64,000 nt of DNA from Argopecten irradians (lineage: Eukaryota > Mollusca > Bivalvia > Pectinida > Pectinidae), in contig NC_091144.1 in assembly GCF_041381155.1 (NCBI RefSeq), forward strand, positions 19,353,544-19,417,543. The letters run 5' to 3'. Positions within the stretch are counted from its first letter, which is position 1. Each line of letters begins with the position of its first letter. A program made the position numbers and the translations under genes. Positions 1-64,000 of this stretch are shown one piece after another. Under the pieces are notes generated by a model. That model had not been told where the DNA came from. It did not search any database and saw only the letters and a program-made list of their open reading frames with translations.

Positions 1-423
1 TATTTTGCAGGTGGATAGGAAAAATATTATTCTAGGGGTAATACCGTATACCGTGGGATACGAAAAAACATTTTATACCGCTTCAGATAAGAATTTTGTA
101 TTTCTATTAGTTAAAATGACGTCACGTGATATCCAAGGTATAGTTGTTTTCGCCGATAGAATTATCGTTCTTTGCCCCTAACGTCATTGGCAGCAAGATG
201 GCGGTAAAGTAATGCTTTGTGACGACGGCACTCAGAGAGGGGGAACAAAACATGTGAATGTTAACGTTGATTACCACTTTCAAATTCAAAACAAAATCGA
301 CAACCTGCTTTAGGATTTTTTAACAGAAAGGACCATGGCAACGTAGTTATGAGTAATTTTGGTTTCATACATATATAATGCGTTATGCGGTTATTTAATG
401 AAAAGGGCCTTCGACGGGATTAA

Positions 424-568
424 TTCGTTACACAGTCTGTAAGTGACCTGATAGGAAAAATATTGGGTACATGTTTACTATAAATATGAGGTTTCACCTC
501 GCTCGATACAAGTTTATGATATACCCAATAAATTTCCGTATATGGTCACTCACAAACTGTGTAACAAA
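424..568. repeat. Foldback MITE-like element, about 145 bp
   Basis: The two ends are inverted copies of each other over about 45 bases. The left arm begins TTCGTTACACAGTCTGTAAG and the reverse complement of the right end begins TTTGTTACACAGTTTGTGAG. A short AT-rich centre lies between the arms. The structure is that of a small foldback transposon. No family is assigned. Confidence 0.6.
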
Positions 569-3384
569 TAATAAAGGTGGATACGATAAAAATGATACCG
601 GTGGATACACTGTATTCTCGTCTCGTTTACAGTAAAATCACTCCCATCCTTAAACCATTCCCGATAGCATTAAAATACAATGGTTAATTTGACAAACATT
701 CATATTAGTAATGATATTCTTTATTATTCCCACTTCACCTCCGCTCCCTCTAATCTGGAAGTAAACGTTTCAAACAACAGATAAAAAATCTAAGTAGGCC
801 TTTGGTGGCCATTTACTTTACAACGGAAACATGAAATAAAACTGGAATTACTGAGGATTAAAGAAACGTTGTCAGTTGCAATTTGGAATGCCTATGATAA
901 GTGAACAAATGAACAAACTCAACAAATATCTTCCTTGCTATTTCTACTACTGCAGAACACGTATCTAATAAAGTGCATGCAATTATATAAGATGCTCAGC
1001 AAGGGAAGAGAAGTCCTGGAACGCTAACGCCATGAAATTAGCAAAACATTACAAAATGGACCAAACCATCTGGAGATAATCCGACGTTTCGAAAGCAGTT
1101 ATGTTTGATATCATGAAAATTGTTTTTGAAATCAGATGAACAAATGTGGTTTACTAAGACATGGAAGATAATGGACATAAAATGGGGAACAAGCTTATTA
1201 AGTTATGCTTTTAAAAACATAGTGGGACTTCAACATTAGTATGTATGTATTTTTTAAATGCGAGGTACGTTCATTAATGAAATTTATTATCATTATTATA
1301 AATTCAATCCGTGTCTACGCTCTATATCGACCTCAAGCTTATGCTCAACCGATCGAACAAAACTGACGTTTTCTCTACCTGAGAGGTATATATATTACAG
1401 CTAATATTCACCAAGGTAACATTAACTTATGCGAATAATGATGTAACTACAACAATACATCATATTTGGATCCGGTAATTAGTACCCGGAGCGGTAGCTA
1501 GCTGTCGTTAAAGGATTGTCATTTGCCAATTTCCTGAACATCTTTACAAAATCATGATATTTTGTTCATTTGATTTAATATAATGAATAAAGAACCGAGC
1601 TTCAATGACAGGGTTATTACAAACTTTACATAACATGACAACACATAACCTTAACCTGAAATTCAAAGTCTAAACTACAAAAGCTCTAAATATTTTAAGC
1701 ATGACCGAAAAATAATTTCTTTTTCATAACCATATCGATTTACTTGCATGATGAACATACTATTTCAAGATCACCATCTATTTCAAAATGAGTATTTTTG
1801 TACATTTTTTGTTCATGTCAAGGTGAAATATACACTATTACACTATGTAGAAGGTGTCATGTAGTATAGCGTGTGATCAAGCTAAATATGTAAGCATCAT
1901 TACTTCTACACCAACGAGATGTAAAAACCTATAAAGAGTTCCCACATTTATCCGACCAAGACGGCCTTCGTAGGAATACAAGGAGGCGCCGAGGACACTA
2001 CACATGGAAATCTAATTAGTCACATTTGTACTTTATCTTCTTTCTTTTTACGTTCGAGACAATGGCATTAGTAGATTTAATTTGTGGAGAACATATCATA
2101 AAATACATCTTACCGTATTCACTGAAGGTCGCTTGAAGAAGTATGGTAATTTCTGAGTCACGTCAATGATGATGATGTCGATATCAAGAGTAAGACACGC
2201 TAGCTAAAATAGAATCACACCTTTTCACATAGAGATACAAACTATAAAATTGGCAGGAGTTCAACTATTACAAGGAGAAACAACACGTATATACCGCAGC
2301 CTACCAAATAACGTACTTCACCTCAAATAAACAACCTACGGTAGTTACATGTATCAGATAACTGATCACGAGTTGTGATGCGTACTTGGGAATATGTTTA
2401 CCGAGTGTCAAATGCATTTTAAATTCAGAATCTTGAAACAACAAAGGTGTGTTATTTAGTCTAAATTCATAGTGACCACATATACGATTTATTTCTGTAT
2501 CTTCAATGGCACTTATTCTATACCAATCATGAAACCAACCCAATAATTAATTTTGTTCGTCGGCAGAACGGCTTCTTCAATGGGAACTACACTTAATTAA
2601 CATATAACTCTTCTAGGCTTTAGTTGATAACTATTACTAGGCGGCTGGACATGCTACCAACGCCCATAACCAGTAACTCACATGGAACGTTTTCTCTGAA
2701 GTAGGTTGAACGGCCACCAAATCAAACTTCTGGACTTCCTCTTGACTCTGAAATGAACCATAAAGCACACGTCAGTCTTCAGCTGCTGGCCGCGATATCA
2801 ACAACCCGCTAACTGGTGAGAAGTGTTCCCAAGGATTTGTCATTGTGCGAATAGGTCAGAGATTAACAACCGTTTCAGGAGTTTCCATACCGAAAACTAC
2901 CGTAAACGTACTGATTTCAGTGGTAGATTTATTTTTAACGCTTCTCGCGCTGACTTTGAATCGCTAATTCATGTACAGCGGTGAATTTTGTAAAAGGGTA
3001 TTCCAGGTATTGAACCACCGAACTGCGGTAATTTATATCCGCACTAATAAATCAAAATTTACAGATTTTCGCATTTACGCTTAAATTTGACTGTGGTTAT
3101 AAAAGTAGGTTAAGATTAACATTAACGTTTGTATGAATGATTTTATTTATCACTATTATTCAATATTGCATACACACATGTTTTGTATAGATACTCTAAA
3201 CACACTTTATTTGTGCAATGACAGCAAAGCAAACGATGTTATACTTTGACACCTATTGGCTTGAATGAAACAGATACAATGGAAAATCTATGGAATCGAA
3301 CCCTGATCAGTTTGATGAAAGACTACACATATGCGTATGAATTTCAGAATAAATAGGAAATGTTTTTTACGAATTTGAATGCGG

Positions 3385-3417
3385 TGTCAGAGATTTAAAT
3401 AGTATTTAAATCTCTGG
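3385..3417. repeat. AT-rich palindrome
   Basis: AGAGATTTAAAT and ATTTAAATCTCT lie three bases apart as a perfect inverted repeat, with partly matching flanks. It may be a cruciform-forming remnant. No function can be assigned. Confidence 0.55.
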
Positions 3418-3930
3418 CGGTGTGTAGGTCGAATGAAGTGCGGTATATGTTTTGGGAGATATAGTACAATATTGGTTTTATAGTTTATATTCTTTACTTT
3501 CATTTGATTCTGTTTAATTGTTAATTGGATTGGAATGGGATATGATCGGCAGAGGAGGTGTTATTCAAAGAACGTATGAAATATATGATAAAGAGCAAAC
3601 AAGAACCTATTATTGATCCAAACATTTATTTTTAACACTGTATATTAACTACGTGACTACTGCCAACTTGTTGATATGAAGCAGAGTGGTACAGAAAACG
3701 AATAAATTCCAGGAAGAACTTTTGAAAAATTAGACCAATATTATTGGAAACTCCCGACCCTGGTAAGTTTTGGAACTTTCAATCCTGAAGTAGGGGCTAC
3801 AGATTAATTTCCACTTTATTAACTTTATGAAAAGAGCGGGTCAGGTTTACGTGGTTGGTGCATAGTGTTAAATGTAGTGATGTGTTTGTCATTCATGTGA
3901 CAGTGTATAGTTCTTTGAATCTGTTAGACT

Positions 3931-3973
3931 GCTACAAGGCCAAGTCTCCATGCTGGAGACTTGGCCTTGTAGC
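3931..3973. repeat. Perfect 20-bp stem hairpin with 3-base loop
   Basis: GCTACAAGGCCAAGTCTCCA (3931-3950) is followed by TGC and then by its exact reverse complement (3954-3973). A perfect 20-bp stem with a three-base loop is unusual in this AT-rich DNA. It could be a very young foldback insertion or a small structured RNA; the sequence alone cannot tell which. Confidence 0.8.
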
Positions 3974-4359
3974 TAGCCTATAGGCACTTGACAGGAATGT
4001 GTTCTTCTATAGAATAAGTATCTTTACTTCACAAATAAAAGTCAAATACAAAAGACGTTAATATATAACAATAACCCTTCATGGATTCGTCATTTGATTT
4101 TTCCCATTTTACCAATACATTTTGCTTTTTTCTTTGAACCAAAAATATATCGTTGTACTATCAAATATTTTTTTTACTTCTATCCACTGGTTGGTGGCAA
4201 CACGAACACTGGGTAGAAGGGAGATCACTCTTACTGACAGTCATGACTATCAGCACATTTTATTACATATCCAAGTGTTTTGTTTACACCCAGTGTCAAA
4301 AACATCAATAACTGGGCTTCTTGTGAATACCAATATCAATTAATCAAAGCAAACATTAA

Positions 4360-4712
4360 AGATGCTCCAGAGCTGATAAATGCTGGGGTTTTTTCTCTAT
4401 CAAAACAGAAGCAGGCGAATAAGTATTTTTCTTCAGTTATAAAAGTTACTTAAGCTTCTTTTACACCATTGGCAATGAAAAGTTTGAGTTTTTAATTTTA
4501 CTTCCAGATAAAAAAAAGCAAAATTAATGAATAGTGTCAAAAAAGATTACGTGGCACTATGTCCTATATAAATGAAGTACTGATTGCACATGCACCAAAA
4601 GCAAATTTCATATCATTTTTTAAAGAGACATATATTTTCACTATTAAAAACCAATTATTGTTCAAATGATGCATATAGTTATCGTTTATGATCTGTCAGC
4701 GGTTGAGCATCT
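4360..4712. mobile_element. TTAA-type MITE, family 1, copy A (diverged)
   Basis: Terminal inverted repeats begin AGATGCTCCA and end with GGTTGAGCATCT. TTAA precedes the left end; the right flank TAAA is a decayed TTAA. Better-kept copies lie at 21263-21618 and 50610-50964. At 353 bp with no coding capacity, it fits a non-autonomous DNA transposon mobilised by a TTAA-specific transposase of piggyBac or Kolobok type. That class is inferred only from the target site. Confidence 0.7.
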
Positions 4713-4742
4713 TAAATATTAATGTCATACTCCATACTAAAA

Positions 4743-5310
4743 AGAGATCCCAGAGGGATCATGGCGCCCACCAAAGAATGATCTATGTTTGACAATGGAA
4801 CTAGGGATCTTTTCCCAGCTTTTCAAACTTTTTCAAACATACTACATATAAAATTTCAGACAGATCACTTAAGTACTTTCTAAGAAATAGCGGTAACAAA
4901 CTTCAACAATGAAATCCATGATGGCGGCCGGTTGGTCATATTGTTGACCGATCAGTCCCAAAAGGCATTATGCACAACTAGGGCCCTAGAGGAACCTACA
5001 TATGAAATTTGAGAAAGATCCCTTCAGCACTTTCTGAGAAATAGTGATAACAAACTATAAGTATCAAAATCCAAGATGGCTGCCTGGCGGCCATCTCGTT
5101 GACTGATTGATCCCAAAATGCCAATATGCATAACTAAGGCCCTAGGGGAACCTACAAATGAAATTTGAAAAAGATCCCTTTGGTATTTTCTGAGAAATAG
5201 CGGTAACAAGAGTTGTAAACGGACGAGACAGATGGCCGGAGTGAGGGACGGACGGACGGACTGCGGACGAAAGGCGATTTAAATAGCCCACCATCTGATG
5301 ATGGTGGGCT
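4743..5310. mobile_element. Tandem-repeat element (pearl/HINE-like), short copy
   Basis: It starts with AAGAGATCCCAGAGGGATC and carries about three diverged copies of the ~155-bp unit that forms the long array at 8474-10979. These are followed by an ACGG-type microsatellite near 5240-5270 and a terminal hairpin (GCCCACCATC / GATGGTGGGC) at 5285-5310. The order head, tandem core, ACGG microsatellite and 3' hairpin resembles oyster pearl elements and non-autonomous Helentron-related elements. Assignment to that group is inference. Confidence 0.75.
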
Positions 5311-5705
5311 AAAAATGTCTATAAAATATCATCTAGTACAAAATGCATAACAAAAAGTGTGCCATAAACCATTTCACTAATCTCAGTGTACTGTACCATA
5401 TTAACGATCTCTGTAATCTTTCTATAGATATTAGCTAGAATTTGTTTTTAAAATTTTGATGGATACATGTACCAAATAAAAATGTTTATAAATGACATGA
5501 ATGACAATTTAAGTATGTATATATGTATATATAAATGTACATTTAAATAAAATATCAAAGAAACACAATGCTTTGATATGTCAGTATTACTAAACAATAC
5601 ATCATATGTACCATGTATTGTTGATCCAAAGGTATAATTTGACAATTTCCACAGTAATCATGTCAGCATATCGAACCGACTTTAACTCCATCATAGAAAC
5701 GTCCT

Positions 5706-5815
5706 TATTTGGGCACGTGGATTTGGTGTGTTGGTAGAAGGCACATGTATGGCTAGGCAATATTGGGTGCTGTAGCTTGTGAGTTCAAGGCCGGGATAGG
5801 GCACAAGTCAACAAA
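5706..5815 (+). repeat. Possible tRNA-derived SINE fragment
   Basis: The stretch contains an A-box-like TGTGTTGGTAGAAGGC and, 40-50 bases later, a B-box-like GTGAGTTCAAGGCC, spaced as in a tRNA-derived SINE head. No clear SINE body or tail follows. It is probably an old fragment. Confidence 0.35.
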
Positions 5816-6292
5816 TTGGCATCCTTTGCTAAATTGTGTTTCTTTGTTTATTATATTTACATTTATTTGTACAGTATATATATATATCTAACTTTTCATC
5901 ACAAAATCCTCCTGTTTTCTGTATTTCTCTTTTGGGTCATAGTATGAAATTGAAGACAGCAGAACAAACCAGCTATGGTACACAATACATTAAATCTAAA
6001 ATTGAATTATATTTTTTCTTTATTTCAATACATTCACTTGTATCTATGTAAGATTATTTCCAATCTTATTGTTCTATAATTTCTTCTAATCTCCTTATGC
6101 AACCTGAAAATCTTCAGAATTACAACTCCAAAAGAAGAATGTTTGGGCAGCTAAATCTAAAAAGTTTTCACATCGACATTGAACTATTAATTAGGAGTGT
6201 CAACATGCAGTCAAAAATCTATACATAATTTTTCTTTTTTTAATGTTCATATGAATACAGTCATAAATGTGTGTCATTACTTGTTTACTTAC

Positions 6293-9200
6293 CAATTTAT
6301 GCGTCTGTGAAGCATCACTTATAACTGTGGAGATTCTAGACAGCTGACGAGGTGCTTTCCTAACCCACTGCAATGAAAAAATTAGGGTTTATTGGTCGAT
6401 AAACAACAAAAGTCATATCATCTTATGATTCCCTGATGGTTAATGGTAGGTTAATTTACTCAATGAAGAAAGAAAGTATTGATTGCCTTGTCCTAGGACA
6501 ATTCTTAACATAACTGACTCTTGTAGTTGAAATCAAAGAATATTAAGGGTAAAAATCAAGCTATTATTTTAAAACAGAAAAGAAACTAATACAAACATGG
6601 CAGGAACATTTACCTTAATATCTTTAAGGTCATCCTCACTCAATGTTACTGGCAATGGAATGTTAGATTGCTGAAAAAAGGTTGATATAGAATCAGGGAA
6701 ACAAAATCAGGAATTCTAGAAGTATCTATTTATCTATTTATATCCAGCTGAATTTTCTACCTTTCGGATTACATTAAACATTTTCTGTTCCTCTTATATT
6801 TTATATTGACTATAATGTATTCAATAAATCATATGAAGTCATATCTAATTAGTTAATTACAGATATCTATTAAGATTAAGCTAAAATTAGTTACATTATT
6901 CATATGTGTCATTATTTGTTAGTCTGGTTTCTTTTTGTTGAATATGAAACAAATAATTTATTCTCACATTCTGCTTCTTCTTCCCTTTAGATGTGGATTG
7001 TAATTCCTCAACAAAACAGCTTATGGCCACTACATCATATCCCACTGGAAGAAAATATATTTCATTCGATGATTATAAAAGACAAATACAATGCGCGAGA
7101 AAGCGTGTGAGGAACATTTTCAACAGTTTAAATGTGTCGCTATCATCCTTCAATTTATCTGTCACATTTAGTAGAAAACCTGTTATTTTGAAAGTACTAC
7201 GAGGCGGGAAACATTTCATTTTTTTAACAAATAAATTTCTTCCATGTACTTCAATTAACATACAATAGTATATGTCAAATCATATTGTTTATCATTGTAT
7301 GCTTAAGTACCTGGCACAAATACAATGTCAAGTACATGTACATAATGAAGATGTACATGCATACATATAGCTATAGTATCTATTTATAGCTATACAAAAC
7401 TAGCAAAAAACAACATTTCTGAAGATAAAAGTGCTTGCGCTCAAAACCGACTCCTGAAACTTGCAGGGAATGTGTTTAAGGATCATTTGAACAGCATAAG
7501 CAACCACTTTTCTTTCGAAACAATAGAGCAATAATTAATTAATAAGCTTAATCATACCTTATCAAAACTGCTTTCTATATGTTTGAATGATCGTTATAAC
7601 CAACCACTACAAGTGTCAGGAGTCGGTTTTGAGCGGAAGCATTTTTATCTTCTAAAATATTGTTTATCGTTAGTTTTGTATTGCTATAAATAGCTATTAT
7701 AGCTATATATAGGGATTTGATTTCGTTTTTATGGCATTATTCTATTGAATATATTCTTAGAGGAATTGCTCCATACAAGCATGGTTAACATAAAAACAAA
7801 AACAAATCCCCATATTTACACTCACACGACTTTTTATTTATATTTTATGCAATAAAATCGTCATTTTAAAGTGACTTAATTATTCAATAAAAGTCGGTCA
7901 AAAGTGGGAGGAGCTTATATGACTCTTCACGTAAGGTAGAATTATTCATCCGTGGCAACAAAAAAGTGCAATATTTTAGTGTAAAATAAACATAACAAAT
8001 AAAGTAAATTTCAGAGATAATTTTATTTAAAGGGACAATTCAGTCTAAGAGAACATTAAAATTTGTACATATATCAGAAAAAATCCAGTTCTAATGGAAA
8101 TTAGATCAGTCAGTTTTACTGTGATATGCCAGAAAAGCCCATGGTGGTGAAATGCGTGTGAAATGTGCAAACTCGCTCGCTGTCCGCCATTCTAATTGTG
8201 GTCAAACATCTTGTATGCCGAACCCTGTCCCTTGCTCGTAGAGTAATGCTACTTTTGTCTAGAACTGCTCGAATCGCTCTGACAGTAGTGTGTTTACCTT
8301 ATTAGGTGAATTATCTTGCCTAAAAATCATTTTATCACCTCAAACGTGGCTATGTAGTCCATTTGCTTAACGCATTTGACTTTGGCTTGGATATGGGTAC
8401 AGCGGCGTACATCTTGTTGTAGGCCTGCTTAATCGTGTTGATCAACGATTTGCAATTACAATATAAAAATAACAAGAGATCCCAGAGGGATCTTGGCGCC
8501 CACCAAAGATTGATCTATGTCTGACAAATGAAAGAGGGATCTTTTCTCTGCTTTTCAAACTTACAATTCTTTTTTCTGCTTTTCAAACTTTAAACTATCA
8601 AAATCCAAGATGGTGGTCGCAAAATGCAATAGGCAGAACTAAGGTCCTAGAGGAACCTACATATGATATTTGAGAACAATCCCTTCAATACTTTCTGAGA
8701 AACAGCGGTAACAAACTTTAACTATCAAAATCCAAGATGGCCACCGGTCGGCCATCTTGTTGACCGATCAGTCCCAAAATGCAATATGCACAACTGGGGT
8801 CCTAGGGGAACCTACATATGAAATTTGAGAAAGATCCCTTCAGTGCTTTCTGAGAAATAGCGGTAACAAACTTTAACTATCAAAATCCAAGATGGCCACC
8901 GGTCGGCCATCTTGTTGACCGATCAGTCCCAAAATGCAATATGCACAACTGGGGTCCTAGGGGAACCTACATATGAAATTTGAGAAAAATCCCTTCAGTA
9001 CTTTCTGAGAAATAGCGGTAACAAACTTTAACTATCAAAATCCAAGATGGCCACCGGTCGGCCATCTTGTTGACCGATCAGTCCCAAAATCCAATATGCA
9101 CAACTGGGGTCCTAGGGGAACCTACATATAAAATTTGAGAAAGATCCCTTCAGTGCTTTCTGAGAAATAGCGGTAACAAACTTTAACTATCAAAATCCAA

Positions 9201-12200
9201 GATGGCTACCTGGCGGCCATCTTGTTGACCGATCAGTCCCAAAATGCAATATGCACAACTGGGGTCCTAGGGGAACCTACATATGAAATTTGAGAAAGAT
9301 CCCTTCAGTGCTTTCTGAGAAATAGCGGTAACAAACTTTAACTATCAAAATCCAAGATGGCTACCTGGCGGCCATCTTGTTGACTGATCAGTCCCAAAAT
9401 GCAATATGCACTACAAGGGTCCTAGGGGAACCTACATATGAAATTTGAGAACAATCCCTTCAATTCTTTCTAAGAAATAGCCGTAACAAACTTTAACTAT
9501 CAAAATCCAAGATGGCTGCTTGTCGGCCATCTTGTTGACCGATCAGTCCCAAAATGTTATATGCAGAACTAGGGTCCTAGAGGAACCTACATATGAAATT
9601 TGAGAACAATCCCTTCAATACTTTCTGAGAAATAGCGGTAACAAACTTTAACTATCAAAAACCAAGATGGCCACCAGTCGGCCATCTTGTTGACCGATCA
9701 GTCCCAAAATGCAATATGCACAACTGGGGTCCTAGGGGAACCTACATATGAAATTTGAGAAAGATCCCTTCAGTACTTTCTGAGAATTAGCGGTAACAAA
9801 CTTTAACTATCAAAATCCAAGATGGCGGCTGGTCGGCCATCTTGTTGACCGATCAGTCCCAAAATGCAATATGCACAACTAGGGTCCTACGGGAACCTAC
9901 ATATGAAATTTGAGAAAGATCCCTTCAATACTTTATGAGAAATAGCGGTAACAAACTTTAACTATCAAAATCCAAGATGGCTGCCTGGCGGCCATCTTGT
10001 TGACCGATCAGTCCCAAAATACAATATGCACAACAAGGGTCCTAGGGGAACCTACATATGAAATTTGAGAAAGATCCCTTCAGTGCTTTCTGAGAAATAG
10101 CGGTAACAAACTTTAACTATCAAAATCCAAGATGGCTACCTGGCGGCCATCTTGTTGACCGATCAGTCCCAAAATGCAATATGCACTACTAGGGTCCTAG
10201 GGGAACCTACATATGAAATTTGAGAAAGATCCCTTCAGTACTTTCTGAGAATTAGCCGTAACAAACTTTAACTATCAAAATCCAAGATGGCGGCTGGTCG
10301 GCCATCTTGTTGACCGATCAGTCCCAAAATGCAATATGCACAACTAGGGTCCTAGGGGAACCTACATATGAAATTTGAGAAAGATCCCTTCAGTGCTTTC
10401 TGAGAAATAGCGGTAACAAACTTTAACTATCAAAATCCAAGATGGCTACCTGGCGGCCATCTTGTTGACCGATCAGTCCCAAAATGCAATATGCACTACT
10501 AGGGTCCTAGGGGAACCTACATATGAAATTTGAGAAAGATCCCTTCAGTACTTTCTGAGAATTAGCCGTAACAAACTTTAACTATCAAAATCCAAGATGG
10601 CGGCTGGTCGGCCATCTTGTTGACCGATCAGTCCCAAAATGCAATATGCACAACTAGGGTCCTAGGGGAACCTACATATGAAATTTGAGAAAGATCCCTT
10701 CAGTACTTTCTGAGAAATAGCGGTAACAAACTTTAACTATCAAAATCCAAGATGGCTGCCTGGCGGCCATCTTGTTGACCGATCAGTCCCAAAATACAAT
10801 ATGCACAACTAGGGTCCTAGGGGAACCTACATATGAAATTTGAGAAAGATCCCTTCAGTACTTTTAGAGAAATAGCGGTAACAAGAATTGTTAACGGACG
10901 GACGGACGGACGGAAGGACGGACGACGGACCACGGACGAAAGGCGATTTGAATAGCCCACCATCTGATGATGGTGGGCTCAAAAATACTAAACATTGACG
11001 TGGAATTTGTCAATAATTTATGTCATATGTTTCATAAGAAATGTAAAACAATACATTTATGCCATATTTTGCTTCTTGGTTATGTAAAAGAATTAGCCAG
11101 TATTAGCCTGAGTGAATTGTCCCTGAGTGAATTGTCCCTTTAATCACCTCAAAACTTTAAATATATATTCAATTTTGCTAAAAGTTCAGATATTGCGTAA
11201 TAACATAAAGTATCTTAACTTGGCCACATGTGTGAACTCGCGATCATTGACCGTTATTGTGCAGCGAGGCGAAGCTGATGCACGCTTACACACTGGAGTT
11301 TGCCGAAGTTGTCAAAACACCGATGTTCAAGTAGCTCTATGTGTTTGCGATTGTCGTCTGACTTGAGGATAGGAGCCATGTGATTATATAATCTACACTT
11401 AGATCCATCGCCATCGATAGATTGAACAACTTTACTTGTGTTCGATGGATACAATGTATTTGTGGTGACACGTAACTGTCAACATGTGGATTACTAGCGG
11501 TGCATGTTTTATATTTTATAATACACATGATTAAATTCTCAAAGAACAAAGACAAGAGAATATGTTTATAACTGACCTCTGTCAGAGGGTCTCACGCCCA
11601 TCAACCCCAAAGACTCGATCGTAGGACACATACACAGAGGTAATATTTACATTTGACATCCATCATTTTTAACAAAAATGAAAGCACTGCACGATGCCCC
11701 GGTCGGGATATTTTTTGCTGTTTCTTTATACAATTGTTAATTTAAAAAATGTTTGTATCATATATGTATTGTTTACATTTTTTCAAAATTCAATGAAAAA
11801 CAACAATATACACGTAATGTTGCGTCAAAATGTAAACAAAGTCATGTGTTTCTTTTAAAAAAAGTAGCCCCTTTATGTTGCATTGAACATTTTCATACGC
11901 AAGTTCAAAGTTCAATGTTACCATGCAGTAATAATTATGGTAAACAAAATCGGCTAGTATTTGCGTATAGTGAACTAGCCTAGCAAGTGTAAATATATTG
12001 CTATAATAGCAATAAATTTACATGTGCCCTACCTGTATATCATGGAACAAAACTTTGTAAATCAATCAATATACTTAAAAATGTACATGTATCAACTAGT
12101 AAGAAAATAAATTTTGTATTTGAAATAAAAAAATAGTAGTACTTAGTCATAACAAATATGGGCTTAGTTAAAAAAAGTATGTGAAATATCATTACATCGG

Positions 12201-13036
12201 TAAAAGTCTGTTGAACAGGTTGGGCACAACCCTGCATATGGGTAACAGTTACCCATTTGAGTAACAGTTACCTGTTTGAGAATTCAATAAGTTACCCAAA
12301 TGAGAAATATTGTGTAAGAAAAATGCATGGAGTTGTTTTAAACTTTTTTATCAAAAAAGGTCATAATAATTTTGACATGGCACCATTACTAACATAACAC
12401 AGTACTTTATTGATTAAAATGGGACAAACTTCATTGTCTCAATTTTGGTAAAAGTCACAAAATAAACCACCTTCATTGCTTACTATGGTGCTAAAAATGG
12501 AACACAGGTAAAACTTATTCAACCATGACATTTGCACTGAATTGCTCTGATAGCTATACACTGAAGTCAATGGAGAGCACCTAAATTGTCGTCTTACAAC
12601 AAAGTTAGACAACAGAATTTGATATTTCACCCACAGAAACATAGAGTCTTTGATCAGTTGTAAGGCATTAAAAAAATTATGACGCCCTTTTTATAATAAA
12701 TTTTAAAACAACATTATGCGTTTTCTTTTCACATAATTACTCTATTGGGTAACTTATTGATTACTGCAAACAGGTAACTGTTACTCAAATGGGTAACGGT
12801 TACCCATATGCAGGGTTGTGCCCAACCTGTTGAAAGTGAAAGTAGACTACGACCTTTTAACCTGTTTGGCATCCTTCCTACTCGTATCTTTTGTAGACAA
12901 ATGATGAAACATCAGTTTGTAATGTTCGACAAACAAAGAAGGTATACTTACATCTTTCTGCTTGACAAAGTTTTTCTTTAAGAGACTTTTTGTCATTGTT
13001 GCAATATTTCACGTGTAAATCCATGAAGGCTGCCAT
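6293..13036 (-). CDS. RPP30: Ribonuclease P/MRP protein subunit p30 (5' part of gene)
   Basis: RPP30 is a protein subunit of nuclear RNase P and RNase MRP, which process tRNA and rRNA precursors; it has a PHP/TIM-barrel-type fold. Four coding exons read leftwards: 13036-12952, 7044-6968, 6670-6614 and 6367-6293, with GT-AG junctions and phases 1, 0, 0. They give 98 residues. The first exon reads MAAFMDLHVKYCNNDKKSL, the second LGYDVVAISCFVEELQ, matching the human p30 segment LGYSVVAINHIVDF, and the fourth RQLSRISTVISD, matching KILTRLTIIVSD. The ATG at 13036 is the first in the exon and opens the conserved start. Human RPP30 is about 268 residues, so roughly two thirds of the protein is missing. 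No further exon was found in 1-6292, and the gene most likely continues off the left edge. Intron 1 (7045-12951) is 5.9 kb and packed with mobile elements. B4GALT7 lies upstream in divergent orientation. Confidence 0.88.
7365..7711. mobile_element. MITE with ~80-bp terminal inverted repeats in RPP30 intron 1
   Basis: Both ends carry long, slightly diverged inverted repeats. The left arm includes TGCGCTCAAAACCGACTCCTG and the right arm includes its inverse, CAGGAGTCGGTTTTGAGCG. They are bordered by inverted ATAGCTAT / CTATTTATAGC runs. About 347 bp with no coding sequence. A further small inverted pair (GGGATTTG / CAAATCCC) lies just to the right at about 7710-7810. Confidence 0.65.
8031..11139. 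mobile_element. TTAA-type MITE, family 2, split by a nested insertion
   Basis: TTAA at 8027-8030 and 11140-11143 flanks termini AGGGACAATTCAG and GAATTGTCCCT. The left part (8031 to about 8470) and right part (about 10981 to 11139) together match the intact 570-bp copy at 62949-63518 in opposite orientation. A 2.5-kb tandem-repeat element sits in the gap, so this MITE inserted first. The last 14 bases before the right terminus are duplicated (GAGTGAATTGTCCCT twice). TTAA targets suggest piggyBac or Kolobok mobilisation; this is inference. Confidence 0.85.
8474..10979. mobile_element. Tandem-repeat element (pearl/HINE-like) with ~15 units of 155 bp
   Basis: It starts with AAGAGATCCCAGAGGGATC. 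About fifteen units follow, with a period of 155 bp: the block CAAACTTTAACTATC recurs at about 8712, 8867, 9022, 9177 and so on. Next come an ACGG microsatellite at about 10895-10930 and a 3' hairpin GCCCACCATC / GATGGTGGGC at 10954-10979. Each unit has an inner palindrome of CAAGATGGCC and GGCCATCTTG around a 7-base spacer. The architecture matches molluscan pearl elements and non-autonomous Helentron/DINE-like elements. No transposase or helicase is present, so it depends on a partner elsewhere. It interrupts the MITE at 8031-11139. Confidence 0.8.
11144..12215. other. RPP30 intron 1, unremarkable part
   Basis: AT-rich intron DNA between the split MITE and the foldback element at 12216. Several short open frames exist on both strands. 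None has splice context consistent with RPP30 or resemblance to a known family. Confidence 0.5.
12216..12829. mobile_element. MITE with long terminal inverted repeats, 614 bp
   Basis: The left end CAGGTTGGGCACAACCCTGC is the exact inverse of the right end, and similarity continues for about 80 bases per arm through repeated GGGTAAC / GTTACCC words. TTGAA lies directly outside both ends (12211-12215 and 12830-12834), probably a target-site duplication. The interior is AT-rich and non-coding. The CAG start suggests a hAT-like system, but the expected 8-bp duplication is not seen. Confidence 0.75.
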
Positions 13037-13370
13037 AGCGGAAGTTATTGTTGAAATTCTAAACTTCAGGTAGAACGGAAACCGGAATTATTTTTTTTCC
13101 ATTAAACGTTTATATTATTTTTTGATGTTATTATTCGTTCGTTTTATTGAAGACGTCGATTCTATGATATCAATAAAGAATGCTGAACAGTACATTATGG
13201 AGCAGGATTATATTAACCGAACCAATCGCATGATAATTCCGTAAAAGCTATGTCCGGGTCATTTTATTATACTCATTTCACGCATTTCCTGTTCAGATTA
13301 TGAGCACAGTGAACGTGTCAAACAGATACACAGCAGCTGTAGCAGAAGTTATTTCACGTTGGTATCATGA

Positions 13371-15242
13371 CAGTGTTCCAGCTAGGTCGGTTTAGCAGGG
13401 CGCGGCGCCCTGCCCTTAATTTCCAGCGCCCTGCCCTTTTTCCTAACGCCCTGCCCTTTTCCCCCATCGCCCTGCCCTTTTTTCGATTTCCCCATACTGT
13501 CCCGATATCGTCGGCCCAAATTCCGGACTTAGCAAGTCTAGCTAACACAACTTCCTGCTTCCTGTTTGCTCGCGCATATCATTGATGTCTTCAACTTCCG
13601 ACTTACAATAAACAAATTTACAATGTTTTTATCTCGCCAAGAACTCAACAAATCGGCAAAGAAATGTCACGATCTTTTGTGGATGTTCAGGTATGTAGTT
13701 ATATGCAATTTTCGTCATATATTTTGATACATTTTTGCCTCGATTGCTTCAAAATCGGCGTGGCATTTTCGCGTGTCGGCTTTTCTTTGATGTGCAAAAA
13801 GTAAATAAATTCACAAAATAAGAAGCTTTATCGGTCAAGAAGCGAGATTTTGAATTGGCAATTATTATTCTAGGCCACCGATAACACTTTGGAATAGATA
13901 TATTGTGTAATTTGTCGTTTAATTATAGATTTTATGGTAGTCTGAGCCGTGAGGCATGGCTTCGTTAAGTCCAGGCACAAATCATCAAAATACACGGAGT
14001 TATTTCAGTCATCGAATTTCTCATTTAATTCTATACATTTATTTAAACTTAATTTGAACAAAAAGTATTACTATAAGCCGTATTTTTCGTTCACAAACGT
14101 TAATTCAGAGACATGCAATTTCAAATAATTAACATTGAGAATAAAATTTGAAGAATGGTCCAATTGTTTAATATTTTGGGTTTCTTTTTAATTTGTAGAG
14201 CTTCCTTCTACTCCATAGATGACAAATCTGATGCTGAGGACTAGTACTAGTACTCCTGATGTCCAGCGCTAGCTGACACATTTGAACACCTCACAACCAG
14301 CCTTATTTTATTGTGTGTCAGTGATTTAGTGATGTGTGACAAATTTCCTAGGTTATATATACACATACTTTTATCAAAGAACTCTTTTTGAAGTCAATTA
14401 CAATTGTTGTTAACTACTTAATTTGGACATGCAACTTTGTTACAATTTGTATATATTTTTTAATTTCAATTTATTAACTTCTTGATATCATGGATGAAAG
14501 TGTTTTTGTTTTAATATTGATAACTTGTAATGTCTGAGAGATGTGTAGGTATGTCTACTGAGTGCATGGTGAGATTACAGGGAGCTGTGGATACATTGTT
14601 TTCAACATTTACTAGCTATATAGTTGTTAAATAAATTGAATTTAATTGAAAGAATTTTGTTTCTTCTCTTTTCATTCTGTAAATACATTCAAGCTCATGG
14701 ATAGAACTAAATTCTGAAACAAAATGGTAAACACATGATCACTTAAAGACAAATTGTGGCAATTTATAATGCATGTACTTATTTGGTAAATGTTACTTGA
14801 TGCAAGACTGAATGGATTTTGTAAATGACAACACACATTGCAAAAACAAATATATGGAAGATGTTCTTAAAGTAAGACTTAAGGAATCAACAGAGAGTAC
14901 AGAGACAACTACAGAACTGAAACAAAGCAGATTTTGTGGCATCCTGTTAATCCAAATAAAAAATAAACAAATTATTATCAAAACAGTCAACATTTTCTTT
15001 CTATGTCTCAGACATTTTGGAGAATCCACAAAACACTCCCAAAGTCTACTTCATGCCATAAATATAGGTATTGATATTACAATCATTGACGATTATGATG
15101 CAATGATATACATATTATACAGTTGTTTCTGATATTAGCTGTATGTCATATATAAAATGCCCTAAAAGTTTTATGTCGCGGAAAAAAAATGCCCTTTTTT
15201 TGCCCAGCGCCCTGCCCTTTTCAAATCCTAGCTGGAACACTG
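13371..15242. mobile_element. 1.9-kb terminal-inverted-repeat element between RPP30 and B4GALT7
   Basis: Perfect 16-bp inverted termini, CAGTGTTCCAGCTAGG and CCTAGCTGGAACACTG. The 12-bp word CGTTGGTATCAT lies just outside both ends (13357-13368 and 15243-15254), two bases off at the left. GCCCTGCCCTTTT is repeated four times inside the left end and about twice inside the right end, in the same orientation. The interior holds an exon-like open frame (separate entry) and an AATAAA near 14631, but no recognisable transposase. It is probably a non-autonomous DNA transposon; the CAGTG start is hAT-like. Confidence 0.75.
13623..14244 (+). other. Two-exon-like 37-residue open frame inside the TIR element
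   Basis: ATG at 13623 opens a frame that reaches a good donor (CAG|GTATGT) at 13690. An acceptor after a T-rich tract (TTTGTAG) at 14198 resumes the same frame and ends with TAG at 14242. The product would be 37 residues with a motif KCHDLLWMFR and an acidic C-terminus. An AATAAA about 390 bases later could end a transcript. The family is not recognised. It may be a captured gene piece, a remnant of a transposase reading frame or chance. Confidence 0.25.
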
Positions 15243-15775
15243 CGTTGGTATCATACTTAAGCACTTTTCTTCGTCATATTTATTTAAGTAATTCACGATG
15301 TTTGTTTTATTTTGGAGACATTCTCTTACTTTTGCTTTTTAAAAGTCATATATATATATATATATATAATTATCACTTCCTATAGTTCAATGTAAAGATT
15401 TATAAATATTGTATTGATAAATACACACACAGTAGCATTAACACAAAATGATTTTTATTATAACGTGTACTGCTTACATTGAATATATAATTGTTACTGT
15501 TCAGTTTATCAGGAACGAAAAAAAAGAAATTAAAGAAAAAAAATCATATACAGTATACCCATTGTCTTTTATTGTTTTATTGATGTTTTTTTTCAAATCA
15601 GGACTTCTCCCCGACCTGTTAATTTCTTCTGAGAGGGGATTGATGAATGAAGTAAGATATATTTGACGTACTACAGCTCTTTTTAATAACTGAGTAATAT
15701 TGCTTTTTTCAGACATATCTGAATACTATGACAGTGTCCTAGCCGAATGGTTCAAGGCAGTGTATCTCTATATGG

Positions 15776-18280
15776 ATGGATTTACAAAGACTGAGGTGCC
15801 GAAGGGGACAATGCCTTGTTCTTGGACTTGTTGGATGTCTGTTATGCATAGTTGTACTTTCTCTATCATACCCTCTACAGGACATTGCTGGATGTTCCAT
15901 CCCTTCTCCGGTAGTTGACATTTCTATGTTATGTCAGGAAGCAAAGAGGAAATGCAATCTCAACCTTAAAAGTGGCGAATCTCAGCTACATCATGTAAAT
16001 CCACAGGTTAACCCGCCTGGTCACCCGCCAGGTGGTGAACATTCAGACTCAAATGATGTAGGTCAATCTTCTCATAAGATGGCACTTATAGTTCCATACC
16101 GTGATAGACTTGAGGAGTTATTGGAATTTGTACCTTACATGCATAATTATCTTAATGAAAAACACATAGCTCACCGGATCTATGTTGTTAATCAGGTGGA
16201 CAATTTTAGGTAAGTTTGCAGATTTTTTGTCTGACTTTCTAAAAAAAAAACTATTATTTTAGGAAAATATATAAAATAAATCTATTTTGTATGCCTTTTT
16301 TAAAGTATCCTTTAAATGGATTGATTTGCTGTTTTTGCAGTAATTTTCTATTGGAAGAATAAATTGAATTATAATTTAATGAAAGTTTAAGTCCTATAAA
16401 TGTATATATAAGCTTTCTATGAATGTGCTCATGCAATGATTAAAGAAACATGTAATTAATATTAAAAAAAAAAACTCAACATCTCAACATGCTTATTTCT
16501 TTTCAGGTTCAACAGGGCTTCCTTGATCAATGTTGGTTTTCTGGAGAGCCGATCAGACTGTGATTATATTGCCATGCATGATGTCGACTTGTTACCTTTA
16601 AACCCTGATTTAGATTATGGCTACCCAGAGGATGGACCATTCCATGTCGCCTCCCCAGAGTACCACCCTAAATATAACTACTCCAAGTTTGTGGGAGGAA
16701 TATTGCTGATGAACAAAGATAATTTTATTCAGGTATTATTAAATTTTTCATATGTCAATGAATATTTTTGATAAAGAGGATTGTAATGTTCTCTATTTGT
16801 ATTAAAAACATATCTTTGTTTATTGATAATATGTAGAAATGTTCACATTCTTCTTTCATGATTGGCCAGGCCATGGACATGAATAACTACGATTTATGGC
16901 CGATAAGTTCATACTTTTGAATCCCAATGGCCAAACATGGGGAAACAATATTAATATTGCTAAATGTTTACACCTGATCATATCTGTATACAACAACATT
17001 TTTCATCCATTGGTCAAATACTAAATATCAAAAAAGAAAAAAGAAAACAGAAGTTAAGCTAAATCTTTGACTCTATAATTTATCTGATTGACAGGTGAAT
17101 GGGATGTCCAACAGATACTGGGGCTGGGGCCGTGAAGATGATGAACTTTATGTGAGATTGTTAAAGGCTCGACTACAGGTGTGTATTTCTTAGATCACTT
17201 TTGTAGTGTGTTCAACTGTAAAGCTCATGGTGACAGTTAGTTTGAAAAAAATATTAAAAAGTGGTAAAATCATGATTTGCTTTGCTACTTTCACCAAGAT
17301 GATATGAATATCAATGGAAGTTAAATAACTCTTAGTATACTAAATTGATCATAAGGGTTCTCTTGAATTATAACTGCCATAATATTTGATAAAGATTGGT
17401 AGATTAATTTTTAATTTGCATTTTGGTTTATTGTTGTTTTAAGATCAAACGACCAGTTGGACTGAGGACAGGAAGAAAAGACACATTTCTACATAATCAC
17501 AGTACAATGAGGGCGAGAGATAACAAGAGATATTTTAATCAGACACGGGTAAGTTCCTGGAAATATCAAACTGAAACTATCTAGGTATACACAAGTGCCG
17601 GTAAACATGGACATTCTGTTCACTTTGATTTTGTCATGCAATTTCACCTGATGGTCATAATCAAATCTTTTAAAAGTTGAGTGACATTGCAATTTAAAAT
17701 TAGACTTGTAATTCCACTCAAATATGATGCTCTACATCAAGCTCCAATACAAGATCTAACAACTCTCTGTTTGGGTAACATCAGCATGACCGCAGCATGT
17801 TGCCAATGAAATCTTCTGTGTGGTTGATTTTTTTGGAAGTATATTCTGATTCTACTCCAGGGGTCATGCTGAGGTAAACCAGAAGCGAGAGTTGTTTGAT
17901 TTTGTATTGATCTACATAGCTTTAAACAAGTTGTTTTTCCCTCTTATCAATATACAGTGTACATGCATCGAAGTGAGTTATATTCAAAAGTTAAAAACTT
18001 TCTAGATAATATTGATATAGATTTAAGACCAATGAGATTCCTGTTCACTTAATCAGAGTTTTTCTTTCCCCAGTTAACTAGTCGTCTGGATCGTGAGACT
18101 GGTGTGAGTACGGTGAAGTACAGTGTTGACCGCCGGGTTAACCTTGCAATTGAAGGGGCACCTGTGACAATGCTTAATGTACGCTTAAAATGTGATCTAG
18201 AGAAAACCAAATGGTGTTTGAAGAAGGAGGACCATGAAAAGCTTTACAGATCAGCTGCAAGTTCAATCATGAATAACTGA
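15776..18280 (+). CDS. B4GALT7: Xylosylprotein beta-1,4-galactosyltransferase 7
   Basis: The enzyme adds the first galactose to xylose in the proteoglycan linker tetrasaccharide, using UDP-galactose and manganese in the Golgi. Five coding exons, 15776-16209, 16507-16732, 17095-17178, 17444-17548 and 18074-18280, join in frame with GT-AG borders to 351 residues; human is 327. Residues 13-32 form a single type II membrane anchor. The catalytic core shows [11 protein letters not shown] at 146-156, the metal-binding DVD at 170-172, the glycosyltransferase motif WGWGREDDE at 229-237 and HNH (265-267), the second metal-ligand motif. A Pro/Gly-rich stem lies before the core. The start is the first ATG that gives the anchor. 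Another ATG four bases upstream (15772) opens an overlapping frame, and an acceptor-like TTTTTTCAG at 15712 suggests a non-coding upstream exon. RPP30 is divergent upstream. Confidence 0.95.
17745..17922. repeat. Foldback repeat in B4GALT7 intron 4
   Basis: The left arm CTCCAATACAAGATCTAACA and the right arm TTGTATTGATCT, with GAGAGTTGTT and GGTCATGCTGA words, are inverted and diverged. A related foldback lies in an intron of peroxidase B at about 58450-58675, so this is a dispersed family. Confidence 0.5.
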
Positions 18281-18536
18281 ATTGTGTTGAAAAACAAATT
18301 ACATAATATTGTCTGTGATACTTTAGCCATTTTAACAAATTGATCAGAAACAGTGAGAATGCTGTTTAAGTCACTGCCATTGTTTCAATGGCACATGCTG
18401 TTGTAATTGTCATCCCACCATGTTGTTCCATTGTATATTATGTCATATCCTGTTCACAGATTAATGCTTCATATTTATGTCACTGTAGCACCAAGTTGTA
18501 TACTTATTCAAGCATAATTAGTATCTCTTATTTTAA

Positions 18537-19995
18537 GGGTAATTTTTTTATCCTCTTTTCTCTGAGACGAAGTCTCAAGTGACCTATTCTAATCGCCTTT
18601 TGTCCGTCGTCGTGCGTCGTCCGTCGTCCGTCGTATGTCCGTAAACAATTTACATTTTCGACTTCTTCTCCAAAACTGCTGAAGCAATTTCAATGAAATT
18701 TTGCACAAACCTTTTAAGGTATAAGGCCAATCAAAATTGTGAATTATATGGTCCCCACCCCCCAGGGGGCTGTGGGAGGGGCCAAAAGGGGTAAAATTGA
18801 GTAAAATTTCAAAAATCTTCTTCTCTACTCACAGATGTGGTAGAATCAAATACTTTTCATAAATAGAAAGGTCTTAAGGTCCTTTACAAAAATTGTGAAT
18901 TATATGACCCTGGGGTCTCTAGTTTCCCCCTGGGGAGGGGGTTAATTTTACTGTAGTTTATATTGGGAAAACACATTTTTGCGCATTATTTGGTCATTTG
19001 TAATAGGAAATGAGTCAAATGTTGTCAGAATTATCAGTATGAGAAGGCCATTTAATCCTATTAACAAATTTTCAATGACTGACCCCCAGGGGCCTTAGGG
19101 GCGGGGTCAAAATGGGTCAAATAGGCTAAAACTTCAAAAATCTTCTTCTGAAATTCTGGAAATGGTAGAATCAAATACTTTTCATAAATAGAAAGGTCTT
19201 AAGGTCCTTTACAAAAATTGTGAATTATATGACCCTGGGGTCTCACGTTTCCCCCTGGGGAGGGGGTCAAGTTTACTATAGTTTATATAGGGAAAACACA
19301 TTTATGAGCATTTTTTGCTCAATTTTCATTGGAAACGAGTCAAACTTGGTTAGAATTATTAGCCTGAGATAGCATTTTAATATCATATCCATATTGGTCC
19401 AGGCCGACCCCCTGGGGGCAGAGGGGCGGGGCCAAAAAAGGTCAAATAGGCTAAAACTTCAAAAATATTCTTTTAAAATTCTGGAAATGGTATAATCAAA
19501 TACACTTTATAGATGAAAAGGTCTTAAAGTTTGTTTATAAAAATTGTAAATTATATGACCCTGGGGTCTCCTGTTTCCCCTTGGGGAGAGGGTCAAGTTT
19601 ACTATAGTTTATATAGGAAAAACACATTAATGAGCATTTTTTTTGCTCAATTTTCATAGGAAATGAGTCAAACTTGGTTAGAATTATTAGCCTGAGATAG
19701 CATTTTAATATCATATCCACATTGGTCCTGGCCGACCTCCTGGGGGCAGAGGGGCGGGGCTAAAAAGGGGTAAAAATGATTAAAATTTCAAAAAATACCT
19801 CTAAGTTCACAGGTTTGATGGAAGCAAATACTCTTCATAGTCTAAAAAGTCAAATTTATAAATCACTGACCAACTTCAAGGCCCAGCATATGGTGTTTAT
19901 ATGTCTTTAATTTGTTTCGTTATTTGTTTCATTATAAATTCTAACTCAGGTGACCGTTAAGGCCCATGGGGTAATTTTTTTATCCTCTTTTCTCT
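18537..19995. mobile_element. Tandem-repeat element with 5' hairpin, flanked by 27-bp direct repeats
   Basis: The body (18564 to 19968) opens with the small palindrome GAGACGAAGTCTC, followed by a CGTCGTCCGTCGT microsatellite. Two to three units of about 325 bp follow, each with GGTCTTAAGG and TGACCCTGGGGTCTC, and the body ends near GTGACCGTTAAGGCCCATG. A 27-base direct repeat beginning GGGTAATTTTTTTATCC flanks it exactly (18537-18563 and 19969-19995). Layout and end motif resemble the element at 25639-26963. Rolling-circle-like origin is inference, and the long flanking repeat is unexpected for one. Confidence 0.65.
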
Positions 19996-21262
19996 AAAGT
20001 TTGTATCGCCTTTTTTAATCCTTCAGATTTGCAATATATTTCACATTGATAGAATGAAATTCAGTATTTAAATTTTTAGTCTTAGTTTCACAACCACAAG
20101 AAATCTGTGGTAGATACACAATTCTGTTTCACTTATCCAGTAATCTAGATAATACACATCCGATAACAGCATTGAAGTATTCCTGAGATTTACACATGCA
20201 TATTTTGTGTATCAAATTACCAAGAAATTGAATTGTTTCATTCATTTTATTAGGTCAAAGGACGTGTTTTTGAAGAAGAAAAACTTGTAATGATCACACA
20301 GTTGACAGTCGTAGATGTTGGTGATATTAAGAGTTATACTTGACTTTATATATCAATATTAATGTGTATTCCCATAGTCTGCACTAGATGTATTTGTGAT
20401 ACCAGAATGATTGACGTTTTGCTGAAGAAATCCTATGTATAAAATATAAACAGGAAAAAAAAGCAATTATAGAATCTCACTAGTCATTGTGATCAATTAG
20501 AGTTACTTCCCTTCTTTTCAATGTAAAGTAGTTATATCTTAGCTCAACTCAATTTGCGCTCTTCTAAGAAGAGAAGTCTTCTCAGAAGATCTTCTAGCCT
20601 ATAGGTGAAAGAGCTTCCAGAAAAAGATGACCTACAATCGAGCCAACGGAAGTTATATTCTGGAAGTAGAAGAGGGCGAATCAGTTAGGCTTAGCCAAGT
20701 ACAGAGAATGGTCACCAGTGTCTCATGACTAGTGTAAAATCAAGAAATGGAAATTATAGGAAGTGAGGGGCAAATGGGTAAGATGTCCTGACATATTACC
20801 ACAAGCCCTGTACCTCTAGATAGCGAGTTCAAATCCCATGCGGAGCAGTTGTGAGGTACTGACTGCTGGTTGATGGTTTTTCTCCAGGTGTTCACGATTT
20901 ACTCTGCCATCAAAGTCTGGCAGGTCCTTAAATTATACAGCTTTTGATAAAACGCAAACCTAATCAAACCAATTAACAGCGTTTCATTTTAGAAGAAAAC
21001 ATCTGCTTTATATGCCACTACCATGAAATTGGAAGCTTATATCCTACGTTACCACTGTTGCATTCTATCATGTCTTTATCTGTACAACTTATAACATTGT
21101 AAGTCTGGGACATTTATGTCATTCAGACATTTACAGTTTTAACATGGTTTAAAATTCACTCTCTCAAAGTGAACTTTTTAGAGCTTTGTAAACAAACATA
21201 TTTTGTGTTCATAAAATTAATGTTAATTTCATAAGTGATATGTGAAGATTTTATTTCTTTAA
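19996..21262. other. Intergenic DNA downstream of B4GALT7
   Basis: Apart from the SINE at 20757-20960, no gene, hairpin or repeat was recognised. Confidence 0.5.
20757..20960 (+). mobile_element. tRNA-derived SINE
   Basis: A tRNA-like head contains an A-box-like GGGCAAATGGGTAAGATG and a B-box GCGAGTTCAAATCCC. The body has GGTTTTTCTCCAGGTG, and the 3' domain has GGCAGGTCCTTAAATTATAC before an AAACCTAATCAAACC tail. The tail domain resembles that of the ~518-bp family in this window (GTCCTTA...GCTGTTAA...), suggesting a shared LINE partner. It is diverged from a typical active copy. Confidence 0.7.
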
Positions 21263-21618
21263 AGATGCTCCACCGCTGACCTAGCATAAAAGATATTCAT
21301 CATTTGAACAATAATTGGTATTTACTCGTGTATATATATGTCTAATTAACACAAAAAATTATATAAAATAATTTATTTTGCCTTAAGTGCATGCGCAATC
21401 AGTACTTTATTCCATATAGGATATAGTGACACGGAATTTTTTCGGGATGCAATTAATTATTTTTCATATTTTTAACTTGAAGTAAAATTAGAAGCTGAAA
21501 CTTTTCAATGGTGGTAATGGTGTAAAGTAAGTAACTTTTGTACCTGAAGAAAAATACTAAATCATCTGCTCATGTTTTTGACAGTAAAAAAATACCATTT
21601 GTCAGCGGTGGAGCATCT
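21263..21618. mobile_element. TTAA-type MITE, family 1, copy B
   Basis: Termini AGATGCTCCACCGCTGAC and GTCAGCGGTGGAGCATCT are perfect inverse copies, flanked on both sides by TTAA. The 356-bp AT-rich body matches copy C at 50610-50964 closely over its full length. Confidence 0.85.
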
Positions 21619-22175
21619 TTAATTGAAGTCAGCTATACAGTTTAAAAAATTAATCTGTGATGATGTATACTTATGCTGTTACAATATCAATGACATTTGT
21701 ACAATAAAGTCAGCATTCATAGATATTTAGCATTAATATTATTCTTTAAATTGAAGAATAAGATTGATAACTCAACTCTTCAATAAATCTAATATTTCCA
21801 ATGTTGTTATTTTGAAAGGTGTAATGATAAGATATTTTATTTCACATCTTATTATTTTCAAAGTTCATTTAAATATAACAAACATTTATGATCAGAATCT
21901 ATTATCATTTGTAAAGCCAAAAATTGTAAAACAATGTCCAAATAATGATAGAAACATTTGTATTCTGATATTGTCATGCGTAGTTGGTAAAGGTGCTAAA
22001 TTTACAAAAGTTTTTTTCATATTTTCATTAATATCATTTCACTTTTTTTAAGTTTAAAAAAAAATAAAAATAATGCATATTGCTTCCTTCATTTACAATG
22101 TTAATCTCTAACTTGACAGTGAAACATAGAATATTACCAGGAAAAAAAATATGTACAAATTGTATATTAAATACA

Positions 22176-22262
22176 TTGTAGTAGAGGATACTTCGCTAGC
22201 CAAGGGTATTTAGCCGATTCTCTGCTACTAAATACCCTTTGCTAGCGAAGTTGTAGTAGAGG
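22176..22262. repeat. Small hairpin insertion flanked by 12-bp direct repeats
   Basis: CTTCGCTAGCCAAGGGTATTTAG (arms 22191-22213 and 22228-22250) is inverted around a 14-base loop with one mismatch. TTGTAGTAGAGG flanks the hairpin on both sides. It looks like a tiny mobile hairpin with a target duplication. Confidence 0.55.
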
Positions 22263-23823
22263 TTGTCTTAAATGGTTGTATAGCTGTTTATAAGATCGTT
22301 CATAGTGCTGAGAGTTTTCTTAATTTAAATTTGAAGTTAGGGAGGAAAATCTCTTATCTGTTATGCCCATGCAGTTTATGAAAAATTATTATTTTTTTTA
22401 TATATGTACATTTGTATCTGCTGGAAATGTTATGCTTCTTTCTCTTTGGTTTCCCTTTTTAGGACACTGTTTTCTATGACATTACATTGCAGCAAATATC
22501 CTACACATAACAATTGTAATGTCAAAATTAGTATGTTATCCAGGCACTTGTGCAATAGACATTAGTTATGTGCACGACAGGTTATTTGACACATGAACTT
22601 AGAAGAAATTATTTATAGCTAAACCAAAGAATTCAAAGTTGCGTTTAAGAATAATTGAGATGTACAATTGCGTTTAAGAATAATTGAGATGTACACATGC
22701 TGCTTTTTTTATAACAATTAGCTTTTAAATGGAGAATGGCGAACAATTGGTTAAGGTGGCTAATGCGAATCCTCACTAAAACAGTGCGTCTTTATTTAAT
22801 GGGAGCCTCTGCTAACAACACTGCTAAATCCTGGAAAATCCTTAAATAAGCATAGATATTGAAAGTAAATGAATCACAAAAACATTCATACATTTGTATA
22901 GATAAGGATGCCATTGCTTGATGTTCTAAACATTAAATTATACTATTTGCTGTTATTTGTCTTGGTGTTGTTTCTGACTATTCGGTATGTATTAAAGCAG
23001 ACCAGAAAAGCTTTTGAAATATAATCAATATTCAAGAGTCATTGCCGTGATTGTATAGTTGAAATGTATTGGCAAAACTGGTTAACTATTAATAATTGGA
23101 TTGTGCTTGGCTACAGTATACAGAGCGAATGTATTCGACAAAAATAACATTAACATTATCAGTGTAGTACTTCTAAAGTTCACCGAAAATAACATTAACT
23201 ATATTGGAGATTCTTGTCAAACTTCTAATATTTATATGTTTTCAGCAAAAGATCCTAAAACAATACACATACATTTATAACTGCAGATCATAATAGTTAA
23301 TACATTGTAAAGACCAATAAGGATAGTCATGAGACCTGTTGACTCCCAGAATAGCAAGAAGTTAGAAAAAGAAAAAGTATTTCCAAGTAAAGAGCCTTGC
23401 ATAACTACACCAAATATGGAACATGAAATAAAATTAACAAAAATCGATATTAGTTATGGACGAAATTATGAGCCCTGTATAACTCCCTTTGATTTGTACA
23501 AACGTGTATTGCGGTAAAACTATATCGGCACATGTACCATTGGAGATATTCATGTGAAATTTACCATTTGTACCTAGTTTCTATGTGTTATTTATCCTTA
23601 AAAAAGTTGTTCATGCTGCCTGGCTTTGCTGTGCTATCAACAGACTACACACAGATGTTTGAGAACGTTAACGTTACGGGTACAGCAGAAACACTTTCCT
23701 AATCCATAGTGCTGCACAGCTGCAATATTATACTTATGAACACCAGCTAAACAAAAATCATAAATATGAACAACCTTATCTTGCTCTTGATAAGACAGAG
23801 CAATCTGTTTAGCCGCGATGGTC
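22263..23823. other. Intergenic AT-rich DNA
   Basis: Nothing beyond a 29-bp tandem duplication (TTGCGTTTAAGAATAATTG twice, from 22639) and short open frames without resemblance was seen. Confidence 0.5.
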
Positions 23824-24028
23824 AGGTGTCTAAACAATCTGATTAAAATACAGATCCTTATTATCACTACGTTTTTAATTGATGTGACAAGTGTAGAAAA
23901 TGTATCTGATATGAAGACCACGTGGTGTAAAGGTCATCTGGACGTGACTCCCTATGGGATATTGTCAGATCCTTTATTTAACGGAGTGGTTATAAGGATC
24001 TGTATTTCAATCAGATTGGTGTCTAAAG
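23824..24028. mobile_element. Foldback MITE, about 200 bp
   Basis: The left arm contains CAATCTGATTAAAATACAGA then TCCTTAT; the right arm contains the inverse ATAAGGATCTGTATTTCAAT with CAGATTG. The outer words TGTCTAAA / TTTAGACA also pair. The arms are about 45 bases long around a central spacer. Non-coding. Confidence 0.65.
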
Positions 24029-24302
24029 TAATCGACACTCTACCACTAACCCTCCACCTCTATATTTGATTTCGAAACCTACCAGTGGAACTTGTTATAC
24101 CAAATATCCTTGCCTGACTCTTATAAAAACACAAAATACGTCAATTTCTCCAGTACAAGATAACCGAAACATATCGATTTCCTTTCTTTAATATTCCGTT
24201 TCATCAGTTGATAATATCATTATAATAGTATTTGCTCTGAGCTTATGATGAGGTCTGTATGACTAATTTGCTGCTTCATTTAAGTAATTTTCATTCGGTA
24301 TA

Positions 24303-25165
24303 ATTATCATCATCATCAAGCTTTATTTCCCCCGTTAGAGGAATATTGAATACAATCAAATCCACACAAAAATAAAGAAAAGAGTAATGAAAAATAAAAG
24401 TTAAATAGGTCACGGAGCTCGCTGCTGGAATATACAACTTATGGATAAGTTATATAGCCGCGCGGTTTCAGTAACGTTGGATAACTTCAATAGTTCACAA
24501 AAGGCATCGCGTAACGCGTACAACATATTGAATTGACTTTATAAAGAATTGTCTTTGGTCTGCAACACTTGGTGAAGGGGATCCTGTACTGGCTCCTAAA
24601 AGGCTACGGGTGAAGGAGGAATGATCCAAATTTTCAATGAAATTGAAAAAAGAAAGGTCAAGTTCAGATTGAATATCTTCCATGAAAGTTTGTCTTAGGG
24701 TGTCGTAGAATGTACATTCAGAACAAAGATGAACTACAGCGTTGTCAAAAGTCAGAGAGCAGGAGCGGACCACTGGTTACCCGGCAAACACTCTCGGTAC
24801 TGCCAAAACTTTACATAAATCAGTAGATGGATACTTAATATCGGACAAAGATTCAGCAGCAAGCCACAGTATATATGGGTCCGTATGAGGAATGTCAGTT
24901 TTAAAAAAGGATAAGTCATTATCGTTTGCCATACGATCCTCGAGCGCCGAATTTTCACGTAATCTGATATTGGAATTTATTATACGTTTCCATTGGATAT
25001 TGGAAGGAAAAGTGTAAGATCGTAGATAAGACTCCAAATAAGCAAGAAGGTTGTATTTCTGGAGTACCTTAACTATATTAGGGAAATATCCCTTCTCGTG
25101 GTTAACCGTGGGTCTCTTGGAAATATACAAATGAAGACGAATAGTAAAAATTTGCTTTGGCAAGT
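24303..25165 (-). mobile_element. LINE (non-LTR retrotransposon) 3' fragment
   Basis: On the minus strand, two open stretches in the same frame (25163 to 24777 and 24773 to 24495) are separated by one stop. They look like the C-terminal end of a LINE reverse-transcriptase polyprotein: YLRSYTFPSNIQWKRIIN, then NDNDLSFFKTDI, then a CSEC zinc-knuckle-like HLCSECTFYDTLRQTF. The 3' end follows at about 24303 with GGGGGAAATAAAGCTTGATG and a short ATG-repeat tail, typical of a LINE end. The reverse-transcriptase core and 5' end are missing, so it is a dead 5'-truncated copy. The clade was not determined. Confidence 0.7.
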
Positions 25166-25429
25166 AACTTACAATTTACGGTAGCCCATCTATTAATTAT
25201 AGTGTCAACTTGTGTTGTCACATGTAGCATTCATGCAGTTTGAGTGTTGGAATTTGCATGTACACTGGCCTACTTCTTTGTTTGTAAAAAGCGAGATTTT
25301 TCACATGCCTCCCTCGACACTGCTTCAGTTTTGGCCTTTTTGCGTAACATTTCATATTAACATCTTGGGCCATTCAAGAACGGTCTCGTCTGTCTACACT
25401 GTACTTTATGAAGTACTGACTAGAGTATT

Positions 25430-25575
25430 TGGGGAGGCGTTTGTTATTACAGCGGTAAACGCTCGATCAATAGGACAAAATGAGGAAGACGTAAGAAAGG
25501 AAAACGAGAGCTAAAATCCTTTAGTCGCCATTTACTATCATACAATGGGGGCAACCGGGTATAATTCTAACTCTC
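25430..25575 (-). mobile_element. ~518-bp SINE-like family, 5'-end fragment
   Basis: The inverse of the 5' part of the element at 37110-37627 is seen (TTTAGTCGCC..TTACTATCATACAATGGGGG). It is diverged. Confidence 0.55.
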
Positions 25576-25638
25576 CCATTGGTTGGTACCTCCATAGTCT
25601 AAAATAAAAAGACTGTGACGACAGGTCTGCCTATTTTT

Positions 25639-26963
25639 AGGTCATCTGACCCGAAGGGTCAGGATGACCTATTGTCCATCATGCACCGTGTGCGCCGTGA
25701 CGGCGCCGTGCGCCGTGCGTAAACTTTCATTCATTCAAACGACTTCTTCTCAATAACCGGAAGGCCCAGGGTACTGACCTACATTCAAGGTCACGGGGGT
25801 CAAAAAGGCTAAAAATCTTTAAACAACTTTCTTCTCAAGAACCAGACGGCCCAGGGTACTGATATTGGGCCCGTAGGATGCTGGGATGAAAGGCTACCAA
25901 GTTTGTTCAAAATAAATGACCTTGACCGTCATTCAAGGTCACAGGGGTCAATTAGGCTATAACCATTTAAACAACATCTTGTGAATAACTAAGAGGCCTA
26001 GAGACCTGATATTGGACCTGTGGCATGCTGGGATGAAGTGCTACCAAGTTTGTTCCAATGAATGACCTTGATCTTCATTCAAGGTCACAGGGGTCAAATA
26101 GGCTAAAAATCTTTAAATGACTTTTTCTCAAGAACTAGAAGGCCAAGGGTACTGATATTGGGCATGTAGCATGCTTGGATGGAGGGCTATCAATTTTATT
26201 CAAATGAATGACCTTGATCTTCATTCAAGGTAAACAGGGGTCCAGATAGGCTAAAATCTTTAAATGACTTCTTCTCAAGAACTAAATGGCCCAGGATACT
26301 CATATTGGGCCTACAGCGTGCTGGGGATGAAGGGCTACCAAGTTTTGTTCGAATAAAGGACCTTGACCTTCATATAAAATCCTTTAAACAATTTCTTGTG
26401 AATAACTAAGAGGCCTAGAGACCTGATATTGGGCCTTTGACATGCTTGGATGAAGGGCTATCATCAAATTTGTTCAAATGAATGGCCTTGATCTTTATTC
26501 AAGGTCAATGGGGGTCAAAAAGGATAAAATCTTTAAACAACTTAATTTTCAAGACCCAGAAGGCACATAGTATCCTGTTTCATATTGGGCTGTAGCATGC
26601 TGGGATGAAGGGCCTTATCAAGTTTATTCAAAATGAATTGACCTTGATTCGTTCTTTTTAGCGTACATTGCGGCTCGGCCTAAAAGACTAATGATCTTTT
26701 AATATGACCTCTTCTCAAAGAATAACCAGAGTGGCCACACATGGTATCTGCAATAGTTGAAGCCATGTTGAGCACTTTGCTGGGATGAAAGGGGTACTAC
26801 CAGTGTCTTCATACTATATGAAATTCTTACCCTTTGACCTGTCATTCAAGGTCACAATTAGGTTTCAATTTAGGCAATTAATACTCTTTTAAACGGAACT
26901 TATGTTTGTATTGTTTACTTCTAGTATAGATGGACCGTTAAGGGGACACCCTTGGGCCTCTTG
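25639..26963. mobile_element. Tandem-repeat rolling-circle-like element, second family member
   Basis: It opens with a palindrome AGGTCATCTGACCC / GGGTCAGGATGACCT and a GTGCGCCGTG-rich microsatellite. Some six to eight diverged units of about 145 bp follow, each with GGCCCAGGGTACTGATATTGG, GATGAAGGGCTACCAAGTTT and TTCATTCAAGGTCACAGGGG. It ends near ACCGTTAAGG and TTGGGCCTCTTG. The same end motif occurs in the element at 18564-19968. No protein is encoded. Classification as a Helentron-like non-autonomous element is inference. Confidence 0.65.
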
Positions 26964-27004
26964 TTTTTCGTGAACCTCACGTTGTTGTTGTTGTTGGGTT
27001 GGCA

Positions 27005-27545
27005 CATTATATTTTCACTTCTCTTTCTGACTTTCTTCCGAGCGTTTCCATTAACACCGCGCCTGTAAATGAGGCAATGTATCCTGTCCAATTGACGAAA
27101 CAAACCTTAGTCTATAAAGTGGTAGCGTCTGCTTCTGCTTGGTGCTCAGCATCAAAGGAGTGGATAATATGACCGGAGGTGTGTTTTAGGATGACGAGCG
27201 TTCGCGGGCGGACATGAACGGAATATGATATTCTGATAATAGTGCCAGAGCAAATGCGTGTCCAAGCAAACCTGCCGCTCAGGAAATATCTTGTAAACCG
27301 AGCGCTCGATCCTGAACACGCCCTTGACGGCATGCTTCAGTGAGATAATTGTAACACTATAAAAGTGCAAGAGTCCCAAAATTACAAAAAACACAAGATG
27401 AAAATACCACAGTTTCTCGATTGTTTTGTTTTATTCGGTTTGTTAAACATTCCAAAACATATAGACATTCACACGTGCAAAACAATACATACAGGTCCTT
27501 AAATGACATTAGCTGTTGAGAGGACATCATATCTAATCAACCAGA
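27005..27545 (+). mobile_element. ~518-bp SINE-like family, diverged near-full copy
   Basis: It shares with 37110-37627 the words CTTCTC..CTGACTTTCTTCC, GTCTATAAAGTGGTAG, GTGCTCAGCAT, CATGCTTCAGTGA, CACTATAAAA and the tail GGTCCTTAAATGACATTAGC. The region between them is diverged. Confidence 0.65.
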
Positions 27546-29396
27546 ACTTTTCAAATCCCTGGCTGTTACTGAAGTAGCAATCGAACCAAATCAAGCAAAA
27601 TCATGGCCAAGCCATATCAGATTTGGAATGATTGATAATGAATTGATCAGGAAATTTCATAAAGTAAATCTATATTGATTCTTCTTTATCATTAACTTGT
27701 GAATCAGAGGGAAAACAAATGCATTCTACATAGAGTAGAGAGGATGGCGTGCTAAAAGTGACCTTAGCTGTTAACAGGTGGATGATCATTAACAAAAATA
27801 CTACTTATATGTATCTATGTAGTCAGTTGACACCGTTAATGCCTGTGTGATTCTTGTTAGATAATCGATATAAACAATAAATGTCAATCACAGCATTACA
27901 CTACCTTCGTTCTGGAGAATTCTGATATCAATCTATGTATAGTACCTTCTGTCATGGTGAGATTTATATATTTGTCCGTTAAAAGTACATATACATTGTA
28001 CAATAAAGAAATTTGAAATTTTGTATTTATACTTAAACTACTATGCTGTTTTTCATATTATGGTCCTCAAAGAATTAATTAAAATGGATATCTACTCTCT
28101 TTTATATATTACAAGATGAAGATTATTTACATGTAAATTAAATATAGGATATATAATACATTCTATTTTGATAAGTTTTGAACTCTAGATATTTTTCTTG
28201 AAAATTTAGTAGTATCATATTTTTTTCGTGATTACAAATCACATAGACATTATCGTACTCATTCTTTAGACAGTGAATTACTTTTAAAACTTCATGAAAC
28301 ACACGAAACATTTTCATAATCTAAAAATAATCTAATGCGTAATGAGGAATTAGATTTCGACACAACATTTACGAGTAGTCGATTTCACCTGTACATGTTT
28401 GTCCTTTGATGTTTGCCGTGTATTTGTCAAGGTAAGAACTTCCAGTTACTTTTTACATCTGACGTTACGACCTCCACATCCCGTATACGTGCGGCGCTCC
28501 GGACGTCGACGCCCCCGTCTTCCAAAGTCAGAAGTTCTATCATCCATTGTTGGGGATTTACTGCCTAACATCGTGCCACCAAATAGTACAGGTAAGAAAA
28601 TAGGAGCTTTGCATTTTGTCAATATATATGATTTTTATGTAATAATTTTGAGAAGACATTTTCTATTCATTACAGAAACATGTACATAGAATAGAATTTC
28701 ATTTATTAAGCTTTTGAATTTAATTTTGCTCACAAGCTTTTGCAAAAACATAAAACATTTACATATATCATAACAACTGTAAAAGATATTTTGTGTTATA
28801 TCTATTAATTTATTAAATTCTGTTAAAGTGCAAAAATCTGTAACATTTTGATAATCACATTTGATGACCTTTGAGAGTAATATATACGCTATGGAAAGTT
28901 ATATTACACTTTTCCATGTGATTGATTTCGCGCTCTATTAGAAATCACGAAAATCAATTGCCGCGGAAATAGTTCAGTATATGTAGAACATTGAGAATCT
29001 TTCTCGCGAAATCAAATCACCGTGAAAAAGTCCTCAGGTATGATAACGCGAACTTACCTCGCCGCGGAAATAAGCTTACAGTACGAAATAAAACATGTTC
29101 GTCTATTTTCTCAAATCGATGTAGCTGCATACTAGTACTTAATTGTTTCAGAATATAAAACATCTGTTCAAGATATGACAAGTCTCAACACCACATTAGA
29201 GAGATATTAGTTGAATACATTTGTTACATCACTTCCCAACAAGTTATTTACAAAAATAAAAAAGTGGAATTGTATAAATACGCACAGTACTTAGGAAGGG
29301 GGAAATATTTAATTGAGAATGATATCATTTGACATGTAAAGTATAAGTATATGTTATCCAATGGGTAAATGTAAAATCATTCATTATTCTCCCTAT
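27546..29396. other. Intergenic DNA upstream of the peroxidase genes
   Basis: AT-rich. It contains the exon-like GC-rich block at 28445-28590 and, at about 28880-29080, a repeat of the CGCGAAAT type that recurs in many introns of this window. Nothing else was recognised. Confidence 0.5.
28445..28590 (+). other. GC-rich exon-like block with good donor site
   Basis: A locally GC-rich open stretch encodes a basic then hydrophobic sequence (RRSGRRRPRLPKSEV, then LSSIVGDLLPNIV). It ends at ACAG|GTAAGA (donor at 28591) in phase 1, the phase needed to join exon 2 of peroxidase A at 31734. No in-frame ATG was found, and the upstream border is uncertain (CTTCCAG at 28444 is possible). It could be an alternative 5' exon of peroxidase A, an exon of an unrecognised gene or chance. 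Confidence 0.25.
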
Positions 29397-30025
29397 AGGT
29401 AAAGCGTTAGAATACCCATTACATATTCGAAAAGGCGACTAAATTCGGATCTTATTCCTAATTGACTTTATTCTTCCTAACGTTTCTCTTGACGCCGTCT
29501 CTCTTTTGGCCTTGAGTTGTACGTTTGCCCTTGTGTGGAAGGCTTTTGAGTTATTTCCCCTGGCCCAGACACGCCCATTAACACCCATGGTCATGTAAGA
29601 ACGGTCTTCAATGTATGCGGTGTGTAGCGTGTGTGAAGTGCGAGGTGCATGTTTTGTGATACTGCGGTATGTTCGTGTTGTGTCTTCTTGTATAGTGGAA
29701 CTGTTGCCCATTTTAAAGTTCTATATGAATGAACAAACCCCCCCCCCTTCTACTGACAACGGCCGAACCAGTCGTCCTACTACCTGTATGCTGAACGCTA
29801 AGCTTGAGTAGAAACTTCCCGTTTTATAGACTTCGGTGTCTTGGCAAGGGACAGAACCCAGGGCCTACCTCACACGTGCGAGCGCTCAACAAAAGGCTAA
29901 AAGTGAGGTGGTGTTAAGAGAGACGCTAGGAAGAACAAAGTCAGTAAGGAAGACGAGAAAAGATCAGATCCTAAATTTAGTTGCCTTTTACGATCATACA
30001 ATGGGGACAGCAGGTACGGTTAAGC
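29397..30025. mobile_element. Two copies of the ~518-bp SINE-like family, inverted against each other
   Basis: 29397-29570 is the 5' half in plus orientation (GTAAAGCGTTAGAATACCC, then GGCGACTAAATTCGG). 29571-30025 is a nearly complete minus-strand copy: its 3' part comes first (ACACCCATGGTCATGTAAG) and its 5' end last (AGTTGCCTTTTACGATCATA). The junction falls inside the first copy, so either one inserted into the other or an inversion joined them. Confidence 0.65.
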
Positions 30026-30069
30026 GATTAGCACAAATGGATCGGTTGGTTGTTTGTTTAAGCTTAAGG

Positions 30070-30340
30070 TCCTAATACCGTCCTATTAACATCTAAGGCC
30101 ATTTAATGACATATGCGAGGAGTTGTGTGTCTGAATCTCTGTTTTGGGAGGCTGCAGTATAATTAGTGGTGTCCCCTTGTAATAGCGTAACTCTTGGCAT
30201 TTATACTGATCATTAAACCATGCCACTAAAGTCATCCAACACGCCACATACTGGCAACGGACAAATCAGTCGTCATAATCATCCCAATCATCACATGCCG
30301 ATATGATACTGGGGTAGAGTTATTTCATCGTGCAATGCAG
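30070..30340 (-). mobile_element. ~518-bp SINE-like family, diverged 3' part
   Basis: Inverse tail ACCGTCCTATTAACATCTAA, then TTTTGGGAGGCTGCAGTAT, recognisable against the 37110-37627 copy. Confidence 0.5.
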
Positions 30341-30672
30341 ACAGCAAGACGTACACCAATTTACTTTATCGTGACGTCACAATAGAGACATTGACTTGGA
30401 AAAATAATCAATGGAATCGTACATGTAAACATATTTTATCTTACTTATCAAGCATATGGACAATTAATTACAAATGTATAAGCATTGATATCACTATGTT
30501 TTTATTTCATCGGGTTATGAAATAAATTGTTTGAAAACCTATTTGAGAATTTCACACACTTTGCAAATTAAAATTTCTCTCATATGTGGATAACATTAAA
30601 AATAATGACATCAATTCTTGAGTAAATTGCATAATAATAGAATGAACAATAATTGTGAGTTTATATTTTAGG

Positions 30673-33600
30673 ATGATGACGAACGTCCTTCAGGTGGCAG
30701 TGTTTCTGTCCTTTGCCTTCCCTGCCAGTCCGATACCTTACACCGAGGGTGTGGAAACAGAGCCCGAGGGAGCCAGGGAGAAAAGACAAGCAAATGACCC
30801 TCGTCTGGCGGGGTATATCACACAGGCCCTTACGGAGGCTAATGCTGAGTTACTTTATCAGAAAAATCTGGATAGATTGATGTTAGAGCAAGGTAAACAT
30901 GGTATACTGTATAGTTGTTCGATTTCGTGGGTGAACATTTCGCGATTTACTGCTTATTCTTGGTGGTTTATTTTCGTGAATCACCTTTAAGCATTTTTTT
31001 AAAAGCGTCATTCACGTAAAATGATGTGTTATGTAAAGCCATGATTTTGAATATTTTCGCGAGGTTTTAAATTTCGAGAGATAGGATTAATCCGCAAGTT
31101 TTGCGAAATTAAAACCCACGCGAGTATCGACACCTATACAGAATCGTGTAGCTCTTTTATACACACATCTTTTAACAGTTGGTGTGAAATATTTTATTTT
31201 GAATGTTTTACCATCTGGGTTTTTGTCATTACTTTGAATTATTTTCGAATTTATAGTATTCAAATTTGAGATAAATGAATTTTAATAATTTTGTTAAGGT
31301 GTATTTTTAAATATAATTTTTTTATCATACATGAAATATTTGTATCTTTAGTTTTGGCTATAATATCTAGAAATCCCTGTTGTCAATTAGTAAAAGTATT
31401 AAAAAATACTGATTCACTAGATGTTTGATTGGTTTAAAGATAAAACCTTAAAATAAATCTCATTTCCCGTTGTTTAAAAGGATATATCATCAACAGATCT
31501 GGTGAAACACATCAAACACACCAGATAAGATTATCTACGGTGACGTCTTTTCTATGTTCCCACTGATGTCTGTACAAGGCGAATGTCCACATTGTACAAC
31601 TTCTCAGATCATAAATATCCGTTTTCCGCGATCTTTATGAACTTTTTCGTGTTCTATGTTGAGTAGAGTTCACATGAACACGTGTTCCTGGCCTGTTTAA
31701 ACCCACCTGTCGTGACCTCTGCTTGTTTTACAGGTATTGATATTCCCGCCGGCAGCCAGTCTTATTTTTGGCACCTGGGGCGATTTTTGTACACCAAGAA
31801 TAAAGAGGTGGTCGACGTTCTATCGGACAAGGCATGGGTTATCGTCCGCGCCACCAAACGTCTCGTAGAAATGTAAGAGTGATTCAATACACGGAAACAG
31901 ATGTCAGTATCAACGCAACTCTTCATGCATGCGTGACTTCCAAAAGTTAATTTTTATTACAGAACAACCTGGCGGAAGTCGGCATTCCTTGAAATTTTAG
32001 TTTAAAAAATGTATGATTTAAAAGTCCGTCAAATTCAAAGTGCATCTGCTAGTTTGAAGCCAACACTGTTTCACTATTACGTTATCCCATCTCAGTAATG
32101 GAAATAAAACGGTGTGTCCGAATTATAGAGACAGCAAAGATCTTTCAAATCTTGAACTCCAAATCAAGCTTATATTTTGAAAAATAAATTTATTAGTTTA
32201 AATATTTTGTCCCTCTGACGACTCTATGACTCTACTCTATATCTTTTGGTCTTGGTGTTTTAATTAATGTATATCGTCTATTGCTCATGTGTAAATGATT
32301 TCTAAACCGTTTTTTTTTTATTTTTCTGACCAGCACATTAGCACAGTGTCTGATGAAACAAATATTAAAGTGAATAGTCGGGCAAAGAAAACCAGTCTTA
32401 ATGCGTTCATTGGCCTTCCAAAAGTTCTCACATATTAATACGACGGTCAAGTTCTGCTTAGTTTCCCAGTTCTGACCATTAAAGTAAAGAAAAGTTGAAA
32501 GCATTGAAAGCGAGGCTGCGTGGAAATGTAACCACGGACAAAGTGGGCCGGGAGGACGTTTCAGAATTTCCATACTTTAAATTAATTTCTTCGTACGCAG
32601 ACAGATTTTGACGAGAGATTTTATTTTTCCATTTCATAAAAAATTATACTGGATACATTCACACCATTTTACCGACTTTAGCCATCCTTGCCCGACTGTT
32701 CACTTTAAACACACTAAAAACAACGTTGTTTTAAATTCAAATAAATCTTATTGAAATTTGTTCGCTTTTAATATTCTGTAGCTTAGAACATTTATCGTTT
32801 AGGACCGGAATGCCCCTTCGTCAGTTGATGACGAACACACAGGTAGTTGCCGAATGGCGCCGACAGGTGGAGCCAACCTGTCCGTTTAAGCCTCCGATCT
32901 GTGACTTGCGGTATCCTTTCCGCACCGCCAGTGGCTACTGTAACCACTTACAGGACACCACACAGGGTGCCGCCCTCACCAGGCAGCGGAGGATGATGCT
33001 TAATAGCTACGAGGATGGTAAAATCTGTCAGAAATCTTTGTTGTAACGATAAATTTGATTGGCTGAAACATTGCTTTGTCAGCCCGTAACATACTTTATA
33101 ACATCTGAGTTTGTACCGACGTCTACGATAGTATAAATGATACTGAATAACTAAAAGGTCGTCAAAGGAAACTTGAGGTATTGGTTTCAAAAGAAAGGAT
33201 AAATTTGAATGAATATACTAATAGCGAATCTGTTGAAAACAACGGAGATGTGAGAAACATAATATACGTGAAAATGAAGGTGTTTACTGTACTACAATAA
33301 CAATTCAAGCAAAAAATGTTATAATTGTTTTCCAATGTCACACAATTACAACATGGGGTAATTGTTAATATATAATATTCATCTGTACGGAAACATACTT
33401 TAATCAGGTTCTAAAAAGGAGGAAGCTTTTTCTGTTTCATCCTTGAAACACCATATAATTAATCCATATTCATGCCACGTTTAGCAGTGCAAGTAAAGTC
33501 AGCTCAAGCGGTATTGCTAAGCTGTAGTTTGCTAAAAAATATATTTACATATCTATTGTTCGGAAACAACATCAAAGGAAGAAGCGTTTGCAAATAGATT

Positions 33601-36600
33601 TAAAAAAAACTAAAAATTGAAAATGTACAGCTTGATAGTTCAGTGATGTCCTTTTAATCTAAGAGTAATTTTATATTCAAATTGTAAAGCAAACCGCCAT
33701 GTTTCCCATTTGGAGACCTAGTTTCGAAGGACATTTTAGTTATATTTCATTAAACAATCTGTCACTCCAGGAATCGATTATCCCCGAGTCCATAGTAAGG
33801 CGGGGAAGCTTCTACCAAGTGCAAGACTGGTCAGTAATATAATGCACAAGGCAGGCGAGTGTTCTCTATCCAGCAAACATTTCACAGTAATGATCATGCA
33901 GTTCGGACAATTTATTGAACATGACGTCATATCGACGCCAATGATATCAGGTAGGTACCGTATGTCCGCTTGTATATCCTGGTCAGCATTTTCGAAATTT
34001 TGAGGTAAAAGCGAAAAAGATAAATTTTAACGGCAGATTTTCGCGATCTTTTAAGGCATTTACGATCAACAACCTTTTCTTAATTTTTCAATATTTCGTT
34101 AATCAACTTTTCGAGGTCATAGCGATGACCCGTAAAATCGCGAATAAGCGGCCATATATAGAACATAAACGATATATTCAATGAAATTCACTAATAACAT
34201 TGTCGCTCATTCCATTTTCCTACCTTAAGATGTGGAAATATTCTAAACATAAGTAATTATTGTATGGTTTACCGTACCACTAGCACATTTCTGTAAAAAA
34301 AATATAAAGAGCTTATAACGGTAAACATGACGAATGACTTAGCTGGAATAGGAAATACGGTAATTGTATTGTAATTGATATGCATAGTATGCTATATATA
34401 CTCGCTGATTTCCTTCGTTTTTTACAGGTACAGACGGAGCCGATATCATGTGTTGTGAGGGCTCTCCCAACATTACCGCCATGAGGTGATAAGTCAATTA
34501 CGTCAGCCTAGGATTTTATATTTTTACATCACAAATTGAACCAGGCATCATTTTCCTGTTAGACCTCATAACACAGCAATTACAAAGGCCTATTTAACAT
34601 ACAATTCTGCCTTTAACGCCTATATAGAGAATTAATTTTCGAATAATTTGGTCTGTAATTCATGTACAGGTTCTTTACTTCTGAAAGACAATGTATATAT
34701 GATTAAAAAAAATCATCCAAACAAAATTACAGATGAACAATAAAATTATCGTTTATGTCTACTTCAAGTAGTTTACGAAACAAAATTTTCTAAATCATTT
34801 AAAAATAATTTTCACTTTTGATTGATACGACGAACTATCATTTCAGAACTTTGCAATATATCACATGGTTATTTGTATATCAAAAATGTAATTCTTTTAA
34901 TTATCTCTTCACTCTGTATTTCTGTAGGTCTGCCTGTTTTCCTATTAGTATCCCTCCTCGTGATGGCCGATTTTCTGAAAGCTGTATGACATTTGTTCGA
35001 TCAACACCAGGGCTAAAGCTAAACTGTGATATGGGTAACAATTAAACGTTAACATTTGTATGTTGAAATGTACGGCGGATTCGAGATCCAAAACGACGTA
35101 GGTAAAGTACCATTAACCGTCGATGAGTCCCACCTTCTAATTGATGTAACGTCATTATTTGATGTGATTTTTTTAAGTCGTAATTACCAGATGATGGGAC
35201 TAATCGGCGGTAAATTATACCTTACTTTTGATTTATCGAAACCTCCGTATTGGTGATGACAATGGTGCATTGATTTCAACTCTATTTTATAATAAATACT
35301 TTACTTGATACATTTCTTCATTTTTTCTAAGATTTTGGTCAAGAATCAAATTGCCCATTATTTTTACATTTAAATTTTTATGCATTTGTATCTTTTTTAT
35401 TCTCAAGGTATCCGGTCCCCGATGAACCAAGCCAGTGCCTTTATGGACGGTTCCCAAATCTACGGCACTTCTGAGGATGAAACAAAAGGGCTAAGGTCGT
35501 TTCTTGGAGGTACTGTGTCTTTATAACTGCTTAATCTTTGTATACAGAGATCAGATATGGATTTCGTTATTTTAGTTATGTTTTTTAATTACATTTGCTA
35601 TATACAAATTTATCATTTACGCTTAAACACTATTTTATTTATCATTCAGCAACATAATAATACATTGTTCTTCTATAAACCGAGTTATTTTAGCGTGCGA
35701 ATATTTTTTTTCTTGATCGATGAGGAATGATCGAAATACATGTTGAGTAGAACTAATAGGTCTCGGTCACGAAATTAAACTGCCATCAATAAGTTGTAAA
35801 AGCTCGAAATTAAGTTACCACGAAAAAATTATGGTGTACGTTATTTTAATTATCTTAAAATTTGTGATTGTCCTTATATAATATGAGGCTTCTTAAAACA
35901 ATTATTAACTAGTATCGATTATATGTAACAAAACGCATAAATTAGAACTGTTTCTTTGTCTTTATTGAACTCCTCAGTAATTTCTATATTGCAAATAATG
36001 TTTTGGGCATAAATTATCTTAATAAATTCTGTTGCAGACTTTGCTGTCAATATAGATTATCAGAATTATTCTATGTCGCAGCCAATTTTGAAAATGTTGA
36101 TTCATATTCAGTTAAAAACGTGCGTAAATTACATTATATTGTATGCTTATGCTACAAACCTTACAATGTTTATCGGTTACCTGTCGATACGTATTGTTTT
36201 CAGTCAATATCGTTTTTCAATAACCGTAATTCAGAAAACAAATATATATGCATGAAATGGTATTTTAGAATGATACTTGATTGCATATACATTTTATTTC
36301 CTATAACTATGAAGGAACAATCACATACAATTACGCTGGGAATACACATGTATCCGGGTTAGACAAGGGCTGGTTTAGACTAAGTATACTATGTATTTGT
36401 ATTAGATATTTATTTGGTGTTTCACTACATCCACCAATGAAGGATATTAATTTTAACTGACACAGGTAACGGACGTCGGTCCGAACGAATATGCTAAAAA
36501 TAGCAATGAAAAAAACATAAGTGTATGATTCAGCAATTATTTTAATATGGTATTTTCAAGTACGACCTTAATATTAAAAGTACATGCTTTAAAGCTTCTC

Positions 36601-39600
36601 TTACGAAATATTTGAAATGGTGGAGGTTAAAGTGCCATGCATTGATCAGGCCATTCCTGCGTGATATTAGTTAAAACGGCCTCTGATTGGTCAATTAATC
36701 ACATCATGTTAACAACGTAATGCAACACTGTATCAGAGTGACTACAAAATTTATGTAGAAATATTCAATTTCAAAATATTTAATTGACAAAAACTTTTTA
36801 AAGTGTCAATAGGATTAGACATCGGGCATTGCCTGTCTTAGTCTTCTTCAAAAAATGTAGAAATATTCAACATTAAACTGAGTGGCTTACGTGTGACGAA
36901 CTGTAATGTTTTCTGGTTGTGTCCATCAACAGGATTTCTCTTTGATTTGAAATTAAGTTATCGCGAAAAAAGTATGGTGTACATTACATTTATTATCGAA
37001 AAGTATGTGATTGTCCTGATATGATATGAGGCTTCTTTAAACAATCATTAACTAGTGTCGATTATATGTAACAAAACGCATGAATTTGAACTGTTCCTTT
37101 GTCTTTATTAGGTAGGGCGTTAGAATTGTACCTGCTGCCCCTATTGCATGATCGTAAAAGGCGACTAAATTTAGGATCTTATCTTTTCTCTTCTTCCTAA
37201 CTGACTTTATCCTTCCTAATGCCTCCATTGGCACCGCCTCACTTTTGGCCTTGAGTTGAGCGTTCGCCCCTGTGAGGAAGGCCTGGATTCTGTCCCCTGG
37301 CCGAGACACACCAAAGTCTATAAAAGTGGTAGTTTCTGCTCCTGCTTTGCGCTCAGCATACAGGGAGTAGGACGACTGGTTCGCCCGTTGTCAGTATAAT
37401 GTGACCGGGTGGGGTGTGTTGCTTGCTGTCTTCGGCGGCATGCTTCAGTGATATAGCACTATAAAAAAGGCAACAGTTCCACTATACAAGAAGACACAAC
37501 ATGAACATACCACAGTCTCCCAAAACACGCACCTCGCACAACAAACACGCAACACACCGCATACATGGGAGGCCGTCCTTACATGACCATAGCTGTTAAA
37601 AGGACGTTAATTAATCAAACAAACAAACTTTATTGAACTTCTCAGTAATTTCTATATTGCAAATAATATTTTGGGCATAAACTATCTTAATACATTCTGT
37701 TGCAGACTTTGCTGTCAATGTAGATTATCAGAATTATTCTATGTCGCAACCAATTTTGAAAATGTTGATTCATATTCAGTTAAAAACGTGCGTAAATTAC
37801 ATTATATTATATGCTTATATTACAAACCTTACAATGTTTTGTTTTTCAGTCAATATCGTTTTTCAATAACCGTAATTCAGAAAAAAAATATATGCATGAA
37901 ATGGTATTTTAGAATGATACTTGATTGCATATGCATTTTATTTCCAATAACTATGAAGGAACATACAATTACGCTGGGAATACACTTGGATCCGGGTTAC
38001 ACAAGGGCTGGTTTACTGTAATGTATTCTGGTTTTGTCCATCAACATGATTTCTCTTTGATTCAATAGACGACATGATGTCTGATTGCAACGGTCAATAT
38101 TATTCCTTAAACAAAAATGACGTACCTTTCCCATGGTTTTAAGCCAGAAAACTGTAATCATATTTCACGCCTTTATTTTCAATAGGCTTTGGTGCTTTAA
38201 AGTCTTTGTGAGAGTCAATTCCTTACTATTGTCACACTACATGTTTATATAACTGATTTTCTGATCAGCTTAGATAGGTTTCTCATCTGTTCGCCTCGTG
38301 TGTTAATACGCAAGTGCTAATCACGACGAGGAATGCTCTAATACTACTACAAAATAGGTGTTTAGGGCGAGCGGCATCGTCATAACGTTTTTGTTTTGAC
38401 TTTGCTGATCTTTAAAGGTGTCTTTATTTGTGTACTTAAATGTACTAAGGCGTTCGCCGACGCACGTAGGTCAAGTTATACTATTATTAATATTAATATT
38501 AAACCCAAAGGTGTGTCATACAAAGGCGATACCAAGCCTCGGTAACCTTCACGATATAATGAACGTATGAAGAGACATTATCATGTACAAAGTATTTTAA
38601 AACAAGCATATCCGTTTCTTTAATAAATTTCACTTTAAAAGTATATTGTCTAGTATTTAATTTCTCGTGGAGAAAATTCGCTATTTTCTATCTCATATTG
38701 ATTCGCAGGAAGAGTAATTTTTAATTGTTGAATTTTAAGCGACAAACTTATCTTTTTTGTCGCCCATTTCAGTGTATTCACGATTATAGGGAAAGTAAAT
38801 CAGCCGAGAATAAAAATAACTATACAGAATGGATACAACATCAAACACGTGTATCTGTATGCACTAAACAAGGTGAAAAATCATAGATATTTTTGAAATC
38901 CTATGCAAACCGAATGATACCGATGAATTCAGTTAGGTAATTTTCCAAGCGAAATGCCATTAATCAAAATAAAACAAACATACTAAAAAATACGGAAAAG
39001 AAACTAATACATGCAGCTCAATTTTATAAAACCAATAAAATCAGAAATAAATGAAAATAGATAGTTATTTATATTTGTTTTGTTTTGCTGAACAACATCA
39101 TGAATAGCTTAATCAATACAGGATTCAGACGTCGTAAACTATTCTTAGTATAATCGCTTGTGGTAGTGTATCACCGGTTGTTTTCGTGTATAGTATATTT
39201 TTTGCGATTCCGTTGATATGTGAAATTATATGATATATTTCTCTCTCATGTTAGTCAGACGGCCATTTTGTAGTGTCATCGTTTGGTATATGCTCTGTTT
39301 TTAATTGCCCTTGTCATTCACGTCTTTTAGGAATGATGAAGATGACGACGTTAGGACTTCCTCCTCCAAGCCAAGAAGAAATGTGCGTCAAAGAGGCCCC
39401 CGGGGACTACTGTATGCTCGCTGGTAAGTTGTGTAAATAGATTTTATTTCGCTAATTACATAAATCTCATATCAATCAGTGTCGGTGTCAATTTATGTCT
39501 CTGGTTTCTTGGTAATATGTTATCTTTACGCCGAGTGTTTAAAACAGAATCGAATAATCAGTTAATTTTCATGTTTACGATTAGAACGAATATACGTACC

Positions 39601-42028
39601 CGGCCTACTACACCTTTCGGCCGGCACCATTATCTGTCTAAAAGTCTTTTCAGCTGCAATATTGCAGCTACTTTACGATAGATTTCGCATCATCGCTATT
39701 TTCAACATGTTCGCAAATACACAATTTGGCGATGCAGATTCCTGCGACGTTTTATACAATTATTCGCGAAACAATTTATTTCGCGTCCGAAAACTCTTTG
39801 TATGCCATCTCACGAAAATAAACTACTTGCATTCAGTCTAAGCAGTGGCTTAGAAATACGTTCTAGTATGATCTTAACATTTCGAAACAATGTCGTGTAT
39901 TCCACTAGCCAAACGGAATAGTAAATGAAGATGAAACTTTATTATCACTTCAGGTGACTTCCGGGTAAATCATGTACCGGGTCTCACCGTCCTTCACACG
40001 ACATTTCTGAGGGAACACAACCGCATTGCTACCTACTTCACCAGGATAAACCCTGGCTGGGACGATGAAAGGACATTCCAGGAAACCCGGAAACTTATTA
40101 TTGCTATGCTTCAGCACATGGTATTCAACGAACTACTTCCGTCTATTTTAAACGAGGATCACCTGATGAGGTACAACATCCGGTCTAGCCCTAGAGGTTA
40201 CAGTGCAACATATGATCCAAACACCGACGCTTCTATTATGATGGGATTTTCGGCAGCTGCAATGCGGTTCCCCCACACCAGAATCCCAGATGTTCAGGGA
40301 ATGGTTGATGATTCTTTTACGTCACAAAGAAATAATTTAATATTTGCCACCTTTGATAAACCAAGGTTCATCTTGGAAAGAATGGGTCAAGCTTTGAATG
40401 ACTTTGCTAGATGGCTTATTTCATTTCCGGTAATGCAAGACGACCGATTTGTCGAAGATGGGGTGAGAGATTTTCTTTTCTTGGATAACAGAGGACATAG
40501 TTTTGATTTGGTGGCTTTGAACATACAGCGAGCACGTGATCAAGGAGTGCCGCCCTACAACGAGTGGCGGAAACTATGCGGTCTTACTCCCGCTAAGTAT
40601 TTCTCAGCTGGGCCTGGCGGTCTTGTTGATCATGAACCGGAAGTTGTCAAATTGCTCTCGACTGTATACAGGTAGATTTGCACAAGGATTGTAGTTTAAA
40701 AACTTATCAGTATTAATGTAGTGAAATAGCATAAATCTTTTTATTGATTCCGTATTTTCAAAATTTATCATTGGTAAATTTTCAGAAAGTTTCATAAGAC
40801 CATAAAAATTGGTAAAAACAATCTAAATTATCTAGAACAACTTAATGATGCCTGTAATATTACGATACAGAGTTCTTTCACTATGAATAGGCTCTTGATT
40901 TCATTTATTGCTGCATGCAAACTTATAAATACATAGAGTGAGAAATATCGACTGTAATGTAAAATGCTATGTAGATGAATAAACAAAAAGACAAAAAAAA
41001 CATGTCCAGCAGGTCAGCGAAAACAAATTATATTAACAAAATACAACTGTGATATTTTTCATAAAATTATGTACCTTTACACGTCTTCATGTTATAGTGA
41101 CGTGGATGATATCGACTTATTTACTGGGGGATTGTCAGAAATCACACTACCAGGGGCAGCTACTGGACCAACATTTGCATGTATCATTGCCACACAATTC
41201 CGAAGCCTAAAGGTTGGCGACAGATTCTGGTACGAGAACATGCACCCGATCACCGGATTTACCGAAGGTTAGTCGCTATTAACAATATGGATACCTGGTT
41301 TAATGAGTATATAGGGAAGCAATCACATGAATATACCACAGCCTCCCAAAGCATACATATATTCACACACACAACACATTACATATAGAACAGACCGTCC
41401 TATATGACCCTGGCTGTTTAGAGGACGTTAAGTCCAATGAACCTCCCGTGACTTTTTCAACCGATCAGTCATATAACTAATAATAAATAGATTACTGTAG
41501 TATTGTTTTTCTTTGTTTTGTTTTAATGACAAGTTAAGAAATTGTATTTTCATATATTATCATTTTGTACAAAGCAAAATATCGTTTTTTGTAACTGACT
41601 CAAAATATGGTCCTGTTTTCTAGAACAATTAAATGAGATCAAGAAAATTCGACTATCCAGAGTAATGTGTAACAACCTCGACGTCCCAGCCATTCAACCC
41701 AATGTTTTCCGTTTCGTTGGCAACGGGTAAGTTAAATTAGTTAATGCAACATGAGTCAGATATTTATATTTTTATGTCATATAATTTGAATTCTGTCTGT
41801 ACATCCCTTATATTAGATTGTAAGTAAACGCTTTAATCATGGTATATACGAAGCTGGAATCAATCATTGTGAGCATAATAGAAGTGTGAGTGAGTGTAAA
41901 GAGTTGAAGATTTTATATCTCATTTAAGTAACGAACACTTATATTTTTCTCCTTTTTTCAGAAATACCCGCGTACCTTGTAGAGAGCTTCCGGATATAAA
42001 CCTAGAGGCATGGAAAGATGGATCCTAG
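30673..42028 (+). CDS. Secreted animal heme peroxidase A (divergent)
   Basis: A member of the animal (peroxidasin/chorion-peroxidase type) heme peroxidases, which oxidise substrates with H2O2. Twelve exons join to 723 residues: 30673-30892, 31734-31872, 32803-33017, 33771-33950, 34428-34485, 34928-35034, 35408-35509, 39331-39423, 39954-40671, 41098-41267, 41624-41726 and 41962-42028. Residues 1-20 look like a signal peptide and REKR at 35-38 like a furin site. Distal Gln238 and His242 (FGQFIEHD), catalytic Arg375, calcium loop SAFMDGS, REHNR at 391-395 and proximal His479 are present. The two heme-ester acids of myeloperoxidase are replaced: Asp by Glu241, and Glu by His378. RGRDHG reads RARDQG. 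Peroxidase B follows 4.9 kb downstream with identical intron phases. ATG 30673 follows a possible acceptor, so a 5' untranslated exon is likely. Confidence 0.92.
30893..31140. repeat. Foldback repeat of the CGCGAAAT family in intron 1
   Basis: ATACTGTATAGTTG with TTCGTGGGTGAAC and the inverse-like CCCACGCGAGTATCGACACC with TATACAG frame the segment. Similar CGCGAAA-rich stretches lie near 28880, 33990, 35700, 36950, 39660, 42340, 46780 and 55020, so this is a common dispersed repeat. Confidence 0.45.
35780..38065. repeat. Tandem duplication in peroxidase A intron 7
   Basis: The segment from about 35780 to 36947 is repeated from about 36948 to 38065. Shared words include CAGTAATTTCTATATTGCAA, GTTGCAGACTTTGCTGTCAA and CATGAAATGGTATTTTAGAA. 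The first unit has about 520 bases (about 36380-36898) that the second lacks. The second contains the transposon at 37110-37627. The parallel open frames in both units (36003-36362 and 37671-38021) come from the duplication and are not supported as genes. Confidence 0.8.
37110..37627 (+). mobile_element. ~518-bp SINE-like element, complete reference copy
   Basis: It starts AGGTAGGGCGTTAGAATTG and ends with AATCAAACAAACAAA. A 7-bp target duplication CTTTATT lies at 37103-37109 and 37628-37634. The matching position in the neighbouring intron duplicate (about 35965) has a single uninterrupted CTTTATT, which confirms the borders. The 3' tail (GGCCGTCCTTACATGACC, then GCTGTTAAAAGGACGTTAA) is the domain seen in the SINE at 20757. 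No tRNA head and no open frame. About nine other pieces occur in this window. Retroposed by a LINE by inference from the tail and target duplication. Confidence 0.8.
41305..41440 (+). mobile_element. ~518-bp SINE-like family, 3' fragment in peroxidase A intron 10
   Basis: CATGAATATACCACAGCCTC, then CCGTCCTATATGACCCTGGC and GGACGTTAAGTCCAATGAACC match the 3' third of the reference copy. Confidence 0.6.
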
Positions 42029-42145
42029 AATATTTGCTATACGCTTCAATATTTTGGAATCAATATATTTTTTGTCTTTATTAATAGCACTAAATGTTGA
42101 CAAAATTTTGAGTTATTTCAGGTTTAATTTGTCTAAATTATCAGA

Positions 42146-42151
42146 AATAAA
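42146..42151 (+). terminator. Possible polyadenylation signal of peroxidase A
   Basis: AATAAA 118 bases after the stop codon, the first canonical signal downstream. Confidence 0.4.
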
Positions 42152-43695
42152 TTATCTTCAGAATCTAAATCATACAATAGTGAATCGCTTTATAAACTAT
42201 CCTTTATATTAAACCATGTATCTGGTGTTTTTGTTCGTCTTACTTTCATTGTACTACTTCTTCGTACCAAAATAAGTCTTTTTTGTGTCATTTTAATTTC
42301 TGAGGGGAATTTCATACCGACCCGTGGACTTCAATCGAGTACTGTAAACCAACTTATTTTCGCGAACTATAACTTTTGCAGGCAATGAGAAAGCGCGAAA
42401 ATAAATCTCTGCGCAAATGTCTCTAACACATTTAGAATCATAGAGAAATATAATGCGAAATGAAGTTATCATGAAAAAGACCTTAGGCATGGAAACACGA
42501 AAAGAAGTCATAATGAAAAGACCTTAGGCATGGAAACCAGTAATGAAGTCATCGCCAAAATAAGTTTGTTTGCAGTAATTAATCGTAGCAATTTAACCTC
42601 ATTTACTCGAGCACATAGTCCTGGAAGATCCTCATTTATTTTCACGAACTTATTTTGAAAACGAACTTGTTTTGAAATAAAAATCGCGAAATAAAGTAGA
42701 CACGAAAGAAATTTGGTTTACAATATTTAGTTTTAGAGGCGCGGTTGTCGAGTGGGGGAAAATGAGTCATGTGTTGGAAACCCCAGTGCAGTTGACAGGC
42801 ATACATACCCGGTTGGTTTTTCTTGATATTCTGCTCCACAAGGGTTTCAGTATGGTTTATCAATACAAACAGATAAAAGCTTGGACAAGACAAGATAAAT
42901 TTGTACACGATTAGTTTAAACCTATTTAATTTATCTATTATTTCATAAATGAATACTACTGTGTAACGCCACTATGTAATTTGATAAAATATTTCGACGT
43001 TTTAGAAATTCATATTTAAGATTTTGCAAGAATTGTATTACACATTGCTAGCACATCGATACACATGATATCTGAGTCGGGCTATTAATACAACGAAAAA
43101 GAACAATAACCCCAAACCGTAAGTAAAGTTGTTTTCATAATAAGTTTTTCGCATATGTACTTAATCTTCGCCTTTGGCGTGTATTTACACAACACATGCT
43201 GGATTTTAAGAACACATGGCGATTTATAAACCACCAGATTATTATCATGTCACCTGTCGCCTGTATAGTCCCACTTGTTCAACTTCCAATGCAATGTTAG
43301 GTTTAAGATAATAAAAATCTACTGAATTGAGTTTAATTTTTAAAGTGTTACCTCCCTAGACATCCTTCAGAACACTTAAAATGTTGTCACAGATGTACCT
43401 ATTACTAGTAACTAAAGTTCACACTGCAGTTTTCGTTTTCAAACACATGTTAATTTACCTGCATGTTTTCGGAATTTTCAGATTTTTGTTTATTCTTTTT
43501 TTCACGGGATAAAGTGTTGATGATATGTTTAGTACTGCATGTAATAAACAAAACCAGCTATGGCTTTACTTTTTATTAAATCTACGGAAGTCTGTTCTTC
43601 TGTGACGATAGCATTTTCAATATAATAGTCAGGTATGAGAAAATGTCTTTCCCGTCGGAATTTTTTAATTGTTTGTTTATTTGTTTGTTAATCAT

Positions 43696-43770
43696 ACATA
43701 CCGCATACATGGGAGGCCGTCTTTACATGACCCTGGCTAATTGGACGTTAATTATTCAAACAAATAAACA
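43696..43770 (+). mobile_element. ~518-bp SINE-like family, 3' tail fragment
   Basis: CATACCGCATACATGGGAGG, then GACCCTGGCTAATTGGACG and a CAAACAAATAAAC tail match the reference 3' end. Confidence 0.6.
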
Positions 43771-44304
43771 CAAATCTAAGTGTCAATAGATCAATATAAT
43801 TTCAAAAGATGTTCTAATTTGGTTCCAATGAGTCAATATTTGTTATTCAATTTAAAAGTAACCTTGGTTAACACTTGATTTTATAATGGTGTTATTTAAT
43901 GTGTATAATGTCTTCAAAAACAGCTGATCTAGTCGAGGACATTTCGTGATTTAGCAAACAATAGATGAGTGGTTTAATACTAACCTCACGGTGAATTCTA
44001 TAGTCTAGATAGCGAAACAAAATCATAAACCAGTTTAAAGCAGACCCATTGACCTAACCTTTTAATACCCTTGACCAAAAATTGACATCTATCTACCCGC
44101 TACTTCCATTGTATAATCGCAATAAGCGAGTTTTAGGATGCTTTAACTTAACATTTGGGTTATTTATATATTTAGTTTGCATATTTTATTAATCTGTGAT
44201 TCAAATTAAAAAATGTAACATGAATACCTAACAGTCTTATCTGAAACAAAATAAAAAACAAAGAAAAAAACCCAAACAATTGATATGTTGTATGTGTAGA
44301 TGTC

Positions 44305-44720
44305 GCTACATTTTAGGGGGCTGTGGTATATCCTTGTTGTGTTTCCTTTTAAAAGTTACACTGTTTATCCTTTCCATAGGACTACTACTGACACTAGTGT
44401 ACAAAAATGAGGCGTAAACATTTCCAAAAGTAGTGTCTTGAAGAATGTTTTGAAACGCTATTAATTCGTGAACCGTTCCCTCGGGTGTGATCTAATGTAA
44501 TGGGAATGATGTGACGTCTGAAATGAAAAAAAAAGTGGGCGTACGGCTATTTTGTGTACCTGATGCATGCTTCAGTGATATAGCACTACATCAAGGACAA
44601 TAATTCCACTATTACACAAAAAGACTCCTAAAACATACATTTACACGCGCAACACGCTGGATACAGGGAAGGAGGCCGTCTTTACGCGAGCTAAGCTGTT
44701 AATAGGACGTTAGGTTCAAT
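44305..44720. mobile_element. ~518-bp SINE-like family, two rearranged pieces
   Basis: 44305-44375 is an inverted internal piece (GGCTGTGGTATATCCTTGTTG). About 44560-44720 is a plus-strand 3' part (CATGCTTCAGTGATATAGCA, then GGAGGCCGTCTTTACGCG and GCTGTTAATAGGACGTTAGG). Confidence 0.55.
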
Positions 44721-46951
44721 ACACCAAACCTGATCAATGGAGAAAAGACGAATCATGTGATACATCACCTCATTTACACCCGTTACTCATTTCTTCAACT
44801 ACATGTTTTTAATGAGGAGCAAACCGCTGTATTGGTATTATTTTAATGCTTATACAGTAATTAATTGATCGGACTACTTGATGACACAAAACACGTTTAA
44901 ACGTATGATTTCATTGATTTTCCAAAGGATTATTTTCTAAATCAATATGCAATATGGATAACCCTAAATGTCATGATAACGTCGGGTTTTTTCCGCCATC
45001 TCGGATTTTTTTTTATTCTTTATTGTATACTACGAAAAAGAATCTGCCAACAGAAAGTCGAATTTTTTATGAAAACAAGTAAAAAGTAATTATGAGAAAG
45101 AATGTATACGTTCTCTTTCTATCCTAAAGGTTATATATACTTCTGTATTTGTTATGTACTTATAACCTTACGTAACTGTCGTAACGGTCTGTTTTGGTGT
45201 GCATTTGGTTTTGTTACGATTGCTTTTCTGAAGGTGATAAGTCTTGGGATATTACGGACACTATCCTTGATTCAGATGAACGACCTTGAATTATCACATT
45301 AGCCCCAAGATATGATTGGTCTTCAAACAATTTGAGTGTATGTAAATAGATTTGAACCTGTTGAAGTAAAATAACTGAAATAATTAAACAACTTTTCAAT
45401 GAAATGTTTTTTTTATTATCTTTATTTATTTATTTGTTTATGTATTCTCCTCGCTACATTAAATCGCATTATTATAGTTGTTTTATACAGGTGGCCATTC
45501 AAACAACCATTCAAGAAGAGTTGTCATTTAATCTAATGTCAACAGCTTATACGCCTAGAATGCTACGACAAAAGGATTCCATTTGCTAGCTTGATATCGC
45601 CGGCGCAATGACATAACAGTGTTCTTACATATTGGTAACTTATTAATTATATTAATTTCGTCATCAAGATAAGGCGTCATCGATGACTACACATGATGTA
45701 AGTGCAAATTACCTATACCACCTACCATTGGATGTCTCTCAACTCTCGTGTCTAAGGTCTTGACCCGGCCTTTCTCTAAGTACTATTGTTATCCTAGCCC
45801 CAGGGGCCTTTATATCTACCAATGGCAGTGGTTTCGTTTCTATATAGGACTAAATTTGATTGATTAAATCATTAAAATTTTCAGGTCCGGTTTGAAAAAA
45901 TAAAGTTCCAAAACCGGTACAGCTATCGAGCATTTAGTACGTTACACAAAAAAGGTGTTGGATTTACTTAAATCTGTTAAGGATATACGATTGGATTAGA
46001 AATATTTGGAAATAAGTATTGGTAAGTATGGAAGACATTGTCTTTTATTCTTTATCATTCTATTTCATTCACAACAGTTAATGGTTTTTAATTAATTCCC
46101 AATGATAATAAAGCCAGGTATTTTGATCATTTTAAAAGGTTAATTTACTGTATAAATTGAAATATTCGTGGGTACCTCCTTTCGTGAAATGGAACTATAC
46201 AATTTCCGTGGTTCAATTTTTTAACAAGAATTCCACTATCGTATTAATCATATTTCATAGCAACCGCGACAACGAAGACATTCTACAAAAAATCATGTTG
46301 CATTTAATGTAAACATATTTTATTTGCACATTTGCGCATTATAAACTTTAAAGTTGTAAACTTATAATCCGTCTTATCCCGTGCACAGATGTTATACAGT
46401 ACATGATGGTAATCTTCCCTTTGTTTGACTCTATATTCATAAATAAGTACTGTAAAGTTCCTGCTTGATCTCAATTTGAAAGTAAACGCTATCAAAATGG
46501 TTTTGATCTATAATACCGCATAAATGTATATAAGGTTTGCTGGATATTTGTGAGGTTACGAAAATATCGAATTAATCAGAAATACATAAAGCATTTAATA
46601 TTATAGCAATATAGCCTACTAATAAATTTTAATAATTCCACGTGTTCTCATAAAATTTTAGTAAAGAGGCTGTACATCATAATCAGTTTATCTAGGGTAG
46701 CATGTATCTCATATTTCTCTATTATGATTGTGGTGGGTTTTTTTTCTAGGATGACGAAATTTCGTTTCAACCCCATTAACAAAAGTTTGTTATACGGTAA
46801 CATTATAGAGAAAATCGCGAAATTCCCTCTCCGCGATATTAAGCAATTATACAGTAGGCTATATATACAACAAACCAAATTTCAAGATTCGACTATATTA
46901 ATAATAACATCTTCATATTCATTTAGTTACGAACAAACAGTACTTGTCATC

Positions 46952-49900
46952 ATGGAGATAATGCGCATGTGTTTCATTATGGCATTGGTTGTGACGACAA
47001 ATGCGGAGACTACAGAGGCAGGAAACCTGACCGAAATGGTAATCCAATCAATACAAGAAGCCATCCTAATGAGTGAAACAGACCAATCTGGTAAGTTCCG
47101 CTTTTTATTATTAGTTAATTTAAATTATTTAGTTCTTTTATTTTTATTATTATTTTTTTTTTGCATTTGCATTTGCATCTTTTGATTTAACTATATTTTC
47201 TTAATGCCTTTTTGATTCCTCTTCCATTTGCTATTTTCCCCGAGATAAACTTAATTTAGTTATCTTTTCCTTTTTGTTCGCGGTTATTTTAATTTCAATT
47301 TGGAATTAGCACGAGTTTTAAATCAATTTATACGAACATAAACAGCTAATATATAATTCATATAATCGATTAATTGAATATTTAAATATATAAAACTGCA
47401 TGAAAATATTTACAGAATTTTATATTAAAACCAGTTGCCACTTCTTCCGCAACATCCCTTGAATAGGATATCCCCTTATCGAAGCTTTACCTTAAAGGAA
47501 TCAAATTGGCCCTCCTATTCTAAGTGTTCGTTACAATACGTGCCTAATGCTGTGCATACACATTTAGTATTAATTAAGTGTAGCTATCAGGTGCGTGATG
47601 TAATGTTACCTAACTCGTCTGTTGTTTCCTTTGATTTGAAAGCTTCTCATAATATTATATTGAATCCGTTAACTTGCTGTCCACTTTGGAAATGTTATCT
47701 GCGTCGCCTCAGGAATACGATAGCCCACGATCTATTTCACTAGACAAACATTAAAGCAGACTGAAAGGTGAAAAATTACATACCATTGATATCTGAAGTT
47801 CCGAAAACCCCATTGAAATGAATTTAAAATAACGACGGATACAATTTTATACGACTTTGGCATTTATCATTTAAGGCGTCATTGAAGTGACTTTCTGATA
47901 ACTGTTTAAACGAAACATGATGTGGCTTCTTTGTAAAATAATTTACCCATTGAATTAATTGAATCATAATTGTACACAGGAAAAAGTGAATACACGTTTT
48001 ATGTACGTTATAAAACGCATGTTGAGGACCACGCATGTAAAAAGTACGTACGAAACGTATGTAATACATGTGTTAAACATGCGTAATACGAATGGTAAAC
48101 AGACGTAAAACGTAAACGCATGTAAAACGGACGTTTCAAAACATGTGTTATACATACGTTTGATCCTATTACAAAATCCACCTTTTTTGTTTTTATGTAC
48201 ATTTACATTGTCTTTGAAGTTGCACCATATATTTGTCATTTTCAAAAGTAAAGTTTAATTCCATTTTATTTGTATTTTCGGTTCCCGTCCAATGACTGAT
48301 ATTTTTTCATACATACACAAGAAAAAGTGCATACACGTTTTAAGTACGTTATAAAACGCATGTAAAACGCATGTTGAGGACCACGCATGTAAAACGTACG
48401 TACGAAACGTATGTAATACGTGTGTTAAACATGCATAATACGCATGGTAAACAGACGTAAAACGTAAACGCATGTAAAACGGGCGTATCAAAACATGTCT
48501 TATACATACGTTTGATCCTATTACAAAATCCACCTTTTTTAAATGTTTTATGTACATTTACATGGTCTTTGAAGTTGCACCATATATTTGTCATTTTCAA
48601 AAGTAAAGTTTAATTCCATTTTATCGGTTCCTGTCCAATGACTGATATTTTTTTCATACATAGTATGTTGTATTTACAAACGAGTTACTACATTGATAAA
48701 TTTCATAATCTTAGGATGATTTTATTTTTTCTACATCAATTTGTCCTTAACGTCACTTCATCACTTACATTTTTAATAAAGGCTTAAATCTTTACTAAAG
48801 TCGTGCCCGTGTTTTCAAATTCTGGCTCATGATCCAGAAATCAATTTATTTGCACATTGTAACATGTAAATACATTTTTTTCCTTTGCATATGCATAATG
48901 AAGCTACACGTATAATCCTTAGCTACATTTATAATGACAATTCTAGGGTATATACTCATGATCTCGTAGATCAAAAAGCATCCTCAATACTCCAGAGGTT
49001 TCGATCACTTACGATCTCTACATAGATCGTAAGTGACCGGAACCCCTGGAGTATCGAGGATGATCAAACAACAGTTGTAGACTTACTACATTGTACATCA
49101 TAAAGCGCTGGTCAGTTGATATTGATCATATGTATTCAGAGAATTAGTCTTCAAAACTGTTAAAATTAAAATTTAAAAAGACGGAATCCACATTAGCGGT
49201 TTTGCTTCTGTTCACAATCAGTAGATGTACATATAATTGTATACCTACATGTATCATCATACGATATTGAAGCTGCATTATTCTATCATGAGGCTAGTAT
49301 GAGGTTCACTATAAGTTGGTAGAAGACATATATAGATAACATGAAACCAAAACATAGAGGCTATTAAACATGTATTTGCATATGGGAATATCATTTTCGA
49401 AAAAAAAACCACTGCAGGTCTTCAATAACAATGATAAAAGTAATGTTTTACATGTAATTAGTAGGGTTAATTTAACAGACGTCCGTTTTACATGTGGCGG
49501 AAAACAAACTGCGTAAAACATATGTTAAACATACGTTTAACGCATGCTTTGTTCAAACGTACGTTTTACGCATGGTGGCCAAAACGTACGTAAAACGCAT
49601 GTTTTTTCAACGTCTGTAAAACATGAGTTGCACTTTTTGCTGTGTATGTCAATTGGATAAGATCTTTAGGTTATGTTCCCATTCTGAGACACACCAAAAG
49701 TGTATATAGTAGTAGTCTCCACTCCTGCTTACCGCATAAATGGTGTTGAAAGAATTGTGACCGTCGAACAGAGTGTGATGTTCGGTGCTATATCTGCTGC
49801 CCCTATTGCATGATAGTAAAAGGCGACTAAATTTTGGATCTTACCTTTTCTCTTCTTCCTAACTTCTCCTATATAAAGTCTCCCTTGACACCGATTGCCC

Positions 49901-52900
49901 ACACGCCATAGAGATGAGACCGTCCTCAAATGATCTTATATTCAATAATAAAACTGTACTTATTTTCTTGTGATAGTTTGTACCGTCTTTTGATACCAGA
50001 AAAACCAACATCATCGGTTTATTATCTCCATGTTTATAAGTCGTTTCTTAAAACAAAGCATATTTACTTGTCACTTTACTATAATAAGTTATTATCAAAT
50101 ATTATACAAAAATACGCTTAGTTCATTAGCAGTGTTTTTTTCTTTTCTTTTAACTTTAACTGCCATTTGAATTCCACAAAGATGGTCCATATGTAAGAAA
50201 AGCAGGAAAATCCGCCATGCCAAGTGCCGTCACAGGGTGTACGCTGTGGCAACACTCCCTCTTTTCCTCCGCCAGTGGGAACTCGGGTCGTGTGCCACAA
50301 ACCGACAGAAATGCTGCTCTTTCCATTTCGGCATTACGAAAGTTTAATGTAAGGTATGTTACATGATTTATGGCAATAAAGAGGTGTTTTTACTTCTTGT
50401 GTGATCAAACAGTTGATAAGGGGATATTGTGTAACGGAGTCTGATATTATTTGTTTTGTGTAAGGTGCTTTACTTGTTCAAGTAGACCAGCACAACTGGA
50501 ATGAGACAATTACTAGATTCTATCCGTTAAAAGTAGTTTTTCCCTGCTATTTCGTATATCCTCCTTCTCCTTAACATAACTCGTTCCGAAATAATCCGAA
50601 GTATTTTAAAGATGCTCCAACGCCGACAGAGCATACATGATATTCATCAGTTGAACAATGATTGGTGTTTGATCATGTATATATATTCTAATTAACACAA
50701 AAAATAATATAAAATAATTTATTTCGGATTTGGTGCATGCGCAATCAGTACTTCCTTCCATATAGGATATAGTGACACGGATTTTTTTCGGGATCCAATT
50801 AATTATTTTTCATATTTTTAACTTGAGGTAAAATTAGAAGCTCAAACTTTTCAATGGTGGTAATGGTGTAAAGTAAGTAACTTTTGTAACTGAAGAAAAA
50901 TACTAAATCGTCTGTTCCTGTTTTTAATAGTGAAAAAATGCCATTTGTCAGCGGTGGAGCATCTTTAAATAGGACATAATGAAAGATGAACCAAAAATCG
51001 ATTTCCATTTTTATGATAATCTCAAAGAAAACTTCCTTTCAGATATCAAAATCCTGAAATAATTCCCTCGTGTACCTAATTATCAATGGATTTGACGATT
51101 ATATTATAGATATCGTAAATACTCGTGAGTTATTAGGTTCTAAATTACTAAGTAGTAATTAAGTAGTAAAGAAAACTGATTTTATATAAATTAAAATTTC
51201 TGACAATATTAAACTAAGTAGAAAATTTAACATAATTACATGGATATTGCCATTACAAATATTTACAAAAAGTTTTCCTCAAACCAACACAAACACGCGT
51301 CTTTACATAACGCGATCGTATATAGCCACGGGAGACGAATCTACCTACCGGTATCTAATACCTACCTGTCTACAGGTGTGTACAGGTCAACATTATTAGA
51401 CATCTTTTTCTATTAAAGAGTGTACCCTAACTTATTTTCGTATGCGATTACATTTAAGGTACATGTATTGTAGGAGCTAGTATTTTAGGTATATGTATTT
51501 TAGGAACAATAAAAATAAGTAAAAAAAATAATTGCAAAATAATTTTAATTACTTGTACAGCAGTAATTTAAAAACCGTAAATTGCAAAAGCACACCGACG
51601 CTAATAATTCATTAAGCATAGAAACGAAAATTTGAGTCTCTGCGAAAAGTTTACAACAGTCTGATTGTCAATTTATAAAATATTTCATTATGATTGTAAT
51701 ATCTCTAATAAGAAAAGCATCCCTATCAATAAAAGTTATATACTTTCTTTAATTACTGTGTAAACATGCTTCGTCAATAACATAAAACATATTTGTATCC
51801 AGACCCGGAATCAATACCAATGGTAACAAAGACTGGTGTTGAAATTTCGATGCAGTATGTTCATTCTTCCAAAACACCTAGTCAATGTTTATGAGTTGCC
51901 GCACAAATTTATACACTATATAAATTATTTGTTTGTCCTTTTGAAGGTCAAAGAATTATTATCAAGGCTATGTTCTGGGTCGTATGGGGTCGATAAAATG
52001 TTTCCTTGTAGGTTACGAAAGTACTGATAACTTATTTTCAGTCAATATTCGTTTATATAATGTTTGTTTTATCACTGTTTTTGTTTATCCTTTCAATCAT
52101 ATAGCATAGCCTCAAGGAGTACATTTACTGTACCTTTGTAGGAAGTGATTCCTTTTTTTCAATTTGTAAACAACCCATATAATGACTTATTTCAATTCTA
52201 AAGATCCCGGACCACTGGCCCGAAGCCAATTACAACTGATGAAGCTCTACTACAAACGTGGCGGTCACAAATAGCTTCAAAGTGCACACCTTCGCCTCAG
52301 CCTATGTCCTGTAGTCTGCTTGATAGATACAGAACAGCCAATGGGACTTGCAATAACATACAGAATCCGTTATATGGCTCTTCACATATGCCGCATCGAC
52401 GACTGCTGCCTCCGGAATATGACGATGGTAACGAATAATCTACTCACGGATCTCGTTATACAACGCTCCCCTATTATTTCTTCTTCAGTTGATTATTTTA
52501 CTGGTGCTAATGAAGTATAATTACTACACAATAAATATACCCAGTTAGGAGTGATCGATGGTTTATTGTTTAATCTATATATATGTTTCCAAAAACTTAC
52601 GTGATCCTTTGAGAAGATCGCATTGACAATTAAAAAACATATAACTTCTCATAAGTGTTCCAAAGGGAACATAATTTACAATATACATAATCTAAACAGT
52701 CTTTGTTCCAAATTTCCGGCTATAAATTTCAAACAGAGACTGTTTATATTATGTATAATTAAAAAATACTTATTTTATCGAATAAGATATCTTAAGATTA
52801 CACTCAGGGCTATAAAGAGGGGGTCATTATCACATAACCAAATGTACCGAAGCTTAATATATCATCAGGATATGGCACCTTGTAGCATGTTGCTTTATCA

Positions 52901-55900
52901 TCCAGATATTATTTTACTGGTGCTAATGACGTTATGTTATAATTACTACTCAATAAATATACCCAGTTAGGAATGATCGATGGTAAATTGTTTAATCAAT
53001 ATCTGTTTACAAAATATTATGTGACTCTTTCAGAAGATCGTATTAGCAATTAAAAATACTTATTTTATCCAACAAGATATCTTAAGAATACACTCAATGC
53101 TACCAAGATGGGGTCGGTATCACATAGCCAAACACCTGTCTGATGTGCAGATGCTTGGTGTATCATCAAAACATGGAATCTTGCAGCATGTTGGTTAATC
53201 CTCAAGATACAATTGTCAGACTAAATAATGGTGTATTAAAGTTGTTTTGTGAATGAATAGCTTATATAATATTGAAGAAAATTACGTCATAAAGTTAATT
53301 TAATCTACGGTCGAACTGGTGAACATTATGTATAAATAAATGTTAGTAACTATTTATCTTATTATGTTAAAATTGAGGGGGAGTATTAATATTAAGAGAA
53401 CGTATTGCAGAGGGCTTCGTATAAGTTTAATAACTTGTGTCTAATCCATTGCATTGTTAAGATATTTTAAATAAAAACTAAACTTAAAACTTAAAGCATA
53501 AGATAAAAGTACTCGGTTTATAATCTGGTAACAGAACATGAAACTGTGGGTCAATCAAGACACAAACCGATGATACTTCACGCTGTGTTGCATAACATAA
53601 GCGTCCTGACATATCAAAGGGAACCTGTCAGAACTTGTCTCTTCTTTTGTGACAGTGACGAACACTACATAATCGAAATATGTTGTTCTTACGAGAACTA
53701 TCACGTATATAACATCTTTACAAGTTTTCTTACATGTACAACATCTACCTTTGCCCCGGGCAAAACTGTTCGTTGTAAGCATACTGAAATTTGAAATATG
53801 GTGCATTATATTTCTTATAGATATTATTAAACAAATATATATCTTTACTTTGTATACAGATATGAAGGTATCTCTTTTAGAAATAATTTCATTCCGAAAA
53901 TAAAAATTCATTACTTCAAACTATTTCAACTACACATTTGGATTTAAAAAGAAATTAGGAGTATTTCACATTATTTTTAGTTATTTTGAATTAGTAGCTG
54001 GTATTTTGTTTTCAAAATAAATACTAATATAATCTAAATGAAATAAATACTGATGAGGAAAAACGGTATAAAGCTAGTATATTAATAATCCGAAATAAAA
54101 GGCCAAAATAAATTCAAAGTAAATATTCAGCCACTATAGGGCTTTCTTCAGTCCGAAATAACACTAACACAACGTGTTCGTCTACATGTTTGTTTACATC
54201 TATTGTGTGCAGGTACGAAATGTCTCGGCCCGTTTGATGTAAACGGCGGGTTATTTCGACCCAACATGCTATGTGCACTAAATCAACCCCAGTGTTTAAA
54301 CAATGGTTATAACCGCAAGATACTTTTTTAGATAGACTCGTGTAGCCATAAACATAACACTGACGTATCAAAAGGGGATATTATATGCAATCACATGCAC
54401 GGTCGAAACGTCAGACATACCAGCTTTTCGAGGTGGCAATCGAAAGAAAAGTTTGACAATCGACTAAGGGTATGTTATTGTTTTGAGACAACTCGTACCT
54501 CACACTATTCTGTAGACATAATGCCTATTACTGATAATACTGATTGTTGATATCTAACGAAGGTTATAGATACAATACAAATGATTCCGGTAATCTGCTT
54601 CTGCCTGATACTCCGTTAATTGTTTCATTATAAAGTTGCATTAGTTAAATATCAATGTACACGTCGTTAGATATATAATATAATGATACTTATTGTGATG
54701 TTTCCTTCTAGGCATTGATTCGCCTCGGACCCGAGCAGAAAACGGCTCGCTGCTTCCTAGTCCTCGGCTGATCAGTAACACACTACATAGTTCCAGTACG
54801 TCATGGAAAAGCCCCAGCTTCACCATCATGTACATGTCCTTTGGTCAGTTTCTTGATCACGACATCACAAGCACTCCTTCCATGAAAGGTAGGACATTAG
54901 TGATGAAATGCTAAAAATTATTTGGTCGATTTGTTGCAAAATATCCAATACGAAACCAACAGATATTAAACATGCAACATTTAATTGATTGACATTTTGC
55001 AATATATTTTGTACTCCGAAAAATATTTGCGAAATTTTGATTTTCGCAATTAAAAGTATGATAAAAATCGCGAAAAAAATTGTAACACTTTTCATAATTT
55101 TCTCTGAATTAAAAATGATTTAGCATTTAGAAATGATATTATAGAAACAATGGTATGAAATTAGTCATAAGAATAAATTTAAAAGTTCTAGGAAAGAACT
55201 TGCAGGGGCATTGCCTATTGCCTATTTCTTTTTTTATTTGTTATTGGAATAAAATTATATTGAAATAGCTTACATGCTACTATCTAATACCGACATCGTG
55301 TCTTAACTGATAAAATGAACCGCTTTCGAAAAACAGTAATCGCTATGAGAAAATGTAAATTAATTAATTTGATGTGTCATTTCAAACAAACATTTCCTAA
55401 CCTTGGTTTTAATTCCTCTATATTTAATTTTGTTATTTCATCAGATGAAAACAACAATCCTATTGACTGTTGCCAAGATAACAACGTTGTGCAAAACAGG
55501 TGAGCGGAATTGCATCATCATGTAGCGTATAGCAAGATATTTCCGCGATTGTTGACAAGAAAATTTAATTTCAACAGTTTAAGATACTGTGATGCGGCTG
55601 TATCGAGTTTTTTAACTTAATTTTGGAGAGTTTTTGTACATATATGTGATCTTGCATCACATTCAATGCGGTTATTGAAACTGTCACATTCTAAATGACT
55701 AGATATTTTTCCTGAAAAATTTGAAATTGTTTTGAGATCTTTAATATGAACAACAAAAGATATTTCCAAGATATGCTTTACCCTGTATTGCAATGCTTGT
55801 TATTATCTACTTTAGTAAAAAGAATGTAAATTAAATTATCTTTTTTGATGAAATGTTGTTATTCTCATTTTTCAGTGCATGTTTCCCTATAGGCATACCT

Positions 55901-58900
55901 GATAACGATGAGAGATTTGTCACAAAATGCATGAGCTTTACACGATCGGCAGCGGCAGTGAACAACGGATGTGATCCTGGCAAGTTTAGAATATTGATCA
56001 CTCTATTGAATTTAGGCAACATTAACTTTTTTGATGAATTATGTTTTACAATCAATGTCTTATATATCGATGAACATTTAAATATGATACGATAGAGTGT
56101 CGAGTGTGTTCCTTTAAAGTTAATGTTCTTTCGAAAATCGATTAAAAACTTTCTTAAAATATTGCAATCATTTTGTAAGTACATTGAGGTTCAGACTTTG
56201 TGCATCTTGCCAACTACATCATTAGAAATTTAGTTTTTAAAATGCATTGTTCATGGCCTTACATTAGAATGCTTTTAAGTCATTGGCTTCACTGCAGAAT
56301 CCTAGAAAGACGAAGCAGTTATAAAGTACAGTAAAATCCATAAGGCTTGATGCATATCTCGATTTTGACATAACCAAACACTCGTGCGTGCCATATATCG
56401 AATGACATGTTTATTATTGTAATTACCGATATTTTTAAAATCAAAACAGATTATCGTCAACAAATAAACCAGCTGACATCCTACATAGATGCTTCAAATG
56501 TGTACGGGTCTTACCAAGAGACTCAAGATCGACTAAGAACGAAATCGGAAGGTAAAATGTTGTCGCGAGAACAATTGATTAATATATAAAAATAAACAAA
56601 ACATGTCCTTACATAATCTAAATGCCGGGGGTTTCCAACATTTTGTGACCCTTGGGTAGAATATCCCTATCCTTCATATCCACGTACGAGTCTTATATTA
56701 ATAAGATGTTTTAATCCGATATTGCTACTTAGATTATGCAGATATTAAAACATTCATATCAAACATCTTTAAATAAAAAGGTTATCAAATACAATTTCTC
56801 GAATCAATTTTGTTCGCCATGAAATTTAAACTCTTGTCGATAATTTATATTATGTATAGCAACTATACAGTTACTGATGACTATTTTATAATAACTCAAT
56901 CCTCATGTTCGCCTATATTGTAATGCCCAATGGAGTTAAAATTTATACGTTTTTCTTAAAATGTTTTCATCATTAATGTTGTAAAATTACCGCTTCCGTT
57001 TTGAAGGACGCATGCGCGTATCAGTCAGTGGCGACTTACTACCATCCTACAACAGCGACACCTGTGTATTGACTGATTCGTCGTCAACACACTGCTTTGA
57101 TGCAGGTATATATGGTATTATACATTGTTTTACGTGAAAGCAATTATCATGGCATACAATCGGTATAGCTAATTTAAAGAGACTAGTGACAGTAATACAA
57201 AAATACTGTTTGAATAAAAGAACGGATTTTATCTACCAAAATGCGAACCGGTTGCATAATATAGTTTACAAGAATTAGATTAAATTATTTCAAAAAAAAA
57301 ATAATTTATATGTTATAGTATCGCCGTTAAGTGTACTTAAGTGGCAATGAGCCCAGTAGAAAAACATTTACAGTGACTACAATCAAGTTTTGTTCGTACA
57401 CAAAGAAATCCCAATAGATATATTATTTAATCGTATATAAATAGTACTATTTTGAATTTGGTTGCTACGACACAGGCTTTATAATATAAGTATAATCAAA
57501 TTATCTTAGATACAAAGAATAGATACATACATATTTCAATATAATTGACTTTAAATTATTATATCACGAAAATAACGGTAAGATAAAACCTATCTCTCTG
57601 CTAACAAATAAACATACAATTTGTTTTCTAATTGCTGCAGATTGGTTTCCTCCACAGGTGATGAAAGGCATTCTGAAGTACCAACTTTAACCACATTACA
57701 CATAGCCTTTCTGAGAGAACATAATCGGATAGCTGATCAGCTCCATCAACTGAATCCTGACTGGAACGACGAACAAATATTCCAAGAAACGCGGAAAATT
57801 GTTGGAGCATTACTTCAGCATATAACATACAATGAGTATCTTCCTATAGTGCTTGGGAATGACCTAATGGAAAAGTTTGACCTGCGGCCATCTCCCAGTG
57901 GATTCAGGCATGTCTATAATGACACTATAGATGCGACTTCATTCAATGCGTTTGCAACGGCGGCATTCAGATACGGACATTCACAAATACCTGATCAGAT
58001 CATGTTACTCAATCAAAGGTATAAAAAGAAGGAAATCATTAATGTAGAAAGTCACTTCTTTAAACCGGACATTATGTTTAAGAAACACGGTCCCGAGTGG
58101 TTAGGGCGTTGGCAGGTTTCACGTGCCCAGAGGAAAGAAGATAAATCCATTCAGGGGAGTGTGAGAAATTTTCTATTTTTAGATTCGAAAAATGACAGCC
58201 TTGACCTTGCTGCTTTGAACATGCAACGAGGGCGTGATCACGGCCTTCCTTCATACAATGCCTGGAGAACATGGTGTGGTCTTGAACAAGTAACACACTT
58301 TGGTTACCGAAAGGGAGGTCTCATCGATCATTCACAATATGCCAGAAAAAAGATTGCCAGTCTTTATAGGTACACATTTATTTTTCCCTTTGAAACCATG
58401 TTCAGTCAGGATGTTACGCAATCTAATTAAAATTAGACTTATAGTTTCGCTCCAATGCGATGCTCCACGATACGCTCCAATACAAAATCTGTCAACTCCC
58501 AGTTCGGGGTCATCTCTGCAAATTGTAACATCTCGGGATGTACTGTTAACCTTTTATACTTTCGGGAATATCAACCACACAGAAGATTCCGTAGGCGAGA
58601 CGCTGATTGGCTAACCACAGGAGTTATGCTGAGGTGACCAGGAACGGGAAGTTGTTAGATGTTGTATTGGTGCCTATCGTACAAACCAAATATTAATAAG
58701 ATTGGATGTTACGAATTATATCCATAAATACTCAATGACCCTCAAATATATATTTTGCACTTGTTAATAAATTAAGTTTCCAAAGAGGCATCTTAATACA
58801 ATTTTCTCATCATTGTAGTTACTACAATATATAGGTATATACTAACTATGAGAAATAAAGTAATATGATAGGCATTGATGATAGAAAATACAATCCTTGT

Positions 58901-61158
58901 AACCTTACCCTAAGAGTCTTTCCGAGAAGGGACAAGTAATTCACAATTTAGTTGTCATTAAATAATTCTGCACAATCTCAATTTGTATAAAAGTTTTGAA
59001 GAAAATCAACAAAGCGCTAATTAGAATGTGCTTCTTGACGTTTTTGTTTGTCATATACAAATTCAAATTTAGGGTTCATTACAGAAACAAGGTTTCAGAT
59101 ATATATACATAAATTTCCAGCTCCCCTAACGATATTGATCTCTATAGATATATATACCTATATTTTCAGCTCCCCTAACGATATCGATCTCTATAGCGGA
59201 GGTCTATCAGAGAACAGGATACTCGGAGGGCTGGTCGGACCAACGTTTGCTTGCATACTGTCCCAACAGTTTAATAATTTACAAAAGGGCGACAGATTTT
59301 GGTATGAAAATGATGCGCCAAATTCCGGATTTACAGAAGGTAGATATACTAAGAGGTCTCATAATTGTATCTACAATGCATTATAAAACATATAAAGGTT
59401 TTCCTTACACATACAATCAAGTCTAGCTTTACGTATACAAACCAGTCTTGTAACGTTATTTATCCCATAACAATGCAAGTTTCACTATTGAAAAATCATG
59501 TGATAAATTCAATAGCAGTTGGTTATCATTTATGTTTACACACTCCAGTGTGTAAAAACCTATATATAGCTACGGCGCCTCTGATTGGTCAATTCCAAGA
59601 TCTCAATTAGCTTTCAACTTCAGGCTATTCTAATAGCGTATTTTGTTTTAAATAACACTGTATTTACTGAAAAATAGGTAGTTGCTTATTCAAAGTATTT
59701 AAACAATAGAACATGAGTTATGTATTAAGGCACTATACTTTATTGCGGAAAGATATCATTACACATTGTATGGTGGAAAGTTCCCCTAAATGAAGACAAG
59801 AAAACGGTCACCATGGTATAAACATAAACATAAAGTTATGGATAAATAAGCTCCCTAACGCGTAACTGTTGTTTATCATGTTTATCAAACTCGAGTTAGT
59901 TAATTTTCGAATTTTCAAAAGACAAGCTCGTGTCTTTTCAAAATTTGAAAATTAACTAATTGGAGTTTGATAAACATGATAAAAAACTGTCACTTGTTGG
60001 GGAACCTCTATACATTATACATTATCAAACATATGAAGATTTGCATTATATAAACCAGAGTAGTAACAGTATCTACTAGTCACTGTCAGATATATAAAGG
60101 TTTTCAAACTATTTTCGTCCCTTGCTTGGTTTGTGGATTATTGTTTCCTTAGAATTTCGTGCCCAGGATGTTTAGGCTTTTCATATTTGTTGTAGCACAA
60201 CTTAATGAAATCAAGAAGATGACACTGTCCTCAATACTATGCACAAATCTCAACTTGATAAAAACACAACGGAATTCATTCAGAATGAAAAACAAATCGT
60301 GAGTACAAACTAATCACAGCAATATGTTAAGAGATATACTATAAACACATGTGAAATTCTTAAGTCAATATAGTAATTTGTAGGCAAAAAATTGCAATCC
60401 TGTTTAATTTTATCGGAATATGAAAAAAAATGTTTGCAAACGCGGATTCTTAGAAAAGTTTCCAAACGATTTTTTTCATAATCCGATAAAATTAAAAAAA
60501 ATAGTGACATCAAAGCTTTGATTTTATAACCTATATTAAATGTACCATTCTAGTGACTTTTCAAGAGATTCCTTTTTCCGAATCTATACGAAACGTCGAT
60601 GTCTCTATTGTGACGTCACAATAACGTGACAATAATATTAAAATATATATACTGTAAATTTGCTTTCAATTTTCATTCTTTGCGAACATTTCATTTTTTT
60701 AAGTTTTTTCTGGGTTGCATTCATCACCTTTGTAAAGTAACCTTTAGTCATACCAATTACGACATTGACAGATCACGACTGTCGTAAATTTGTCATTATC
60801 TTTAATATATGACGTAAATTTAGAATTTTCTCTGAAATTGCATATTAAAAAATTTAAGTTAATCATCATTTTTTTTTTGTTTTGGTATTTATTGTGATTT
60901 TAAAATAATTCAGAGAAGGATATATATATTTGAATAACATATACTTTGGGTTACCTGTTAAAGGTATTAATGTTATTATCATAACATTGAACAAAAAAAG
61001 ACATACGTTGGCGAAGAATGGGAATTGGGCGCACACACAAGTGACCCCATGTTTATAAAGTAGTTTTTCATTGCAGTGACAACACGAGACAGGAATGCAG
61101 TCAGCTACCATCCATCGACATGACAAAATGGGCAATAACCCAGTATAGACACTATTGA
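46952..61158 (+). CDS. Secreted animal heme peroxidase B (canonical residues)
   Basis: Tandem paralogue of peroxidase A. Twelve exons give 672 residues: 46952-47090, 51803-51854, 52204-52427, 54712-54888, 55445-55499, 55876-55979, 56450-56551, 57007-57105, 57658-58369, 59170-59339, 60196-60298 and 61077-61158. All phases equal those of A. Exon 6 ends at a GC-AG donor (G|GCAAGT); the others are GT-AG. The start gives a short hydrophobic signal (about residues 6-18). Conserved parts are Gln184-Asp187-His188-Asp189 (GQFLDHD), Arg321 and Glu324, REHNR, proximal His425 (FRYGHS) and LNMQRGRDHG at 504-513, so both heme-ester acids and the catalytic set are intact. Exon 2 (52 bases) is short and least certain, and intron 1 (4.7 kb) could hide another exon. 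The last exon (ECSQLPSIDMTKW) has a second copy at 61717. A secreted oxidase acting in matrix, shell or defence is inference. Confidence 0.9.
47978..48615. repeat. Two tandem units of 341 bp in peroxidase B intron 1
   Basis: GAAAAAGTG(A/C)ATACACG at 47980 recurs at 48321, and similarity runs to AAAGTAAAGTTTAATTCCAT in both. Inside are many overlapping words of the type CGCATGTAAAACG and ACGTACG. A related block at about 49490-49645 ends in GCACTTTTTGCTGTGTATG, inverse to the unit's start, which suggests a terminal-inverted-repeat element. The open frames across these units follow the repeat and are not genes. Confidence 0.7.
48979..49062. repeat. 39-bp-arm hairpin (foldback)
   Basis: The arm starting CATCCTCAATACTCCAGAGG (48979-49017) pairs with 49024-49062, ending GGAGTATCGAGGATG, with few mismatches and a 6-base loop. 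A half copy (CATCCTCAACACTCCAGGGG) lies near 63650, so this is a dispersed hairpin family. Confidence 0.75.
49490..49645. repeat. CGTAAAACG-rich block, relative of the 341-bp units
   Basis: Words ACGTACGTAAAACGCATG and AACGTACGTTTTACGCATG occur in both orientations, ending GCACTTTTTGCTGTGTATG. Probably a diverged copy of the same element family as 47978-48615. Confidence 0.5.
49665..49940. mobile_element. ~518-bp SINE-like family, rearranged copy
   Basis: The middle part (GAGACACACCAAAAGTGTATA) precedes the 5' part (GCTGCCCCTATTGCATGATA, then AAAGGCGACTAAATTTTGG). The order is permuted relative to the reference, so the locus has been rearranged. Confidence 0.55.
50610..50964. mobile_element. 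TTAA-type MITE, family 1, copy C
   Basis: TTAA on both sides (50606-50609 and 50965-50968). Termini AGATGCTCCAACGCCGAC and GTCAGCGGTGGAGCATCT. 355 bp, very similar to copy B throughout, for example GTGCATGCGCAATCAGTACTT. Confidence 0.85.
52493..53180. repeat. Tandem duplication in peroxidase B intron 3
   Basis: TTATTTTACTGGTGCTAATG begins both units (about 52493 and 52910). Shared downstream words include AATATACCCAGTTAGGA, ATGATCGATGG-like and GATATCTTAAGA. The second unit is shorter. Non-coding. Confidence 0.7.
58450..58675. repeat. Foldback repeat in peroxidase B intron 9
   Basis: GCTCCAATACAAAATCTGTC / GATGTTGTATTGGTGCC and GGGGTCATCTC / GAGGTGACC pair as diverged inverted arms. Same family as the B4GALT7 intron copy at 17745-17922. 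Confidence 0.5.
59112..59199 (+). repeat. Duplicated splice acceptor and exon-10 start of peroxidase B
   Basis: CAGCTCCCCTAACGATAT plus TGATCTCTATAG (59118-59148) is repeated 49 bases later as CAGCTCCCCTAACGATAT plus CGATCTCTATAG at the true exon start (59170). Use of the upstream acceptor would meet a stop (TAA in CCCCTAACG, read in another frame) within about 20 codons, so it would act as a decoy. Confidence 0.75.
59849..60004. mobile_element. Foldback MITE with ~75-base arms in peroxidase B intron 10
   Basis: The arms include GTTTATCATGTTTATCAAAC and its exact inverse GTTTGATAAACATGATAAA, plus AGTTAGTTAATTTTC / GAAAATTAACTAATT. They meet at AGACAAGCTCGTGTCT with almost no loop. Confidence 0.75.
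60405..60493. repeat. 35-base-arm hairpin in peroxidase B intron 11
   Basis: AATTTTATCGGAATATGAAA at the left pairs with the inverse TTTCATAATCCGATAAAATT at the right, with further pairing inward (GTTTGCAAAC / GTTTCCAAAC). Confidence 0.65.
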
Positions 61159-61174
61159 AGATGTTGTTATAGTA

Positions 61175-61180
61175 ATTAAA
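61175..61180 (+). terminator. Possible polyadenylation signal of peroxidase B
   Basis: ATTAAA 17 bases after the stop of exon 12. The same word is present after the duplicate exon. Confidence 0.3.
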
Positions 61181-61716
61181 ATATATAATAGGATATAAAC
61201 AGCCAAATTTGGACATTTTCATGTTGATTACTAGTACTTGGTATACATTATGTTCACTAAGATGTAAATCACTTATCATATATAATATGATTTCCTCTTT
61301 CCACGAAACACATATACTTGTTTTCATAAATTCAAACGTGAAACACTTTTTCTTTAAATACTGGGTTGCATTCACACCTTTGTAAAGTAACATTTATTAC
61401 GACTATCACGACTGTCGTAAATTTGTCATTATCTTTAACATATGACGTAAATTTAGAATTTTCTCTGAAATTGCATATTAAAAAATTTAAGTTAATCATC
61501 ATTTTTTTTTTTTTTTTTTTTTTTTGTATTTATTGTGATTTTAAAATAATTCAGAGAAGGATATATATATTTGAATAACATATACTTTGGGTTGCCTGTT
61601 AAAGGTATTAATGTTATTATCATAACATTGAACAAAAAAGACATACGTTGGCGAAGAATGGGAATTGGGCGCACACACAAGTGACCCCATGTTTATAAAG
61701 TAGTTTTTCATTGCAG

Positions 61717-61789
61717 TGACAACACGAGACAGGAATGCAGTCAGCTACCATCCATCGACATGACAAAATGGGCCAATAACCCAGTATAG
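61717..61789 (+). CDS. Duplicate, alternative terminal exon of peroxidase B
   Basis: A second copy of exon 12 lies 640 bases after the first, with the same acceptor (TTTTTCATTGCAG) and the same coding start giving ECSQLPSIDMTKWA. One extra C after TGGG shifts the frame, so the protein would end WANNPV instead of WAITQYRHY. If spliced from exon 11 (60298) in place of the first copy, it would give an isoform three residues shorter with a different tail. Whether it is used cannot be told from the sequence. Confidence 0.6.
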
Positions 61790-61979
61790 ACACTATTGAA
61801 GATGTTGTTATAGTAATTAAAATATAATAGGATATAAACAGCCAAATTTGGACATTTTTATGTTGATTACTAGTACTTGGTATACATTATGTTCACTAAG
61901 ATGTATATCACTTATCATATATAATATGATTTCCTCTTCAAATGCCAAAATTGACGAAACACATATACTTGTTTTCATA

Positions 61980-62948
61980 TTCTAGCTCAAATTATCGTGA
62001 ATGTATTATATCTGTAGTTTCGCTTTAGTTCTATAAAACCCTGGTGTAGCACACCAGCACACATCGTATTTAATACTTAAAAATGTGTTTATTATGTAAA
62101 AATGTTTATTATGTACCCCGGGGTGTGTTTACAAAACTAAATATTAACACTGACTATTGCTATTAGATTTAATTATTTCAGAGCTCCTTATGAATTCCAA
62201 TATCCCACTATGGTGCAAATATCAATCACTCATTTGTCAGTAATTAGCTTATTTATTGTTATGCAAAATTAACTTCGCTTGTGATTTACATAATGAAACA
62301 CCTCGCCATATTGATCAACTAGATGTTGATGGACCGACTTTGTTAACAAAGTGCGTATCATATCTCATATTATTATTTTTGCTTGTTTTAAAATGTCTTG
62401 GTTTGCTAGACTTAAATGTTTTAAATATATTATCTGTGCTTATCATCTTTCTCTGTCTCATCTTGTTAACATTGTTCAATCAAATTTCAAACAGAGAAGA
62501 AGTGTCAATTTTCAATGGATGAAAATGTTTTTTGTTTGTTTTATGAAGTTACAAATAAAGATAATCATTTTTCATTATGGCTTCAATTGATTATTTCAAA
62601 AGTGAAAAAATATGCTACTTGGGGATCTAAGCGTAATACCACACTATCGTCAATGTATAGTTTATATTTCAATACTGTGGATACTTTAATGATCTAGTTT
62701 CGACAATTTGTATTCCGATTTGCCCGGATAAATAAATAAAAGATTTTCAGTTTACGAAAATTAAATAATGAATCAACACTCGCGATTTCTTCGGTTAACT
62801 ACACACTGTTCCAAACACTAATTGGTCCACATTATCGTTACAATGCAACATTACTGAACATTGTTCACGACATCAAAAGTCCGTATTTTCCGGCCTTCAT
62901 GAATCCAAAGCTCACGTTAGCGGTAAACAATACATATTATGAATTTAA
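61980..62948. other. AT-rich DNA with unassigned open frames
   Basis: Overlapping open frames at 62256-62522, 62351-62590 and 62515-62697 are hydrophobic or low-complexity and have no clear splice context or family. They could be a decayed coding segment, perhaps of a mobile element, but this is not supported. Confidence 0.4.
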
Positions 62949-63518
62949 AGGGACAATTCACTCAGGCTAATTCTTTTACATAACCAAGAAGCAAAATATG
63001 GCATAAATGTATTGTTCTACATTTCTTATGAAACATATGACATAAATTATTGACAAATTCCACGTCAATGTTTAGTATTTTAATTGATACCATTGTAATT
63101 ACAAATCGTTGATCAACACGATTAAGCAGGTACAAGATGTACGCCGCTGTACCCATATCCAAGCCAAAGTCACGCGCGTTAAGCAAATTAACTACATAGC
63201 CACGTTTGAGGTGATAAAATGATTTTTAGGCAAGATAATTCACCTAATAAGGTAAACACACTACTGTCAGAGCGATTCGAGCAGTTCTAGACAAAAGTAG
63301 CATTACTCTACGAGCAAGGGACAGGGTTCGGCATACAAGATGTTTGACCACAATTAGAATGGCGGACAGCGAGCGAGTTTGCACATTTCACACGCATTTC
63401 ACCACCATGGGCTTTTCTGGCATATCACAGTAAAACCGACTGATCTAATTTCCATTAGAACTGGATTTTTTCTTATATATGTACAAATTTTAATGTTCTC
63501 TTAGACTGAATTGACCCT
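62949..63518. mobile_element. TTAA-type MITE, family 2, intact copy
   Basis: TTAA at 62945-62948 and 63519-63522. Termini AGGGACAATTCACTC and GACTGAATTGACCCT. The 570 bp align end to end with the split copy at 8031-11139 in opposite orientation. Non-coding. Confidence 0.88.
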
Positions 63519-63522
63519 TTAA

Positions 63523-64000
63523 AAGGTGTCTTTGCACTCGGTGTTATTGTAAATCAACAAACTTTCTAATATGATAATTAATCAAATGCAACATCTTGTG
63601 GTTAACAAACAGGCCAACGTTAACGTTATTTGACATTTTCTACAGAGGTCCATCCTCAACACTCCAGGGGTTATTATCACTATCATTATATAAATCCATG
63701 GAATATGTCATCATAGCAAAACTGAAAGCAGTCAATGAGAAAAAACAGACAAATCACAGGCTTGTAGAGACTTCCTTATTTGAAGATTATAGAGAGAGTG
63801 ACGACGTATATTAATAACCACGCAATCGACCACAATGTATCGTTATTCGATTCTTTTGATTACATCAAAAGACCAAATTACCTGTATAATCTGCTGTCCA
63901 CACAAAGCCTTCAGTTTTGCTATGACATATTCAAAAGTGGATATTAACGACAGTGATAGTAACCTCTGTATTTTTAGGATGATAGTTCCAAAACTGATGT
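63523..64000. other. Right edge, no gene recognised
   Basis: It contains a half copy of the hairpin family (CATCCTCAACACTCCAGGGG near 63650) and a short open frame (63596-63814) without resemblance to a known family. Confidence 0.45.

What the first reader, a model, noticed from the sequence alone, without database searches (positions are those of the whole stretch)
30673..61158. Tandem peroxidase pair with identical intron phases, one copy altered at the heme-attachment residues
Seen: both genes rebuild to 12 coding exons with phases 1,2,1,1,2,1,1,1,2,1,2, and exons 7, 10 and 11 are equal in length. B keeps Asp187 before the distal His and Glu324 three residues after catalytic Arg321. A has Glu241 and His378 at those places and RARDQG for RGRDHG, yet keeps the distal His242, Arg375 and proximal His479. 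Known: in myeloperoxidase-type enzymes the Asp and Glu esterify the heme and tune its redox potential. Inference: A has lost at least one covalent heme link and may have a new or reduced activity.
Basis: partly seen in the sequence, partly recalled or inferred. Interest (0 to 1): 0.72.

Follow-up and report, generated by a model that had tools for sequence, protein, structure and literature searches.

The report
Animal peroxidase missing heme-link residues
Two neighbouring animal peroxidase genes are real and one lacks both usual heme-anchoring residues, but it looks like an old family member rather than a freshly altered copy, and about half of the peroxidases tabulated in this genome have dropped the same glutamate anchor.

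Summary
Observation confirmed. Genes A and B each rebuild to 12 coding exons with the stated phases and equal exons 7, 10 and 11. A has Glu for the ester Asp, His for the ester Glu, Pro before the proximal His, and RARDQG, but keeps distal Gln and His, catalytic Arg, proximal His and Asn, and the calcium ligands.

The framing changes. I tabulated 30 An_peroxidase genes (A and B included) in the window's 846 Mb genome. The equal exon lengths recur in paralogues. A is not clearly B's sister: its exon 2 has counterparts in g18076 and gC4_45, none found in B, and synonymous sites are saturated. The Glu site is non-acidic in 15 of 30 genes. The Asp site is changed in 6 of 26, all six also without the acid. 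In 80 prokaryotic homologues Glu is 80/80. So this genome has several times discarded a near-fixed heme anchor while keeping catalytic residues.

Most likely A is a secreted peroxidase whose heme is held by at most one bond. Natural loss of anchors is known elsewhere. No orthologues or RNA were available; recent constraint on A is untested.

The parts
30673..42028 (+). Gene A: An_peroxidase, 12 coding exons, 730 aa. Exons 30673-30892, 31734-31872, 32782-33017, 33771-33950, 34428-34485, 34928-35034, 35408-35509, 39331-39423, 39954-40671, 41098-41267, 41624-41726, 41962-42028
   Evidence: PF03098 E 5.5e-164
33917..33919 (+). A Glu248 codon (GAA) at the ester-Asp site; distal His249 follows
   Evidence: aligned to MPO
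39962..39964 (+). A catalytic Arg382 (CGG)
39971..39973 (+). A His385 codon (CAT) at the ester-Glu site
40271..40276 (+). A Pro485 (Gly in 24 of 25 genes) and proximal His486
31734..31872 (+). A exon 2, similar to exons in g18076 and gC4_45; no counterpart found in B
46952..61158 (+). Gene B: An_peroxidase, 12 coding exons, 672 aa. Exons 46952-47090, 51803-51854 (weak), 52204-52427, 54712-54888, 55445-55499, 55876-55979 (GC donor), 56450-56551, 57007-57105, 57658-58369, 59170-59339, 60196-60298, 61077-61158
   Evidence: PF03098 E 6e-188
54855..54857 (+). B Asp187 codon (GAT), canonical ester Asp
57675..57677 (+). B Glu324 codon (GAA), canonical ester Glu

Best explanation
A is an intact, old paralogue in a large animal heme peroxidase family. 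Within this family the glutamate that normally esterifies the heme has been given up several times while the catalytic residues were kept. In A the Glu is replaced by His, and the Asp is conservatively replaced by Glu. A is probably secreted (hydrophobic N-terminus and a REKR site at residues 35-38, seen in sequence only). It should bind heme through the proximal His and form compound I with the kept His/Arg pair, but with the heme held by no ester or by one at the Glu248 site. By analogy with Dictyostelium PoxA it would have a lower redox potential and favour easy substrates (iodide, thiocyanate, tyrosine or other phenols) over bromide or chloride. Shown: gene structure, residues, family pattern. 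Inferred: heme linkage, redox potential, substrates, secretion.
For: Intact 12-exon gene with GT-AG introns. A keeps 103 of 113 columns conserved in at least 85% of rows. Across the genes with data catalytic Arg is 30/30, distal His 25/26, proximal His 25/25, Asn 17/17, against Glu site 14 E + 1 D of 30 and Asp site 20 of 26. Holding the 15 genes without an acid as one clade is rejected (p-AU 4.2e-6); the tree needs at least 6 changes, 3 forced by well supported branches. Glu is 80/80 by motif in 80 prokaryotic homologues. A's six pairwise dN values are 0.53-0.62 with pS 0.74-0.80, which speaks for constraint over its history. The one pair with dS well short of saturation (gC4_45/g17908), both without the acid, has omega 0.285. 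PoxA has a single ester, -0.276 V and very slow bromide oxidation (PMC5787809, passages).
Against: No RNA, protein or orthologue evidence. A has three changes no other tabulated gene shares (His at the Glu site, 1 of 30; Glu at the Asp site, 1 of 26; Pro before the proximal His, 1 of 25), which could mean decay. PoxA lost Asp and kept Glu, the mirror case, so the analogy is imperfect. dS saturation cannot show recent constraint.
Confidence: 0.58

Rival explanations
1. A is a non-catalytic or decaying peroxidase: heme binding and activity are largely lost and the protein is structural or on its way out.
For: Pro before the proximal His (1 of 25), RARDQG (Gln in 2 of 17), 10 of 113 conserved columns changed against 0 for B. 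A relative, gC4_45, has Ser/Ala/Phe at the distal Gln/Asp/His and Val at the Glu site, so members with a spoilt pocket exist.
Against: Catalytic and proximal residues kept in A, calcium ligands kept with Thr to Ser at one; open frame and splice sites intact; gC3_7 has more conserved columns changed, 12 of 113.
Confidence: 0.22
2. One reading: A and B arose by tandem duplication, B kept the ancestral site and A lost it.
For: Adjacent, same strand, same phases; sister grouping only marginally rejected (p-AU 0.048; 0.114). In the exon-4 search with A's exon 4, B is the best other hit by a little (52%, 57.3 bits, against g18076 46%, 56.5 bits).
Against: Exon lengths recur in paralogues; A exon 2 found in g18076/gC4_45, not in B; highest identity over the tree columns 46% to g18076; B groups with g17864 and g17892 at 98/91, though at only 87/83 on 16 rows.
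Confidence: 0.08
3. A's His385 makes a new covalent bond to, or ligand contact with, the heme edge, replacing the ester.
For: His aligns with the residue that esterifies the heme methyl in MPO and occurs only in A (1 of 30).
Against: No precedent in this fold known to me (recall); not testable by sequence; 13 of the 15 non-acidic sites are Val, Ile or Leu.
Confidence: 0.07
4. Gene model, assembly or annotation error.
For: B exon 2 and both first exons have weak support.
Against: The residues in question lie in strongly homologous exons 4 and 9; CAT against GAA differs at two bases; exon 9 of A is single copy in a DNA search.
Confidence: 0.03

Closest known systems
Dictyostelium discoideum PoxA (PMC5787809, passages seen; PDB 6erc by recall, listed as Peroxinectin A)
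   Same: Same superfamily; a peroxidase that naturally lacks one ester residue and stays active
   Different: PoxA lost the Asp (Ile) and keeps the Glu ester; A lost the Glu and has Glu at the Asp site. Eight of the 26 genes here with both sites read are the mirror of PoxA: Asp kept, Glu lost
C. elegans HPX-2, MLT-7, BLI-3 and human DUOX1/2 (PMC6368334, passages seen)
   Same: Said there to lack the covalent heme-binding residues conserved in mammalian peroxidases; DUOX still binds heme weakly
   Different: DUOX and BLI-3 are oxidase fusions (recall); A is a single An_peroxidase domain. No sequence comparison with them was made here
Peroxidasin group Pxd2 (includes hsPxd02) and short peroxidasins (PMC3533774, passages seen)
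   Same: Natural loss of Asp94 (Pxd2, short peroxidasins), and Glu242 not fully conserved in short peroxidasins
   Different: Most peroxidasins are multidomain; Pfam finds only An_peroxidase in A and B
Mollusc byssal and shell-matrix peroxidase-like proteins (PMC6641155, passages seen)
   Same: An_peroxidase domain with signal peptide in a mollusc; function called enigmatic
Myeloperoxidase and lactoperoxidase
   Same: Closest solved structures by sequence; distal His and Arg, proximal His and Asn and the calcium motif align
   Different: They keep both ester residues; MPO adds a Met link, where A and B have Val

Membership tests
Animal heme peroxidase / peroxidase-cyclooxygenase superfamily (PF03098) | Full-length match to the family profile | tested here: met
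   A 547 bits, positions 1-530 of 530; B 626 bits, 1-530
Animal heme peroxidase / peroxidase-cyclooxygenase superfamily (PF03098) | Distal G-Q-x-x-D-H-D signature (PMC4420034) | tested here: not met
   A has GQFIEHD (first Asp is Glu); Gln, His and second Asp kept. B meets it
Animal heme peroxidase / peroxidase-cyclooxygenase superfamily (PF03098) | R-x-x-E signature (PMC4420034) | tested here: not met
   A has R-V-N-H; B has R-H-S-E. Not met in 16 of 30 genes of this genome (14 E, 1 D, 15 non-acidic), so it fails as a family-wide criterion here; membership rests on the profile
Animal heme peroxidase / peroxidase-cyclooxygenase superfamily (PF03098) | Proximal His with Asn partner | tested here: met
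   A His486, Asn568, Arg571
Animal heme peroxidase / peroxidase-cyclooxygenase superfamily (PF03098) | Heme ester-linked to protein | not testable with these tools
   Needs protein
Peroxidasin | Extra LRR, Ig or VWC domains (recall) | tested here: not met
   Only An_peroxidase found in A and B at E 0.001
Peroxinectin | Integrin-binding KGD/RGD motif | tested here: inconclusive
   None in A; B has KGD at 594 but inside the GDRFWYE core seen in many paralogues, so not informative
Recent tandem duplicate pair (A with B) | Sisters in the tree, low dS | tested here: not met
   A-B pS 0.766, saturated; not sisters in either best tree, with only marginal AU rejection
Mollusc byssal/shell peroxidase-like proteins | Closest relatives among those proteins | not tested
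   No eukaryote sequence collection beyond the window's own genome and the PDB was available

The most novel reading that the evidence does not exclude
One animal genome holds a natural ladder of active peroxidases with two, one and no heme esters, in which the Glu ester, fixed in the prokaryotic homologues examined and kept in mammals, goes first and the Asp second, so that paralogues are tuned to graded redox potentials; A, with Glu/His in place of Asp/Glu, is at the end of the ladder and may use His385 as a new heme-edge contact.
Probability: 0.25. Interest if true: 0.65.

Novelty: new variant of a known kind. Interest (0 to 1): 0.42.

Why it matters
Covalent heme attachment is described as the unique feature of this superfamily (PMC4420034), and the number of ester bonds is said to track its redox potential (PMC5787809). 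A genome whose own paralogues span both anchors, Asp only, and neither would let the role of each bond be tested in natural enzymes rather than in mutants. It also warns that the R-x-x-E signature used to assign these enzymes is missing in 16 of the 30 members tabulated here.

Tried and rejected
Considered and rejected: equal exon lengths as a mark of recent duplication (they recur in paralogues); His385 as a single base-calling error (two differences from GAA); a second haplotype or near copy of A (exon 9 single copy; the same search for B failed). Pairwise dN/dS for A: synonymous differences too high to correct for 5 of its 6 partners, dS 3.23 with g18076, so no branch estimate. Does Asp loss depend on Glu loss? 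Fisher p 0.017 on 26 genes, but the tree-aware test has only 4-5 independent pairs and cannot reach significance, so the order is a suggestion. A structure prediction was not run: the tool takes window sequence letter for letter, and spliced proteins did not clearly qualify. NCBIfam gave nothing useful. Meitzler 2009 is not held; no listed paper held the term D225E. One search returned no models because of a wrong program option and was rerun; the exon-9 pattern was too strict and was redone.

Rows dropped. Four genes without an exon 4 in hand (g17908, gC4_24986, the two labelled DUOX) are outside the Asp count of 26. One cyclooxygenase-like gene (L042) and lone exon-4 hits on C8 and C9 are outside the 30. 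One further PF03098 match, C4:42069072-42069260, was never fetched after one search failed and is outside the 30. The first search scored only 81 of 202 candidates, so 30 is a lower bound.

Full report
What was checked. I rebuilt both genes from the sequence. A has 12 coding exons (30673-42028), 730 aa, GT-AG throughout; B has 12 (46952-61158), 672 aa, one GC donor. Phases are 1,2,1,1,2,1,1,1,2,1,2 in both, and exons 7, 10 and 11 are 102, 170 and 103 nt in both, as reported. A's exon 2 is supported by similar stretches in g18076 (42% over 38 residues, E 5e-8) and gC4_45 (34%, E 0.045; 50%, E 5e-8 when g18076's is the query).

The residues. A has GQFIEHD where B has GQFLDHD, and GDFRVNHV where B has GDERHSEV. 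PDB alignments place these at the ester Asp and Glu of myeloperoxidase. A keeps distal Gln245, His249, Arg382, proximal His486, Asn568, Arg571 and the calcium ligands (Ser for Thr at one). It also has Pro485 before the proximal His, where 24 of 25 genes have Gly, and Gln575 where 15 of 17 have His. A is thus an edited but not gutted active site.

The genome around it. The window lies at C11:19353544-19417543 of an 846 Mb genome with 1508 contigs. A Pfam search and follow-up searches gave 30 An_peroxidase genes, A and B included, that I tabulated. Left out are one cyclooxygenase-like gene, two lone exon-4 hits and one match (C4:42069072) that was not fetched. The first search scored 81 of 202 candidates, so 30 is a lower bound. 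The labels DUOX (two genes), peroxidasin-like and cyclooxygenase-like are mine, by motif and recall.

Exon architecture. In models of 15 paralogues exon 7 is 102 nt in 11 of 15, exon 10 is 170 nt in 9 of 14 and exon 11 is 103 nt in 5 of 13 that got a model. The models were sought under A's and B's phases, so they do not test the phases freely, and several low-scoring ones are doubtful. Still, the equal lengths cannot be read as a mark of the A-B pair.

The family pattern. At the Glu site 14 genes have Glu, 1 Asp, and 15 no acid: 10 Val, 2 Ile, 1 Leu, 1 Gln, and A's His. At the Asp site 26 genes had an exon 4: 20 Asp, 6 changed (A Glu, gC3_7 Ser, gC4_45 Ala, g9514 Asn, and two near-identical genes on C13 with Lys). 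Assignment of 11 exon 4s to their genes rests on contig, strand and order, with gaps of up to about 16 kb. All 6 Asp-changed genes also lack an acid at the Glu site; 8 lack that acid but keep Asp; 12 keep an acid at both. By contrast catalytic Arg is 30/30, distal His 25/26 and proximal His 25/25. So the anchoring residues vary while the catalytic ones are held.

How unusual is that? By motif search Glu is present in 80 of 80 and Asp in 73 of 80 (4 Ser, 2 Ala, 1 Asn). The set was ranked by similarity to B, which has Glu, so some bias is possible, but one residue of 112 has little weight. In that set the Asp is the looser anchor; in this genome the Glu is.

Relationship of A and B. In a 30-row tree that leaves out the trait columns, B groups with g17864 and g17892 (98/91) and A lies outside. 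Forcing A with B costs 10.4 log units, p-AU 0.048; with the 16 best-filled rows it costs 8.7 units, p 0.114, and B's own group drops to 87/83. A with g18076, gC4_45 and g17908 is not rejected (p 0.457) and is in the best 16-row tree at weak support (66/73). The shared exon 2 favours that grouping; no counterpart was found in B's fully covered region, while upstream cover for g17864 and g17892 was short. In the other direction, A's exon 4 alone matches B slightly better than g18076 (57.3 against 56.5 bits). The three other genes of that grouping lack the acid (Val GTT, Val GTT, Ile ATA), so A's line may have lost Glu before His appeared. Forcing all 15 genes without the acid into one clade is rejected (p 4.2e-6); the tree needs at least 6 changes, 3 of them forced by supported branches. 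Regain in B or g17892 is not excluded.

Selection. For A's six partners pS is 0.74-0.80; a corrected dS exists only with g18076 (3.23); dN is 0.53-0.62. That speaks for long constraint on average but says nothing about recent times. Of the 21 pairs only gC4_45 against g17908 is well short of saturation (dN 0.138, dS 0.49, omega 0.285). Both lack the acid, and gC4_45 also lacks the distal His, so loss of anchors does not mean loss of constraint there. A keeps 103 of 113 columns conserved in at least 85% of rows; B keeps 113 of 113; gC3_7 keeps 101 of 113.

Mechanism. With the distal His/Arg pair and the proximal His-Asn-Arg set intact, A should bind heme and react with peroxide. It cannot form the Glu ester. 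Glu248 might still reach the heme methyl: I recall a lactoperoxidase mutant with this change that attaches heme at least partly, but no listed paper held it. Dictyostelium PoxA, with one ester, has -0.276 V against -0.183 V for lactoperoxidase and oxidises iodide and thiocyanate fast and bromide very slowly (PMC5787809, abstract and passages). I therefore expect a low-potential peroxidase for easy substrates. Mollusc shells contain peroxidase-like proteins whose role is called enigmatic (PMC6641155, passages); matrix cross-linking is a fitting but untested role for A.

What is known. The two signatures and their ester role are in PMC4420034 (passages). Loss of Asp94 in Pxd2 and short peroxidasins, and of a fully conserved Glu242 in short peroxidasins, is in PMC3533774 (passages). 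HPX-2, BLI-3, MLT-7 and human DUOX are said to lack the covalent residues in PMC6368334 (passages). Eight searches of an open-licence library, of which I saw listings, showed no title or abstract start on repeated Glu loss in a mollusc peroxidase family; that is not proof of absence.

Verdict. The reading of one altered tandem copy should be replaced by an old paralogue in a family that has repeatedly dropped the Glu anchor, A being among its most altered sites. New variant of a known kind.

Noticed in passing
window 60772-61299 and 61405-61938: A tandem duplication with about 640 bp spacing, pieces 95-100% identical, repeats B's last exon (exon 12) and its flanks just downstream of the gene.
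   Followed up: partly
window 59097-59194: A 49-bp tandem duplication copies B's exon 10 acceptor and first codons, giving a second acceptor-like site just upstream.
   Followed up: no
window 35946-36359 and 37611-38018: A's large intron 7 holds two very similar stretches of about 400 bp on either side of repeat-like sequence, as if an element had inserted (seen by eye; not measured).
   Followed up: no
G000:C4:45302500-45316400 (L016, L017): gC4_45 has Ser, Ala and Phe at distal Gln, Asp and His and Val at the Glu site, with omega 0.285 against g17908: a candidate inert peroxidase under constraint.
   Followed up: partly
G000:C9:31125600-31125950 (L048): A lone exon 4 with WGSLLVFD, like gC4_45's WGSLLAFD; no other exon of it was seen in the searches.
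   Followed up: no
G000:C13:13517700-13518700 and 13530000-13531000 (L029, L030), with exon 4s L051 and L050: Two near-identical neighbouring genes with Val at the ester Glu and, by the exon 4s assigned to them, Lys at the ester Asp and His at the distal Gln.
   Followed up: no
G000:C11:17906000-17928800 (L018, L019, L056): g17908 has no exon 4 found in the stretch fetched and reads AEPR where most others read GDxR: possibly truncated.
   Followed up: partly
window 15743-16768: A glycosyltransferase family 7 (galactosyltransferase-type) gene upstream of A (PF13733 E 2.6e-22 on two exon pieces joined).
   Followed up: partly
window 8616-10884: A tandem array of about 14.6 copies of a 155-bp unit, 94% matches.
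   Followed up: no
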